64,000 nucleotides of DNA, taken from NCBI RefSeq assembly GCF_037975245.1, contig NC_092576.1, positions 30,234,611-30,298,610 on the forward strand, read 5' to 3'. Numbering within the stretch: position 1 is the first letter of the stretch; every line of letters begins with the position of its first letter. A program made the translations under genes and the position numbers. Shown in pieces: positions 1 through 64,000 of the stretch. Origin of the DNA: Apostichopus japonicus (Eukaryota; Echinodermata; Holothuroidea; Aspidochirotida; Stichopodidae). The notes beneath the pieces are model-generated. The model was not told where the DNA came from. It did no database searches and saw only the letters and a program-made list of their open reading frames with translations.

Positions 1-1704
1 CAAAGGTCAAAGTTTGCGATTTTCGACCTTAACCCTAGGGGTGGTCATTTACCCAAATAAAATTAAAAGGTAGTATACCAATTCACTTGAATTTTTTGGC
101 TGTGATAAAAAGTCATGTGACCCAAACTGACCGGAAGTGTTGGTGGGTGTACCGTGACATCAGTTCAGCCCTTTGACCAAATATCGGCTCCTGTAACCCC
201 CACTATTACATAAAAAAAAATTTGGTCACTTCCGGACAACTTTTCACATTTTTTTCACCTTGGGTCACACTACGCCCCGAGGCGCATGTTTTAGAAATTT
301 ACCAAAATTTTGGGTAAAAATTTGTTTTGGAACCCCTAGGGGGTCCCGTGGGGTGGGGACTGACGAAAATTTTTTCGGAAGTTCGGACATTTTGGTCAAA
401 TGGGACTTAAAAATGGACACTCGCGACCTGGGGTCCTAATTAGGGTTATGCTCACCAGGCCTCGAGGATTATTTCATTTTTGGTACTTAGACGGACATTT
501 TCACTTCCTTACGGATTTTTTTTGGTGAGCTATTGTATTATTCTCTATTCTCTTAACACCACAAGGTGCATGACCAATGAGACGGGATTATAGAGACGGC
601 CCCTCTTGAAATGGGTCTGGAAAAGGTCGTGTATTTCATTTGTGATGAGCTGTGAGAGTTTAGTGTTTGAGTTTTTAATTAAGAGAGCCGTAAAAATGTA
701 CGCACTGTAACGAAAGACAGCCTTTCCGTAGCATTTTGGGTCTGTTATACAATAACCAGTTATTTTCCATTTTCAGATTTCGATTTATTTTAAACCAGTA
801 TAAATATCAAATCTTTACAAATATTTATAAATAGGTGTTCTTGCTAAGGTTAAACAAATGATATGGTAAATGGTGAAAAAAAAAAAAAAAGGAAAAAGTA
901 AAGTGAAAGAAATAAGATTGTAAAATAGATTAAACATAAAATGATGAAACAGTCATTACTGAAACTATAATTAGGTTCTAAACTATCAAATTGTATAAAC
1001 ACTGATGCACAGTATATGAACGAATTTCTATACAGTTGAATTCTTTATTCGGGCAAGATATTTGGATTTCTGGGGGTTCTGGTTGACTTCACTAGATGAC
1101 TCATGAGTGGGACATGCAGTGGGTGTTTTTCGTCATTCCTGATTTTTAGCTCATACCAGCATGCTGGTGTGAGCTATTGTTACAGTGCGGCGTCTATTAC
1201 TCTATCCGTCAACAATTGTTAAAACCACTCCCACTCGCAGTGTTTAATGGAATTTCATGAAACTTGGACACAAGGACCATTGGGTATAGGGCCATCAGAG
1301 ATAGTCCGAAATTTGGGGTCAAAGGTCACCTGTGGGCCGTAATGGGCCATTTTGTGGATATAGGCAAAATGCTTCTTCTCCTACAGATTCCATGGTACAA
1401 TGCTGAGGGTTTGTCACGATAGTACTATGGAACTGTTACCTTCAGGGTGTTCATGAATTTGAGATCAAAGACGAACTAGGGGTCTTTTGTGGCCCGGGCC
1501 GCGGCCCTATATTTTCAAATTGCTTCCGTTCGTACAGTGTATGGCCAGTTATATTGAAACTTGGTCACAACGTTCGGAAAATTTAGGTCAAAGGTCATAT
1601 AGGGGGTCATCGGGGGTCATTGTTTCTAATATTTTCAAATATCTCAATTTCCTCAAGATTTTGATGGATCATATTCAAATTCATATTCAAATTCAAACTC
1701 CCAT
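1..1704. repeat. Non-coding interspersed repeat DNA
   Basis: I see no gene in this stretch. From about 1147 there is a repeat that starts with a short palindrome (CCAGCATGCTGG) and then contains two related passages, around 1250-1330 and 1545-1610. Each passage reads roughly 'gaaacttgg-cacaa ... ggtcaaaggtca', so they look like diverged units about 300 bases apart. Similar GGTCAAAGGTCA wording occurs at the very start of the window and again near 44.2-44.5 kb. A poly-A run lies near 878-891. No open frame here resembles a protein I recognise. Confidence 0.5.
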
Positions 1705-3405
1705 CGTTTCTTTAAAGCAATAAGAATAGTACAACAAAAGAGTAAGAGAGACCCTATTACAATTAAAATTGGCGATAAACATATAGGAGATACCGACGCA
1801 AAAATTAAAGAAATCAGCAAACATTTCGAAAAGACTTTTAACTGCAATATTCCAGATCCCAAACCAAACGTGTTTCCAGAGAAACTAAACACGCCCTTTG
1901 ATGAAGATGAAATTAAACAAGCAGTCTCATCCTTAAAAAATAATAAAACCCCAGGTTGTGACAAGGTCACAGCCGAACATCTCAAATATGCCCCATGCAC
2001 ACACAAACACATAGCAAATATCTTAAATAGTATAGCCGAATCAGGAGATTTCCCAATTGAAATTAAACAAGGAATCCTAACTCCTATCCAAAAACCGGGA
2101 AAGACTAAAGGTCCACCAGAAAACTTAAGACTAGTAATTTTATTATCAACACTGAGGAAAATTCTTGCGGTTTGTGTGGCCAGGAGGATTCGTCCGTCAA
2201 TTGATGAGCATATCCTCCCCATTACCCAAACTGCCTACACTTCAGGACGTTGCACAGCTGAACTTGTCTTCGCTTTTAAAGTGCTAGCAGAAAAAGCTAT
2301 AACATCCATAGGTTACACTATAAATCTATTGATGCTAGATATGAGCAAGGCGTTCGACACAATTCAAAGAGGATCCTTGCTAACTGACCTAGAACAGGTT
2401 CTTGACAACGACGAACTTCACCTGATATCACTACTAATCGATAACGTCTCCTACACCGTCAAATTAGAGGGCAAACTAGGACTTCCTTTTAACACTAACA
2501 TTGGTTCACCACAAGGAGATAGTGCAAGTGCACTATTTTTTATAACTTATCTAGCCAACTCTATGAAATCAGATGATAATGATATCGATGCAGTTATCCT
2601 GCCATCGCAGTTAGTTGATCATGATTACAGCACTACCACCACTAATTCTTTTTTCACAGTAGACCAACAATACGCTGATGATATCTCTTGGGCATCAACT
2701 GGTCAGCATATACTGCAAGACATCGAAAAACGAGTCTCTGACAAACTGGCAGTAAGAAATCTGAAAATCAATTGCACAAAAACTGAGAAATTTACAATCA
2801 CAAGAAAAGGAAATGACAGTTGGAAGAAATGTAAATATGTTGGAAGCTTGCTGGGGACCGAAGAAGACATTAACAGAAGAATTGGTATAACCAACGGTGC
2901 TTTCAACACACTGTCAAGCATTTTTAAAAGCAAAAACATAAGCCGGAAAATTAAGCTTAGGATCTTTGAGACTTTATTAAAGAGTATTTTTTTGTACAAT
3001 TGCGAACTGTGGGGCACAACGAAGGATCTTGATCGCAAAATTGACACTTTTCAAAGGAGACTACTTCGAAATATCCTCAACATTAGATGGACCAATAATA
3101 ATTGGTTATCAAATGATGAGCTCTACAACGAAACCAACCAAACACCTTGGTCATCGATAGTCGCACATAGAAGATTGAGATTTTTCGGTCATGTAGCAAG
3201 ACTCCAAGAGGACGCTCCAGCAAAGGTTGCTTTAAGAGAAGCACTGAGACATACTGCTAAACCAGTTGGAAGGCCCGTGACTACATTGCTTGGAAAAATA
3301 AAATCGCAATTCAAGGACATTAATATTAACAATTTCGAAGAAGCAATAAACCTTGCGCAAGATCGTGATACGTGGCGGAGGTTAATCACTGAGCATGTCG
3401 GATAG
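1705..3405 (+). CDS. 5'-truncated LINE reverse transcriptase
   Basis: The open frame encodes the reverse transcriptase half of a non-LTR retrotransposon. Visible blocks in order are LKNNKTPGCDKVTAEHLK (finger), LDMSKAFDT (motif A, first catalytic Asp), IGSPQGDSASALFF (motif B) and QYADDIS (motif C, the DD pair). A C-terminal region with RRLLRNILNIRW and RRLRFFGHVARLQ is typical of LINE tails. An ATG-less frame is already open before the first recognisable residues (FFKAIR, near 1711), and no endonuclease or ORF1 lies upstream. The copy is therefore cut off at its 5' end, as expected from incomplete target-primed reverse transcription. The frame has no internal stop, so the insertion is fairly young or conserved. 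The next 100 bases look like its 3' UTR; no clear poly-A tail or target duplication was found. The exact LINE clade is unclear. Confidence 0.85.
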   Translation, partial: RFFKAIRIVQQKSKRDPITIKIGDKHIGDTDAKIKEISKHFEKTFNCNIPDPKPNVFPEKLNTPFDEDEIKQAVSSLKNNKTPGCDKVTAEHLKYAPCTHKHIANILNSIAESGDFPIEIKQGILTPIQKPGKTKGPPENLRLVILLSTLRKILAVCVARRIRPSIDEHILPITQTAYTSGRCTAELVFAFKVLAEKAITSIGYTINLLMLDMSKAFDTIQRGSLLTDLEQVLDNDELHLISLLIDNVSYTVKLEGKLGLPFNTNIGSPQGDSASALFFITYLANSMKSDDNDIDAVILPSQLVDHDYSTTTTNSFFTVDQQYADDISWASTGQHILQDIEKRVSDKLAVRNLKINCTKTEKFTITRKGNDSWKKCKYVGSLLGTEEDINRRIGITNGAFNTLSSIFKSKNISRKIKLRIFETLLKSIFLYNCELWGTTKDLDRKIDTFQRRLLRNILNIRWTNNNWLSNDELYNETNQTPWSSIVAHRRLRFFGHVARLQEDAPAKVALREALRHTAKPVGRPVTTLLGKIKSQFKDININNFEEAINLAQDRDTWRRLITEHVG

Positions 3406-4200
3406 ACGAGACTCAACTTACTACTACTACTATATTCAAAGTTCACTGATGATTGTTGGATTGTGTCTGAATCAGGTGATGCCTAATAATTTTTGGTCAA
3501 AGGTTAATTAATTACAATTAACCCCCATTATTTAAAAACAATCTGAGCCTTCACCTTTTTCCAAAGCTCCTTTAATTTGTCTCCCAGTCTCTGCAGTGTT
3601 TGTTTACATTTGTGGTTAAGCTCTGCAGAGGCTGTTAGTGGAATTAAAGCAGGATTGGGAGTTGTTATTAACAGTTGAACTCTAAGCATGAGAGCCCTAT
3701 AGCCAATCAACACTTGCCGATTCTTAGAAGTCTTTCAGCCTGAGGTATGTGGCGCGAGAAAGCGGAATATTCTACGCATAAATATATATGTGCTGTACTT
3801 GCGAAATACATAGATGGTTAACTTCAAAAATACATTTTAGACATATTTATATATATGTTTAAACATATATATTCCCTGAAAATTAGATTTATATATTCTC
3901 CAGGCGTGCAGAAATTATTTTCTTAATAACAAATATGTATTCTGTGCAAAAATATATATTCTCTTACAGTAAATATTCTGTGTCAAAAATATGTATTCTC
4001 TAACACAAAAATAATATTATTTTTATGCCATAGTAAATTTGAAAAAAATATATTATCTTACAATAAATATTCTGTAACGATATATATACTAACACAAAAA
4101 TTCAATTTTTCTATACCAAGAATATATATATTCTGTAAGGAAAAAACTATACTCTCTAAGAAAAAAAAAATATATTCTCTAAAAAATATATACATTTCAG

Positions 4201-4447
4201 TGAAAATGCGCCCTTTAATACCACTGCTATAACAGTGTATCTGCCTTGGACATTTTAATAGGCTCTCGCGGTAGATCGCAGGAAATTTGAGCTGTGCAAG
4301 TGACTTTCCCACGCTCGTTTCCTTTGCAAGGCTTGGCAAATTGATTACGTAACACACCGGCTCACGTTCCAAACTAATAAATTTGGGATGTGGAGAAGTG
4401 GGCAGTGGCCAAAATGAACGGCAGGTTTACTACAGGGCGTATTTTCA
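4201..4447. mobile_element. Small MITE, copy 1
   Basis: This 247-bp unit has inverted ends, TGAAAATGCGCCCT at 4201 and AGGGCGTATTTTCA ending at 4447. A second, diverged copy with the same ends and interior lies at 31308-31539. Shared interior words include aatttgagctgtg, gtgactttcccacgc and agaagtgggcagt. It is inserted in the left arm of the foldback element and interrupts its AT repeats. No convincing target duplication was seen. Confidence 0.65.
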
Positions 4448-5349
4448 AATGTTGAAATTCTGGTACAGAAAAATATTTTTCTGTAACAAAATATATAAAT
4501 TCTGTTACAGAAATGATATATATTGTAAAGAATAAATTATAGTCTATGCAAAAATATATTTCTATTGTACGTACGGAAAATATATATATTCTCTAACATT
4601 CAAGCTCTATTCTGTGCGAAAAATATATTCTGTACGTAAAATATATTCTGTACGAAAAATATAATCTGTACGAAAAATATATATGCTATGCAAAGTACGG
4701 TGCAGCTCTGTAAGTGCCAACTGAGATTTTGGTGTTTCAGTAACTTCAGTGACCAGCTTATTCATTATATTGCTGTTTTCTTCACATCCACTTTCTTTCC
4801 GTTGATGTATAGACTCCTTGCAGAAGTGCAACAAAATAATTGAAAGACTGTGGTTAGAGAAGAACAAATAGTGGATTATATGCTAAGTCTTAGCCTAGTG
4901 TAAGAAATAAGTATGCTGTTTAGAGTAGTCTAACGTTAACATCACACTACCAACTATCCTATACTTACGCGCCATATGTACGCCATGATTACAGTACTGC
5001 TGCTATAACGTATGTTTCGTATGTGATACGATATGTTAATGGGACTGTGAAGCCGGCTAGATACAGTGGAGCTTTGCTGTCGATCGTATCGTCGTACTAT
5101 CATGTGCAATGTGATGTCGCAAAACCACTAACTTTGAACTGCATTTCGGTTCTGAGCAAGGAAGTACATTGTACTTGCACACTTATGGCCAAAGTAATAA
5201 ATAAGCTGTTCAATGAAGTTGCACTTACAGAGCTCCGTAAATTGTATAGCATATATATTTTTCGTACAGAGTATATTTTTCTTTGTACTTTGTTTAGCAT
5301 ATATATTTTTTTTACACAATAGATTTTTAGCACAGAATAGAAGTTGGTT

Positions 5350-5408
5350 TTTATATATATATATATATATGTAATATATATATATATCATATATATATAT
5401 TATTTTTC
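5350..5408. repeat. (TA)n simple repeat
   Basis: This is a run of alternating TA with a few interruptions inside the right arm of the foldback element. It can form a cruciform and explains the overlapping short frames on both strands here. Confidence 0.8.
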
Positions 5409-5968
5409 TTACAAAGAATAAAAATAGATTTTTGCACAGACCATCATTTTTTCTTTACAATATATATTGTCACAGAATTAATATATTTTGTTACAGAAAA
5501 ATATATATCAGTCGCACAATTGACATAGTTTTTGAAAAGGATATATATATATTTCTTTAGAGAATACATTTTTTTCTCTTAGAGAATAAATATATTGTTG
5601 GCAGAGAAAATGTGTTAGAGAATATATATTTCCAACAGAATATTTACTGTAAAAGAATATATATTTTGGCACAGAATATTTACTGTAAAAGAATATATAC
5701 TTTTGCACAGAATACATATTTGTTATTAAGAAAATACACTCTGTACGCCTGAAGAATATATAAATATATACTTTAAGGGAATAAATATAATTTTCAGGGA
5801 ACATATATGTGTAAACATATATATCAATATGTCTAAAATGTATGTCTAAACGTTAACTATGTATGTCTAAACGTTAACTATGTATGTATTTCGCAGGTAC
5901 AGCATATATATATATATATATATTTATACGTAATATATTCCGCTTTCTCGCGCGCCATAGAGGTATGT

Positions 5969-6532
5969 AGGCAGTCAGCCAAAATTTTTGGGAAGGAGTG
6001 CTTGTGAAGTTATGTCTGCTCAGGTAGAGGGGAGAAAGTTTAATAGGACAGGTCAGTAGTATTGTTTGAGAGAGTGGGTAAAATTGGATTGACAGGGGGA
6101 AAATAGAAATTATAGCCAGTGGTGTGGCCATCATTCTGTTAACGTGTGGGGGGGGGGGTTATCGCCGTTTTGAGCTAGGGGTATGAAATTGAGAAAATTT
6201 CATGCAAGCTGGTACTATATTTTTTATAAGTCAAGTTATCTTCAAGAATTGTCTTATATTTTGGTCAGTCTGTCTGAATTTACGTTTTTAATTAGGACGG
6301 ATACAATATAATATACGAAAATAGAAATTAATCCTTTCGCTCTCGAAAGTTTGGAATATTTAAGGGTCCTTGGATGCAATCTGGTGCTACATTGGTTGTC
6401 TTTGGAAGTAAATTTTTAACCTCTTATAGGCTGCCCGAATTTTCCAGGACTTTCACACGAATTTTGGCTCCTCGCCTCTCCTCGTACACCTATGTCAACT
6501 CATAAACTTATATAAACTCATAAAGGCGTATG
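5969..6532. other. No gene seen
   Basis: This is unassigned DNA between the foldback element and LINE remnants. It contains a poly-G run near 6149-6158. Nothing else could be recognised. Confidence 0.4.
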
Positions 6533-7420
6533 CTATCTGTTTGCTTGTATTGAGAGAGGTAGTAGCAACCTGTTCATTTGTATTGAGAAAGGTGGAATCT
6601 GAAAAATGCCCGGAAATTTGGTGGGCCATGAAGTTTTGTGGGCCCTACATTTTTCAGCTCCAAAAGGTATGAGCTTCTGTACCATTGGTGCTCTAGTTTC
6701 TGTCATTCTGACGAAGTCTCTCCTAGCAGCTCCATTTACTTCCTCACTTAATGATTGATATTCGATATGCAGTATTTGTGATGCATACTTAAGGAATTTC
6801 GTCATTCGGGATTTATCTTTACCAGAAATGAAGTGATACCAGACAGGTACAGTGTACAGGTATTGTGTATTGTACAGGTATTGTGTGGTGATGAAAGAAC
6901 GGAAAACACTCTCCTTTGCACCTTCATCGAAGAAATATACTACGTAAGCCAAGCTGGACAGCATGTAATACACTCAATGCCTTCGATATATGACAACTGA
7001 ATGTCAGTTTATCTTCTATACATACCCCTAAGTAGTCACTCTTTGACGTTCGCTCTACCTTCCTTCGACCCATGTATTTCAACCCTACTTGATCCTGCCG
7101 ATAAGAGACCCTCGTGCTTAATGCTAGCGTTAGCAAAGCACATTTCCTTGGACTTTGCTGGATTGAGCAGTAGATTGTTCCGATCACAGGTTGAAACTAT
7201 ACCATACACTGAACTGTGATAATTTCACTGACCATTTGCAAACGAACTCTTCGATATCCCACAGGATATTGCGGTGTCGTCAGCATATTTCGTGACTGAG
7301 AGATGGTCATTAGATCTAATCTCATCAGTGTATAAAGTGAACAATATAGCAGACAATGGGCTTCCCTGGGGCACACCAACTCTAATATCAGACCTGTTCG
7401 ATAGTCCTTTCTCCAACTTA
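6533..7420 (-). pseudogene. LINE reverse transcriptase remnant (motifs B and C, thumb)
   Basis: On the minus strand, motif B (VGVPQGSPLSAILF) and motif C (KYADDTA) of a LINE reverse transcriptase are readable around 7290-7400. Downstream at about 6924-7187 there is thumb-like sequence (SDYLGVCIEDKLTF). At 6533-6973 comes a C-terminal stretch (ESVFRSFITTQYLY, WYHFISGKDKSRMTKFL) in other frames, so several frameshifts have accumulated. The finger region and motif A are missing. It joins directly to ORF1-like sequence upstream (7440-7951), which implies an internal deletion that removed the end of ORF1, the endonuclease and half of the reverse transcriptase. A small in-frame duplication (TQYLYNTQYLY) is visible. 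Confidence 0.7.
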
Positions 7421-7439
7421 ACTTGGGGCCTTTGGCGTG

Positions 7440-7951
7440 GTGGATCGCGGTTTTTAAGAAAAAGCTGCTCCACATTAGCTTTAACTTCTGCATCAGAAAC
7501 TTCATCCCTGATGAGGTTATTAACTCTTTTTCTCCGTCTCTGTCTATCTAATGTTTCTTTCACTTCCTCTGAGACCTGTTTTTCCATTGAAAATACTTGG
7601 GGTCTGAAATATTAATCTTTCCTTCGAGCTCTTGAATTCTACCTTCATTGTTGCTCACTTTGTAACCAATATGTGCAAGGGATTTCTCTGTTTTAGTTTT
7701 GTTTTCAATTTCTAATAACTTTGCTTCCATGTTATCTTGCTTTTGCTTCATTTTTGTTATTTCCTTACATTGCCATGGAATATCCTGTGATCCTTATGGC
7801 CAAATTTGTTAAGTGCTGCATACAGCTCCTCATTTAGTCCCTCACAGTCTTTGTGAAACCAAAGTTTACAGATGTCACATAAAACAGCCTTATCAGTTGC
7901 ACTTATTCTATCTTCACACCTACCACAACAACCTCTTCTTGAAGCTGCCAT
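7440..7951 (-). pseudogene. LINE ORF1 remnant: PHD-type finger plus coiled coil
   Basis: The frame beginning at 7951 reads GRCEDRISATDKAVLCDICK followed by LWFHKDCEGL. This is the Cys4-His-Cys spacing of a PHD-like finger, as found at the N-terminus of ORF1 in CR1-type LINEs of marine invertebrates. After a frame change, 7560-7751 encodes a charged heptad-rich segment (DNMEAKLLEIENKTKTEKS) consistent with a coiled coil. A third frame continues with SEEVKETLDRQRRRKRVNNL before running into reverse transcriptase sequence. It is broken by at least two frameshifts and is not expected to make a full protein. Confidence 0.6.
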
Positions 7952-8274
7952 GTCAGAAAGAGTACAAGGAAATGGGCCTTGTCAGGTGGAAAAGGCAGAA
8001 TCCTAATTCACATCAAAGCACACTAGCACAAATAACTTCGCAATAAATCTCAAAGTTGAAATATGAATTTGTGCAAATGCTGATAGGTTCACATGATGAG
8101 CTATAACATTATGCTAAATTGTAGCATAACTGGCATGGTCATATACAGTACAATTTTCACACAAATTGAATCCCAAAACATCCAAGCCTTCCAGCAAAGA
8201 TATAAACAAATGTCTAAACTGAGGCCCACAGTAAGCTAAAAACGGCTCACAAAGTATGATTTATCCACAAAGAG

Positions 8275-8937
8275 TTAAGTAAAACTTATGAAAATCCAAG
8301 ATATAACAGAGCATAAATCCAACAGTTCTGCACATTGATCTACCATCCAGTCACCTAGTTTATAATTTAAATAGCTTGTAATAATTGTGGGTTTAATACA
8401 AAGTTTCTGTTCACTTTTAAGCCTAACTTCAACAGCATTATGATCACTATTTAAAATGTTATCAACAACACACACTTTAGTAAGTTCTAGGGCGGTAGTT
8501 AATACCAAATCAATAACAGTAGATTCAAAACAGGGTTTGTGGATGGGCTCCAAGAATGATGCAATGGCTTCAAGAACACCACCACCTCTAGTCCCACGAT
8601 CTTTCCTGATAATGGTAAAATCTGAGTGAAAGCCGAGTTCAATGGTTTCACAAGATTCTCACAGCGAGCTTTCATTGTTGCAAATAAGATGGTAGGAATG
8701 GCATGCTAAATGTGCTTGTAGATCATGGGCCTTGAACCGTAAACTACGGGCATTTATGGAAATACCACTTAGGCCACGATTTCTATGGTTTATATGCGGC
8801 GCTAAAATACTACAGTTATCAAAATCTTCGGTAACTCGAATAGCGTCAGAATAGTTAAGAGTGTTGATTGCACAGCTTGCAATCAGGGGAAACTTGAGGG
8901 CATTATCACGCAGACACAGTTGGAAGTAAGCTTTCAC
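8275..8937 (-). pseudogene. LINE APE-type endonuclease remnant
   Basis: Two minus-strand frames hold pieces of an apurinic-type endonuclease of a LINE ORF2. The upstream piece (8659-8937) ends in GLSGISINARSLRFKAHDLQ, the usual start of the domain. The downstream piece (8275-8553) contains STVIDLVLTT and NILNSDHNAVEV; its SDH motif carries a catalytic Asp-His pair. Between them a third frame reads DFTIIRKDRGTRGGGVLEAI, so the central substrate-binding region has been deleted and frames have shifted. The reverse transcriptase that should follow is absent; sequence below 8275 is unrecognised until an ORF1 remnant begins at 7951. It may be the distant continuation of the 2A-bearing ORF1 at 15.1 kb, but that is speculation. 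Confidence 0.65.
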
Positions 8938-10533
8938 AATTTATTTATTTCCTCAAACTGTCTTTCTTGACTACCTGTCTGAATCTGGTGACTACAAACA
9001 TACAAATAAAATAAAAACATAAGTAAACTAATAACATAACATAATCATCATATGTCATTACCTGCTAACTTCTTGTTATTAATGTTGCTTACATCCCTTT
9101 ATTTAGCGGCAAAAGTCATATAGATATGAGACAAATATTTAGACATAGGCACAACATGATACACATTTGAAACATAGTGGTGCACAGTCTCCGGCCTTAA
9201 CCACTAGGCTACCTGACGACCTGATAAGTTCTCGCTCATACAGTACAAAGTTACCTTCAGTGCACTATCAAAATCTTTCACAGAATATTGTTTAGTAGTT
9301 AAATATAAACAGTTATTATGACAAAGTTCATACCTGGCAGAATGTTTTAATTTGCAGTTATCAACAATAAATCTAACATATCATTATGCAATGAAATTAT
9401 ACTGACTGAAAATATGGTGACCTTTAATGTCAAACATAAGCTGTACAATAATCATGGAACACTTTGCTTACGTGACTATGACTAAACAACTGCTGGCATC
9501 TCAGCATTGAATCTCCACATTACTGCATATCTGTATAAAGCCAGACGTGAACTTAAGGGTAATACAGTATTCTGACAATAATTATGCATGAAGTCATTAA
9601 CATTTCCTGATTGATTTCTCAACAATGAGCAAAATAATCCCAACTATGCACGACAAAATTTTCCTTAAATAACTCTTTAATAAACAATACATCATTATAT
9701 GAATGCATTTTACTTCACAAAATATAGCACAAGTTTCATACATTTCAATTTGCTTACATATGTGAAATAATTCAACACGTAGTATGCGGTTAGAAGCATG
9801 AGTCAGAATGATTGACAGCGCTAAGAAGGTGACTGAAGGTCGCCATCTTGAATACATTTTGCAAGCCTCGATATGACCAGCAAACGGTCCAAAATACATG
9901 AATTCATTCATCATACACACCCTTAATGATAACCTCAGTGATATTACGTCAAATATTAATATCAGAATGACATTTCAATAACAGACATGATAAATACAAC
10001 ATATGAAACTTTCCTTAATCAGTTTATGCATCGATTCGCCCTGTAGGTGTTCGGTAAGCTCACTAGCGTTGTACCGAACAAATCAATAAAGCTTATCCAA
10101 GATAATCTTATGAATAAATGATATTTGAGAAAAATCATGTAACGTAACATACTCTTCGAACGATCCACTGACATAATCTTGCTTGATTAGTTTGGAAAAT
10201 TCGTGATTCTTCCATAAATTACGGATGATTCATGACTCTAAATCTTGGCTTTGACTTAGCCATTTCACTAAACAATGCTGTGCTTTTTTAGAACTCGATG
10301 GTGGCGCTACACACAAACAATTACATGGAGGTGAAAACTATTCTAACCGATCATTCAAAACAACATTGATACAATATGAAATTAACATAATATACCCAAA
10401 ATACTGTGTTATATGAAGCGCAACGCATGCTGTGGGCTGCTCAGGACATTTCATTTCCAAAATAATACAAAAGTAATGACAAGACAGCCTGGTCAGCTTA
10501 TAAAAATAGAGGGCGCGCTCGCTTTTGCTAGCC
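8938..10533. other. No gene seen; possible tRNA-like fragment
   Basis: No protein-like frame was found. Reading the minus strand near 9185-9222 gives GTAGCCTAGTGGTTAAGGC, which resembles the 5' part of a tRNA including an A box. There is no matching B box nearby, so at most this is a piece of a tRNA-derived SINE. Confidence 0.35.
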
Positions 10534-13213
10534 CAGAGCCTTATATACAGAGTTGCGACAACTGAAATTTGGGCGCCATTTTGGGGCCAATGGGCAACAT
10601 ACAGTATGTGTGGGAATGGGCGTTCAGGTGGATAGGGGAATTTTTCGATGGCATTGTAGAAGTGGGAGCGGGATTCTGGGTTCTATTTTTGGCCTGCTCA
10701 TGTTGTGGTGCTTTTATGCGCCGAGGCTGCGTAAGTAGGGCGTCGAGTGTCGAACGGGAGGGCGGGAGGGGGGTTTGGCTGCGCTCAAGTTCAAGGGGAT
10801 GAGGTTGGCACATTTGGAAGTCCAAATTCAACAGTTGATATTCTGGTACGGTAAAATCGTGTTATGACTGGTAATATATCATATTGTAACACATATTGCA
10901 CAGTTGCGGAATAATGTACATTCTTCCATTGTTGCCATGGTAACCAAACAAAGCCTGTGATTGGTCAAAATTGGGATTAACTGTAACTTGAGCTAGCAAT
11001 GGCTGATGAAGTTGATATTTGGACATGTGACTGGTACTGACATGGTGCACAGAATCATGAAGCTACGTGTTTGAAAATTGGTTGCTATGGTAACTAAATG
11101 GACCAATCACATTTTGTCTGTGTTCCAGTCCCACAAAATTTCGAGCGCAGGGTTAAAGGTGACATGTGGGGCAGGTGAGGGGGATTGTTTCGGGGTATCA
11201 CAATTTTATTCAGTGATAGGCCCCGCAACTGAAATATATATACCAGGAAACTAACCTGTAGTTCTAGTGTGGAGGGGGGGGGGATTTTTAGTTGCACATT
11301 ACCCAAAATAGGTATGAATACTGTACATTTAGATTGGAACACTCCCAGAACAGTATGACATTTAGGCAGGCATGGGGGGGGGGGTTGCCTCTACCCACCA
11401 GCCAGGTCGGTCAGAATAAATTCTCAGTGACAGACGTCATAGAAGATGAAATTTGCTGCAGTTACTCTTCTGACCTTGGTTTTGAAAAAGAGGGGTGGGG
11501 TGGGCAGTTGTAAGTGTTATACCGTGGCAGTTGGAAGAAGGTTCATAAGGCTTCATCACAGAAGCCTAGGGTGAATATTTCTCACTCAGCCACTGTCACA
11601 ATGTGGCTATGACCTATTTTTATTTCAAATGTATGAAATACGAATAGTAAATTGCAGCTGACAGGACTTAACCACCATAATATGACCCAAACTGGATGCT
11701 GTAAGGAATTTACACTAATCTGGAACTCACATAGCAAACATATGGTGTATGTGAGTAGGCTATTTCAGCGTTATGAAAACTAAGCTGCTGCTAGAATTTG
11801 AAAAGATCTACTTCAGATTATTTTTGTATGAGAGTCAGGCTTTTATGTACGAATTTTATGTCTAATAACTTGAAAAAGCTGCATCTATGTATACTATAGG
11901 GTCCAAAAGGCAGAAATTCTTCAAAATACCAATTGTGCCTCTATTTACTAGGCATGGGCTTCTATTGTTAATGGATAAGGTAATCGTGACCAGACAACAC
12001 CCCCCGGACAACCCCCCCCAACAGAAGCATAAATATGTTGTCAGAAGTCGAAAATTAGAGTCGTTTGGGGGGGCATTACGGGGGGGGGTTGCCCGCCAAC
12101 CACGGTAAAATGCTAGGCCTATGCTCAGTCAAATTGAATTTCCTGGGTTATATCCTCTTTTGCTTCGAACTGCCCGGTTGTAACAATATTAATTAGGATC
12201 TGTATACCGTACTTATGTATGACATGGACAAACATGATTCCTGAGCCTAATTAGGCCTATGGTTTTCAGTTGACTCTGTTAGTTTTACCTGCTATCCTCC
12301 AACAGGACACAATGTTGTAGGAAATATTTTTACCTAGCCTACAGTGATATTTTAGTAACCTAATTTTTCAATATTATTTCATAGAAGATAGTGGAGTTCT
12401 GGACCAGTTCAATTGAAATCATCAAGTGCAAAGCAGAATGATTAATCATTTGAATGGTCTGCCAGATCGCCACCCAAATGTTCATAAATAATAATCCAAA
12501 CAAGCTCATGACTCAATGGAGCCAAGCAGTTTTTCATTAGGGGGCTAGGCTAGCCCTTGGTGCTTTGTATTGCACACTGTGCTTCGTAGATCCCCGATTT
12601 GTCTTGCCACGCTGGAGCCTTCAATTTAAGGAATATACTCAGTAAACTTTGCAGAGATATTTGTATGCGCCTTATAACAGATATCATCGCAACTTTCTTG
12701 ATCAGAACTTGTTAAATATAGACCATTTTCATGCCTGAAATTTATGCTCTGTTTTCTGTGTTGTTAACAATGTGTGTATGTACACTGCACAGTGCACCAT
12801 ACATAGCTGTAAGGATTGTGTGGTGTAACCCACAGTCCTGATTATGGACTAGGCTAGGCCTAGTGTTACGCATCTTAGTTCATTGTACTAGGCCTAGGTG
12901 AAGTACTCACATCGCAAAGTTTGTGATTGGAGTTCGCCTTCCAGTGAAGCCTGTTTACTTTCGCCTCCCATGTTTTCCTCCGATCTGGGTTTGTTGGGAA
13001 TCTGAACAGCTTTGACCCATTTTCGGGACGATTCCAACAGCCTCACGCTGAACAGCCAGGCATTCTGTGATGGCAGCGCAGATGTTGACTGCTCGAACGT
13101 ATGTTGTTGTCGATCTTACGGCCAGAATTAGTTGGCCCCAAAATGGTGCCATGAGGTCACGTGATCGAAAATTCCCGGACCCGAGTTGTCGCAACTCTGT
13201 ATATAAGGCTCTG
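10534..13213. mobile_element. hAT-like non-autonomous DNA transposon
   Basis: The left end CAGAGCCTTATATACAGAGT at 10534 is repeated exactly, in inverse, at the right end (…ACTCTGTATATAAGGCTCTG, ending 13213). The matching terminal repeat is about 30 bp, and more inverted similarity follows (for example GCCATTTTGGGGCCAA on the left, TTGGCCCCAAAATGGTGCC on the right). The 8-bp sequence TGCTAGCC flanks both ends (10526-10533 and 13214-13221). Ends beginning CAGAG plus an 8-bp duplication are the hallmarks of the hAT superfamily. The 2.68-kb interior shows no transposase, only unrecognised AT-rich DNA, several poly-G runs (11275, 11376, 12066 and 12082) and TAGGCCTA-rich stretches, so it must have been moved in trans. 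Confidence 0.85.
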
Positions 13214-13270
13214 TGCTAGCCAAGCAGGAAGTCGCAAACAAAGAGTATCTAATAAGGTGATATCCCCACA

Positions 13271-13342
13271 TTAATTAAAAGGAATAGTGTTACAATTTTG
13301 GCATGTCCAGTCAGTGTCAGATTCTGACAAAAGATCAAATTT
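13271..13342 (-). pseudogene. LINE ORF1 PHD finger, distal part after the insertion
   Basis: On the minus strand this short piece reads FDLLSESDTDWTCQNCNTIPFN and then stops. It supplies the last Cys pair (CQNC) of the PHD-like finger begun at 15.0 kb. Its first 38 bases are an exact copy of 14889-14926, where the same FDLLSESDTDW is also readable. The finger was therefore contiguous before the BEL/Pao fragment entered. Confidence 0.7.
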
Positions 13343-14888
13343 GCCATTAGTATCTGCTTTGCCTACTGGAGCATCTGGACCTTTTCCCATGAGAAGTAAA
13401 TGATTAAGAGTCAGTGGCTCTTCATCATGTGGATTCGGAGAGATGTCTGTCAAGGGTCTAGAATTTAGGATACTTTCAACTTCGATCAGCACAGTATGCA
13501 GCACTTCATTCTTGACTGTCTGCTGTCTCAGAACCCCATACATAATTATTCTTACAGACCTGATAAGCCTCTCCCATACACCTCCAAAATGGCTGGCAGA
13601 TGGAGGGTTGAAGTGCCATTCACATCCTCGCCTATGGAGAGCTCCCTCTATAGCATCTTGGTTCATCTCAGCTAGTGCTTCTTTAAGTTCTCGCTCACCT
13701 GCTAGGAAGTTTGATCCATTATCGCTGAACATATTTTCAGCTTGACCTCTCCTGCCGACGAATCGTCGATATGCATTTATGGAGGAATCTGAATCTAGAG
13801 AATCAGCAACTTCTAAGTGAACAGTTGTAGTTACTAAACATGTGAAAATGCACCCATAACGTTTAACTGTAGACCTATCTTGTCTTACGTTAATGGGTCC
13901 AAAGTAATCTACTCCTGTGAAGGAAAATGGGGGCTTATCTGCAGTCACCCGTTCAGCAGGTAAAGGCGCCATTATTTGCTGTGCTGGCCTTGCATTGTAC
14001 ATCTTACAAGTGACACATCTTTTAAGAATTCGCTTGACTGAACATCTACCCTTCATTATCCAGTACTTCGCACGTATTGCATTAAGTGTCGCTGACCATC
14101 CACTGTGTCCTTCTGCTGAATGATGATGTTCTATCAGCAACCTTACCACATCTCCATGCTTGGGTGTTTAGCATCATCATGCATTTGGGCATTGTTTAAT
14201 CTACCTCGAACTCTTAGGTCTCCCAAAAGAACAGGACTAACACTTTTGAGTCGTACGTCTCGTTGCCAATTTTGAAAGGATCGCCTCTGTTCCCATGAAA
14301 GAATTATCCTCTCACTTTCCTTGATTTCAGAAACAAGCAGATAACCTGTTACATTAGCTTGACCTTTAACCTTATTTCTAGCAGACCTCGTGAATCGTAG
14401 GACCCAGCCCAGAACTCTTACCAACTTAGTCCATGATGAAAACTTGCCAATCAAGTTTGCTAGTAGACCGTCCTCATTTCTAGCAGTCTTCTTTATGACG
14501 TTCACATGTCGCACTGTGACTGAGCTCTTGATCTCAGGATCTTCTGAAATGTTGACGTCATGAAACCTCAACTTGGGCCAGCAAGTCTCTTCCTTCGTCC
14601 AAAAGTCTGGACCAGTCAACCATTTGCCAATGTGATGAGTATCTCTTGATCCTTCATTAGCAGGATTGTCTTTCGTTCCTACATGCCTCCACTGCTGAGG
14701 CCTAGACACGCTGCGGGTTTTTGCTCTCCTATTGGCCTCGAAGGTCATATACCGCTTATCCTCGTTACGCAAGTAGCCAAGGACAATCACGGAGTCGCTC
14801 CGGTACCTTGTCTCATCAAGGTTATAACTTACCTCACGGCGTATTGTACCATCTAGTGTTGCTGCAAGCACTGCAGACATCAGTTCAA
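13343..14888 (-). pseudogene. BEL/Pao retrotransposon fragment (RNase H to integrase)
   Basis: The minus strand encodes the 3' half of a BEL/Pao pol. First comes RNase H-type sequence (GLELMSAVLAATL, SDSVIVLGYL, NPANEGSRD), then the H2C2 integrase zinc finger (HHSAEGHSG, CVTCKMYN). The integrase core follows, with its acidic residues visible in FTGVDYFGP, FSDNGSNF and HFGGVWERLI. A frame break lies near 14150-14165. The upstream frame ends DDAKHPSMEMW while the next frame reads KHGDVVRLLIEHHH, as if a few codons were lost at that point. No LTRs, gag or protease are present, so this is only an internal piece of about 1.5 kb. It lies inside a LINE ORF1 and is bounded by 38-bp direct repeats, which is not how an integrase would insert it. 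Confidence 0.85.
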
Positions 14889-15155
14889 GTCCAGTCAGTG
14901 TCAGATTCTGACAAAAGATCAAATTTCAGTCGACTGAGTGTGGGACATTTCAAGTGCCACCAATAATAACATGTCGCAACAAATGGCATTTTGGTTCTTC
15001 CTGACAGGTCTTGTACATGACCCACATGGATCACGTATCGGGCCAGGATTAGCCTCAATATCTCCACTAAGGGCAAGTAAATAACAAAATTGTATTAATA
15101 GTAGTTTACTTCTGGTACGTCTAGAAATAACACTAGGCTTAACGTCTATGGCCAT
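14889..15155 (-). pseudogene. LINE ORF1 N-terminus with 2A peptide and PHD-type finger
   Basis: The frame from the ATG at 15155 runs through a hydrophobic stretch (LLLIQFCYLLALSGDIEANP) that ends in DIEANPGP at 15062-15040. This fits the 2A consensus D(V/I)ExNPGP, which makes the ribosome skip the last Gly-Pro bond. 2A sequences at the N-terminus of LINE ORF1 are established for sea urchin CR1-like elements. After 2A comes PCGSCTRPVRKNQNAICCD, the first half of a PHD-like finger. A frameshift near 14980 moves the rest (WWHLKCPTLSRLKFDLLSES) to another frame. The finger continues at 13342 on the far side of the BEL/Pao fragment. The product is broken, but the 2A motif is intact. Confidence 0.75.
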
Positions 15156-17817
15156 TAATAAGGTTAGTACGTACGTGTGTACTGCAATCAGTGCAAAACA
15201 TAACGTTAGGCATATTTAGGATGGGATACACGATGATATCGATGCTGGAAACACAGCATCCTTCAACAGTTAAGGCTGCAGAATACGTGAAAGTTGTGTA
15301 AGGATGCGTCTGATATGAGATGTCCTCATTGGCAAGAATTGGATACAAAAATATATAATATTTAAGTAGGAAGCGAAAAAATATAACGCAAAGAAATAAA
15401 ATCAAACGTCCAATTCCGGCGGCCATCTTTTTAGTATCTAACTTTGGAAAGTTGTAGAATATTTTTCTTCACCTTTTACGCTCAACATCAGAGGTGGCCA
15501 TAAATGATTTTTTTTTACATGTGATCAGTAGCATTTAGCGCAACATTATATTTTAGGGGGAATACATTTGAAAGATTTTCAGGCGAACAGCGAGCGAGGG
15601 GAAGTTGCGTTCCTTTATTTAGAGCGCGGGGAAAGAAGTGTTCCCTTATTTAGAGTGAAGATTCGTGAGCACTAATGCACTGAAATCTGTCTTGCGCGTT
15701 TGAACGCCACTTTGTTGCATATAACGCACGATGTACTAACGATATGGTTCATCTTGTTGTTACTTGTTACACATGGCAAAACAAGGAAATGTTCGAAAAT
15801 TGTGCATACCATGACGCGAATTTTAAGGGGAAAAATGAACTGTTGTGTAGTCTGTAGGCCTAGCTGATTATCCACAACAACATTTTTCAAGGATTTCTTG
15901 CATGTTTTTAACCAAATTTCTGCCTTTTTGTGCATGCTCACGTAGGCCTATGCTACAGACTTTTTGCATATAAAACATTAGGCCCTCTATTCTTAGTCAT
16001 TAACAATTACGTGACTGCGTAGGCCTACTCATGTGATGGCAAGTAGGGTCTAGCCTAATGCGTATCGATGGATGGGAGTAGTATCTGAAGGTGGGTATAA
16101 ATTAACACTAGGCTGCACAAGTAGGTATGGGCTAGGCTAGTTAGGGTACATACTATACTGGCTGCACACAGTGATACGTCTGTATTTTCACTCAGTATCG
16201 CTAGCAATGCGTAGCGATGAATGGCATACTGAAAGATATGTTAATGTCAGTAACATTTTCATTGATAAAATAACCACCCATGCCCCTAGCTGCGCGGAAA
16301 ATCATATCTAGGCCTAGCCCCCCCCCCTCCTAGGCCTAAATGGATTTTCGTAATTGTATGTAGCGAAAATATTTCATCAGAAAACCAATAAAACATCTTT
16401 AAAACTTTTCAAAGCTAAATCTTATCCTTTTTTTCGAAAAATCCCCCTTATCGAAAAAAAAAAAAGTTCGAAAAAATATTTTCTGATGAGTATATTGGAT
16501 AGTACATATCATTAAAAATACATTCATTTATGATTTCTGTGTCGGGCATGGAAAGCTATATATATGATTACAAATGTTCTAGCCTAACTAGCCTAGCCCT
16601 TGACTATTAGCCTAATGTTAAATTCGCACCCATTGTGTCACATGTTACGGTGCCCTATAGCCTTATAAAAAAAACATTTTTTTTTTTAAATTTCATGAAA
16701 ATCCACAAGCGCAATGCTGAGAAATCCGCTTGAAAAGTTCAGAAAATAACCAAACGAGTTACCAGGTTACGGTTGTGAATCAGGCATAACGTCAACGTTA
16801 CGTTAGGACTGTAGCCTACTATCACTAGTACTGAGTATGACATTTATCGTTAGGCATTGTTAACTTTAGGTTTCCCGCCTAAAAATTATAGGCCTACGCT
16901 TGATATTTTTCTAATCACTAATTCCAAGCATTTTTCCTGGCCCTAACGTTAAGTAAGTTCAACTGTTATAATGCATTCCTACATAGAAACAACAAACTCT
17001 GAGTGCGACCAGAGATGGTGGCGCACTTCGGGTACTTACAGTTAGATTTGTTTATCTCTAACCAATGATACTACCTCGCACAACCCTAAACTGGTCACCT
17101 AGTTAAGCATGGCGAATCACATTAGTCAGGCGTGTCCGACTAACCTATATCTAATCTACCAAAACAATAATTCGTCGGGAAATCATGACTAGCATGAACG
17201 GCAGTGATAAGCTAGTCCAGCGGGCTAGACTAACCAGCTTCACTAGTTTTAGGTTAGTCATGCTTCCGACTGACTAATTTAGGTTTTGTGTGCATAGGTC
17301 CATGTAAGATAAACATTGTTACAAGGTTTTCAGCGTCAGAAAAAAATCATCAAAGTATCAATACCCAGATCAGTAACACCACCCCCCCCCCATACAACGA
17401 CCCTGGATCCACCCTTTTTTTTCATATACCGCCACTCACACGTTCCCAGTATCCTCTTATATCATGCAAACCGATGCTCACACCCCACAGTCAAACATAA
17501 TATATACTGATTTCTTGTCCAGCCCTTTTAAAGTTAGCCGCCCCTTCCCCTCTCCCATTTTTATTGGCCAAGCAAGCTGCAATATTGTTGAATTAACACT
17601 TTAAAATGAGGGATTTGAACGTACGGTTCAGGTGGATTATTATATACATTTTTCTACAATGTCATGTAGTCAGAAAACTTGAAATACACTCAGTTAACCC
17701 ATTTTCCTCTGCTTTGCTTTAATGCTGTCATAAAGCCAACTTCAATTTGGCAGCAAAAGCATTAAGAAAACAAATTGGAACAAGAAATTGAAACAATTAC
17801 ATTGAAGCCCATCTCAC
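15156..17817. other. No gene seen; TAGGCCTA-rich non-coding DNA
   Basis: The minus-strand frame 15139-15426 (starting MAAGIGRLILFLCVIFF) is hydrophobic and lies just upstream of the 2A ORF1; it may be LINE 5' UTR. The remainder has many TAGGCCTA/CTAGGCCTAG words, A- and T-runs (16450, 16675) and a C-run at 17380. No coding features were recognised. Confidence 0.4.
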
Positions 17818-18112
17818 ACTACACGAACCGACACATAGCATACTTGCTGTGCTGTCAAGATACATTGGCCAACAATTGGCCAATAAGAAGGAAGTGATGA
17901 TCCAACACGACTGTCCCCGATCCGATAAGATTTGCACTGAATATCACTGATACGATGCAACTCGATGACCACCGATCCAATAGAGAGCTTTAAACATGTA
18001 GAAAACTCAACATTACCAACATTCCTATCGGCTCGAGTGGTATCGGTGACATTCTTGCACAATTGAGGAGAATCGTGTTGAGTGAAAAATTTTGTCGGGT
18101 CGTGTAGCTATG
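17818..18112. repeat. Small inverted-end repeat, MITE-like
   Basis: CTACACGAACCGAC near 17819-17832 is mirrored by GTCGGGTCGTGTAG near 18093-18106, with one mismatch. The ~290-bp interior has no coding capacity. It is probably a MITE; no target duplication was confirmed. Confidence 0.4.
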
Positions 18113-18734
18113 TCATCAAAGTAGCCTTAGCCCAGAAAAAATATTTAAAAATTAAATTCTGTGAAGGCTGTTTTATGTGGCAATTTTTAATGAATGTAGA
18201 TACGTACACGTTTGAAATAAGACAGGAGGAACCCACAAATTTTAAAGAGCTATGAAGTAATAGTACTTTCCTGAAAACCACACCCTAAGATCTTGTTGGG
18301 TTAACAAGATATGAAGGTTTCAATTTTGAAAAATTGAACACTTCAGGCAAGTCTATGATGTCACTGCACCACTAGTAGTTGCAATTTGAATGTATTTCTT
18401 TGTCTTTTAGTTCAACAGTTTATTTTAATGGCATCGAATGAATTTTGATTTGTTGAAATCTAAATATACAAATAAAAGTAACAAGTTTTAAAAGTTGCAC
18501 TACAAATATTTGGATATTATTTGAAAAATATGTTAGACACATTATCAAGAAAATGCCTGTGGGATAAATTTGGGGTTTACATATCGTTTAGGAACCTGCA
18601 TTAAATTTAGTAGGCTCTTTAAATCCAGTGGGATCAACGAGAGTATGCAGCAAACCAAGTATTGGGATTTTATCAACATCAGCTTGATCCAGCTCACTTA
18701 AATGCCCATGTTAAGTAATAACTAAAGTTTAAAT

Positions 18735-19360
18735 GTAACTTACACATATGGACTTTTAAATTCCATGAACATATACTGTACATATGAAATCTCATAGAAT
18801 GATGTCATTAAAAAAAGTAAACTTTTGTTGGAAATATTGTACTTTTGAGGTAAGCTTCCTCCCATCCTTGTCCATAAAACTTTCTGGGTTATTTCCATGG
18901 TTTTTCTGAAGGTTAAGACAACAGTGAATCCTAATATAAAGTGCCACTCACTGCACATGGAAAGTCTGAAATGTCTTCCATTACTATGTTACCATGTCAA
19001 ATAATAGTTATAGTATACATGAGTTACACATACAGTATGGACCTTTTGAAATCCATGAATGTATACTGTATATGAAATGTCATAGAAATATGTTCAACAT
19101 AAAAAAAATCAACTTTGTTTCAAACTAAGTTAGAAAAACCTTGTTTTGTCTGATAGAAATGAAAAGCTATCAAGCGAACAATTTCTTTTGGAAAGAAAGT
19201 ACTTTCTTCCCATCTATGTTCATAAAAACTTTCTGGATTAGTTCCGTGGTTTTCCCTTGTTGCTCACAATACTGAAGGTTAAGGCAATAGTGAATCCCAA
19301 AATAAAATGCGACTTCACAGGGAAAGTCAGAAATGTCTTATATTACTACGTTACCATCTA
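18735..19360. repeat. Diverged tandem duplication, two units of about 300 bp
   Basis: Two passages run in the same order and orientation. Unit one (about 18735-19003) and unit two (about 19020-19360) both contain 'ttacacata-ggac-ttt-aaatccatgaa-atatactgta', then 'cataaaactttctgg', then 'ctgaaggttaag-caa-agtgaatcc', and end with 'agaaatgtct…attacta-gttaccat'. No protein is encoded. Confidence 0.55.
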
Positions 19361-19547
19361 TTATTATGCAAGTGTTAACAGGATCCACTATACCACCTAC
19401 AACAGCGATCCCGGATTTCTTTCTCCAAAGCTGCAACCTAAATGGTAAAACAAGAAAAAGATTGGAACACCCAGAGTCTTTAATTTATGTTAATCTAGCC
19501 TGATAGATATGTGGAGTTCTGGCCAACAATTTATCCTGGACACTACC

Positions 19548-19556
19548 AGGGGCCTA
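19548..19556. repeat. Target-site duplication, left copy (AGGGGCCTA)
   Basis: This nine-base sequence is identical to the one at 43256-43264 and abuts the left inverted terminus of the giant element. Because GGCC is palindromic, the exact boundary could shift by a base or two. Confidence 0.65.
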
Positions 19557-19710
19557 ATCGGGCTGAAGTTGGCGAACAATAACAGCGACCAATAGCAGCG
19601 AACGTTAAGCATTACCAGCGACCATTACCAGCGAACAATAAGAGAGAGCGCAAATTGAAAATGATACTACGGAGAAGTTTAATGGCCATTCCAATGTAAC
19701 ATAAGGGAAA
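19557..19710 (+). repeat. Left terminal inverted repeat of the giant element
   Basis: It is rich in GCGAACAATAA and GCGACCAATA words, several copies in about 90 bp, which could be clustered transposase-binding sites. The same words appear in inverse at 43110-43255, including the block ATGATACTACGGAG. Confidence 0.7.
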
Positions 19711-20087
19711 ACTTTTTTCTAAAAACAAAACAAGTGGCGTAGGAAGGTACTTTTGAGTAGGGGGGGGGGGGCTGAAGACTGATGGCCGGCCTAGGAAGGG
19801 GTCTAAGGGGACTCCCCTTAGGGGAGGGGGACATCCCCTCCCCTTTGGAATTTGTTGGAATTTCCAGGTGGCCTCATATGCAATTTGGTGCAATGTAGCA
19901 CACTTCAATCCACCCACTCCATTTTGTTTATAATTTTTACCTGGCCTTCGATGCAATTTGGTGCTCCAAATGAGATTTTTTTTCTCATTTCTGAATGAAA
20001 AAGGGGTTTTCTGCCTTGCGAAGCGGGGGGGGGGGGCGGAATGATACTTCCGCCCCTCCATGTTTTTCAAAGTTTAGCAGTCTCATG
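19711..20087. other. G-rich interspersed repeat, no gene
   Basis: This stretch contains two poly-G runs (near 19760 and 20025) and a CCCCTTAGGGG palindrome. It interrupts the similarity between the left and right arms, so it is probably a later insertion into the left arm. Confidence 0.4.
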
Positions 20088-22046
20088 TACCGTGTATATA
20101 TGGGTTATCAACACGATTTTTGGCTAACAAATCAAATCTGTAACTCAGTATCATTAGGGTCCCAAAAGTAGCTGACGTCACCCTCTATCACCCCATACCA
20201 ACAAACCTCGGGGGACAGTATCGATTAGGGTGTTATTAACACCCAAACTCGACGTAAAGTCTCATTTACAGTTTAATACGGTTTTTCAACACGATTTTTG
20301 GCTAACAAATCAAATCTGTAACTCAGTATCATTGAGGAGCAAAAACGTAGCTGACGTCACCAGCTATCACCCCATACCAACAAACCTCGGGGGACGGTAT
20401 CATTTAAGGTGTTATTAACACCCAAACTCGACGTAAAGTCTCATTTACAGTTTAAATACGGTTTTTCAACACGATTTTTGGCTAACAAATCAAATCTGTA
20501 ACTCAGTATCATTGGGGAGCAAAAACGTAGCTGACGTCACCAGCTATCACCCCATACCAACAAACCTCGGGGGACGGTATCATTTAAGGTGTTATTAACA
20601 CCCAAACTCGACGTAAAGTCTCATTTACAGTTTAAATACGGTTTTTCAACACGATTTTTGGCTAACAAATCAAATCTGTAACTCAGTATCATTGGGGAGC
20701 AAAAACGTAGCTGAGGTCACCAGCCATCACCCCATATCAACAAACCTCGGGGGACGGTATCATTTAGGGTGTTATTAACACCCAAACTCGACGCAGTCTC
20801 ATTTACAGTTTATATACGGTTTTTCAACACGATTTTTGGCTAACAAATCAAATCTGTAACTCAGTATCATTGGGTCCCCACAGTAGCTGACGTCACCAGC
20901 TATCACCCCATACCAACAAACCTCGGGGGACGGTATCGATTAGGGTGTTATTAACACCCAAACTCGACGTAAAGTCTCATTTACAGTTTATATACGGTTT
21001 TTCAACACGATTTTTGGCTAACAAATCAAATCTGTAACTCAGTATCATTGGGGAGCAAAAACGTAGCTGACGTCACCAGCTATCACCCCATACCAACAAA
21101 CCTCAGGGGACGGTATCATTTAAGGTGTTATTAACACCCAAACTCGACGTAAAGTCTCATTTACAGTTTAAATACGGTTTTTCAACACGATTTTTGGCTA
21201 ACAAATCAAATCTGTAACTCAGTACCATTAGGGAGCAAAAACGTAGCTGAGGTCACCAGCCATCACCCCATATCAACAAACCTCGGGGGACGGTATCATT
21301 TAGGGTGTTATTAACACCCAAACTCGACGCAGTCTCATTTACAGTTTAACGGTTTTTCAACACGATTTTTGGCTAACAAATCAAATCTGTAACTCAGTAT
21401 CATTGGGGAGCAAAAACGTAGCTGACCTCACCATCTATCACCCCATACCAACAAACCTCGGGGGACGGTATCATTTAGGTTGTTATTAACACCCAAACTC
21501 GACGCAAAGTCTCATCTACAAGTTTATATACGGTTTTTCAACACGATTTTTGGCTAACAAATCAAATCTGTAACTCAGTATCATTGGGTCCCCACAGTAG
21601 CTGACGTCACCAGCTATCACCCCATACCAACAAACCTCGGGGGACGGTATCGATTAGGGTGTTATTAACACCCAAACTCGACGTAAAGTCTCATTTACAG
21701 TTTATATACGGTTTTTCAACACGATTTTTGGCTAACAAATCAAATCTGTAACTCAGTATCATAGGGGGCGAAAACGTAGCTGACGTCACTCCCTATCACT
21801 CCATGCCAACAAACCTCGGGGGACGATATCATTTAGGGTGTTATTAACGCTCATATTCTACGAAAAGTCTCATCCGCCGTTTATATACGGTTTTTCAACA
21901 CGTATTTTGGCTAACAAATCAAATCTGTAACTCACTATCATTGGGGTCCCAAAAGTAGCTGACGTCACCAGCTATCACCCCATACCAACAAACCTCGGGG
22001 ACGTATCATTTCTGGCTAACAAATCAAATCTAAACTCAGTATCATT
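20088..22046 (+). repeat. Subterminal satellite array, left (about 11 units of ~180 bp)
   Basis: Units recur every 177-181 bp. The word CACGATTTTTGGCTAACAAA begins near 20112, 20291, 20471, 20651, 20828, 21007, 21187, 21360, 21541 and 21720. A variant follows near 21899, and a broken unit ends near 22046. Each unit also carries CAAACCTCGGGGGACGGTAT and GTTATTAACACCCAAACTCG. Two sequence types alternate, one with TCCCCACAGTAGCTGAC and one with GAGCAAAAACGTAGCTGA. Eight of eleven units contain the palindrome TGACGTCA. The array is the inverse of the one at 41270-42672. Confidence 0.95.
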
Positions 22047-22402
22047 TAACGAATATAAAATATTATGATTATGATAGTGATAGATAGATCGATCGATCGA
22101 TCTTTGTTACCTCGTCAAATTAGGTTCATGTTGTCTACCGGGATGCCATTGGCTCCATTTCAATCTCGTTGTATGCCATATGCTTTTATTCGCAAAGCTC
22201 TTCTGCGTAAACTCGTCATGTTAGGTTCATGTTGTCTATGGGATGTCAGTGACTTCATGACAATCTCGTTGTATGCCAAAATGACTTCATGACAATCTTT
22301 ACCGCTATTCCATCAATGATAATTAATAAACAATATTGGCCCTTTCACAATATCCTGAATTTTGTTTGAACGTATCCGTATGTATGGCTCTGAATACGCC
22401 TT

Positions 22403-24718
22403 CTAGTCCGGTATCGTAAATATATGACGGTTCTTATTATTAGAATTCGGTACTTTTTCTTCTTTAACTCTACAATGAAACAGTTTATTAACGATGAAAT
22501 AACGAAATTCTTTGGCAGATTCTTCACAAAGAGGTTGAATTATCTTTCCTTTGACTACACATGTCGCAAAGTACAGCAAGAATACACCGCAGCTGTGTCC
22601 ATCTTTTTGTTTTGGGCATTGATAGTTTGAGACATTCCATCCAGTCATATTCATTTTCTCACCGTAGGCTGATAAGTAATGAAGTGATGTTACTAAAAGC
22701 AGTTCCTTGACTCTCTGTTGCATGAACTTCCCATACATCGGCAAAGAATCCAGGATGTCGATGTGCTGTTTTCCTGGATGTAAAACAACCAAATTCCAAT
22801 GGACTCCTGCACAGTTGTTTGGAATCAATACCATTTCAGAGTCAATGTACCAGTTACGTTTCTTCAGGCCCGACTGTATTGCCTCTCTGAGTAAAACGTC
22901 TTGAGCCAAACACAATGCCTGTCTGAATTTTACGCCGACGTGGCTAGAACAAAATGTGATATTATGCTTCCCTAATTTAAGTACACCTAACATATATGCC
23001 TCTATTAACGCGTCGTTAAGCCATTCATCGTTAAAGAGTCTTTGTCTGTCCGAATATGTTACGTTTATCCCTCCGACGTTCCATTCATCACTGTCCATCA
23101 TCAAATTTGTCATGGTAGATTTCTTCACTCGGAAGTCTAAGCCTGTGTTGTCGCATAGTATATACGGAAGAGGAGATTGTTGACTGTTTGGCGAACTGAT
23201 AGAAGGGAAATTGTACAAGAAAGGTTGCTCTGCCATCTTCTGAAACAGTAGGAGGGCCGGTGCGGTATTATTCAAAAGTTGATTTGAAGATATGTTAGAT
23301 CTTTGATAGGTATTGTCCTCCAGTAAAATCGTCATGAGTTTGGCTTTATAAAATAATGTTCGGTTTAGTGTTTGGGCTAATGGGGAGAACTGTACTAATG
23401 AAAGTAAGTTTGAAACATTTTTATTAAGATTTCGGCTATTTTCTATAATAATCATATCTGGAGGTAATAGTACAGTTGTTGAAATACATAGCTTTCCACA
23501 TTCGCATCGTGAGACCATTTCTTCTCTACATAAATGGTCAAAAACGTTGGAAACATCGAGGGCACAAGACGGTTGCTTTGGACACTGGTCAATATGTTGA
23601 AGAGTTATTAGGCATTTAATTATTTTCACGGTGCCTTTCCATATTTTACTTGGTTGACACTTTTGGGTAAGAGATATAGTAGTATACGTACGGTTTGCAA
23701 ACTCCTCCATAAATGCAGATTTCATTTCCGCAAAAGTTTCTTTTGAATTCACCTGTTGGATTTGACCATTTTTATGGATTGCGCGGTCGATTTTGGAACA
23801 AGCTTCAGGAGGTGGACTTTCTTCGGGCATGGTTTTGTAATGTGGAGAATTTGCCATCCTAGAATTTTCGTCGCTGGGTTCCTCACGTGCAGGACTCTTT
23901 TGCGCTCTGATAGGTGGAGTATTTTTGGTCGTCTTTGAATAAAACAAAAGATACGCATTTTCTTCAGTAAACTGTTGGTTCCATGGACGGATACGAGTGT
24001 CATCAATAACAATAAAATTGCCGTCGTCTCCTCTGCAAACTGCTGTAAAATGGCCAGTGTTAGTGGATTTTCCAACATGTTGTATAATTGATTCCAGTGT
24101 ATACGCAATGGATTCGGTGCTCATAGTTGGAGATGTAACATACAACGATTCCTCAATATCGAAAGGGACTGGATGTGTGTTTTTCACATTTTGTCCATAC
24201 TGATCATATCGTGGAATGACTACAATAAGCAGATCAGGCGCATAGGTGATTTCTTTGTGATTGATAAACTGTGTTTGGGATCCTCGACAAATCTCACTGT
24301 GACAAAGCATATCCTCGATGTATTCATCTTTGAAGCAATGCTTTAGTCGATCAGATACGGATGTCACTTCTTTGTCCCATATATTCATATACAGGTTTAC
24401 ACATGTTTGACAGTCGCTCGTACTGATGGAGGTATTACAGGTCTGACATGTGAATACGTTTTTTATTGTAATTTGAATCGGATTTCGCCCACAAATATGA
24501 AAGAGAGGTACCATTGCTCTTTGAATAAACTCAAGAGGGTCACATTGGCTATTAAAAGTCATTCCAACAAAGCGGTGGCATAGTGACAGAATGCGAGTCA
24601 GGCATCCTGACGATATAATAGGTATTCTGTTAACAAGCTGTCTGGATATGTCAATTAGTTTCACTTGCAACGGGGATAACAGTCTGCAAACATGAGATGA
24701 AAGACATTTTAAAAAAAG
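22403..24718 (-). CDS. USP (C19) and Ulp1 (C48) double cysteine protease, main part
   Basis: The N-terminal third is the body of a ubiquitin-specific protease. It has zinc-ribbon Cys pairs (CQTCNTSISTSDCQTC, about residues 75-90 counted from 24670), a PDLLIVVIPRY strand and the catalytic His box GHFTAVCRGDDG (His about 207) ending in ENAYLLFYSK. The catalytic Cys box lies upstream at 24719-25504. A middle part (residues 340-430) has another Cys cluster (CECGKLC) and LPPDMIIIEN, as if a second, degenerate USP core were present. The C-terminal third is an Ulp1-type deSUMOylase: NDEWLNDALIEAY, VHWNLVVLHPG (His about 624), IDILDSLP (Asp about 641) and QKDGHSCGVFLLY (Gln 688, Cys 694). All active-site residues are present. 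The frame ends 350 bp from the left satellite array. A role in clipping ubiquitin/SUMO or maturing the element's own polyprotein is inferred. Confidence 0.85.
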   Translation of the reverse strand, partial: LFLKCLSSHVCRLLSPLQVKLIDISRQLVNRIPIISSGCLTRILSLCHRFVGMTFNSQCDPLEFIQRAMVPLFHICGRNPIQITIKNVFTCQTCNTSISTSDCQTCVNLYMNIWDKEVTSVSDRLKHCFKDEYIEDMLCHSEICRGSQTQFINHKEITYAPDLLIVVIPRYDQYGQNVKNTHPVPFDIEESLYVTSPTMSTESIAYTLESIIQHVGKSTNTGHFTAVCRGDDGNFIVIDDTRIRPWNQQFTEENAYLLFYSKTTKNTPPIRAQKSPAREEPSDENSRMANSPHYKTMPEESPPPEACSKIDRAIHKNGQIQQVNSKETFAEMKSAFMEEFANRTYTTISLTQKCQPSKIWKGTVKIIKCLITLQHIDQCPKQPSCALDVSNVFDHLCREEMVSRCECGKLCISTTVLLPPDMIIIENSRNLNKNVSNLLSLVQFSPLAQTLNRTLFYKAKLMTILLEDNTYQRSNISSNQLLNNTAPALLLFQKMAEQPFLYNFPSISSPNSQQSPLPYILCDNTGLDFRVKKSTMTNLMMDSDEWNVGGINVTYSDRQRLFNDEWLNDALIEAYMLGVLKLGKHNITFCSSHVGVKFRQALCLAQDVLLREAIQSGLKKRNWYIDSEMVLIPNNCAGVHWNLVVLHPGKQHIDILDSLPMYGKFMQQRVKELLLVTSLHYLSAYGEKMNMTGWNVSNYQCPKQKDGHSCGVFLLYFATCVVKGKIIQPLCEESAKEFRYFIVNKLFHCRVKEEKVPNSNNKNRHIFTIPD

Positions 24719-25504
24719 TTAAAATGATCTGCATCTCGATAAACATTGCGTGGTAGAATTGAACCAACAATTGTTGCGTGAATTTTCCATTTGTGAGTAA
24801 AGAAGTCTGGTAGGAGGGTGCACGGATATTGTCGCTCCCTGTCGAGAAGACGAAATGTCAATTGAAGAAGCAAAGGGCACTTTGTTTTGATCTTGATACA
24901 GCTTCAATCCAGAGTTACTACATTCTGACGCAGAACATTTACTGAGTGAGGAGTTTGAATGAGTTGATGGTTTTCTTGGAAATGTCTGACGAAATGTTGA
25001 TTGTTTGAGTTCTGGTTTGTCACTATTCATTTCTTCACATGTCGCTGCGTCACAAAGCTTGTTATCTTCGAGATTTTCATGTTTTCTTGTTTCAGAAGAG
25101 GAAGAAAAGTAAGATGTCTTAGGTGGACTTTGAAAGGGAGCTTTCTGTTTACGTGGGGTCTTCTTTGCCCATTCTTCTCTGATGGTGCTAGTATTCTTTT
25201 TCTTTTCTTTCTTTTTCTTTACAAGAGTGACGTCTCGGAACTTTCTCTCTAAACCTATAATATCTGCAGTGTAAGCATACAAAAATTCGTCTAGACGGTT
25301 GTACCGCTTGCTCCCCAGTTGGTTATGCTTCAGAACTCCCATTCTCTGTTCTGAAATGCCGATCGTACGGGAACTCCTAATCACTTCAGTCCGTTCGTAT
25401 GCATGCTCATCATCTGCATGTTTGTTCCGCGAAAGATCACCAAGGAGCAAACCAGACCAGAATGGAGCTGTTGGTAGTAGAGTCTGAACTATCTGATGAA
25501 AAAA
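24719..25504 (-). CDS. Transposase C-terminal tail plus USP Cys box (-1 frame)
   Basis: This frame opens at the very end of the transposase, in the -1 frame relative to it. It first reads PTAPFWSGLLLGDLSRNKHA and later RYNRLDEFLYAYTADI, which I take as the missing C-terminus of the transposase. A long Lys- and Ser-rich linker follows, then NSRNNCWFNSTTQCL. This is the Cys box of a ubiquitin-specific protease (NNCWFN, catalytic Cys). The frame hits TAA at 24719-24721, yet the next codons in the same frame lead straight into the rest of the USP at 24670. Either this is a nonsense mutation, or a short intron is removed; a polypyrimidine tract ending TTTGCAG lies at about 24683-24705. No GT-AG pair with ideal consensus restores the frame (an 81-nt intron using GCAAG as acceptor would). 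There is no good ATG start, which supports expression as an extension of the transposase. Confidence 0.7.
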   Translation of the reverse strand, partial: FFHQIVQTLLPTAPFWSGLLLGDLSRNKHADDEHAYERTEVIRSSRTIGISEQRMGVLKHNQLGSKRYNRLDEFLYAYTADIIGLERKFRDVTLVKKKKEKKKNTSTIREEWAKKTPRKQKAPFQSPPKTSYFSSSSETRKHENLEDNKLCDAATCEEMNSDKPELKQSTFRQTFPRKPSTHSNSSLSKCSASECSNSGLKLYQDQNKVPFASSIDISSSRQGATISVHPPTRLLYSQMENSRNNCWFNSTTQCLSRCRSF

Positions 25505-28481
25505 CTCCTGTATTTATTACTACGTTGTATTTGTACAGATAGGCTTGCATTATCTGCCTCTTTACTTAAAGCATCGTTGACTTTAGCAATAATATACTTG
25601 AAATGACTGGTAAAACTAGATATTTGCTCTGATAAACAATCGTCTTCACTCTTTGCTGACAATTGGTTGTCATGATCTGTCACCTCGACCGATTCGTACT
25701 TATCATTCCATTCTGCTTCCATGTGTTGTCCTATACGCTCCAGCCTTTCATCCAATCTTTCAATCGACTGTTTCAATGTCGCTCCGGATATATTTGACAA
25801 CAAAACTATTGCAATGTCATATAATGAAGATGAAAATTCCGTTAATGTTTGACAGTTCATTAGTAAACTTATCATGTGCATTCCAAGACTGTAGAAACGT
25901 TTATAATGTTTCTTTGCAATTCGCTTTGCATTATTCATTAGATGGCTGGCACACGAATGGGGTATCGTCTTCTGGAAATCAGCCTTACTTGCTGATCCGG
26001 TAACAATTCTCCATGCTCTTGAGTAGAATGCGTTAAAATTTTCCCCATTAAAAACGTCTAAAGCCGCTGCTCGGTCGCTGTTTATTTGCTTCGGTGTTAC
26101 ACAGCGGTTGTGACCAAATGTTGTTTTTTCAGCATGTCTGAAGACCATCAGCCAATATTTAATGGTTGGCAATGAGTGATCGTCGCTGATTAAAATGGTG
26201 ACGTGTAGAGTCGTTTGACGAGATATAGTACTTCTTACTGACAATTCGTAATATAGAATTCTTTTTCTCGTCAAAGTAGATTGTATGCAGCTCCCGGTAG
26301 CATCCCAAAATACAACATCTTTTCCACAAATATCGTGCCATGCCCGCATCCCACCCTCAGTGAAGCAAATGACAAACAAGGGTTTAATGGATATATGCTG
26401 AATGTATCCAACGATGTTTGCATCTGCATTAACTTCCAACTTCTGTTTTTCCATTAAAGTTACCAAGCTTTTCAACTCGTCTATATCCATACGGTTGTTT
26501 GCCCTGGACTCACTTGAAAGCTTTTGATAAACGTGCCCATCTCGATTGCCCGATTCATAAACTGAATTATCAATCGTCGATAATTTGTTGATTTGTAGTT
26601 TCATCGGTTTCACGGATCCTACTGAAAATGTTGATAAGATATCTCTTCTTTCTGAACGTCGTATATGCCGAGCTTTGATATCTTCTTTCGAATGATGGAC
26701 GTTACCGTAATAAACAATACTCCCATTCAGCAAGTTATTAACTTCCATTTTCAAGTTGCACTGGCAATTGTCGAATTGGCATTTGGCTTTTGTCCAGAAA
26801 GCGGGACCCTTTCGCTTCCTCAGTAAGGATGTACTTACCCTGTGGTACTGAAAATTGAATGAGCAGTAGGGATTTGATTCTCGCACGATCTTTAATACAG
26901 GCTTTTGCCACTCTCCTCGGCCAAAACATCTACCCCTTTGGGTTCTCTTCAAACGTATCCAGGCCTTCTTAGGGAAAACAAAGGAAACCTTCTTAGGGAG
27001 GACTCGATTAAAAAATTGAATTTTGTCCTTGCGAGGTTTGCTCTCTGTAGTGAAGATCTCTTGTTCATTAATTTTTCTGAAATTGTATTTTTCTTCATAC
27101 TCAAGATCTTCATTGTCCTGTTGAGCCGCAACAATTGGTTTGCATTCTGTTGAAAGGTCGACATAATGTGTATGGTGTTGCGGATAACTGTCTAAAGTTT
27201 CGTCTAAATCATCGTAGTCTTTTTTTGAGCTGTGCGCACTTTTCTCGATATTGGTATCGACACAGTCAACGCTCTCTTGTCCATCATCCTTTCGGAATTT
27301 GTCTTTTTCTTTAGATACGAGGTCTTCGTTGTCCTGTATGAGGAACGGTATTTTTTTAATACCTTTGTTGCGTGTTCTTCTTTCTGCAAAGGGTGTTTCT
27401 GCATCACTTTGCTGTTCATAATTTCGAAAAGGGTCATCGTTTTGTTCATCATTTCGATAAGCATCATCGTTATAATCATCACTTCGATTTAAATCATATA
27501 TCTCTTGATCATTTCGATTGGCATCATCGTTATGTTCATCACTTCGATTTAAATCATCTTTTTCTTGGTCATTTCGATTAGCATCATCGCTTTGTTCATC
27601 ATATCGATGAGCGTCATCGTGATGTTCATCATTTCGACAACCGTCATCGTCCTGATGTTGTACGAGGATTGAATCGCGCAGTGAAATTCTAAGGTTCGGT
27701 GAAAAAGTGGGAAGAGATTCACTTTGGATTCCCATTGTCGTCCAAAATTCTCTGACATTGCCATTACAGTTATTCAAACCACAAACATAGTGAATGTTCT
27801 CATCATTTACAATGTGTGTAGGAATCCCAACACATTTGTAATGGTACCACATTTTGCATTTTTGGCATTCTATGTATTGCAACAGTGGGTTATAAACTGT
27901 TCGACAAATGCAATGCAGCTCTCGATGAGATGTCCACTCATCTGTATAGCGTTTGACTTTCCGAAAACGTTTCGACACTCTTATCATTGTTTTTTCTTCT
28001 GGTAAACTGTTTGGTGGTTCTTGACTAGTATGCAATGTTTCTTTAGCTTCCAGAACACTTCGGACATTCCCTCGATTTTCTTCCCATATCGTATACAACC
28101 GATGAACAGATTGCGAAAGTTTGCTCCTTGGCCATGACAATTTCAAAGCGATTCTCTTCCAAAAATGCATATCGAATGGAAGTATAAATCCAGCTGATTT
28201 CAAAAGTTCTTTTGATATTGCAGAGCGAATTTCGTTGTAATTTACTCTGTTGCGCGATTTTGCTACTCTCTTGTGTTTTCGTTTCTTCTGCTTGCTTCCA
28301 TTTTTCATATGTCGATCTTTCGCTCCTCCCTTAAGAGTGCCGCCAGTCTTCGTTCGGTGTACGAGATGGTCAATTGTAGCACTGGATACATACTTTGGAT
28401 CCAATTCTTGTTCTTGTATGTCCAAGGTACCTTTCTCCTCTTTTTTGCGTTCTGCCTCATCCAACAATGCAACAATCTGTT
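25489..28481 (-). CDS. MULE-like transposase, main exon with PHD finger
   Basis: An acceptor (CTCCTTAACAG) precedes this exon, which then reads IVALLDEAERKKEEKG; residue numbers below count from the Met at 28467. A basic segment lies at 50-75. A PHD finger spans 186-234 (CICR…CQKCKMWYHYKC…CGLNNC). An acidic tract of roughly 20-residue repeats (NDDANRNDQEKDDLNRSDEH type) covers 273-355. A Cys/His cluster at 563-592 (CQFDNC…VHHS) recalls the WRKY-GCM1/FLYWCH zinc module that precedes MULE catalytic domains. The core then follows: VVFWDATGS (Asp 722), INSDRAAAL (Asp 798) and the C-x2-H signature HSCASHLMNN. The final Glu was not assigned. The frame stops at 25489, nine bases after the slippery-looking T TTT TTC, and homologous-looking sequence continues in the -1 frame. 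It most likely cuts and joins DNA at the element's ends. Confidence 0.75.
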
Positions 28482-29155
28482 AAGGAGGAAAATATACAAA
28501 TTTTATATAATAAAACCAAAATGTATACAGGTTATTTCCAGGTTGGCCAGTTATGTATTAAGCTGAGGGAGACGGGGGTGTGGGGGTCGGGGTAGGGAAG
28601 TATGTGGGAAAATATGGCAGTCCGCTTTGGGTGTCAGACCCAGTGGATATCACGTCCCAGCTTCTAAAAAAACGGAAGGAAAATGAAGAAACGTGCACTA
28701 AAGCATGAAATTCCTTAACGAAATAATCATGATAGCTTTGCCAAAGAAAGTACAATTTTGCATGTACATGCAAAATTGTAAGATATCTTTCATTAATTAA
28801 ATCTCTCTCTAGACTCTTATAAAAAAAAAATAGACCTTAAAATTAAGTAGACAACAAATATTAAGACTCATTCAAAAACGCGATAATCCTAAACATGTTA
28901 TCAGATTATCGCTTCAAAGCATTGTCCAATTGAGCACCACTTTGCTTTTCTGAGCCACCGAATGTCAACAAAAAATTATAAAATGGGTGGGGACAACCCT
29001 CTTCTTAGACTTTTCCCTTGAAGGATGTGCTTTGCACGGTAAGACAAAGGAAAATCCCGTTCGGGATGCCTGGTTGCCAACTATTTTATGTACAAGATAT
29101 AGATAAATTAGACACATGTATTATAAATTATTAAACATATAAATACTTTCCTTAC
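28482..29155 (-). other. Intron of the transposase gene
   Basis: Bounded by GTAAGG on the upstream exon side and CCTCCTTAACAG on the downstream side; both flanking exons are in phase 0. It contains a perfect 30-bp palindrome at 28751-28780. Confidence 0.6.
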
Positions 29156-29224
29156 ATTAAAAACTTTCCAATCATGTGGATCATTTTCACGATACTTGAA
29201 GAAAGTGTCATTATGTCGTTTTTG
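29156..29224 (-). CDS. Transposase exon 3 (69 nt)
   Basis: The exon lies between an acceptor (TTTATTATTCCAG) and a GTAAGG donor and encodes QKRHNDTFFKYRENDPHDWK followed by VFN. It has 23 complete codons, so it joins in phase 0 to the upstream exon (ending DEYEDIDK) and to the main exon (starting IVALLDEAE). It was found by reading splice signals, since the frame is too short to stand out alone. The KYRENDP motif resembles KYEKNDPRP in the possible upstream exon near 39.8 kb. Confidence 0.6.
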
Positions 29225-29627
29225 CTGGAATAATAAAGTTTAAAATCCTTTCCATAAATAAGATATCGGGAGTAAAATTCGTTTCAGTGCAGTAGCAGTT
29301 ATTTTACTGATGTTTTTTTCTTTTATTTATTTACTTTTATATTTCTAATTGCACGAGAAAAACGCAAATTCCCTTAATACTACATACTATTGAGGACATT
29401 ACATACAATTTCGATACGCAGCTCATTAAGAAAAGTAGTAAGGTTACGAGTTGAAATGTCGAATAGGCGAAAATAGGGTACAGTGTGAGCGACTTCGGAT
29501 AACATGCTGTGCCTCTCTGGCCAATGTCGCATTGGGTCAATTTGGTCAGGGCAAAAAAGAAAAGAAACGAAACAGAAATAAAAGTTAATCTCTAGTCCGT
29601 GGAATATCTACTTGATTTTATTTTTAC

Positions 29628-29841
29628 CTTATCAATGTCTTCATATTCGTCAGTAATGCTGCAAGTGCCTTTGCCTCTGTTACTATCCTTTGACTTGCTG
29701 AACTTCTTTTGTTGTACATCAGTCAGCGTCTTTCTCTCTTCCCTTGTTTTGGGGGATTTTCGCTTAGCATAAGTTGAGGGTTTCACGAAGTACTCAATGT
29801 TTCCTTCTCTGTCGGCGGTGAGACCAGTGACACGCACCCCA
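29628..29841 (-). CDS. Transposase exon 2
   Basis: The exon is framed by CTCTTTTCTAG on its 5' side and the donor GTAAAA on its 3' side. It reads GVRVTGLTADREGNIEYFVK, then a Lys/Ser-rich basic stretch, and ends DEYEDIDK. Its length (214 nt) starts with one base that completes a codon begun in the upstream exon, so it needs a phase-2 donor there. The exon at 30337-30460 provides exactly that. No known domain was recognised; the basic region could contact DNA or act as a nuclear signal. Confidence 0.6.
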
Positions 29842-30336
29842 CTAGAAAAGAGCGTTTGTGATTTAGAAATCAAGCTGTATAGGCAACAGTTTGGCTTTGA
29901 GATGTGGCAACTCGAAGTTACGGTTATGATTATCTTAAAATCTCATCATAAAATTGAATTTCATTACTTGTAAGAAATATTTACAGACCTACAGAAAATA
30001 CCTAATGTTTGTACATTACTGAGGTTATCTGAATGAAAAGTGCTACCAACTATACGACCAATACATCTCAATTGAGGTGTCAGTACACTTTGGTTAATCC
30101 TTATTATGAAATGGTTGGAGAAACTCACATTCCCCTCCCCTCCATGAAACACACTCATCACTGAATGGGTTGTATTTTTTGTTTTTACACCCAAAAAAAT
30201 TCTGTCTATGATATTAAAATATTTAAATTGTAACTTCCTCTGTTCTCTGCATGGAATAATTTATTAAATTTAAACAGACGCAAAACGCATAACTTTATGT
30301 ACCTTCATTTGAGTCTACTCAATATTACTCCCTTAC

Positions 30337-30460
30337 CGTGTATTCGTATGGTCGAAACGGCGAAACGATCGTTTAGGATGTATCCATTTCCCCCCATGAC
30401 TGCATGTAGACGGCTGTTCACTTTTCCTAGAAGCATGCTTTGCGTGAATCAACGTACGTT
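30337..30460 (-). CDS. Transposase exon 1 or internal 5' exon
   Basis: An acceptor-like tract (CTTTCTTCTTACTTTCAATAG) leads into a frame reading RTLIHAKHASRKSEQPSTC, then SHGGKWIHPKRSFRRFDHTN. It ends at the donor CG|GTAAGG in phase 2. Joining to exon 2 creates an Arg codon and continues GVRVTGLTADREGN. There is no Met in this piece, so at least one more exon with the start codon must lie upstream; it was not found. The sequence is strongly basic. The call rests on matching splice phase and composition rather than on a recognised family. Confidence 0.5.
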
Positions 30461-31964
30461 CTATTGAAAGTAAGAAGAAAGGAGTCCACGGTAATTAGTT
30501 GTAAAGAATAAGTACAAGATATACAGCTTCTTTCTTCATTTTTGTCATTATGAATGATCAGACGATACACCACGCTAAAGGAAAGTTTTGTTAAACCTTC
30601 TCTAGCGTACGTGTCAATATGGATATAGCTTCGCTATCTTCATAATATTAATACATGAAGCACAAGATGGAAATCAACCGATAGACAGACGAAAAATAAA
30701 GATTGAAGAACAATTATTATTAGTATTCTTAGCAATTACGGTCCCGGATTGCTGCAGAAATAAAAGTGTTATTACTCACGTTTCCATGTGCACTTAATTA
30801 TTAACGTATCGTTTCTGTATTGCATTTTTGCGTACATAAAATTGTGTGACCTTATTTAATCTATGAATCACACCCGGAGCTTATGATATTATTACTAAAA
30901 TGGTGTTTTACCTAATGGATTACAACTGACTTCTTATCGCATCTTAATATAATATGATATGGTATGGCCCAGTAGCAGTAATAATATAAAAAATAGCATG
31001 TGGGGGAAGGTACCAATTTAGTTCATTAAGACGTTAATTATTGTTTAGCACAAAATGATTGAAAACGACTTGGCGAGTGATAATATTAAATGCAGTTATG
31101 ATATCAAAATGGACGGAATCTAACGTTGTTCCCACTAAAACTAGTATAATAGCTTTTGAAATTGCCGTATACAATTATGAAACACTCTCTTGTAGATTAT
31201 TTTAACGTTTGCAAAACTTGTCCGAACTGCATGGTAACTAAGAGAGTTTCAGTAAAAAATGACATTTTTCTGAATATGAGACTATACATTGTTGGCATAA
31301 TTTTCATTGAAAATGTGACCTTTAGTCTCACTGCCGTTAGATGTTGACCGGGCAATTTAATAGGCTCTCCTGGTTGGTCAAAGGAAATTTGAGCTGTGTG
31401 AGTGACTTTTCCACGCTTCTTTGTTGTCGAATCGATAACGTAACACATAGGCTATGGTTCCAGACTAATAACCTCGATAGGTGAAGAAGTGGGCAGTTGC
31501 AAAAAAGGAGCGGCAGTCGCACTAAAGGGCGTATTTTCACTTGTCGAGGATTTTGTCATTGTCTCTTTTTTCGTTTTACGCTAAAATAGTAGGATATCTA
31601 TCAGAAATATACCTTTTTCCTCCTGTAAGTTCTAGATTGATTAATGGCATTAAGAGGTAAATTTTATCGTTGTTAAGGGGTAGGCTACATTTTATCATTG
31701 TTACAACACCTGGTCACGTATCGAAAATTGCGGGCACTCTGTTAAATGAAGTCGGCGGATCACATGTTCAGATCCCAAACTGAATGGCTATGATCAATAT
31801 CTCTTTTATTATTCAGATGAAGTTAGCCTATATGCAGCGTCTTGTGAGCTTGTGTATGGTTAAGACGTATCAGTTCAAACTTACCTCGGAATGCCTTAAA
31901 CTTGACAATTCCTTTGGGAGCCAATTGGAGAGGATGAGGCGAGACAACCTTCGTCTGAACTGAT
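30461..31964. other. Space between transposase and SGNH genes; no further gene seen
   Basis: It holds the second MITE copy (31308-31539). A minus-strand AATAAA-like word (AATAATAAAAG, near 31803-31812) could serve as the SGNH gene's poly-A signal. The missing first exon of the transposase may be here but was not recognised. Confidence 0.4.
31308..31539. mobile_element. Small MITE, copy 2
   Basis: It has inverted ends TGAAAATGTGACC and GGGCGTATTTTCA and shares interior words with the copy at 4201-4447 (ttaataggctctc, gaaatttgagctgtg, gaagtgggcagt). It is inserted between two genes of the giant element. Confidence 0.6.
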
Positions 31965-32100
31965 TCATCTATAACCCTGCTTAAACAATGCAATGTCGCT
32001 GAGGTGAGCAGCATCGCCATGTGCCCAATGCTCCGTATATTCTTTGCAGAACAAGTCACTAACGTCATAAAACCTTGCCCCAGTTTCTTTGCACACTTTT
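31965..32100 (-). CDS. SGNH/GDSL-type hydrolase, last exon
   Basis: The acceptor TCTATTCACAG precedes an exon that starts with one base completing the Arg codon left open by the previous exon. It then reads KVCKETGARFYDVSDLFCKE, next EHWAHGDAAHLSDIALF, and stops after KQGYR. GDAAHLS is the D-x-x-H block V of SGNH hydrolases, which carries the catalytic Asp and His. Length and position of the stop agree with the end of that fold. Another acceptor at 32128 (ATTACAG) would put the exon in a frame that does not encode block V, so it is less likely. The exon is invisible as a standard ORF because it lacks a start codon. Confidence 0.75.
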
Positions 32101-32455
32101 CTGTGAATAGATTGCAATTTTGTCTGTAATAAGTAAGAATGACATATCGAGAAAGGATTCTCTAAACTAGCCTATTATTGGGACACTAGACAATTTGGTA
32201 ACGAAGATGCATTGATCTTTTAAAAAGAAAATGTCTTGACTGCCCCAGCTATCTTAATCTGGCTTCATTAAGTACAACAACGAAAAATGGTTTGCCATTC
32301 ATAATGCTTCCATCACGTTCAGAAAAGAAGTAATTTTATAGATGAAAGGACAAAGTTCATTTGACGACCTTCTTTTTCCTTTGATTGTTTCGAAATGGAT
32401 ATTCGGCCATTGTGCCGCATTCGACTGTACAAAATTGCTGGACAACGTTGCAATA

Positions 32456-32596
32456 TTGCGATATTATACAAATAATGGAATGTTCCATTCAACGAGGCGC
32501 AGCCTCGTTGAATGGAACAAATTACACCTTTCAACGAATGAAATATTTGCACTATTGCACGAATGGAAACCATTCATTATTTGTTTTATACAACAC
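32456..32596. repeat. Small foldback with central 18-bp hairpin
   Basis: TGTTCCATTCAACGAGGC, a 3-base spacer, and its exact reverse complement GCCTCGTTGAATGGAACA form a hairpin at about 32481-32519. Outer arms (ATACAAATAATGGAATG and CATTCATTATTTGTTTTATA) extend the inverted symmetry. It lies in the intron between the last two SGNH exons and is probably a MITE. Confidence 0.6.
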
Positions 32597-32942
32597 ATTC
32601 AAATTTGCATATAATTGGATGTAGAATGCACTCATGCAACAGATTGTTTTGAACAGACAGGTTTCTCTTCTCTCCCACCATTGAAAAAAGTGCTATCAAA
32701 AAGTATAACATATTGGTTCTATTTCATAGAGTGCAGTAGAGCGGATTTTGCATGCAATCGACGAGCAATTGACCAATCAAATGGCCGGAATATAATTAGG
32801 TGTCGTATATAATATATACATGCAGCCTGCACCAAGAATATATGAGGTGTTCACGCCAATCTGCTAATGGCAGCTGTAGCAACAACGAATGTAATGACAA
32901 ACAGATCTTGATACATCTAAAAAGAATAAATAAAATGTTTAC

Positions 32943-33016
32943 CTATATTCATTGTTGTATGCTCCAACTTTGTCATACTCGTCATCAAGTCTTGGTAGAA
33001 TGCTAATAACCACAAC
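32943..33016 (-). CDS. SGNH/GDSL-type hydrolase, middle exon
   Basis: This 74-nt exon is bounded by a strong acceptor (TACTTTTTCAG) and the donor GTAAAC. It reads VVVISILPRLDDEYDKVGAY, then NNEY and an Arg codon split by the next intron. The hydrophobic strand VVVISILPR followed by a polar helix with NN is the usual segment between blocks III and V of SGNH hydrolases. It starts in phase 0, matching the end of the upstream exon (FPSSK), and ends in phase 2, matching the downstream exon. The fit of phase and fold on both sides is the main evidence that this is a real spliced gene. Confidence 0.75.
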
Positions 33017-34575
33017 CTGAAAAAGTACACATATAGGTTCTTGTTTATTATTCGTTAGGATAACTCATTGACCATAACAAAAGTTGTTACTTCTCGGTAT
33101 TCATAAAAAGAGAGTGAAGTTTCTTTTGGCTCTATAAAAGTTAAACATATTTGAAAATAAACAAAGCGAGGAAAAAAACACACAAATAACTGAGGGCATT
33201 TAGATATTACAACTGTACGCCAAGTTGATGGGTTTTCGACCTCGTTAAAGGTCTGCTGTATAGACCCCAAGTATAGCACGCTAACATTAAAAAGTTTCTT
33301 GAGATTACGTAATCGACCTGCCTTGGTCTTAAATTGACCTCTCTTTACCAATTAGTCTGCAACGCCTGCCAAATATGTTTTCTTGTATAAGGGTCTTTTG
33401 TCAACGCTGTATAATTAACTACACTGAAGACATGTTCCACACAGTGTTTACACAAAGAGCCTCATGGTGGTAAAAAGGTATGCAGGCCAATTGTAGAGCC
33501 TGCGGTCGTTTTACGACCATGTCAGGTCGATTACGTAATCAAAAAACTTTCCTCGCTATATATAGCGTGCTATAATTGGGGCCAATAAAGCAGATCTTTA
33601 AGATATCTGTTACACTGGCAATCATAATTGTTGCAGCAAACAATATTATGATATGTACAAGCACACCATAGATGCGGTTTTGGTATATGTGAATTCCTTT
33701 TGCGGAGGTAATCTGAAATAGTAACAAAATATGGGGCTGCGGAGCAGTTCATGAATGGGGTATAGAAATAGAGTCTTATCTATCATCGGAGATTATTGTT
33801 TTAAAACAATATCAGAGCATAGAGAACGATTGCCTTTTTTGAGATATATGCTCTCTCTGGAACACCATCTCATTTTGAGAGAATATTAAAATGGATAAAA
33901 CTGGCCCATTGTAAAAATCATTGTGATATTACACGCTAACTGCTTCCCCGCACACTGCCCATACTATGCGAATGCATTATATTTAGCCTATAAAAAAATA
34001 CTGATCATCCGCTACCGTGCTCATCCTCATGTAGTTTTTACATTACTGAAACGCGAACCGCTTATCTCGCTTGTCAATAATGTTTCACAAGTGTTGAATG
34101 GTTGTGCAGCTGATTTTAAACAACAAAGAAACCTTTCTTACACCTGCTCAAAACCGCATATTTAAGCTTCATATTATACTCTTTTACTATTATAGTTTAG
34201 TTAACCTTATAATCGAGAATAAGCTTGAGACTTTGTCTACACCATGATTCTGTCCAATCCTTCTCTATTTCATTCGTTTATTTAATTAATACTAGTATAA
34301 ATATAAAATTTATTAAAAAATGAGTCTTCAGACAAAAACAATGCAGCTTGCGATTCATGTCCGCTTTCATTTATATTTCTACACCGGGAGAGACACCATA
34401 TGTCCCTATCTGACGGACGAGAGTGTACCCCTGTAGCATCTGGCCACTTTCTCAAACACCGGGGTAAGCAAAGACACCCCATTTGTCCATCACAGTGCAG
34501 CCGTGGTCTGATTGGTTGTTTTTATGTATAACCGTGTAAGTCAACATTTTAGTTCGTTTTGAATCTGGAACTTAC
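33017..34575 (-). other. Intron of the SGNH gene
   Basis: It runs from the GTAAGTTCC donor to the TACTTTTTCAG acceptor. It contains several unassigned short frames, of which none resembles a known protein. Confidence 0.5.
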
Positions 34576-34860
34576 TTTGGAGCTTGGAAATTTAGCTCTT
34601 GTAGCGATGATTAATTGCTTAAGTTCCTTCTTATCTTCGATCAGCGATGTCTTATGGAATACATTATTGGTTCCGGCTTCGATGAAGACAACGTCTGGTG
34701 TATCTGTCGGAGGGTTGGATGCAGCAACTTCAATTGCAACATGACTGCATCGACCACCAGGAGTACAATTGAATCCAACTATTACATGAAAGTCCTCAGC
34801 AGAATGATAAGGGCCATCTATAAGACCTCGCAGTTGCGAATCACCGTAGAAATAAACGAC
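34576..34860 (-). CDS. SGNH/GDSL-type hydrolase, catalytic N-terminal exon
   Basis: A polypyrimidine tract ending TTTTTTTAG is followed by exactly 95 codons and then the donor GTAAGT. The sequence opens VVYFYGDSQLRGLIDG, which is block I of the SGNH fold (GDS, with the nucleophile Ser). IVGFNCTPGGRCSHVAIE provides the Gly of block II. DVVFIEAGTNNVF provides block III (G-x-N, oxyanion-hole Asn). With DAAHLS in the last exon, all four SGNH signatures are present. Such enzymes hydrolyse esters or acyl groups; the substrate cannot be told. Esterase domains are known in ORF1 of some CR1 LINEs, but here the gene is spliced, lies between the transposase and the right arm of a DNA transposon, and shares its strand. 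An upstream exon with the start codon must exist. Confidence 0.8.
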
Positions 34861-35609
34861 CTAAAAAAAGAATTCTTAGCAGGAAATTAATATGCAAAAC
34901 ATTCCATTCTAACCGTTTTTTCTGCCGATTAAAGCAACATTAACATATTTGCATAGAGTTGATTACACACCAAATTCCGTCCTGTCACAAAATGATAATT
35001 CTGGTTTTAGCCCGTAACTAAAATTATAAAAGGCCTATTGTACGTTTAGAATAAACAGTTGAGAATCTCGTTGGGCGGCGCTTACTGCACCTTCACTCTC
35101 GCGCGAACAGACAAAACGTCATTAACTTTTATTTTATATGCATGTTCATTGCATCTCTCACGATAAAAGTTTCGTAAACAAGTGTCCCGTCTACGTTAAC
35201 GTTTGTTTTTACATGGAGTTTGTAGCCAATTAATTCACAAATATTTATCTGTTTCAATATATACGTTCCGCTATTTAATCACTGCATGCCAGTTACGAGG
35301 GTTCATTTTTGTTATTCGTTAAGCTGAGTGTGGTCGTAACTTAAAAACGAAAACCATCTACTCCCATGCAATTGTTACAGTATAACGTCATCGTTTTTTT
35401 TTTTAAAATACACGAACATTTGTCCTGACAAGTCTTTTACCGAAAGAAAGAAAATGGCCTAGTAAAGCGTTATGAAAATAAAATCATCACACTGATAACT
35501 TTAGCGGGCATCGTGATCGTTCATAGAACCACTCTAAACACGTACATTGCCCGCTTTCATTCATTTAACATCATGAGAGTTTCATTACTTGTATAGTAAA
35601 TCCCAGGAA
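34861..35609. other. No gene seen
   Basis: Probably part of a long first intron of the SGNH gene. It is AT-rich with a T-run near 35393-35404. Nothing else could be recognised. Confidence 0.35.
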
Positions 35610-38456
35610 AAAAATTACCTCAAATTTACCGTGGTAAATCTGTTGTACATTACCGCGGTGTTTTGGCCCTATGGACCCGGTTAACTGCAGTAAATTATCA
35701 CAAATTTACCATGGTTTTACCTCGCTTTTACCCCAATTTACCACGGTGTTACAATACTGTAACGCTACCTCGTCCGTGGTGTGAGATCAGGTCTCGACTG
35801 GAGTCTAGGATCACTGGAACGGAGTTCTCTTCTGAAATAAATACTCAGGCACACAAGGTCGTAGGTATAAACAATCTATTTACAACACGACTTGCTTTCA
35901 GTTTCATGCTACAGGCATTAAATGAACATCTGAATACATTTATGTAGTATATATATGAAGAAAAATCAATGCAACACAATGTAGGACCCTGGTGACAACT
36001 AGTCAGGTGTAGAGTCCCAGTATATGACCTGCGGAATATTCCTAATTCCGCCAGAAACCAGTATTATAGTATATTCCGCAAAAATAGGCGGAACAAGCCT
36101 CCTTTCCGTTGTTCGGCGGAATCCACTCAATTCCGCGGGTAGGCGGAATACCCTCTGTTCCGCTGTTAGGCGGAATACCGTCAATTCCGCGGGTAGGCGG
36201 AATACCCTCTGTTCCGCTGTTAGGCGGAATGCCGTCAATTCCGCGGGTAGGCGGAATAGCCCTGTGTTCCGCTGTTAGGCGAATTACCGACAATTCCGCG
36301 GGTATGGGGTGGAAAGATGGTCCCTACATCTAGAATATAACAGCAGCTAAAATATGTGGTTCCGTAAAAATGAAAGAGGCCCTCCCGTTAGGTCCAGAAT
36401 ACCAGCAGAAATATGTAAATGTAATTTCCCCCTTGGTACGGAATAATTTAACCCCCAGCCAGACAGATGTCGAGTTACACTCTGCCCGATTAATGTCACC
36501 GTTAATTTAGGTGTTCAACGTCTGGTCTCTATACGACCGATTTATATATATAGGTTGATTACTGGTACTTACTCTAGGCCCGGTTAGATTCACGGCAAAA
36601 CTTCTACGGCGACGGTGCACAACGACTCCAGAATATAAAGTTATTAGGGCTAACTAACAGTTGGTTTACCCAAATCAAACACAGAGAAATTGACTGACTA
36701 TACAAACAACAAAAGTTCAATCACAACTTAACGATTCTAATTCTAATCTATATATATAACGACCACTTTGATAAAGATCCTTTCTCTTCGGCTGCAAAAA
36801 CAGATCTGTCTTAACCCTGCGTATCAGTGCAGGCTGGCCGTAACTTTCACACAGCACGTGTCAGGAAGTTACTGAACAAAGTTAAACAATAGTAGCGGAA
36901 GCTCAACTTCCGGCCCACGAGGCCTTCATGTGCACTCATCGCCATGACGCTTAACAGCCGTAATCTACGGTAGCTTATTAAGCACTACAATATAATTATG
37001 ATTAAACAAAAATGTCACCTATTTTTGTAACAATACTTTTACGCGGCTTTTACTACACTTTTACCACGCCTTTACCCTAACTTTACCACAGTTTTACCGT
37101 TCTTTTACCCCAATTTTACCATATATTTACCACGCTTTTTCCTTAGTATTACCTCAATATACCATACTTTAACCGCGCTTTTACTACACTTTAACCACGC
37201 TTTTATCCTAAATTTACCACAGTTAACCGTTCTTTTACCCCAATTTTACCATGGTTTTATCGTAGATTTACCACGCTTCTACCTTAGTTTTACCTCAGTT
37301 TACCATGATTTTACACTACTTGTAGGACAGTTTTACTTCACATTGAGCATGATTTTGTCCTAATTTCAATCAGCATATACACCATAAATTTCTTTCATTT
37401 CACCCATCAGTGTACTATATCATAATGTGGCTATACGCCTTCATCCTTAAAATCAAATAAAAGGATTTTATCCTTGTTCGACCTCGCAAGAGGTCCTTCG
37501 GGGGATTCTTCAAGAGAAGTCATCATATCATATCTGAAGTGATACATGAACTTGCCATGTCATTTTATGGACCTGACAGAGAATACCCAAATCTTTGGAC
37601 ACTGATTGGTCAATATTTGTGGGCTACAGTGTTGAGGCACAGGAGCTATGCATTATGCGTGCTAGTTTATTCTTCTCTTTTTTCATTTGAAAGGCTTTTA
37701 GGTTCTCCCTCATGATAAAAAGAATTAATTGTTGTGTCCTCTCAAATACATCAGGGATTCCATGAAGGAATTCTCTATGTAGGTTATATATCCACTGCTT
37801 GTTTTTTTTTTAGGAAAAGAGATGCATACTATAACATATAAGACTAGCAGTTTGTCTCTCTTCTTTATTCAAGTCATATCCACAGGTAATTTATATTGCC
37901 AACATTAAGATACGAGTAGAACACTAGTTGGCAAAAGGTTTGTCATATATCAGTATTGCAAAAATATGGGACAAAATCATGGAAAATTGCTGTAAATGTA
38001 CTATGTTGTTTCATAGTGTGACCCATATATGTTCTACTGTGGTAAAATCATGGTACAATTATGGTAAATTTACCATAGTATAATTTCACCGTATAGTTTT
38101 ACCCTATTTTTACTGTGGTTAATCATGGCACAATTGTAGGAATTTCACCTATTTAGTATATGTACCATATAAATTTACCCTACTTTTACTCCAGTAATAT
38201 CATGCTGAAACTACGGTAAATTTACCGCAGTAAATGTTCCGCAGTTTTACCCTACTTATACCGCGGTAATACCATGGTAAAACTGCGGTAAATATAACGC
38301 AGTAAATGTACCGCACTTTTACCATGCTTTTACCGCGGTAATACCATGGTAAAACTGCGGTAAATGTACCGTGGTTGATTAACCACACATTTACCCTATT
38401 TACCACATATTTACCATAGTTTACCCAGGTAAAATTAGAATACATTTTTTGCTGGG
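35610..38456. mobile_element. TTTACC/GGTAAA-rich element with inverted ends
   Basis: The left edge reads CCCAGGAAAAAAATTACC near 35602-35619. The right edge read in reverse is CCCAGCAAAAAATGTATTC, and then both continue into dozens of TTTACC words. The motif TTTACC(A/G)CGGTAAA and its relatives fill 35620-35765, 37040-37330 and 38030-38430. They are mostly in TTTACC orientation on the left and mixed in palindromic form on the right (TTACCGCGGTAATACCATGG). The ~2.8-kb unit is probably a non-autonomous DNA transposon. No transposase or target duplication was recognised. Confidence 0.5.
36100..36312. repeat. Minisatellite of 54-bp units (AGGCGGAAT)
   Basis: The block GTAGGCGGAATACCCTCTGT recurs 54 bp apart near 36142 and 36196, and half-units (GGCGGAAT…ATTCCGC) alternate orientation every ~27 bp. 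Frames on both strands translate as 18-residue repeats, but this is a by-product of the period being a multiple of three. Confidence 0.75.
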
Positions 38457-39783
38457 GTGCAACGTTATAAGGAAGTTACTACGCCCCCCCCCCCAAAAAA
38501 AAACGAGTTTCGTCAACCGCTGCTTCAGTTGCGATGGATAGTAAAAAGAGAAAGTCATGCACGAAGACAGTAATATTTCTTGATTTTTTGTCATTTTGCC
38601 CTTCTACTAGAGAACTATCGAACTAGACTCCAGCGGCTGTTGGTAAAGCATCAGATATATATAATTTTGCGATCGCGACACCTTGGAGAATTTCCATGTT
38701 TTGCATTTTGGGAGGGGGGAACCAATCTTCAGCCAGATTTCGATCTGAGCGTCGGAAAAAAAACGGTTTTCAGATTTCACGACACCGTGCAAGCAGTGAC
38801 TTGCCGAAGACAAAAAAATGAAACTACAACGCAGAACCTTGTAAGTCCCAATCAAACGAAAAGAAGGAGAAATAAAACCCTAAATCCATCAATATCCATC
38901 CATCCACCTAAATCCATGCATATCGCTGAATGCATTAAATTTCAACTCCAAAATACTTGACCACCCTTGCTGTTTAGTGGAACAGAATAATTCACTACCG
39001 GTATTGTTTAAACTTTCCAAAAACATAAATAAAATTATCTAACCATATTAAGCAAATGACCTTACCACCTCTGGTGTTACGGATTTCATGTTACTACAAA
39101 GAGGCAACTACTTGTATTTTGCAGACTACATATGTTCAATAGGTGCATAAAACAGTATTGTGCTCTTTTAGATAATATGATATATGTGAACGGTATGTAG
39201 GTTCCCGGGCTCTTCGTGTTTTCGTATACTACACTGGTCAAAGCTCAGTTTGGTTTATGGGTAATAGTCGGCAGGCTTCCTTAATTGTGTGTTCTACGAA
39301 CTTTGGGAGGGGCATGAAATGTTACAGGGATATGTGTTGGACTACTTTTTTCGAGCATTGAGTCTTTGCGTTATTTTGGCAACCATTTAGTGACTGACCT
39401 AATCATATAGGCCTGTTTGTATTTCATTGCGTAAAAACATTTTAGGTTGTAAAACTTTTCCTGGGCACGTTTTAAGAATGTTTGTCATTCATGAACACCT
39501 GAACACATCAAGCAAGTGTATGGTCTGCAGGGAAGGGGGGGGGGGTGGGCTACCTTTAAATACGTTTTACATAGATTACATAGAGCTCATCTAAAAAGAC
39601 ATTTTAGAGCAGCATATCCGGCTTAAGAGGAAAACATTTTCTTGCATCCCTCTTTTGTTACAAATTTGTCTTCATCACTCAATGATGCAAAAAATTAACA
39701 TTCACATTACTTAGATGATAATTTAGATCATTTTGGATAATTTGGAATGTATATGTAATGTGTTTACAATATTAATGAACTTA
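38457..39783. other. No gene confirmed
   Basis: A 126-codon plus-strand frame (38580-38960) has no recognisable domain and no supporting splice or promoter context. A poly-G run lies near 39535. I treat the stretch as non-coding. Confidence 0.35.
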
Positions 39784-39990
39784 CTGGTCGTGGATCATTT
39801 TTTTCGTACTTGGCCCATGATTCTCTGTTTTGTTTGCCACTCTCACCGACTGGCCATCTTTTCGGGCGCGTGCGAAAGCCTGTGCCGTAAGAGAAAGTTT
39901 CCCTCCTCTGCCAGAAATCCCGTTCCAGCCAGCAAGCAATACTCCCAAGTCTTTCTGACATCCTGGCGACTAGCCGATGTCTTCGAATCG
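39784..39990 (-). CDS. Possible 5' exon of the SGNH gene
   Basis: The frame reads AIRRHRLVARMSERLGSIAC, then WLERDFWQRRETFSYGTGF and later ESWAKYEKNDPRP. It ends at the canonical donor GTAAGT in phase 0. The catalytic SGNH exon at 34860 also starts in phase 0, so the join would read KYEKNDPRP-VVYFYGDSQ. The intron would be 4.9 kb and would hold the TTTACC element as a later insertion. An in-frame ATG is available inside the exon. No domain is recognised; the composition is strongly basic. This is a hypothesis based on splice signals and phase. Confidence 0.35.
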
Positions 39991-40129
39991 CTGAGCTAAC
40001 TTAAAGTTATCACTTTTACTGTTATTAGCTATTCACTAACTTTCACGTTTTTTCTGTCTGTCGCAATGTACACATTTTATACAACTCTTAGTGTATTTTT
40101 TTTTTCTTTTTCTTTCAAGCAAAATATAT

Positions 40130-40816
40130 TGTAGTGATTTCAGGGTGATGAGAAACTACATTTTCTCACACTAATATGTTTACACCCATTGTAGTTTATA
40201 TGACTTAAATGAAGAGCCTAATGTATAGTCTTTGAAATCTGTACTCCTGAGAATCTTTAAGTGTTAATTAAAAGACCTAATGAGTCATAAGAATACGTGT
40301 CATAAGCGTATCTTATCTTGATTTAAAAGCCTGTGAAGGTTTTACTGCATGTTCTTACCTTCTTCCTTTTCCTGGGAAAGTTTTACTGTATACATACGCT
40401 TATGTTATTCTTTGTAAAAGGTGCGAAGACAGCCAGCTTAGCTTATCAGGATTGGTGGTCAGTAGCTGGGCATGGGTCTGCTTAAATAAGGGTGAAGTCA
40501 GTGGTCAGAAGCCAGTCTATCCCAGTTGTAATTTGTCACCTACCATTAAGTTTGCTACCCCAGCAGTTCTCTGCAGTTATCCTTTTTAGTCTGTGTCACT
40601 TGGTCAGTTGTTTATTTCGTCAGCTGTTAGTAATTATTCAGTCATTTCTTGTTTACTTTGTTGTTATTTAGCCTTTTATGTCAGTGTCTTACATTAATAA
40701 ATAGAAGCCAACTCTATTAGCTGTGTTTCGTGACTTATTTTGGAGCTACAATGTTATTCTTTGAACAGTCGACTTTTACGTGAAAGTTACCCGAATTTAC
40801 GGTGGGCAACGCTACA
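40130..40816. mobile_element. Probable solo LTR
   Basis: The 687-bp unit begins TGTAGTG and ends CGCTACA, so it has the TG…CA ends and short inverted repeat TGTAG/CTACA of an LTR. The 4-bp sequence ATAT flanks it on both sides (40126-40129, 40817-40820). AATAAA lies near 40697, about 120 bp from the end, as expected for a poly-A signal. No internal retroviral genes adjoin it, so recombination between two LTRs has likely removed them. Which family it comes from is not known. Confidence 0.55.
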
Positions 40817-41214
40817 ATATTTTAACATTTTTTCCGAAACAATGCATTATGTCAAAAATTGTAAGCGGCGGTTGTAAAAGAAGTATTCATGTGTACTCTC
40901 TTGCATATATTTTAGAGTAACATAATATAAAGAAGATATGTAGGCTTCTTTTGAGTGAGATTCAAAATTGCATTGTTGAAATGCATTCTGTAAAGTATAG
41001 GAAATGTGTGCATGGAATTTGGACAGGAAATGGGTGCATGGAATTTGGACTTTGTAAATATTCTTCAACTTGAAGCATATGAATTTAAATCTAATTACAA
41101 ATCGTTCAAATTATGAATTTCTTGTTCAACTTTGAAGTTGTTATATCTCAGTGTGAAAGATTTCGTAAGGCAAACATAGGTTTCTGTTCCCACCAACGAG
41201 ATACAGTGACATGG
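40817..41214. other. No gene seen
   Basis: Non-coding DNA between the solo LTR and the right satellite arm. A near-duplicate phrase (gtgcatggaatttggac) occurs at 41009 and 41034. Confidence 0.4.
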
Positions 41215-41266
41215 TACACTACTGGGGAGGGGGTATCACATGTAATATCCCTTCCCCAGTAGTGTA
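41215..41266. repeat. Hairpin at the inner edge of the right satellite array
   Basis: TACACTACTGGGGA at 41215 and TCCCCAGTAGTGTA ending at 41266 are exact reverse complements, extended by GGG/CCC around a short loop. It abuts the first satellite unit. Confidence 0.7.
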
Positions 41267-41269
41267 ACA

Positions 41270-42672
41270 GGCCACTTTACGTCGAGTTTGGGCGATAATA
41301 ACACCCTAAATGATACCGTCCCCCGAGGTTTGTTGGTATGGGGTGATAGAGGGTGACGTCAGCTACTGTGGGGACCCAATGATACTGAGTTACAGATTTG
41401 ATTTGTTAGCCAAAAATCGTCTTGAAAAACCGTATTTAAACTGTAAATGATACTTTTCGCCGAGTTTGGGTGTTAATAACACCCTAAATGATACCGTCCC
41501 CCGAGGTTTGTTGGTATGGGGTGATAGAGGGTGACGTCAGCTACTGTGGGGACCCAATGATACTGAGTTACAGATTTGATTTGTTAGCCAAAAATCGTGT
41601 TGAAAACCGTATATAAACTGTAAATGAGACTTTGCGTCGAGTTTGGGTGTTAATAACACCCTAAGTGATACCGTGCCCCGAGGTTTGTTAGTATGGGGTG
41701 ATAGCTGGCGACGTCAGCTACGTTTTTGCTCCCCAATGATACTGAGTTACAGATTTGATTTGTTAGCCAAAAATCGTGTTGAAAAACCGTATATAAAGTG
41801 TAAATGCGACTTTTCGCCGAGTTTGGGTGTTAATAACACCTTAAATGATACCGTCCCCCGAGGTTTGTTGGTATGGGGTGATAGAGGGTGACGTCAGCTA
41901 CTGTGGGGACCCAATGATACTGAGTTACAGATTTGATTTGTTAGCCAAAAATCGTGTTGAAAAACCGTATAAAAACTGTAAATGAGACTTTTCGCCGAGT
42001 TTGGGTGTTAATAACACCTTAAATGATACCGTCCCCCGAGGTTTGTTGGTATGGGGTGATAGCTGGTGACGTCAGCTACTTTTGGGACCCCAATGATACT
42101 GAGTTACAGATTTGATTTGTTAGCCAAAAATCGTGTTGAAAAACCGTATATAAAGTGTAAATGCGACTTTTCGCCGAGTTTGGGTGTTAATAACACCTTA
42201 AATCATACCGTCCCCCGAGGTTTGTTGGTATGGGGTGATAGAGGGTGACGTCAGCTACTGTGGGGACCCAATGATACTGAGTTACAGATTTGATTTGTTA
42301 GCCAAAAATCGTGTTGAAAAACCGTATATAAACTGTAAATGAGACTTTTCGCCGAGTTTGGGTGTTAATAACACCTTAAATGATACCGTGCCCCGAGGTT
42401 TGTTAGTATGGGGTGATAGCTGGCGACGTCAGCTACGTTTTTGCTCCCCAATGATACTGAGTTACAGATTTGATTTGTTAGCCAAAAATCGTGTTGAAAA
42501 ACCGTATAAAAACTGTAAATGAGACTTTGCGTCGAGTTTGGGTGTTAATAACACCTTAAATGATACCGTCCCCCGAGGTTTGTTAGTATGGGGTGATAGC
42601 TGGCGACGTCAGCTACGTTTTTGCTCCCCAATGATACTGAGTTACAGATTTTATTTGTTTGCCAGATGTGGT
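41270..42672 (-). repeat. Subterminal satellite array, right (about 8 units of ~180 bp)
   Basis: This is the same satellite as at 20088-22046, in the opposite orientation. GATACTGAGTTACAGATTTG recurs every ~180 bp, and each unit has the CCCCGAGGTTTGTTGGTATG word. GACGTCAGCTAC is present in all eight units (near 41354, 41535, 41711, 41891, 42070, 42249, 42427 and 42607). A degraded unit continues to about 42830. Confidence 0.95.
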
Positions 42673-42830
42673 TTTGAATAACAGTATATATATGCTACGT
42701 TTTACTTTCAGTTGCCGAGTTAATTGTTAATATCCCCCTGCCCGACATCGTCCCTCACGGTTGTTGGCATACTTTGGTAGAGTGTAATGTCAGCTTTAAC
42801 GTTCACCCCACCCTTCTTCATGTTTCCCAT

Positions 42831-43109
42831 TAAGCTTTGTTTCCAAATATGTTAACTTACGCTTTTCGCTGATATTCGGGGCAGGTCTGATATTTTAAGA
42901 GCTATAATTTTGCTTTACCACGATAATGAGTTAGGCCATACCCTGACTTTTGGGATATTTTATACCCCGTTCCATAATTACGAGTTTGTCGGGTTTGAAT
43001 CTCTTATAATAAATTATTTAATGCATGGAACGTCCAAAAGCCTGTCTTTCCCTCCTAATTGCAATCGATTGAAAGCATTCGATCATTCAATTTGCTTTAA
43101 ACACATCAT
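42831..43109. other. No gene seen
   Basis: Sequence between the decayed satellite and the right terminal repeat; nothing recognised. Confidence 0.4.
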
Positions 43110-43255
43110 TTTTGCCACATGGCCCATTACGAAGGTCACTACACAACTCCGTAGTATCATTTGCACTTTCTATCATTTTTTGGTCGCCCTTATTGGTCGC
43201 TCTTATTGTTCGTTACTATTGTTCGCTCTTATTGTTCGCCAACTTCAGCCAGACT
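43110..43255 (-). repeat. Right terminal inverted repeat of the giant element
   Basis: Inverse of 19557-19710. It has CTCCGTAGTATCAT at its inner side and repeated TTATTGTTCGC/TTATTGGTCGC words, and ends GCCAACTTCAGCCAGACT. Confidence 0.7.
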
Positions 43256-43264
43256 AGGGGCCTA
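43256..43264. repeat. Target-site duplication, right copy (AGGGGCCTA)
   Basis: Identical to 19548-19556 and directly adjacent to the right terminus. Confidence 0.65.
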
Positions 43265-43466
43265 TCTGTATCTGCTAGGTATGGGAGAAGAGTGTGCTTT
43301 TTTCGTGACCCGCCATGCGGGATACAAAACGTCACGGCCAAACGGCACTAAAGAACCATCCCATTCTGACAAACGAAACTCAGGTCTAGCGAGCCAAAAA
43401 ACATACGCCCGCCGACCTGCAGAGACAAAAAGCCCAACTCCCCCCCCCACTCAAACGTTCAAAAAC

Positions 43467-44060
43467 CTACAACAGGACGACCCGCACGCAGCGAAACGAA
43501 AAACCCCTCCCCAGCACACCAGCGTCCAAAAAAGGCAGCCCCAGATAAACGGCGAAAATCGCCTTCAATTTCAAGGCGAATGTCAGACTTAACCGCCTCC
43601 AGGACTGCCTACCAACTGGCAAATTTCCCCCTAAAAACCAAATTACATCTATTCCGCCAAACATGTTTTTTTTACAATTGAGCAAAGTGCAAACCAAAAT
43701 GATGCGGTGCAACACAGCTACCGAACAAACTGGAGGGTCTACCCCATATAAAATAAAGCCCTGCCCCACCGACCATGAACGGTCTCCCGTAACACGGTGG
43801 GTCCAGGTCTGGAACCACTCCCATAAGTTTACTACAAAGCAACAATGCCAAAAAACATGAGCAGTACTCTCTAAGCTGTCACAGCCGGTCCTAGGGCACA
43901 GTCCATCACCCAATCCCCAATGATATCTTTTTAGGTTGGTCACCAAGGCACCGTGTGCAACTCTCCATGCGAGATCACGGAGCCTGCAACCATTCAGCCT
44001 TGAATGCACCGAACGCCATACTTCGGCAGAATGACGTCCCTGGACAAAAATTGCATTCAA
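43467..44060 (-). pseudogene. L1-like LINE 3' fragment with zf-RVT domain
   Basis: The frame contains CRLRDLAWRVAHGALVTNL, then CPRTGCDSLESTAHVFWHC. This is the Cys2-His-Cys zinc finger found C-terminal to the reverse transcriptase in many L1/Tx1-like LINEs (zf-RVT). Only this tail is present: there is no reverse transcriptase core upstream, so it is a severely 5'-truncated copy. The frame itself is open for almost 200 codons. It lies just outside the right end of the giant element and is unrelated to it. Confidence 0.75.
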
Positions 44061-44239
44061 GGCCTTAACCCTCTTGTGTTCAATAACACGCTGCAGTGAA
44101 CAGACCTCCCTAAGAGTCCATGCAAATTAGCTTTCACTGTGTTGTTTACCAGCTTTCTCATGTGAACTGTGACAGCAGTTACGTAACTCTTGGAATGTGC
44201 ACATAACTTCCAGAGGCACCTTCAAGATACAGTGTTTAT

Positions 44240-44560
44240 AAAGTTGACCTTAGATGACCTTTGACCTCCAAAAACAACAAAAGGAATCATATACTCATGA
44301 AGCATAATCAACCAACCAAGTATGAGCTTAAATAAAGGTTGTCACATCAAGCTACAATGTTAACAAGGTTTCCAGCTTTTGACCTCTGTTGACCTCAGAC
44401 CTGCACTACAAACAACAGGGATGAACACACATAATAAGTATATGCTCCTTAAAAGTTTGCATTATGGTCTTTACAAAGTTTTCAATGTTTAAATCACCTC
44501 TGTTGACCTCATATGACATCCATCACAAACACTATTGATCATGATCTCATCATGAATACA
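44240..44560. repeat. Diverged tandem repeat (about 125 bp) with TGACCTNTGACCT
   Basis: Three related passages start near 44259, 44390 and 44508. Each opens with a GACCT-rich phrase, followed by 'aaacaaca-ggga/ggaatca' and 'atactcatgaagc/cacataataag/atctcatcatgaa'. No coding potential. Confidence 0.45.
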
Positions 44561-44768
44561 CATATCGACTATATTATTAGCTGTAGCAAGGAATCAAAGA
44601 TGAAACATATTTTGCAGAGCATTAACAAATATATAGATTGGTTAGGGTCCCATCTTTTCTGATCAACCAATCATGATATGAAAGTAGTTTAGCAAGTTTA
44701 TATGATTTTATTCAGAAAGCGGGGAAGTCCCGTTGATGACTTCACAGTTACTGAAATTTGAAAATCTT

Positions 44769-45491
44769 CATTGGTCATAAGGTTCGTTATCCATATTTAG
44801 AAAAACGGTTCTTTAGTCATAAGGTTCGTTATTCACAATTGAAAAAAAGGTTCGTTATTCATAATCGAAAAAGAGGTTCATTATTCATAATTGGCGAAAA
44901 GGTTCGTTATTCATAATCTTCTAGAATAGGTTCGCAATTCATAATCGCGGGGTCGTCACGCCCCAGTGTCCCTGCATCCCACTGCCCAAAAGTGGAGGTA
45001 CCCACTGGTAGTTTCGAGCTGCGCGTGGCCAGTTGTAGAGGGGGTCACTTGCGGCCCAGTAGTGGGCATAAGGGTTGACGTCGGCAAATACGAAAGTACG
45101 GCTACCGCATGAATAATTTGCCGACTAGTCACTGCTGCTGCATGAACCATTTGCCCACAGGAGAATTTTTAATTACCCTTTTGGGGGAAGGTGGGGGGGG
45201 GGAGAAGGAGGAGGGTCGCTCCGCCCTGCTTTTATTGTTGCTATATTATTACTGTCTGAATACTGGATCGTTTTCCGGTCATGAAAAACTGATTTTTTTT
45301 GGTTACTATTATTGACATGGAACCTTTTTTTCGATTATGAATAACGACCTTTTTTGCTATTATGGATATCAAAACTTCTTTTCAATTATGAATAAGGAAC
45401 CTCTTTTTTCGATTATGAATAACGAAACTCTTTTCCAATAATGAAAAACGAACCTTATTTCAATTATGGATAACGAACCTTATGTCCAATG
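44769..45491. mobile_element. Foldback element built from AAGGTTCGTTATTCAT units
   Basis: The left arm starts CATTGGTCATAAGGTTCGTT and continues as ~35-bp repeats of AAGGTTCGTTATTCATAAT. The right arm is the inverse, ending AACGAACCTTATGTCCAATG at 45491. The centre (about 44950-45240) is unique and includes a poly-G run. No protein is encoded and no target duplication was seen. Confidence 0.65.
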
Positions 45492-46690
45492 AACCTGAGT
45501 AACGGACCTTATGAATATCGAGCTTCTATTACACAGAAAGGTGATGTGATGCTGGCCCGAAACATTAACTATGCATGATTTGACCGTTATGAAATCTTGC
45601 TGCCGAACGTGAGGCTCAGGTGCTTGGTCTATTCCTGTCGTCCAATTCCGTGGATACTATGTGAATCGAAGTCTGATCCGTTCAACTCTCAACAGCTTCG
45701 ATGGTTTCCTATAATATTAATGAGGAAATAACATGTTATGATGCAAGGTACATATTAAAAATTAAATAGATGCACTAAAATAAGAATTAAGACCTTTAAG
45801 AGCCAACGAACTACGAAGCTAAGCCTCAACTGCAAAACTAAGACCCCCGCCCCCACCACCCAACCAACTGCAAAACCAAGACCCACCAAAACTAACATCC
45901 GCACATGCATGTAAGGTGGATCACTGCCAGAAGGATCATCCACTGGGGATACGGGAATATAAATTTTTCGATGACACAAATGCAAATATTAAAACAGGAC
46001 TAGTTTTAGGAAGAAAACGGGGCGTACTAAGTGATTGTGATATGAGAGGTAGAGCGCATTTTCATCTGAAAGTACAGCACAAAAAGGTATAAAATGTTAC
46101 TAAATATTTTGCATTAACATCAGCCAATCATCCTTAATATAAAGAAGACCAGTGTCGCAACCAGAGCGGCTCGGTCGGAAATGTGCCCACCCCGCCCCAG
46201 TACCATCATCGACGGTGTCAGTGTGACTGCATCTCGATCATGTAGTATATCCTAGTGCATGCGGTGGCTTCAAATTGTAAGAAGTAAAGTCAAGTAAACC
46301 TATATAATAATTAAGGTGACCAGACATCCCCGAAGGTACTCTTAAACCTCCATAGTATACCTTAATATCCTGAAAACGCCTGAATATGCATAAAACTCTT
46401 ATTTAGGCTTACTCTGGCTGTTAGACCTAAACACTTAACCTAAAGCTTTGAGACCTATTGCTAGCTTATGAGCCTGAGGATGTACCTTTTTCCCTACAAT
46501 AAAAATATATAAAATTGAAGTTCAGATAACAGGGTCATTCCGTGTCAAATCACGGATGGCTGTTGCTGCACCCTTTCCAAAAATTCCCAAATTTATTGTA
46601 TGATTGGACCACCATGAAATAAGCATATTCGGAAAATTTCAGTTCCATTGCTTTACAATTGGCCGATTTATCACACTTTGAAATTCCGCA
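45492..46690. other. No gene seen
   Basis: A C-rich stretch lies near 45845-45880. The phrase GGGTCATTCCGTGTCAAATCA near 46530 looks like the start of an interspersed repeat. No recognisable frame. Confidence 0.4.
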
Positions 46691-47326
46691 ATTTGTCGGT
46701 TAGTTCCTTAACTTAAGCATGGAGATCAGGAACCCTGGATCAATGTAAGCTGGCAACTGTAAAATACTGGCAGGATAGAAGTGTCCCATTATACTATTTC
46801 AGCTTTAACTTTCTTCTCTACTCTTACTGTGTTGGCGTTTAATTGAGTTTGGGCTAGCAAATTTAAGTACTTTGTTACTCTTACTACTTACTCTTATTAC
46901 TTAACACATTTTAACACATGTGTTATCATGTGTTAAATACAAATATAACTAACACGTGTTAACACATGTTAAGACATGAAATGTTAACGCGTTAACATTT
47001 AACTAACACGTTATTTATATAAATAACTATTAAACATGTCTATGGTCTGTCACTATTATCTAATAGTTATAATAATAGTTACTACTTATAGTAGTAATAC
47101 TAATGTAAAAGAAACGTTGTGTCACACATAACGAGCTGCTAGATTTTGTTAATATCTTTTAGATTAATTATTAGATATATATAAATAAGTTACCTACTAA
47201 CTTACTACTAACTAAATTCTTATTCTTATAAATACTTAGTTACTTAGTTAACTTAGTAACTAGTAACTAAGTAGTAAGAAGAGTAACTAAGTAGAGTAAT
47301 ATAACTAATGACTAATAGTAGAAGAA
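46691..47326 (-). repeat. Left 636-bp inverted arm
   Basis: This arm begins ATTTGTCGGTTAGTTCC and ends CTAATAGTAGAAGAA. It is the reverse complement of 52972-53607, with the same length and only a few mismatches seen by eye (for example TTAACACATG versus TTAGCACATG). Inside are palindromes such as TTAACACGTGTTAAC and low-complexity TAGTAACTAAGTAG sequence. The outer 200 bp is ordinary, higher-complexity DNA. Confidence 0.9.
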
Positions 47327-47491
47327 GAACTAATAAGTATAGTAACTATTACTTTACTACTATAGTAACTACTATAAGTAGTAACTACTAGTTACTAGCT
47401 ACTAGTAGTAGAACTGATAAGTAATAACAAGTAGTTCTTAACTTATTATAAGTAGTAGTAAGTAGTAAGAACTTAGTTACTAAGTTATTCT
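47327..47491. repeat. Low-complexity AT/TAGTA repeat
   Basis: A TAGTAACTA-type repeat that continues the arm. It is related, in inverse, to 59930-60170. Confidence 0.7.
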
Positions 47492-47504
47492 TATTTATAG
47501 TTAG

Positions 47505-49949
47505 CTGAGTTTTACAAACAATTCTGGCCAATAATTGGTGATCTAGTATTAAATTCATTAAATTTCGCTTATGATGAGATTAAAATTTCAGATGAACAAG
47601 GACGGGGAGTTATAACCTTAATTCCTAAACCTAAAAAAGACCTAACGCAAGTAAAAAATTATCGCCCGATTTCTCTATTAAACGTAGATTATAAGATTGC
47701 TGCAAAGGCCCTTGCAACTAGGATAAAAAAGATCATTCCTACCTTAATTAATCCAAATCAAACCGGCTTTATTAAACAGAGATTTATAGGAGAAAATATC
47801 CGCTTTGTTTTGGACTGCATTGAATATTGTAAGGACTATAATATCCCTGGTTTTCTCTTATTGGTTGATTTTGAAAAAGCTTTTGATCGCCTAGAGTGGA
47901 ATTTTATCTATAAATGTCTTAATTTCTACAACTTCGATGAGGGTTTTAGTAGGTGGGTGCGGACTTTATACTCTAATACTTCGGCCTGCGTTTGTAATAA
48001 TGGATATTCTTCTCCTTATTTTGAAATTTCAAGGGGAGTGAGGCAGGGATGCCCACTTAGCCCTTATATTTTTATTCTTTGTGCAGAAATTTTGTCAGTT
48101 CATATTAATAACTCTCCACTAATACATGGAATTTCTATTTTGAACCATGAAATTAAAATTTTACAGTATGCTGACGACACTATACAATTTTTCTTGATGG
48201 TACCCAACAAAGTTTAACTGCAGTTGTAGATATTTTCCATTCTTTAGAGGTATCGTCCGGTCTAAAAGTTAATTATGAAAAAACAAATATTTTCCCATTG
48301 GGACCTCTTTTGTTTGATAAACCTTTGTTTCTTATGGGTTTTAAATTTACGTGGACCCTCGGCCCTGTCACGGTGTTAGGCATAACTTTTGATACCGACA
48401 GAGACAATCTCTTTCACTTAAATTATACTCCTAAATTATCCCGCCTTAAGAGTAAGTTAAATATGTGGTCCACTCGTGATTTGACCCCTATTGGTAGGAT
48501 AACAATTGTTAAAACCTTAGGTCTTTCTCAGCTTGTTTTTCTTTTTCAAGTTCTTCCGGACCCCCCATTGAACTTTCTGAAGAATCTTGAGACTGTCCTC
48601 TTTCGTTTTATTTGGGCTGGAAGACCAGATAAGATTAAGCGTAATACTTTAATTGGTTCAATCGAACATGGCGGCTTAAAAGCAATTCACATTGGTTCCT
48701 TTATCCAGGGTCTCAAATGTACTTGGGTTAAAAGGTACATTAATGATATAACGGCTTATTGGAAGTTATTTTTTGATTTGCATTTAAAGAAGTATGGGAA
48801 AGAATTGTTATTTAAATGTAATTATCAAACTAGTGATGTTTTAATTGATAACAATTTTATAAGAGATGTCTGTCGAGCTTGGTCATGCTATTTCTTTAAA
48901 AAAAACGTGGCCAATTTTCGAAATGAAATTATTTGGAATAATTCAGCTTTGAAAATTGATAGAAAGATTTTCTTCTATAAATTCATGTATGAAAAGGGCG
49001 TCATTAAGGTGGGAGATTTGTTGGACGGCAACGGTTATTTATTATCTTTAGCTAGTTTTAAACATAAATTTTCCTTAGATTTTTTTCCATTTACTCTTTT
49101 TTATGGTATTGTTTCTGCAATACCTAGTCACTGGAAAGAGAATATGGGCGCATTTAACAATGACGAAATTGAGAATAATGGGTTAGACATTCTTAATCAA
49201 ATACCGCCTATCTCTCGTCAAATTTATAGGTCATTGATCAAGTCTATAATTGTTCCCCCAATAGCTATTAACAAATGGGGAAATAATTTTGAGTTTATTG
49301 ATTTGCAGTGGTAGACTATTTTCCGTATTCCTTTCATTTCTTGTAGAGAAAGCAAGATTTGTTATTTTCAATACCGTTTTCTCCACCGTATACTGGGAAC
49401 TAATCATTTACTCTATCGCATGAATATCAAGGAAAATGCAAGCTGTACGTTCTGTGGGAGACATGATGAAACGATAGAGCACCTTTTTTGGGATTGTCAA
49501 ATTACTTCAAACTTTATATTAGATATTGAGCGACATGTGCTAGGTATGCAATTTATTTTCACCAAGAGTGACATTTTCTTTGGCTACAAGCTAATTCTGA
49601 GTCATCCGTATAATTTTCTCATCTTTCATTTGAAGTACTATATCTTTAGTCAAAAGATGAATAATGAAGTGCCAATATTAAATGAATTTATCAATAAATT
49701 TAAGTTCATCCTTCAAGTAGAAAAAAGTTTGGATAGATCTCATATACGGAGCAAAATAACTTATGATAGCCTTTGTACTGCGTTCAGAAATTGTCATTTT
49801 ATTCATGAACTCAGTTAAACGTTTAAATTACTATGTATAAGCGATAGTTATGATACTATTAGATACGTGAAAAAAAATGCATTCAATATTCATATGTACA
49901 CATGCATGTATTTACAGAATAAAGGAGATGGAAAAAAAAAAAAAAAAAA
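47505..49949 (+). pseudogene. 5'-truncated L1-like LINE with 13-bp target duplication
   Basis: The copy starts inside the reverse transcriptase (EFYKQFWPIIGDLV). It continues with NYRPISLLNVDYKI, VDFEKAFDRLEW (motif A), RGVRQGCPLSPYIF (motif B) and LQYADDT (motif C). The C-terminal finger follows at 49420-49818 (CTFCGRHDETIEHLFWDC). It ends in AATAAAGGAG and an 18-A tail (49932-49949). TATTTATAGTTAG flanks it on both sides (47492-47504 and 49950-49962). Two lesions are visible: a one-base slip in a T-run near 48190 and an in-frame TAG at about 49312. Motifs B and C and the RRM-type ORF1 of its relatives nearby place it with L1/Tx1-like LINEs. The integrity of its ends suggests recent insertion. 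Confidence 0.9.
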
Positions 49950-49962
49950 TATTTATAGTTAG

Positions 49963-50261
49963 TAGCTACTAACTCACTACTAACTACCAACTTAACTTAT
50001 AACTAATAATTTAATATATAACTAATAATAACTAATAATAATATGAAATTAATAATAACATTACAAATAAAATTATAATAAATAATAATATAAATAACTA
50101 TTAAATTACATATGTATTATTTATTATTACATATTTCTAAATAAATATTAACTAAGCTAAACTATAATCAATATTTATAATTATAATAATAATTCTTTAA
50201 TTAATTATTGAATTTTTAATAAGAATTTGGAATTATTATATTTAATTTTATTATTTATAGC
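49963..50261. repeat. AT-rich low-complexity spacer
   Basis: Almost pure A/T with TAATAATAA and AACTAACTA words. It is the continuation of the AT repeat into which the L1 above inserted. Confidence 0.7.
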
Positions 50262-50399
50262 CTGACATGTTCCAGTAGAAACACCGTTCCTTCCGGGCTC
50301 GATATTTTACCGTAAATTTCACGGTCCAGGTCCAGTTTGGAGGTTTTGCCACTGTGACATACATTTCGTAACCTCCATCTGCTACTTTTTCAACGGAAA

Positions 50400-51181
50400 C
50401 ATGCCATGAGTCTCAGCGAGGACGTCCGAAGGGCAGTTTGGGAAAGAAAAAGCTGGCTGAAGCCGCCGCTTTACGACAACAGAAACTGAGCCTAAGCCCA
50501 ACCCTACCACAGGACACTCGCATTGATGACACGGAAGACGCGACGTCTGTACAACAGCTGACTGATACGCTGGATACGTCAATAGAACTGATCTATGCTG
50601 AACTACAGAAAATTCGTAAAGAGTTTGGCAAAGCCATTGAAAAGAACACAAGGGAAATGAAAGCACTTAGGGCCGAGAACACTGAGCTGAAAACAATTTG
50701 CAACGCTTTAGAGGAGAAGATTGAGGTCTTATCGAAGACACAAGAGGATCAAGCAATGCTGATCAATAAACAAGAGAGATTTTCTCGCCGCAACAATGTC
50801 CGCATTGTTGGAATGGACTACTCCCAAGGAGAGGATTGTCTCAAGATTGCCTCAGAGGTGTTTGCTAAGACGGGAGTGAATGAGTGCGTGATCGAACGTG
50901 CTCATCGTGATGGGAGATCTGTACCAAACCGGAGTAGCCATGTTCTCGTCAAGTTAGTGAACTTTAACGACAGGCTGTCAGTTATGAAGAATGCGAGACG
51001 GGCTCTGAGGGAGGAAAACTATAACGTCGTTGACGATCTCACGAAGGTAGATCTCTTGGAAAAGCGAAAGTGGCTCCCCAAAGTAAATGAACTTTTTCGT
51101 CATGGAACTAGATTACACTTCGCTGTTGGCTGCTGCAGAGCGCATGGAGGGAAGCCGTACGACTTTTCTTCAATGGGCTGA
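50400..51181 (+). CDS. L1-type ORF1 protein (coiled coil plus RRM)
   Basis: The frame reads RGRPKGSLGKKKLAEAA at its start, matching the ORF1 start of the minus-strand L1 (AGRPKGSLGKKKLQEAA). A heptad-rich segment (STELIY-to-EKIEVLSKTQE region, about residues 40-110) should form the trimerising coiled coil. Then come QERFSRRNNVRIVGM and IERAHRDGR, the RNA-recognition and C-terminal domains of L1 ORF1p, an RNA chaperone that packages LINE RNA. It ends at the TGA at 51179-51181. The ATG at 50400 is out of frame by a base compared with its relative, so the true start is uncertain; the frame is open from 50438 at the latest. Confidence 0.8.
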
Positions 51182-51549
51182 ACAGAGTTCCCCCTGAACA
51201 ATTTGGGACCTTTACACCATTTCCTTATTGGACATATTTCTATTACTTTGGACCTGGAACTATATTATGGATTGTATTGTTTGGCCCAAGGAACTCGGGC
51301 TAGTGATCCTTTTCGACATGTTTTTGTCTTGGAGTTTTTGGACTTTACAAATCGTAAGTTCACTACTTTCAACTTTTTGATATTTGTGTTTTTTACTTTT
51401 GATTCCATCTCTCACTATAATGATAAAATGGTCATTTACGTGTCTGTAAAACTACTTTGTAAAATTTCAAAGGAACTATTTGTTATGCCTGCATCCAATT
51501 TGGCCGATGAATCAGTAGATTGGGTTTTTTCGTACTCGTATGGCTGATT

Positions 51550-52971
51550 TTAAAATTTGAACGTATAACGCCCGAGGGCTAAGACAGGCAAAAAAGAGGC
51601 GTCAAGTCTTTACTTTCTTACATAGGCATAAATGTGACATAACCATGATTCAAGAAACAGTGTACAACGTCCTGAAAAATTTGGGTGTAATGAATGGGGA
51701 GGCCGAATTGTCTTTTGTCATGGCTCATCTTCAAGCCGTGGTGTTGAAATCCATAGAGTTAATGTATAGACCATAGAGTCCATAGAGTTAATGTATAGAA
51801 TTAACTCTATGTTAATCCATAGAGTTAATGTAACAACGGGCGTTTATTGATAATCAAAATAACTGTAAAGTATAAATTGATAACTTTAGTCTGTTTATAT
51901 GGTCCAAACGCAGACGACCCGAATTTTTATGATTTGTTTTTACGAGATTTCAAGTGGGACTCCCTCTGTGTTGGTGGAGATTTCAACTTTGTTTTTGATT
52001 TGGATATGGACAAGGTGGGGGAAATCCCAATACCAATTTTCATGCCAGAAATAAGTGCATTGAAATAATGGATTCGTTAGATTTAGTCGATATTTGGCGG
52101 GAGAGGAATCCGCATTGCAAAAGTTTTACTTGGTCGTCAAATATTATTGAAGGCATACATTGCCGGCTGGATTTTTTTTATGGTATCCCGTAACTTAGTG
52201 CACAATGTTGTTGGAACTAACATCACCCCAGGTATAGGTTCAGACCATTCAATTGTCAATTTAGATATGAGCCTTTTAACTATGAAGCGGGGTCCCGGTT
52301 TCTGGAAGCTCAATAACTCTTTGCTGCAGGACACAGATTATGTTTCAATGATTACTGATCTTATCTTGGAACTGACTCATAGTCACAGGAACGACAGTCC
52401 TTATACGAAATGGGAGTTCATTAAGTATTCAATTCGGAGGGTTTCTATAAAATATAGCAGAATGAAGGCCAAAGAAAGAAGGAAAAAGGAGATAGACATT
52501 TTGAGAAATATTTCACGTATTGAACAGCGCTATTTCCGCTCAGGTTCAGCGGGTGATTTGGAGGATTTAACTAGGATGAGAAACTCAATGGTATTATTGT
52601 TCGGTCTAGGGCCCGCTGGGTGGAACAGGGAGAAAGGGCTACGAAGTACTTCCTCAATTTGGAGAACCGTCATAAAAACTGCAATGTTATTCATACTCTA
52701 AAGTCAGCGGAGAGAACAGAGGCTACTAATAATGAAAAAAATTGTCTCTATTTTATCAGACTTTTACCAATCGCTTTACACCAGTGATAATTGTGATCCA
52801 CATTTATCTTTACACAATATTACTTGCCCAAAATTTAACTGGTAAACTTAGTGCCAAGGATTGTTGGGAAGCTCTTAACTCATTCAAAAAAAGTAAAAGC
52901 CCTGGGAGTGATGGTCTTTCGGCCGAGTTTTATGTGCGTTTTTGGCCAGTTATCAGTGATTTGGTTGTTGA
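51550..52971 (+). pseudogene. L1-type ORF2, endonuclease and start of reverse transcriptase; 3' half missing
   Basis: Pieces of the APE-type endonuclease are readable in different frames. CDITMIQET is near 51640; LVCLYGPNADDPNFYDLF and CVGGDFNFVFDLD are at 51890-52010; PGIGSDHSIVNLDM is near 52230. The last contains the SDH motif. The reverse transcriptase begins with SKSPGSDGLSAEFYVRFWPV and stops abruptly at 52971, where the 636-bp arm begins. A short tandem repeat (TCCATAGAGTTAATGTATAG) at 51775-51835 has broken the endonuclease. LINEs normally lose their 5' end, not the 3' end, so a later deletion or recombination must have removed the rest. Confidence 0.75.
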
Positions 52972-53607
52972 TTCTTCTACTATTAGTCATTAGTTATATT
53001 ACTCTACTTAGTTACTCTTCTTACTACTTAGTTACTAGTTACTAAGTTAACTAAGTAACTAAGTATTTATAAGAATAAGAATTTAGTTAGTAGTAAGTTA
53101 GTAGGTAACTTATTTATATATATCTAATAATCAATCTAAAAGATATTAACAAAATCTAGCAGCTCGTTATGTGTGACACAACGTTTCTTTTACATTAGTA
53201 TTACTACTATAAGTAGTAACTATTATTATAACTATTAGATAATAGTGACAGACCATAGACATGTTTAATAGTTATTTATATAAATAACGTGTTAGTTAAA
53301 TGTTAACGCGTTAACATTTCATGTCTTAACATGTGTTAACACGTGTTAGTTATATTTGTATTTAGCACATGATAACACATGTGTTAAAATGTGTTAAGTA
53401 ATAAGAGTAAGTAGCAAGAGTAACAAAGTACTTAAATTTGCTAGCCCAAACTCAATTAAACGCCAACACAGTAAGAGTAGAGAAGAAAGTTAAAGCTGAA
53501 ATAGTATAATGGGACACTTCTATCCTGCCAGTATTTTACAGTTGCCAGCTTACATTGATCCAGGGTTCCTGATCTCCATGCTTAAGTTAAGGAACTAACC
53601 GACAAAT
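52972..53607 (+). repeat. Right 636-bp inverted arm
   Basis: Reverse complement of 46691-47326. It begins TTCTTCTACTATTAGTCATT directly after the truncated LINE and ends CTAACCGACAAAT. Part of the same sequence (TTCTTCTACTATTAGTTATT through CACAACGTTTCTTTTACATT) recurs at about 60160-60355. Confidence 0.9.
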
Positions 53608-53664
53608 GTAGACATTCTTTGACTTTTAAGCTATCACTTTTATGTACCCTTTTTTTTTTATTTC

Positions 53665-53812
53665 AGGTTCAATGTAGGAATTTGACCTGCCTAACATGCA
53701 AAAAGGTGTCTACAAGAAGAGGCAGCTTTGCTCATCACAAATGCCATGCAAACCAGCCCAAATCTGAGGAAGGTAGTTTTTCAAATGAAACATTACTTGA
53801 GCTGTTGAACTA
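53665..53812 (+). CDS. Possible exon with C2HC-like finger
   Basis: After a good acceptor (TTTTTTTTATTTCAG) the frame reads VQCRNLTCLTCKKVSTRRGS, then FAHHKCHANQPKSEEGSF, and stops after LLELLN. The spacing C-x2-C…H-x-x-C/H resembles a small zinc finger. No partner exon was found, and the stretch borders the right arm. It may be the last exon of a cargo gene or of a host gene carried along by the repeat; confidence is low. Confidence 0.25.
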
Positions 53813-53819
53813 ACACGTT

Positions 53820-54022
53820 ATTTAGCTGTTAAAATGTTAACACGTGTTAACACATGTTTGATATCATGTGATTATTATTTTTGTTAACACGTGTTAGTTA
53901 AATGTTAACGCGTTAACATTTCATCATAATGAATATAATATAATTTATTATTGAATTTTGAATAATATTAATTAATAATAATTATTTAATAATTAATTAA
54001 ATATTTATATTACATATTAACT
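53820..54022. repeat. TTAACACGTGTTAAC palindromes and AT-rich DNA
   Basis: It contains AACACGTGTTAACACATG and GTTAACGCGTTAAC palindromes shared with the 636-bp arms, then AT-rich sequence into which the next L1 inserted. Confidence 0.6.
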
Positions 54023-54261
54023 AAACTATATAAATAACTTTTTTTCCCGTCTCATTTATTCACGATTATTTAACAAGTATTGTGGTACAACGATTATATT
54101 TAAAGTTCTGATAATAACATAGGTATGTCATCTGAATGATACAAAGGAATTGTTTACATAATGTGAAAATTGATTATGAATTGAGTATTTCTTCGTCTCC
54201 ACTTATACCGAAATATATGTAAACATATCCATAAAAACATAGATGATAAGCAGAGGTTAAG

Positions 54262-57200
54262 TCAAGAGTTGCAAAGTTCATTGATTGAATGAGAAAAGCA
54301 AGTCTTTAATGCCATGTATTTTCTACGAGCAGAGCTAGTAGAGTTTCGCTTCGAGGCAATGTGCTTCTCAACGTTAAGAATGAATTTCATTTTATAGAAG
54401 AAATTGTAGCAGTCAGGCTTGACATTGTTTTGTTTAAAATTGAAGATAAAGTATTTGATGTGAAGGATAAAAAAAATCAATGGGTCGTAACCTGTTACCA
54501 GTTTACCGAAGAAAAGATCTTTTTTTGAGCAGATAAACTGTCTACCAAAAAATTTCTGTTCGCAATCTAAAAGGAAATTAGACGTCACATGACAGGACCA
54601 GAATAAATGTTCAATAGTTTCCTCTTCAATATTGCAAAAAGTACAGAGTGGAGAAGCCGCTATTTTCATGAAATTTAAGAGCCGAATGGTTCCTAAGATG
54701 CGGTGTAAAAATCTGAATTGGAAATATTGTATTTTTGCTTCAGAAAGCGTACGGGAAGGCACCTTAAATATCACTAACCAATCGTCTTGAGAGAAGTCAA
54801 AGGCAACGCTCCATTTAGAGCAGGCTTTTGGCGGGAGTGAAATACAGTCTATAAGGCGAGGATAGACTATTTGTGACAATTTAGGAATGCTAGACATGTG
54901 ATTGACAAGGTGATCTTGTTGTTCATCGACACCGTTTACTAAACTGACAGACTCTTTCCAGCTTCTAGGAATTGCAGAAATGATCCCATGAAAACAAGTT
55001 AAAGGATACCTTAATATCTTAAATTTGGTTAGAAAAGCATTGAAGGACAATGGCTTCCCATCTGGCAAAAATATATCCTTCACAAACAGTAAACCGGCAA
55101 CGTGAAGTTTTTTGTCATAAACAATGGTATTATCAATTCTACTAAAATGATTATTCCAAAGGATTTGATCACCAAAGTGTTCCGAAGGATTCTTAAAGGT
55201 AACTTTACTCCAAGCCATGCAAATTTGCTTAATGAAGATATTTTTGATACAGTAAATATCCTCGACATGAAAATTACATTCAAAAGCAAAGAGAGGAATG
55301 GAAAAAGAGCTTCCAATATCCAGTGTTGGCATTATTACTGTAACGCTTGACCCATGAGGTTTTAAGAGCTTCCACAAAGCTGTGAATATGTATGATTTTT
55401 AATCCTCCCTTTTCAATTGGGTTATACATAGGAAGTTTCTTAACTTTGTCCGGATTCCCGTTCCAAATAAAATCAAAAATAATGTTTTGGATCTTATTAA
55501 TAAAGTCTTTTGGGGGTGTAGGCAGAACCTGTAAAAGGAAGACGAGTTGGCTGATTGCAAAAGACTTCACTATTGTGTTTCTGCCAATAGGTGTGAGATC
55601 ACGCCCATTCCAAACTGTAAGCTGGTGTTTCAGCCTAGATAACTTCTGCTCATAGTTTAGGCGAAAGAGATCGTTACCATTGTGAGTGAAGTTGATACCA
55701 AGATACCTAATAGGAGAGTTAGTAATCAAAATATTGAATTCATTGACATGAGCTGGGTTATTTGAGATGAAAGGACCCAGGGGAAGAAACTGGGATTTGC
55801 TGAGATTAATTCTGAGACCTGATGCTAGTCGAAAATTCTCTAAAGTGTTCAGCACCTTAACAGTGCTGTTGCTGGTACCGTCTTAAAATAAAGTGGTGTC
55901 GTCGGCATACTGCAGTACTTTAATCTCCCGCCCAAATATGTTAATCCCTTTGATCGTGTTGTCACAAATAATTTTTCTAGCTAAAATATCTGCACAAAGA
56001 ATAAAGAGGTACGGGCTAAGGGGACAACCTTGCCTTACTCCTCTCTGAAGAGGGAAGGAACCTGTCGAATGACCATTATTTAGAACACAGGAAGAGCTAC
56101 CAGTGTAGAGTGTTTTGATCCAACGACGAAAACTGTTCCCGAAGTTGAAATAAATAAGAGTGTGGTCAATAAAATCCCAATCAATACAATCAAAAGCTTT
56201 TTCAAAATCAATAAAGAACACAAGACCCGGAATGTTATTTGTGGTAGTGTGATCGATTAGGTCAAGCACAAAACGAATGTTTTCCCCAATAAACTTATTT
56301 TTGATAAAACCAGTCTGGTTATCCCCAACAGTTTAGTCGACGACCCGTTTTAACCGGTTAGCTAATGCTTTTGCTCCTATCTTGTAGTCAGTGTTAAGAA
56401 GACTAATAGGTCTATAGTTAGCTATAACATTATGGTCCTTATCCGCTTTAGGAATTAGAGTAATGACCCCTCTATTTTGCTCACAGGATAATGAATGATG
56501 ATCAAAACCATAATTCAAGGAATCGACAACAAGCTGACCAAGAAGAGACCAAAAATGTCTATAAAACTCAGTAGAGAGACCATCGCTACCAGGAGATTTA
56601 CCGTTATGCATTGAGCATAAGGCTCTATGACATTCATCTAAAGAAATGGGCCCGCGTCGCAAGAACTGGGGTCCGATTCCTCAGAGTGAAAGTCAAGCAA
56701 GTCTCTAATAAAATATGAAGGATAACAATGTGAATGAGAGTATAAAGTACTATAATAAAAGAAACGAATTTCCCGAAGAATTTCACTACTGTTGGTGGTG
56801 ACATTGCCCTGTTCATATTTAAGCTAAAAATGATGTTATTTTTCTTGTTGCGCTTTTCTAAATTCAAAAAATATTTAGTGCTTTTTTCACCAGCCTCAGC
56901 CCAACGAGCTCTCGATCGAACAAAAATACCATGAAGCTTGTCATGATAAAAACCGTTTAATTTATTACGGCCATTATCTAAACTTTGACGAATGGCATCA
57001 GAGTGGTTTTCATACAACTCCCTTTCCAAGTTGGAGATACTGCGTAAAATTTCGATTACACTTTTACATGTACTTTTAGCTTTTTGTTTAGCAAATTGAA
57101 TAGTTTTGGAGCGAATGACATATTTCAGATTCTCCCATTTTGCGGAAGGGTTTAGAGAACGTGTGTTGCAAGTAACAGTAGCAACTAGATTTTGGATAAG

Positions 57201-57716
57201 GGCGTTATACGCAGAATCAGCTAAAAGAGAGTTGTTAAACTTCCAATACCCTGGACCTCTATTATCTTCATGAATTTGAATCGATAAAACCACCATAGAG
57301 TGGTCAGATTGAAGAGGAGGCTGAAATTCAATATTGACGATTTTACCAAGAAGACTACGAGATATGAGGAAAAAATCTAATCTGCAATGAATATCGGCTA
57401 TGTTAGAATGCCAGCTGAAATCTTTTAAGAGAGGGTGTCTCTCTCTTTCCAGATATCGACCAGGCTGTGAATATCCATGAGAGCTAGGCATTCATCACGG
57501 GCTTTAAAGTTTGTTCTAGGGTCACCACCGAGTTTATCAATGGCAAGATTAAATACAAAGTTAAAATCCCCACCCCAAATGATAGTATTAGTATTGAACG
57601 AATTTAAGTTACGAGAAACGTCATTGTAGAAAGCAGGATTATCTTGGTTAGGGCCATAGGTAGAGACAATGGTAAAGAACCGATGGTTATAGTTTAGTTA
57701 ACAATAATACCATGCT
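54262..57716 (-). pseudogene. L1-type ORF2, 3' part: endonuclease end, reverse transcriptase, zinc finger
   Basis: In minus-strand order, CRLDFFLISRSLLG and QSDHSMVVLSI close the endonuclease near 57300. GSDGLSTEFYRHFW and NYRPISLLNTDYKI open the reverse transcriptase. FIDFEKAFDCIDWDF is motif A, RGVRQGCPLSPYLF motif B and LQYADDTTLF motif C. SPLCTFCNIEEETIEHLFWS at about 54600 is the terminal zinc finger. Lesions include in-frame stops just after RVVD (56330-56335) and after DDTTLF (55880), a frame change between 56634 and 56662, and another near 55300-55370. The few lesions imply modest age. Confidence 0.85.
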
Positions 57717-58099
57717 TGAGGGCGTTGTGGTCAAGTGGTTAAGGCAGTGGACTTGTGATCTAAGGATTACAGGTTCGAGCCCTGGCCAGATCATTGCGTT
57801 GTGTCCTTGGGCAAGGCGCTTTATCTCCATTGCCTCTCTTCACCCAGGTGTATAAATGGGGACCTGCGAGGTAACTTGTAAATATAGTTGCGTGCGCCGG
57901 TTTGTGGCTGCACCATATGGGAAGTCCCCCGGGGGACACGTGGTTGTGGTGCACTGTGGTGCCCCAGGAGAGATTGATTGAATTGTGCACACTTTCGTGT
58001 GTGGGTGTGACAAGTTACCAATGACCAGGGGTTAATAATCAGCGCATTGAGACTTAAGTGTGTATTTGCGCTTTATAAGAACTGCGTATTATTATTATT
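57717..58099 (+). mobile_element. tRNA-derived SINE
   Basis: The 5' part is tRNA-like, with an A box (TGGTCAAGTGG, 57727-57737) and a B box (GGTTCGAGCCC, 57772-57782) at normal promoter spacing for RNA polymerase III. It cannot be a functional tRNA because the body continues with 300 bp of unrelated sequence, including GTCCTTGGGCAAGGCGCTTT and CACCCAGGTGTATAAATGGG. The 3' end is GCGCTTTATAAGAACTGCG followed by an ATT microsatellite, the kind of tail recognised by a partner LINE. ATGCT flanks it on both sides (57712-57716 and 58100-58104). It is inserted in the endonuclease part of the L1. Confidence 0.9.
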
Positions 58100-58550
58100 A
58101 TGCTGGTCACAATGCACTTTAACAATGTGAACAGAAAGATGGGACTTAAAAAGAATAGCAACCCCCTTACTTAAAGCAGTACCATGAGAAAAATAATTTT
58201 CCCTCCCCACTCATTAGTCCAAATGGGCTCCACCTCAGGGGTACTGTGCGTTTCCTGGACAAGAATTATATTAAAATGATGGCAAATGAAAATATGCAAA
58301 TTGTTGCCTACGTTTTTTACTCTGCCTTAAGCCCCTGACATTACAGGAGCAAATCTTAAGATCAGCTATGGCCGTCAAATATCAATACGAGTCGAAATGT
58401 GAAATACATTCTCTGCATGTAGTTTTACTTACAACGAAAAAACAGAATTGAGATGGAAATAAAACAAAAAAGTTGCTTGACAGCAGGAATGGTAAATTAA
58501 TTGTAGAACAGATTGGAGACAACACAGGGGTAGATGGTGAAGTATTTCAG
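58100..58550 (-). pseudogene. L1-type ORF2, endonuclease N-terminal part
   Basis: Minus-strand frames give NVRGLRQSKKR near 58330 and, after a frame change, HSTPEVEPIWTNEWGGK near 58200. These match the start of an APE-type endonuclease, including the segment around its catalytic Glu. The domain resumes beyond the SINE with STYGPNQDNPAFYN. Confidence 0.65.
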
Positions 58551-58568
58551 GGGCTGTCAGGAGATACG

Positions 58569-59299
58569 TCAATCAAATTTATACGATTTTCCATCTCTTC
58601 CTCTCCAGAGGCCCCCAGAGAATCTTAGTTTCACTCCATCACGATAGAGGTGTTGAACTTTTGGCCCCCATTTTCTCTTTTCCCGTAGGTCCGCTTGGGT
58701 GAGGTCGTCTATAATGTAGTGATTTTCATTAGCAAGAGCCTGCTTGGCAGATCTGAGGATTCCGATTTTGTCCTGGTAGAATGATACTTTAACCAGTAGA
58801 TGTCTGTCCCTCCCTGGTACGGTTTTACCTTCTCGATGTGCCCGTTCAATTTTGCACGGCTTGATTCCTACTTCCTCGAAAACCTTGGTGGCTATAGCAA
58901 TGCAGTCCTCTTTTGGTGATGATTTTATGCCGACGATTCTGATGTTATTCCTTCTAGAGAAACGTTCCTGCTTGTTTAACAGGGTGGCATGGATGGTTTG
59001 GGTTTCCTGAAGGTTTGTTACTAGCGAGCTACACTCTTTAATTCGGCATTTTCCTCTCTGAGGTCTAAAATTGCTTTGTTGAAGCCTTCTTGCAATCATG
59101 TTATTTCTTTTAGGAGAGTATTGCGTACACGGTCAATGCTCGCGTTAACGTATCTTGCTACATTCAGCCCCTCTGTGTCTGAGTCTTCATGCCTATATGT
59201 GGTTAGGCTGGAGCTTAGGCTGGAGCTTAGGCTAGGTTGTGTAGCCGCCTCTTGGAGTTTTTTCTTTCCCAGGCTTCCTTTGGGGCGTCCAGCAGGCAT
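58569..59299 (-). pseudogene. L1-type ORF1, frameshifted
   Basis: The ATG at 59299 opens with MPAGRPKGSLGKKKLQEAA and a Ser-rich stretch. After a frame change near 59040-59096 the frame continues NKQERFSRRNNIRIVGIKSS, KIERAHREGKTVPG and DDLTQADLREKRKW. These are the RNA-binding and C-terminal domains of L1 ORF1p. It aligns along its length with the ORF1 at 50.4 kb, with clear divergence, so the two come from related but separate subfamilies. Confidence 0.8.
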
Positions 59300-59466
59300 T
59301 TTGTAGCAAGGAGGAGCTAAAAATTATATTAAATGTGGCTGAAAGGCTTCGAATTTCTTGACCGCAGGTCCGTTCTGTATCTTTTTTATGAAATATTTTA
59401 CGCCCAGCAACTAGAGGTCTTGTTACTTCAACATCTCAAGTCCGAATGCAAACTATATAAATAACT

Positions 59467-60360
59467 ATTAAATTAGATATTTATTATTTATATATATTTA
59501 ATGATGTAAATAACTATTAAATTATAATAATAACTAATAATTAATTAATAGTGTTAACACGAGTTAACACGTGTTAACAATATTAACACGTGTTAACATT
59601 TCGTGTTAAATGTTGAATCATGTTAAAGCCAAAATCTGTGGAAATTGGTGTTACTCGGCAGAAATTCGATCACAACTGTCAGATTACCAACTTTTAGAAG
59701 TCAATCATGATTTACTGCACAAAATACAGAACATCATTGTTATTAGTCATATTTAATAGTTATTTATATTACTAGTTATTATAATTTTATTATTAATTTA
59801 TTATTAGTTATTATTATAATTTAATACTTATTTATATTATTAGTTATATATTAAATTATTACTTATAAGTTAAGTTAGTAAGTTAGTAGTAAGTTAGTAG
59901 CTACTAACTATAAATAAGAATAACTTAGTAACTAAGTTCTTACTACTTACTACTACTTATATTAAGTTAAGAACTAGTTCTTATTAGTTATTAGTTATTA
60001 CTTATTAGAACTACTTATTAGAACTACTTATAAGTAGTAGTATTAATCTACTAGTTACTACTTATAGTAGTTACCATAGTAGTAATGCTATAGTAGTAAT
60101 AGTAAAGTAATAGTTACTCTAGTAGTAATTACTAGTAGTTTATATTACTTATTAGTTCTTCTTCTACTATTAGTTATTAGTTATATTACTCTACTTAGTT
60201 ACTCTTCTTACTACTAAGTATTTATAAGAATAAAAATAAGAATTTAGTTAGTAGTAACTTAGTAGCTAACTTATATATATATCTAATAATTAATCTAAAA
60301 GATATTAACAAAATCTAGCAGCTCGCTATGTGTGACACAACGTTTCTTTTACATTCAACC
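59467..60360. repeat. Low-complexity AT/TAGTAAC repeat related to the 636-bp arms
   Basis: It contains AACACGTGTTAACA palindromes (59550-59600), TAGTAACTAAG-type repeats, and from about 60160 the inner part of the arm sequence up to CACAACGTTTCTTTTACATT at 60355. No gene. Confidence 0.7.
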
Positions 60361-61730
60361 GAAACGCACTATTGTCAGTTGTATAGAAATCGAAATTAAA
60401 AAAAAAATAATCATGTTGGAATGTTTCTATATAATATGAAGATAAAATACTTAGGCCACAACATTTAAAATACAGGGATAAATAGTGTTGTCTCTAATTT
60501 GTGCAGGAATTAATCGTCCGTCTATTACTATGAAAATATTGAATTTAATTAGCCTCCCCCGGTGTATACCAAGGACTTGAAAACTATTGCTCCTTATGTC
60601 ACTTGACCTTAAAGTTAAAATGGATGCTCTATTTATTATAGCTTGCGGCATACAGGAAGTATTTGCATAATAATGTTGTAAACAAACTAAAAACACTTCC
60701 TTAACATTAATGATGAAGCACACATAGGAAGTACCCTCGCATTGAAAATAAAAATGAAACAACAACAGCTATTCGTCTACTGTGCCATTTTTTTTAATCA
60801 TACAAACAGAATAAGCCAGTATAACTTCTTCGACAAAGCAAAAATAAACAATCTCCAAAACACATTCATTTTTAACTATAATTTAGTACAATTTTACAAT
60901 TAGCATGTAAAATATCATAAAATAGCATGTAGCATATTAACGCGCATTACCTTGCTTAAATAGTAGTCTAAAAATATGAAATACTTGATAAAGTTCCACA
61001 AATTTCTTGATGAAAAATACGAAATCATGCCATATTTAACACTTTTCTTGTACTTCATTAGCATCCCCATAATCGTTAAGCCGTTGCTTACGGCTACAGT
61101 CGACATGCAGTTGTGTTGATGTATTCACTCGACCCGAAACTACTTTAATGTCCAGTTCTTCTGAGTTTTGGAAGTTCCATTTCCTGAGAATAATTCACTA
61201 ACAAATTTGAGCAATTCAAATGGAGGCATCGAATCTAGTAGATTCGACTCTTAGTCATGGAAATCCGAGTGCACGGCTGGTCAGAGTCCAGAACAGGGCA
61301 AGTCCGGAGAAAGTCCTGGTCCGTGACAATCTATAGTCAGAGTCTGAATCCTAGTCCGAATTGCATATGATTATGTGTATTTAAATTGATATGAGATACC
61401 ATGTTGACCTGTTATGCCTTACATAAGTGTGGGAATGACATGAATTCGTCATCCCATTAAGTTTTTTAAACAGTCAAAAGGGCTTATCTCTTAGTCCTTA
61501 GAACTGTATAGATATTGAAGACGTACAAACTTAAATTTAACAACAAACCGTCAATAATTGATAAATCACCTTCCTTTAATAAGTGACCATGCAACGCTGT
61601 TTGTTGTATACCTGACAGTGATCGAAATATTGGTGCAGGGCTCGCACGGACGCGAAGTAAAAAGATACATTGAAGTGGACAGTCTTCACTGTATACGTAA
61701 TTGTAACACAGAGTGTGCTTATTCCCCCTA
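60361..61730. other. No gene confirmed
   Basis: A minus-strand frame at 60451-60765 has no recognised domain. On the minus strand, 61560-61730 (GGISTLCVTITYTVK) may be the former continuation of the protease gene at 63 kb, now separated from it by a DNA element. Confidence 0.35.
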
Positions 61731-61732
61731 TA

Positions 61733-63017
61733 GGGGAAGGTGGGGCACAGTGGATCAGCAATTTTCATTTTCAATATATCCGCATTTTCCTGGTAGATAC
61801 ACTAATATTCTTTTGTGCATGCAATAGCCATTGTCCAGTACTATAATAAAATCCCCCATGATTGGAGTAACATGTTTCCTTCATTTAATTATTCATTAAT
61901 TAGTCGTTTCAAAAAAATGATCCACTGTGCCCCACACCCGGGGCAGAGTGAATCATCCCATGGTGCACAGTGAATCATGTATGAAAACTGCAAGATAAAA
62001 TACAAATAAAATACATCACGTACTTTGTTTTATTGGGCACAAGCACCTAAAATCAGGGGTGTCAGTCCCTGATATGTCCTCGCATGCAATCGGCATGAAA
62101 AGAATGCCTTACCACAGGTAATGAAAAGTACAACATGAATGCTAATGTTGCCAATTTTCCTTTCTTTATTCCGGTGCCGCACCATATTACTGGATATTTG
62201 GACCTGTGAATGTGTGAGAAAACATATCCAGTTATGCCTGTAGGTCTAAAGTAGGCTATAAAGGAGCATTAATAGAGCTTAGGCCTATGCATGTGACGTC
62301 ACAAGTTGACTTGGTGGGCAGCACAATTAAAAAATTTGTGGCGCGAAATAATTTGGCCACACTAGGCCTAGGCTATAGGCATAACACACACGTAACCACA
62401 CGCAGGTTTTTTTATTTTTTCATTGTAGCCATAGCCTACAGGTGATGACGCAAATGACATCGTTGCATAGGCCTAGCAAAACTACTAAACCGTCACTATC
62501 GATAATTTACCAGTGTTGTTATGTAACAACATCATTTAACACAAATACATTGTCCAAACATTCACATAGTATAAGAAACAGATGTGATAAAGTCCCTGGG
62601 GCACAGTGGATCACTGACCAATGTGATTCACTGTGCCCCGATCCACTCTGCCCCAAGATGGTTTGCACAATGATTGTTACCAAACTATAACACTAGGCTC
62701 AAAAATGACTAAACACATAGTCCTATATCTGTTGCTAAAATACTTTATTCAATGATGATGAAGTAAATTCATATGAATTCATCCTATTTTATAGGAGACT
62801 TGGATGATGACATTAAAAAATTTCGATTCGGAAATGAAAATCAAGAAATCCTCACCAATTTCCGAGAAGCTGCTCCTCCCTACTAACGTTTCTGTGACTT
62901 GTAGGCTCAAAGGCTTGTTTTGAAATGGTGGCGCTATACATTAATAATTTCTTGATTTTCTAGAGTTATCCAAGATGATTCACTGTGCCCCGTGATCCAC
63001 CGTGCCCCACCTTCCCC
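61733..63017. mobile_element. DNA element with GGGGAAGGTGGGGCAC termini and TA duplication
   Basis: The left end GGGGAAGGTGGGGCACAGTG at 61733 is mirrored by CACCGTGCCCCACCTTCCCC ending at 63017. TA flanks each end. GGGGCACAGTGGATCA and its inverse occur several more times inside (61921-61980, 62597-62655 and 62981-63010), as subterminal repeats. The 1.3-kb interior has no transposase. A TA duplication fits Tc1/mariner-type or similar insertion, but the family is uncertain. Confidence 0.75.
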
Positions 63018-63029
63018 TACCTTTGCCGA

Positions 63030-63681
63030 TTTTTCAGCAGAGTGACACAGCTTTTGAAAAGTTAGAAATACATCACTTTCCTTAAAGCTGTCATTGAAAG
63101 AAAACCTATTTTTAAACAAAATACATTTACTAGCAACACAAACATGAACCCCACAATTCTATCTGACGAGGGTACTCCATGGAGTTGCTTACTAGTGAAT
63201 ACGACCAACTGTCGACAGCGGGAGGGTGCTGATTGTGCGCCAAGTGATGTAGGGAGATTATATGTGCCAATCTCGACATTGACGTCAGTGATTGTGGAAA
63301 AAGCTTTTGACAAAGTGGATCAAGAACATCTATATGCAAACTACGTAAGTGAATTATGAATAGCATACAATGAGATCGGTGAACATTATAAGGTGCTAAA
63401 ATAATTTCATATTTTTGAAAAACATTTCCGGTATTGAGATCAGTTAAGAAGCATGATTGTATAATGTCACTTGTATTGAGGCTCGTCCCACTGAGTCTTT
63501 GAAGGACATCAGTATGCAATACAAAGCAGCTAATTAGTGAGAATTTAGTTATACGAAGTAAATAATCGTATATTAAAGTATCGGATAACCACGCGGTTGA
63601 CGACATAAGTAAATGTATCGAGGAACCCGTTCCTGCGGTACTTTTCCTCGTTGATAAGATATTGCACAACTCGGGGGACAT
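63030..63681 (-). pseudogene. Ulp1-like (C48) cysteine protease, decayed
   Basis: The minus strand reads SSTAWLSDTLIYDYLLRI (substrate-side motif), NVHRSHCMLFIIHL (His in the position of the usual His-Trp) and LHIDVLDPLC (catalytic Asp). A small frameshift follows at about 63160. The next frame supplies NCGVHVCVASK, which contains the catalytic Cys in the expected CGV context. It is a different sequence from the Ulp1 domain at 22.4 kb, so it belongs to another element or gene. The usual Trp after the His is a Cys here, which may weaken activity. Downstream coding (FNDSFKESDVFLTFQK) ends where the TA-flanked element begins. Confidence 0.6.
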
Positions 63682-63797
63682 TTGAAATATTAACTGATCA
63701 TCGTTACACTCTATTTCACACGAACCATATGTTCACATGTTTTTTTTGGAATAACATTATTGGTTAATGTTGATTTCCTGTATTTACTTACTGCCCA

Positions 63798-64000
63798 TTA
63801 TGCCTCCTGGCACATAGGGCAGCAAAAAAAGTCTTCCACTCCTTCCCGATCCTGGGCTAATTTTTGGATGGTACCCCATGTGTGGTTCAGGTCTCTAATC
63901 TCCCCTTCCACAGTTCTTCGCCAAGTGTTTTTAGGACGTCCCCTCTTTCTTTTGCCTTCTGGTGTCCAGTGGAGGGCTGTTCGTGTGATGTCATCTATGT
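63798..64000 (-). CDS. LINE ORF2 C-terminus, cut by the window edge
   Basis: Minus-strand translation gives TALHWTPEGKRKRGRPKNTW, then WRRTVEGEIRDLN and LAQDREGVEDFF, with a stop at 63798-63800. The pattern 'W-TPEGKRKRGRPK-TWRRT' is the well-known tail of a large family of animal LINE ORF2 proteins. The rest lies beyond the window. Confidence 0.8.
   Translation of the reverse strand, partial: IDDITRTALHWTPEGKRKRGRPKNTWRRTVEGEIRDLNHTWGTIQKLAQDREGVEDFFCCPMCQEA

What the first reader, a model, noticed from the sequence alone, without database searches (positions are those of the whole stretch)
19557..43255. A 23.7-kb giant DNA transposon with satellite arms and a multi-gene cargo
Seen: mirrored ends flanked by the same 9-bp direct repeat AGGGGCCTA, two arrays of one ~180-bp satellite in opposite orientations just inside them, and all recognisable interior genes on one strand. 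Known: MULE-type elements make 8-11-bp duplications and can have long inverted ends. Inferred: the whole is one mobile unit encoding a PHD-containing transposase, a USP+Ulp1 protease and an SGNH hydrolase. I know of no described element with this combination.
Basis: partly seen in the sequence, partly recalled or inferred. Interest (0 to 1): 0.95.

Follow-up and report, generated by a model that had tools for sequence, protein, structure and literature searches.

The report
Giant satellite-armed transposon family

Summary
Window 19557-43255 is one DNA transposon flanked by AGGGGCCTA. Its end sequence occurs 50 times in the genome (reversed-pattern control 0); 42 sites form 21 inward-facing pairs 6.9-35.3 kb apart. 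Of 14 other pairs tested, 12 have exact 9-bp duplications (0 of 182 mismatched pairings). Empty sites with one duplication copy exist for the window insertion (2 places) and a second target (69 places). All 10 elements read in full carry inverted arrays of one 179-bp satellite, 4-143 units per arm. Among them only the window copy encodes a transposase: a PHD-DDE-deubiquitinase (USP)-SUMO protease (Ulp1) polyprotein, split here by a frame change and a stop, but intact in relatives, including two 2017-aa frames elsewhere in the genome. So the proteases are not cargo. The SGNH gene is a fragment, seen beside transposase pieces at one other place. PHD finger, 9-bp duplication and satellite-bearing ends match published descriptions of Rehavkus, a Mutator relative, but no Rehavkus sequence could be compared. 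What looks new is the size range, the fused protease pair and the probable echinoderm host.

The parts
19548..19556 (+). left 9-bp target-site duplication AGGGGCCTA
   Evidence: empty site with a single copy
43256..43264 (+). right 9-bp target-site duplication AGGGGCCTA
   Evidence: empty site
19557..19687 (+). left terminal inverted repeat (family terminus ATCGGGCTGAAGTTGGCGAACAATAA) with about 13-bp sub-repeats of the type GCGAACAATAAGA
43134..43255 (-). right terminal inverted repeat (family terminus ATCTGGCTGAAG; here AGTCTGG, one extra base)
20079..22011 (+). left satellite arm, 10.8 copies of a 180-bp unit
41274..42690 (-). right satellite arm, 7.9 copies of the same unit, inverted
25489..28479 (-). 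ORF1, 996 aa: N-terminal part, PHD finger, first two catalytic Asp residues (WDATGS, SDRA) and a C..H motif of a DDE transposase
   Evidence: PHD Pfam 1e-4, just under the curated cutoff; 34-36% identity to intact relative P0003; 48% to two 2017-aa open frames in the same genome
27781..27912 (-). PHD finger (ORF1 residues 190-233)
   Evidence: alignment
24719..25513 (-). ORF2, 264 aa, other frame: third catalytic Glu block (EQRMGVLK), linker, and USP cysteine box (NNCWFN); ends at a stop at 24719
22403..24718 (-). ORF3, 771 aa: rest of the USP (Pfam UCH 2.8e-18, about 23939-24466) and Ulp1/C48 protease (1.9e-14, about 22496-22861)
34552..34860 (-). N-terminal half of an SGNH/GDSL hydrolase, fragment
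   Evidence: Pfam GDSL_2 E=9.6e-6, below curated cutoff; only one other genome match, beside a decayed transposase relative
31968..32171 (-). possible C-terminal half of the SGNH hydrolase (W..GDAAHLSD, motif read by eye), 2.4 kb away
   Evidence: sequence; no GDSL match in Pfam for this piece
35633..38456 (.). interior stretch of which pieces are shared (74-89%) with non-autonomous copy E2 on contig C7; includes TTTACC-type repeats

Best explanation
A Rehavkus-like (Mutator-related) cut-and-paste DNA transposon, 19557-43255. Shown: family-wide conserved ends, 9-bp duplications, empty sites with one copy of the duplication, inverted satellite arms in all 10 elements read in full, and a transposase polyprotein PHD-DDE-USP-Ulp1 that among the paired-end elements was found only in the window copy, where it is split by a frame change and a stop. 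Inferred: the transposase binds the terminal 13-bp repeats, cuts both ends and inserts with a 9-bp stagger. It mobilises the satellite-rich copies that lack coding capacity in trans. USP and Ulp1 remove ubiquitin or SUMO from the transposase or host repair/silencing factors, or process the polyprotein. Satellite arms grow and shrink within elements by unequal exchange or copy-and-repair after excision, so transposition carries the satellite to new sites.
For: Ends: 50 genome sites, control 0; 21 inward pairs (lengths). Duplications: 12 of 14 other pairs exact, E14 8 of 9 bases, E2 not matching; 0 of 182 mismatched pairings. Empty sites: window 2 places with 1 mismatch over 44 bp, control 0; E4/E13 target 69 places with at most 3 mismatches, 28 exact, control 0. 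Satellite: 10 of 10 fully read elements have both arms; 29 of 30 end loci (one doubled end counted twice) have it inside, 174 monomer words inward and 0 outward; 894 exact 17-mers genome-wide, 484 of them in the 10 elements. Polyprotein: P0003 1937 aa and P0002 1117 aa; transposase and protease matches in 2017-aa frames at C12 and C8; catalytic motifs aligned.
Against: The window gene is split, so it cannot be shown to be the current source. ORF1 matched no transposase family in Pfam at E up to 0.1, nor did P0003 at E up to 10, and the structure prediction failed (pLDDT 30), so DDE is assigned by aligned motifs only. E2 has no matching duplication. One of 30 end loci (L024) shows no satellite. 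The 1.2 kb after the C12 intact relative shows no satellite, so satellite arms are not shown for related lineages.
Confidence: 0.86

Rival explanations
1. A Mutator-like element outside Rehavkus: an undescribed animal clade that acquired PHD, USP and Ulp1, with satellite arms evolved independently.
For: No Rehavkus protein could be compared. Published Rehavkus hosts are Arthropoda and Annelida, and the host here is probably an echinoderm. The genome holds several deeply split lineages of this transposase, 23-58% identical to ORF1 among the longer matches.
Against: PHD finger, 9-bp duplication and satellite in the inverted termini together match the published Rehavkus description.
Confidence: 0.3
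2. Gene-capture (Pack-MULE-like): a satellite-ended element that picked up unrelated host protease and hydrolase genes as cargo.
For: The non-autonomous copies have interiors mostly unlike the window's. The SGNH pieces sit away from the transposase and are broken.
Against: PHD, USP and Ulp1 share one frame in P0003, and transposase and protease matches share 2017-aa frames at two places in this genome. SGNH has one other match in the genome, just upstream of transposase pieces on the same strand.
Confidence: 0.1
3. Two independent satellite-bearing insertions or an assembly artefact that only look like one unit.
For: E6 has a doubled right terminus, and E2/E3 have shared flanking repeats, so rearrangement does occur between copies.
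Against: Exact duplications, paired inward ends at 21 sites and empty sites.
Confidence: 0.02

Closest known systems
Rehavkus DNA transposons (Rehavkus-1_TC of Tribolium; passages of PMC6446971 and PMC10218199 seen)
   Same: 9-bp duplication, PHD finger in transposase, satellite in inverted termini (164-bp unit, mostly five and eight monomers, 9.5-kb element), TIR in the 26-400 bp range
   Different: Here 6.9-35.3 kb, 179-bp unit with 4-143 monomers per arm, fused USP+Ulp1, broken SGNH gene, probably an echinoderm. Published hosts are Arthropoda and Annelida. The passages seen do not mention proteases in Rehavkus.
Mutator (MuDR) elements with Ulp1 of hydra, lancelet and plants (PMC2836005 passages)
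   Same: Mutator-type transposon with a Ulp1 protease; ubiquitin-pathway role already proposed there
   Different: No USP domain mentioned together with Ulp1 in the passages seen; no satellite arms mentioned
Ginger1 transposons (PMC2836005 passages)
   Same: Transposase with C-terminal OTU or Ulp1 protease, one with PHD
   Different: Gypsy-integrase-like transposase, 4-bp duplications, about 2.6-7 kb, either OTU or Ulp1 but not both
Tetris foldback element of Drosophila virilis (abstract and section list of PMC4079207)
   Same: About 220-bp tandem repeats inside inverted termini that seed satellite arrays
   Different: Apparently non-autonomous, and also forms longer kb-size satellite arrays. 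Here a coding member exists and no free-standing array was seen among the 100 of 894 satellite places listed.

Membership tests
Rehavkus | 9-bp target-site duplication | tested here: met
   window exact, with one irregular base at the right end; 12 of 14 other pairs exact; empty sites
Rehavkus | PHD finger in the transposase protein | tested here: met
   Pfam PHD E=1e-4 in window, 22.7 bits, under the cutoff of 24; P0003 9.3e-6, 26 bits, above cutoff; aligned Cys/His pattern
Rehavkus | tandem repeats/satellite in the termini | tested here: met
   10 of 10 fully read elements
Rehavkus | TIR 26-400 bp | tested here: met
   about 130 bp at 75% identity
Rehavkus | transposase groups with known Rehavkus transposases in a tree | not testable with these tools
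   no Rehavkus sequence at hand
Rehavkus | host in Arthropoda or Annelida (published range) | tested here: inconclusive
   nearest named protein is from Holothuria and assembly figures resemble Apostichopus japonicus, so probably not met; a range, not a structural criterion
Mutator-like (MULE) superfamily | DDE with a C..H motif between the second D and E (recalled) | tested here: inconclusive
   motifs aligned in window and P0003, the Glu block also in P0002; no Pfam MULE match; fold prediction failed
Mutator-like (MULE) superfamily | 8-11 bp duplications | tested here: met
   9 bp
Ginger1 | 4-bp CCGG/CCGT duplication | tested here: not met
   9 bp

The most novel reading that the evidence does not exclude
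A living transposon system in which the element itself is the generator and sole carrier of a satellite DNA. A protease-armed PHD-DDE transposase mobilises satellite-ended copies whose arms change length rapidly (4 to 143 monomers), preferring a hot spot in one host repeat, while USP and Ulp1 protect the transposase from ubiquitin/SUMO-based host silencing.
Probability: 0.3. Interest if true: 0.8.

Novelty: new variant of a known kind. Interest (0 to 1): 0.66.

Why it matters
Whether transposons make satellites or satellites colonise transposons is an open question. Here one satellite family lay within or beside one transposon's ends at all of the 100 places listed out of 894, with about twenty copies, exact duplications, empty sites and a 35-fold range of arm length. 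That makes array growth, homogenisation and spread directly measurable. The USP+Ulp1 fusion adds a testable link between transposition and the ubiquitin/SUMO pathways.

Tried and rejected
Multi-gene cargo: rejected for USP/Ulp1 (same polyprotein). Two separate satellite insertions: rejected by duplications and empty sites. 8-bp duplication (considered because it aligns the window ends without a gap): rejected, as other copies show 9 bp and the window right end has one extra base. Intron between ORF1/ORF2 or ORF2/ORF3: considered only by eye on the junctions printed, no fitting splice pair seen; relatives read straight through there, so lesions are likelier, though an assembly error is not excluded. 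Structure prediction of ORF1 with one relative: pLDDT 30, useless. Scans of viral contigs with ORF1 and with P0003: no relative. ORF1 as a plain protein query: nothing, probably because full-length relatives exceed the length limit. My first cut of satellite monomers used a poor anchor and gave wrong averages; redone. Paper searches listed no paper that by title, abstract start or the passages I opened describes this combination; one search listed 12 of 252 papers, and I opened none in full. Passages of PMC13359780, PMC4298943, PMC6947457 and PMC6431247 were also seen and added nothing decisive.
Full report
OBSERVATION. AGGGGCCTA occurs in the window only at 19548-19556 and 43256-43264. The mirrored ends align over about 130 bp at 75%. 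The satellite arms lie at 20079-22011 and 41274-42690, inverted. Monomer identity is 92.2% and 92.8% within the arms and 91.6% between them.

OTHER COPIES. The window lies in G000 contig C16 at 30234611-30298610. The 22-base end sequence is found 50 times with at most 2 mismatches, control 0. Forty-two of the 50 sites make 21 inward pairs, the window included, 6.9-35.3 kb long, median 14.9 kb. The other eight are two extra sites beside pairs (C8:3738557, and C16:31713367, which leaves the length of pair E17 ambiguous) and six unpaired sites (C3, C6, C9, C12, C16, C17). Most elements have one ATCG and one ATCT end; E1 has two ATCT ends. Of 14 other pairs whose ends were cut out, 12 have identical 9-bp flanks, E14 has 8 of 9, and E2 does not match; 0 of 182 mismatched pairings agree.

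EMPTY SITES. The window's joined flanks with one AGGGGCCTA match two places on C8 with one mismatch over 44 bp, control 0. They are copies of the target sequence elsewhere, not alleles, and I could not fetch their surroundings. Elements E4 and E13 sit in the same 9 bp of the same dispersed repeat, in opposite orientation. That stretch occurs uninterrupted at 69 places with at most 3 mismatches, some of them within the 9 bp; 28 are exact, control 0. E9 lies about 14 bp from that position in the same repeat, and a copy of the pattern adjoins the right end of E15. I read this as a target preference; the number of events is small and no test against repeat abundance was made.

SATELLITE. All 10 elements read in full carry two inverted arrays of the same unit (about 179 bp), from 4.1 to 142.8 copies per arm. 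In 30 end loci, which include one doubled end counted twice (L022/L023), 29 have the satellite within 1.5 kb inside and none outside: 174 words inward, 0 outward. The exception is L024, an unpaired end. A 17-base word present 484 times in the 10 elements (about 500 monomers) occurs 894 times in the genome, control 0. The 100 places that the tool listed all lie inside elements or beside unpaired ends; the other 794 were not listed, though 484 of the 894 are in the 10 elements. Over 477 monomers and a random half of the pairs, identity is 94.4% within an arm, 92.7% between arms of one element and 93.2% between elements. So the arms are one family-wide satellite, with only a small excess of local duplication (pairs at 99% or more: 5.0%, 0.8% and 0.3%).

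CODING PART. On the minus strand, ORF1 (996 aa), ORF2 (264 aa, other frame) and ORF3 (771 aa, after a stop) together carry a PHD finger, DDE motifs, USP and Ulp1. The first protein search found nothing. The second found P0002 from Holothuria leucospilota, 41% identical: transposase C-terminus, USP and Ulp1 in one protein. The third, whose query covered the whole length, found P0003, 1937 aa, unnamed organism, with PHD, UCH and C48 in one protein. The two Asp and the Glu of the DDE, the C..H motif, the USP Cys/His/Asp and the Ulp1 His/Asp/Gln/Cys align; P0002 lacks the first part of the transposase. Which residues are catalytic is recalled family knowledge. In the same genome ORF1 has 49 matches (the tool scored 46 of 110 candidates), of which one, the window, falls between paired ends. 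Two relatives (C12, C8) have 2017-aa open frames that also hold the protease matches. A 42% lineage with frames of up to 1509 aa shows USP but no Ulp1 match, and the 31% lineages show neither, so the protease pair is not universal, or has diverged past detection. Only the window element among the 10 read has coding matches.

SGNH. The N half (34552-34860) is a weak Pfam match; the C half is a reading by eye without Pfam support. Genome-wide the N half has one other match, C8:36989601-36989906, 46%, with a stop, upstream of transposase and USP pieces at C8:36991171-36995475 on the same strand. So the linkage was seen twice, both times in damaged genes. It looks like an accessory gene of one lineage, not a recent capture.

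MECHANISM. Shown: insertion with 9-bp duplication into an intact site, family-wide ends, satellite arms. Inferred: cut-and-paste by the polyprotein transposase, trans-mobilisation of the copies that lack coding capacity, binding at the 13-bp repeats, and roles of the proteases. The window copy has one frame change and one stop relative to relatives; whether these are real or assembly errors is untested.

KNOWN RELATIVES. Rehavkus, from passages read: 9-bp duplication, 26-400 bp TIR, PHD finger, minisatellite before the 3' TIR, Arthropoda and Annelida (PMC6446971); [quoted passage not shown] Ulp1 in Mutator elements of hydra and lancelet, and a ubiquitin hydrolase joined to another transposase type in Trichomonas (PMC2836005 passages). 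Tetris, abstract and section list only. The works-like claim is strong. The member-of-Rehavkus claim is probable but lacks the sequence test.

HOST. G000 has 671,581,487 bp in 35 contigs, and C16 is 46,036,110 bp. The published Apostichopus japonicus assembly has 671.60 Mb, 34 scaffolds and chromosomes of 18.21-46.02 Mb (PMC10344927 passages). The figures are close, not identical; the host is an inference.

SCORE. New variant of a known kind. The satellite-transposon relation and the double protease fusion earn 0.66.

Noticed in passing
window 63163-63594 (minus) and on to about window 72085 (G000:C16:30297806-30306683, minus): Pieces of a second, decayed relative of the same polyprotein (Ulp1, USP, DDE in the same order) lie about 20-29 kb to the right of the window element, running past the window end.
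   Followed up: partly
G000:C3:49641, C14:1015804, C4:13383281, C8:17329874, C22:26390909: Five copies all 42% identical to the window transposase, four with 1509-aa open frames (C22 1340 aa) holding DDE and USP matches: possibly a recently active sister lineage. They were not compared with each other.
   Followed up: no
elements E4, E13, E9, E15 (G000 C8, C16, C11, C16): Four of 21 elements sit in or beside the same spot of one dispersed repeat, two at the identical 9 bp in opposite orientation: a possible insertion hot spot.
   Followed up: partly
L022/L023, G000:C8:3738557-3738611: Right terminus of E6 is doubled (two end sequences 33 bp apart); the outer one carries the matching duplication.
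   Followed up: partly
G000:C7:5597967-5675481: E2 lacks a matching target duplication and its right flank resembles flanks of neighbouring E3 in inverse order, suggesting recombination between copies.
   Followed up: partly
window 33245-33601 and 31350-31539: A possible small inverted-repeat element (79% arms) nested inside, and a repeat also present at 4248-4447.
   Followed up: no
G000:C17:19460293-19464290 and end sequence at C17:19473123: Broken transposase and USP pieces lie 9 kb from a lone diverged end sequence that faces away from them.
   Followed up: no
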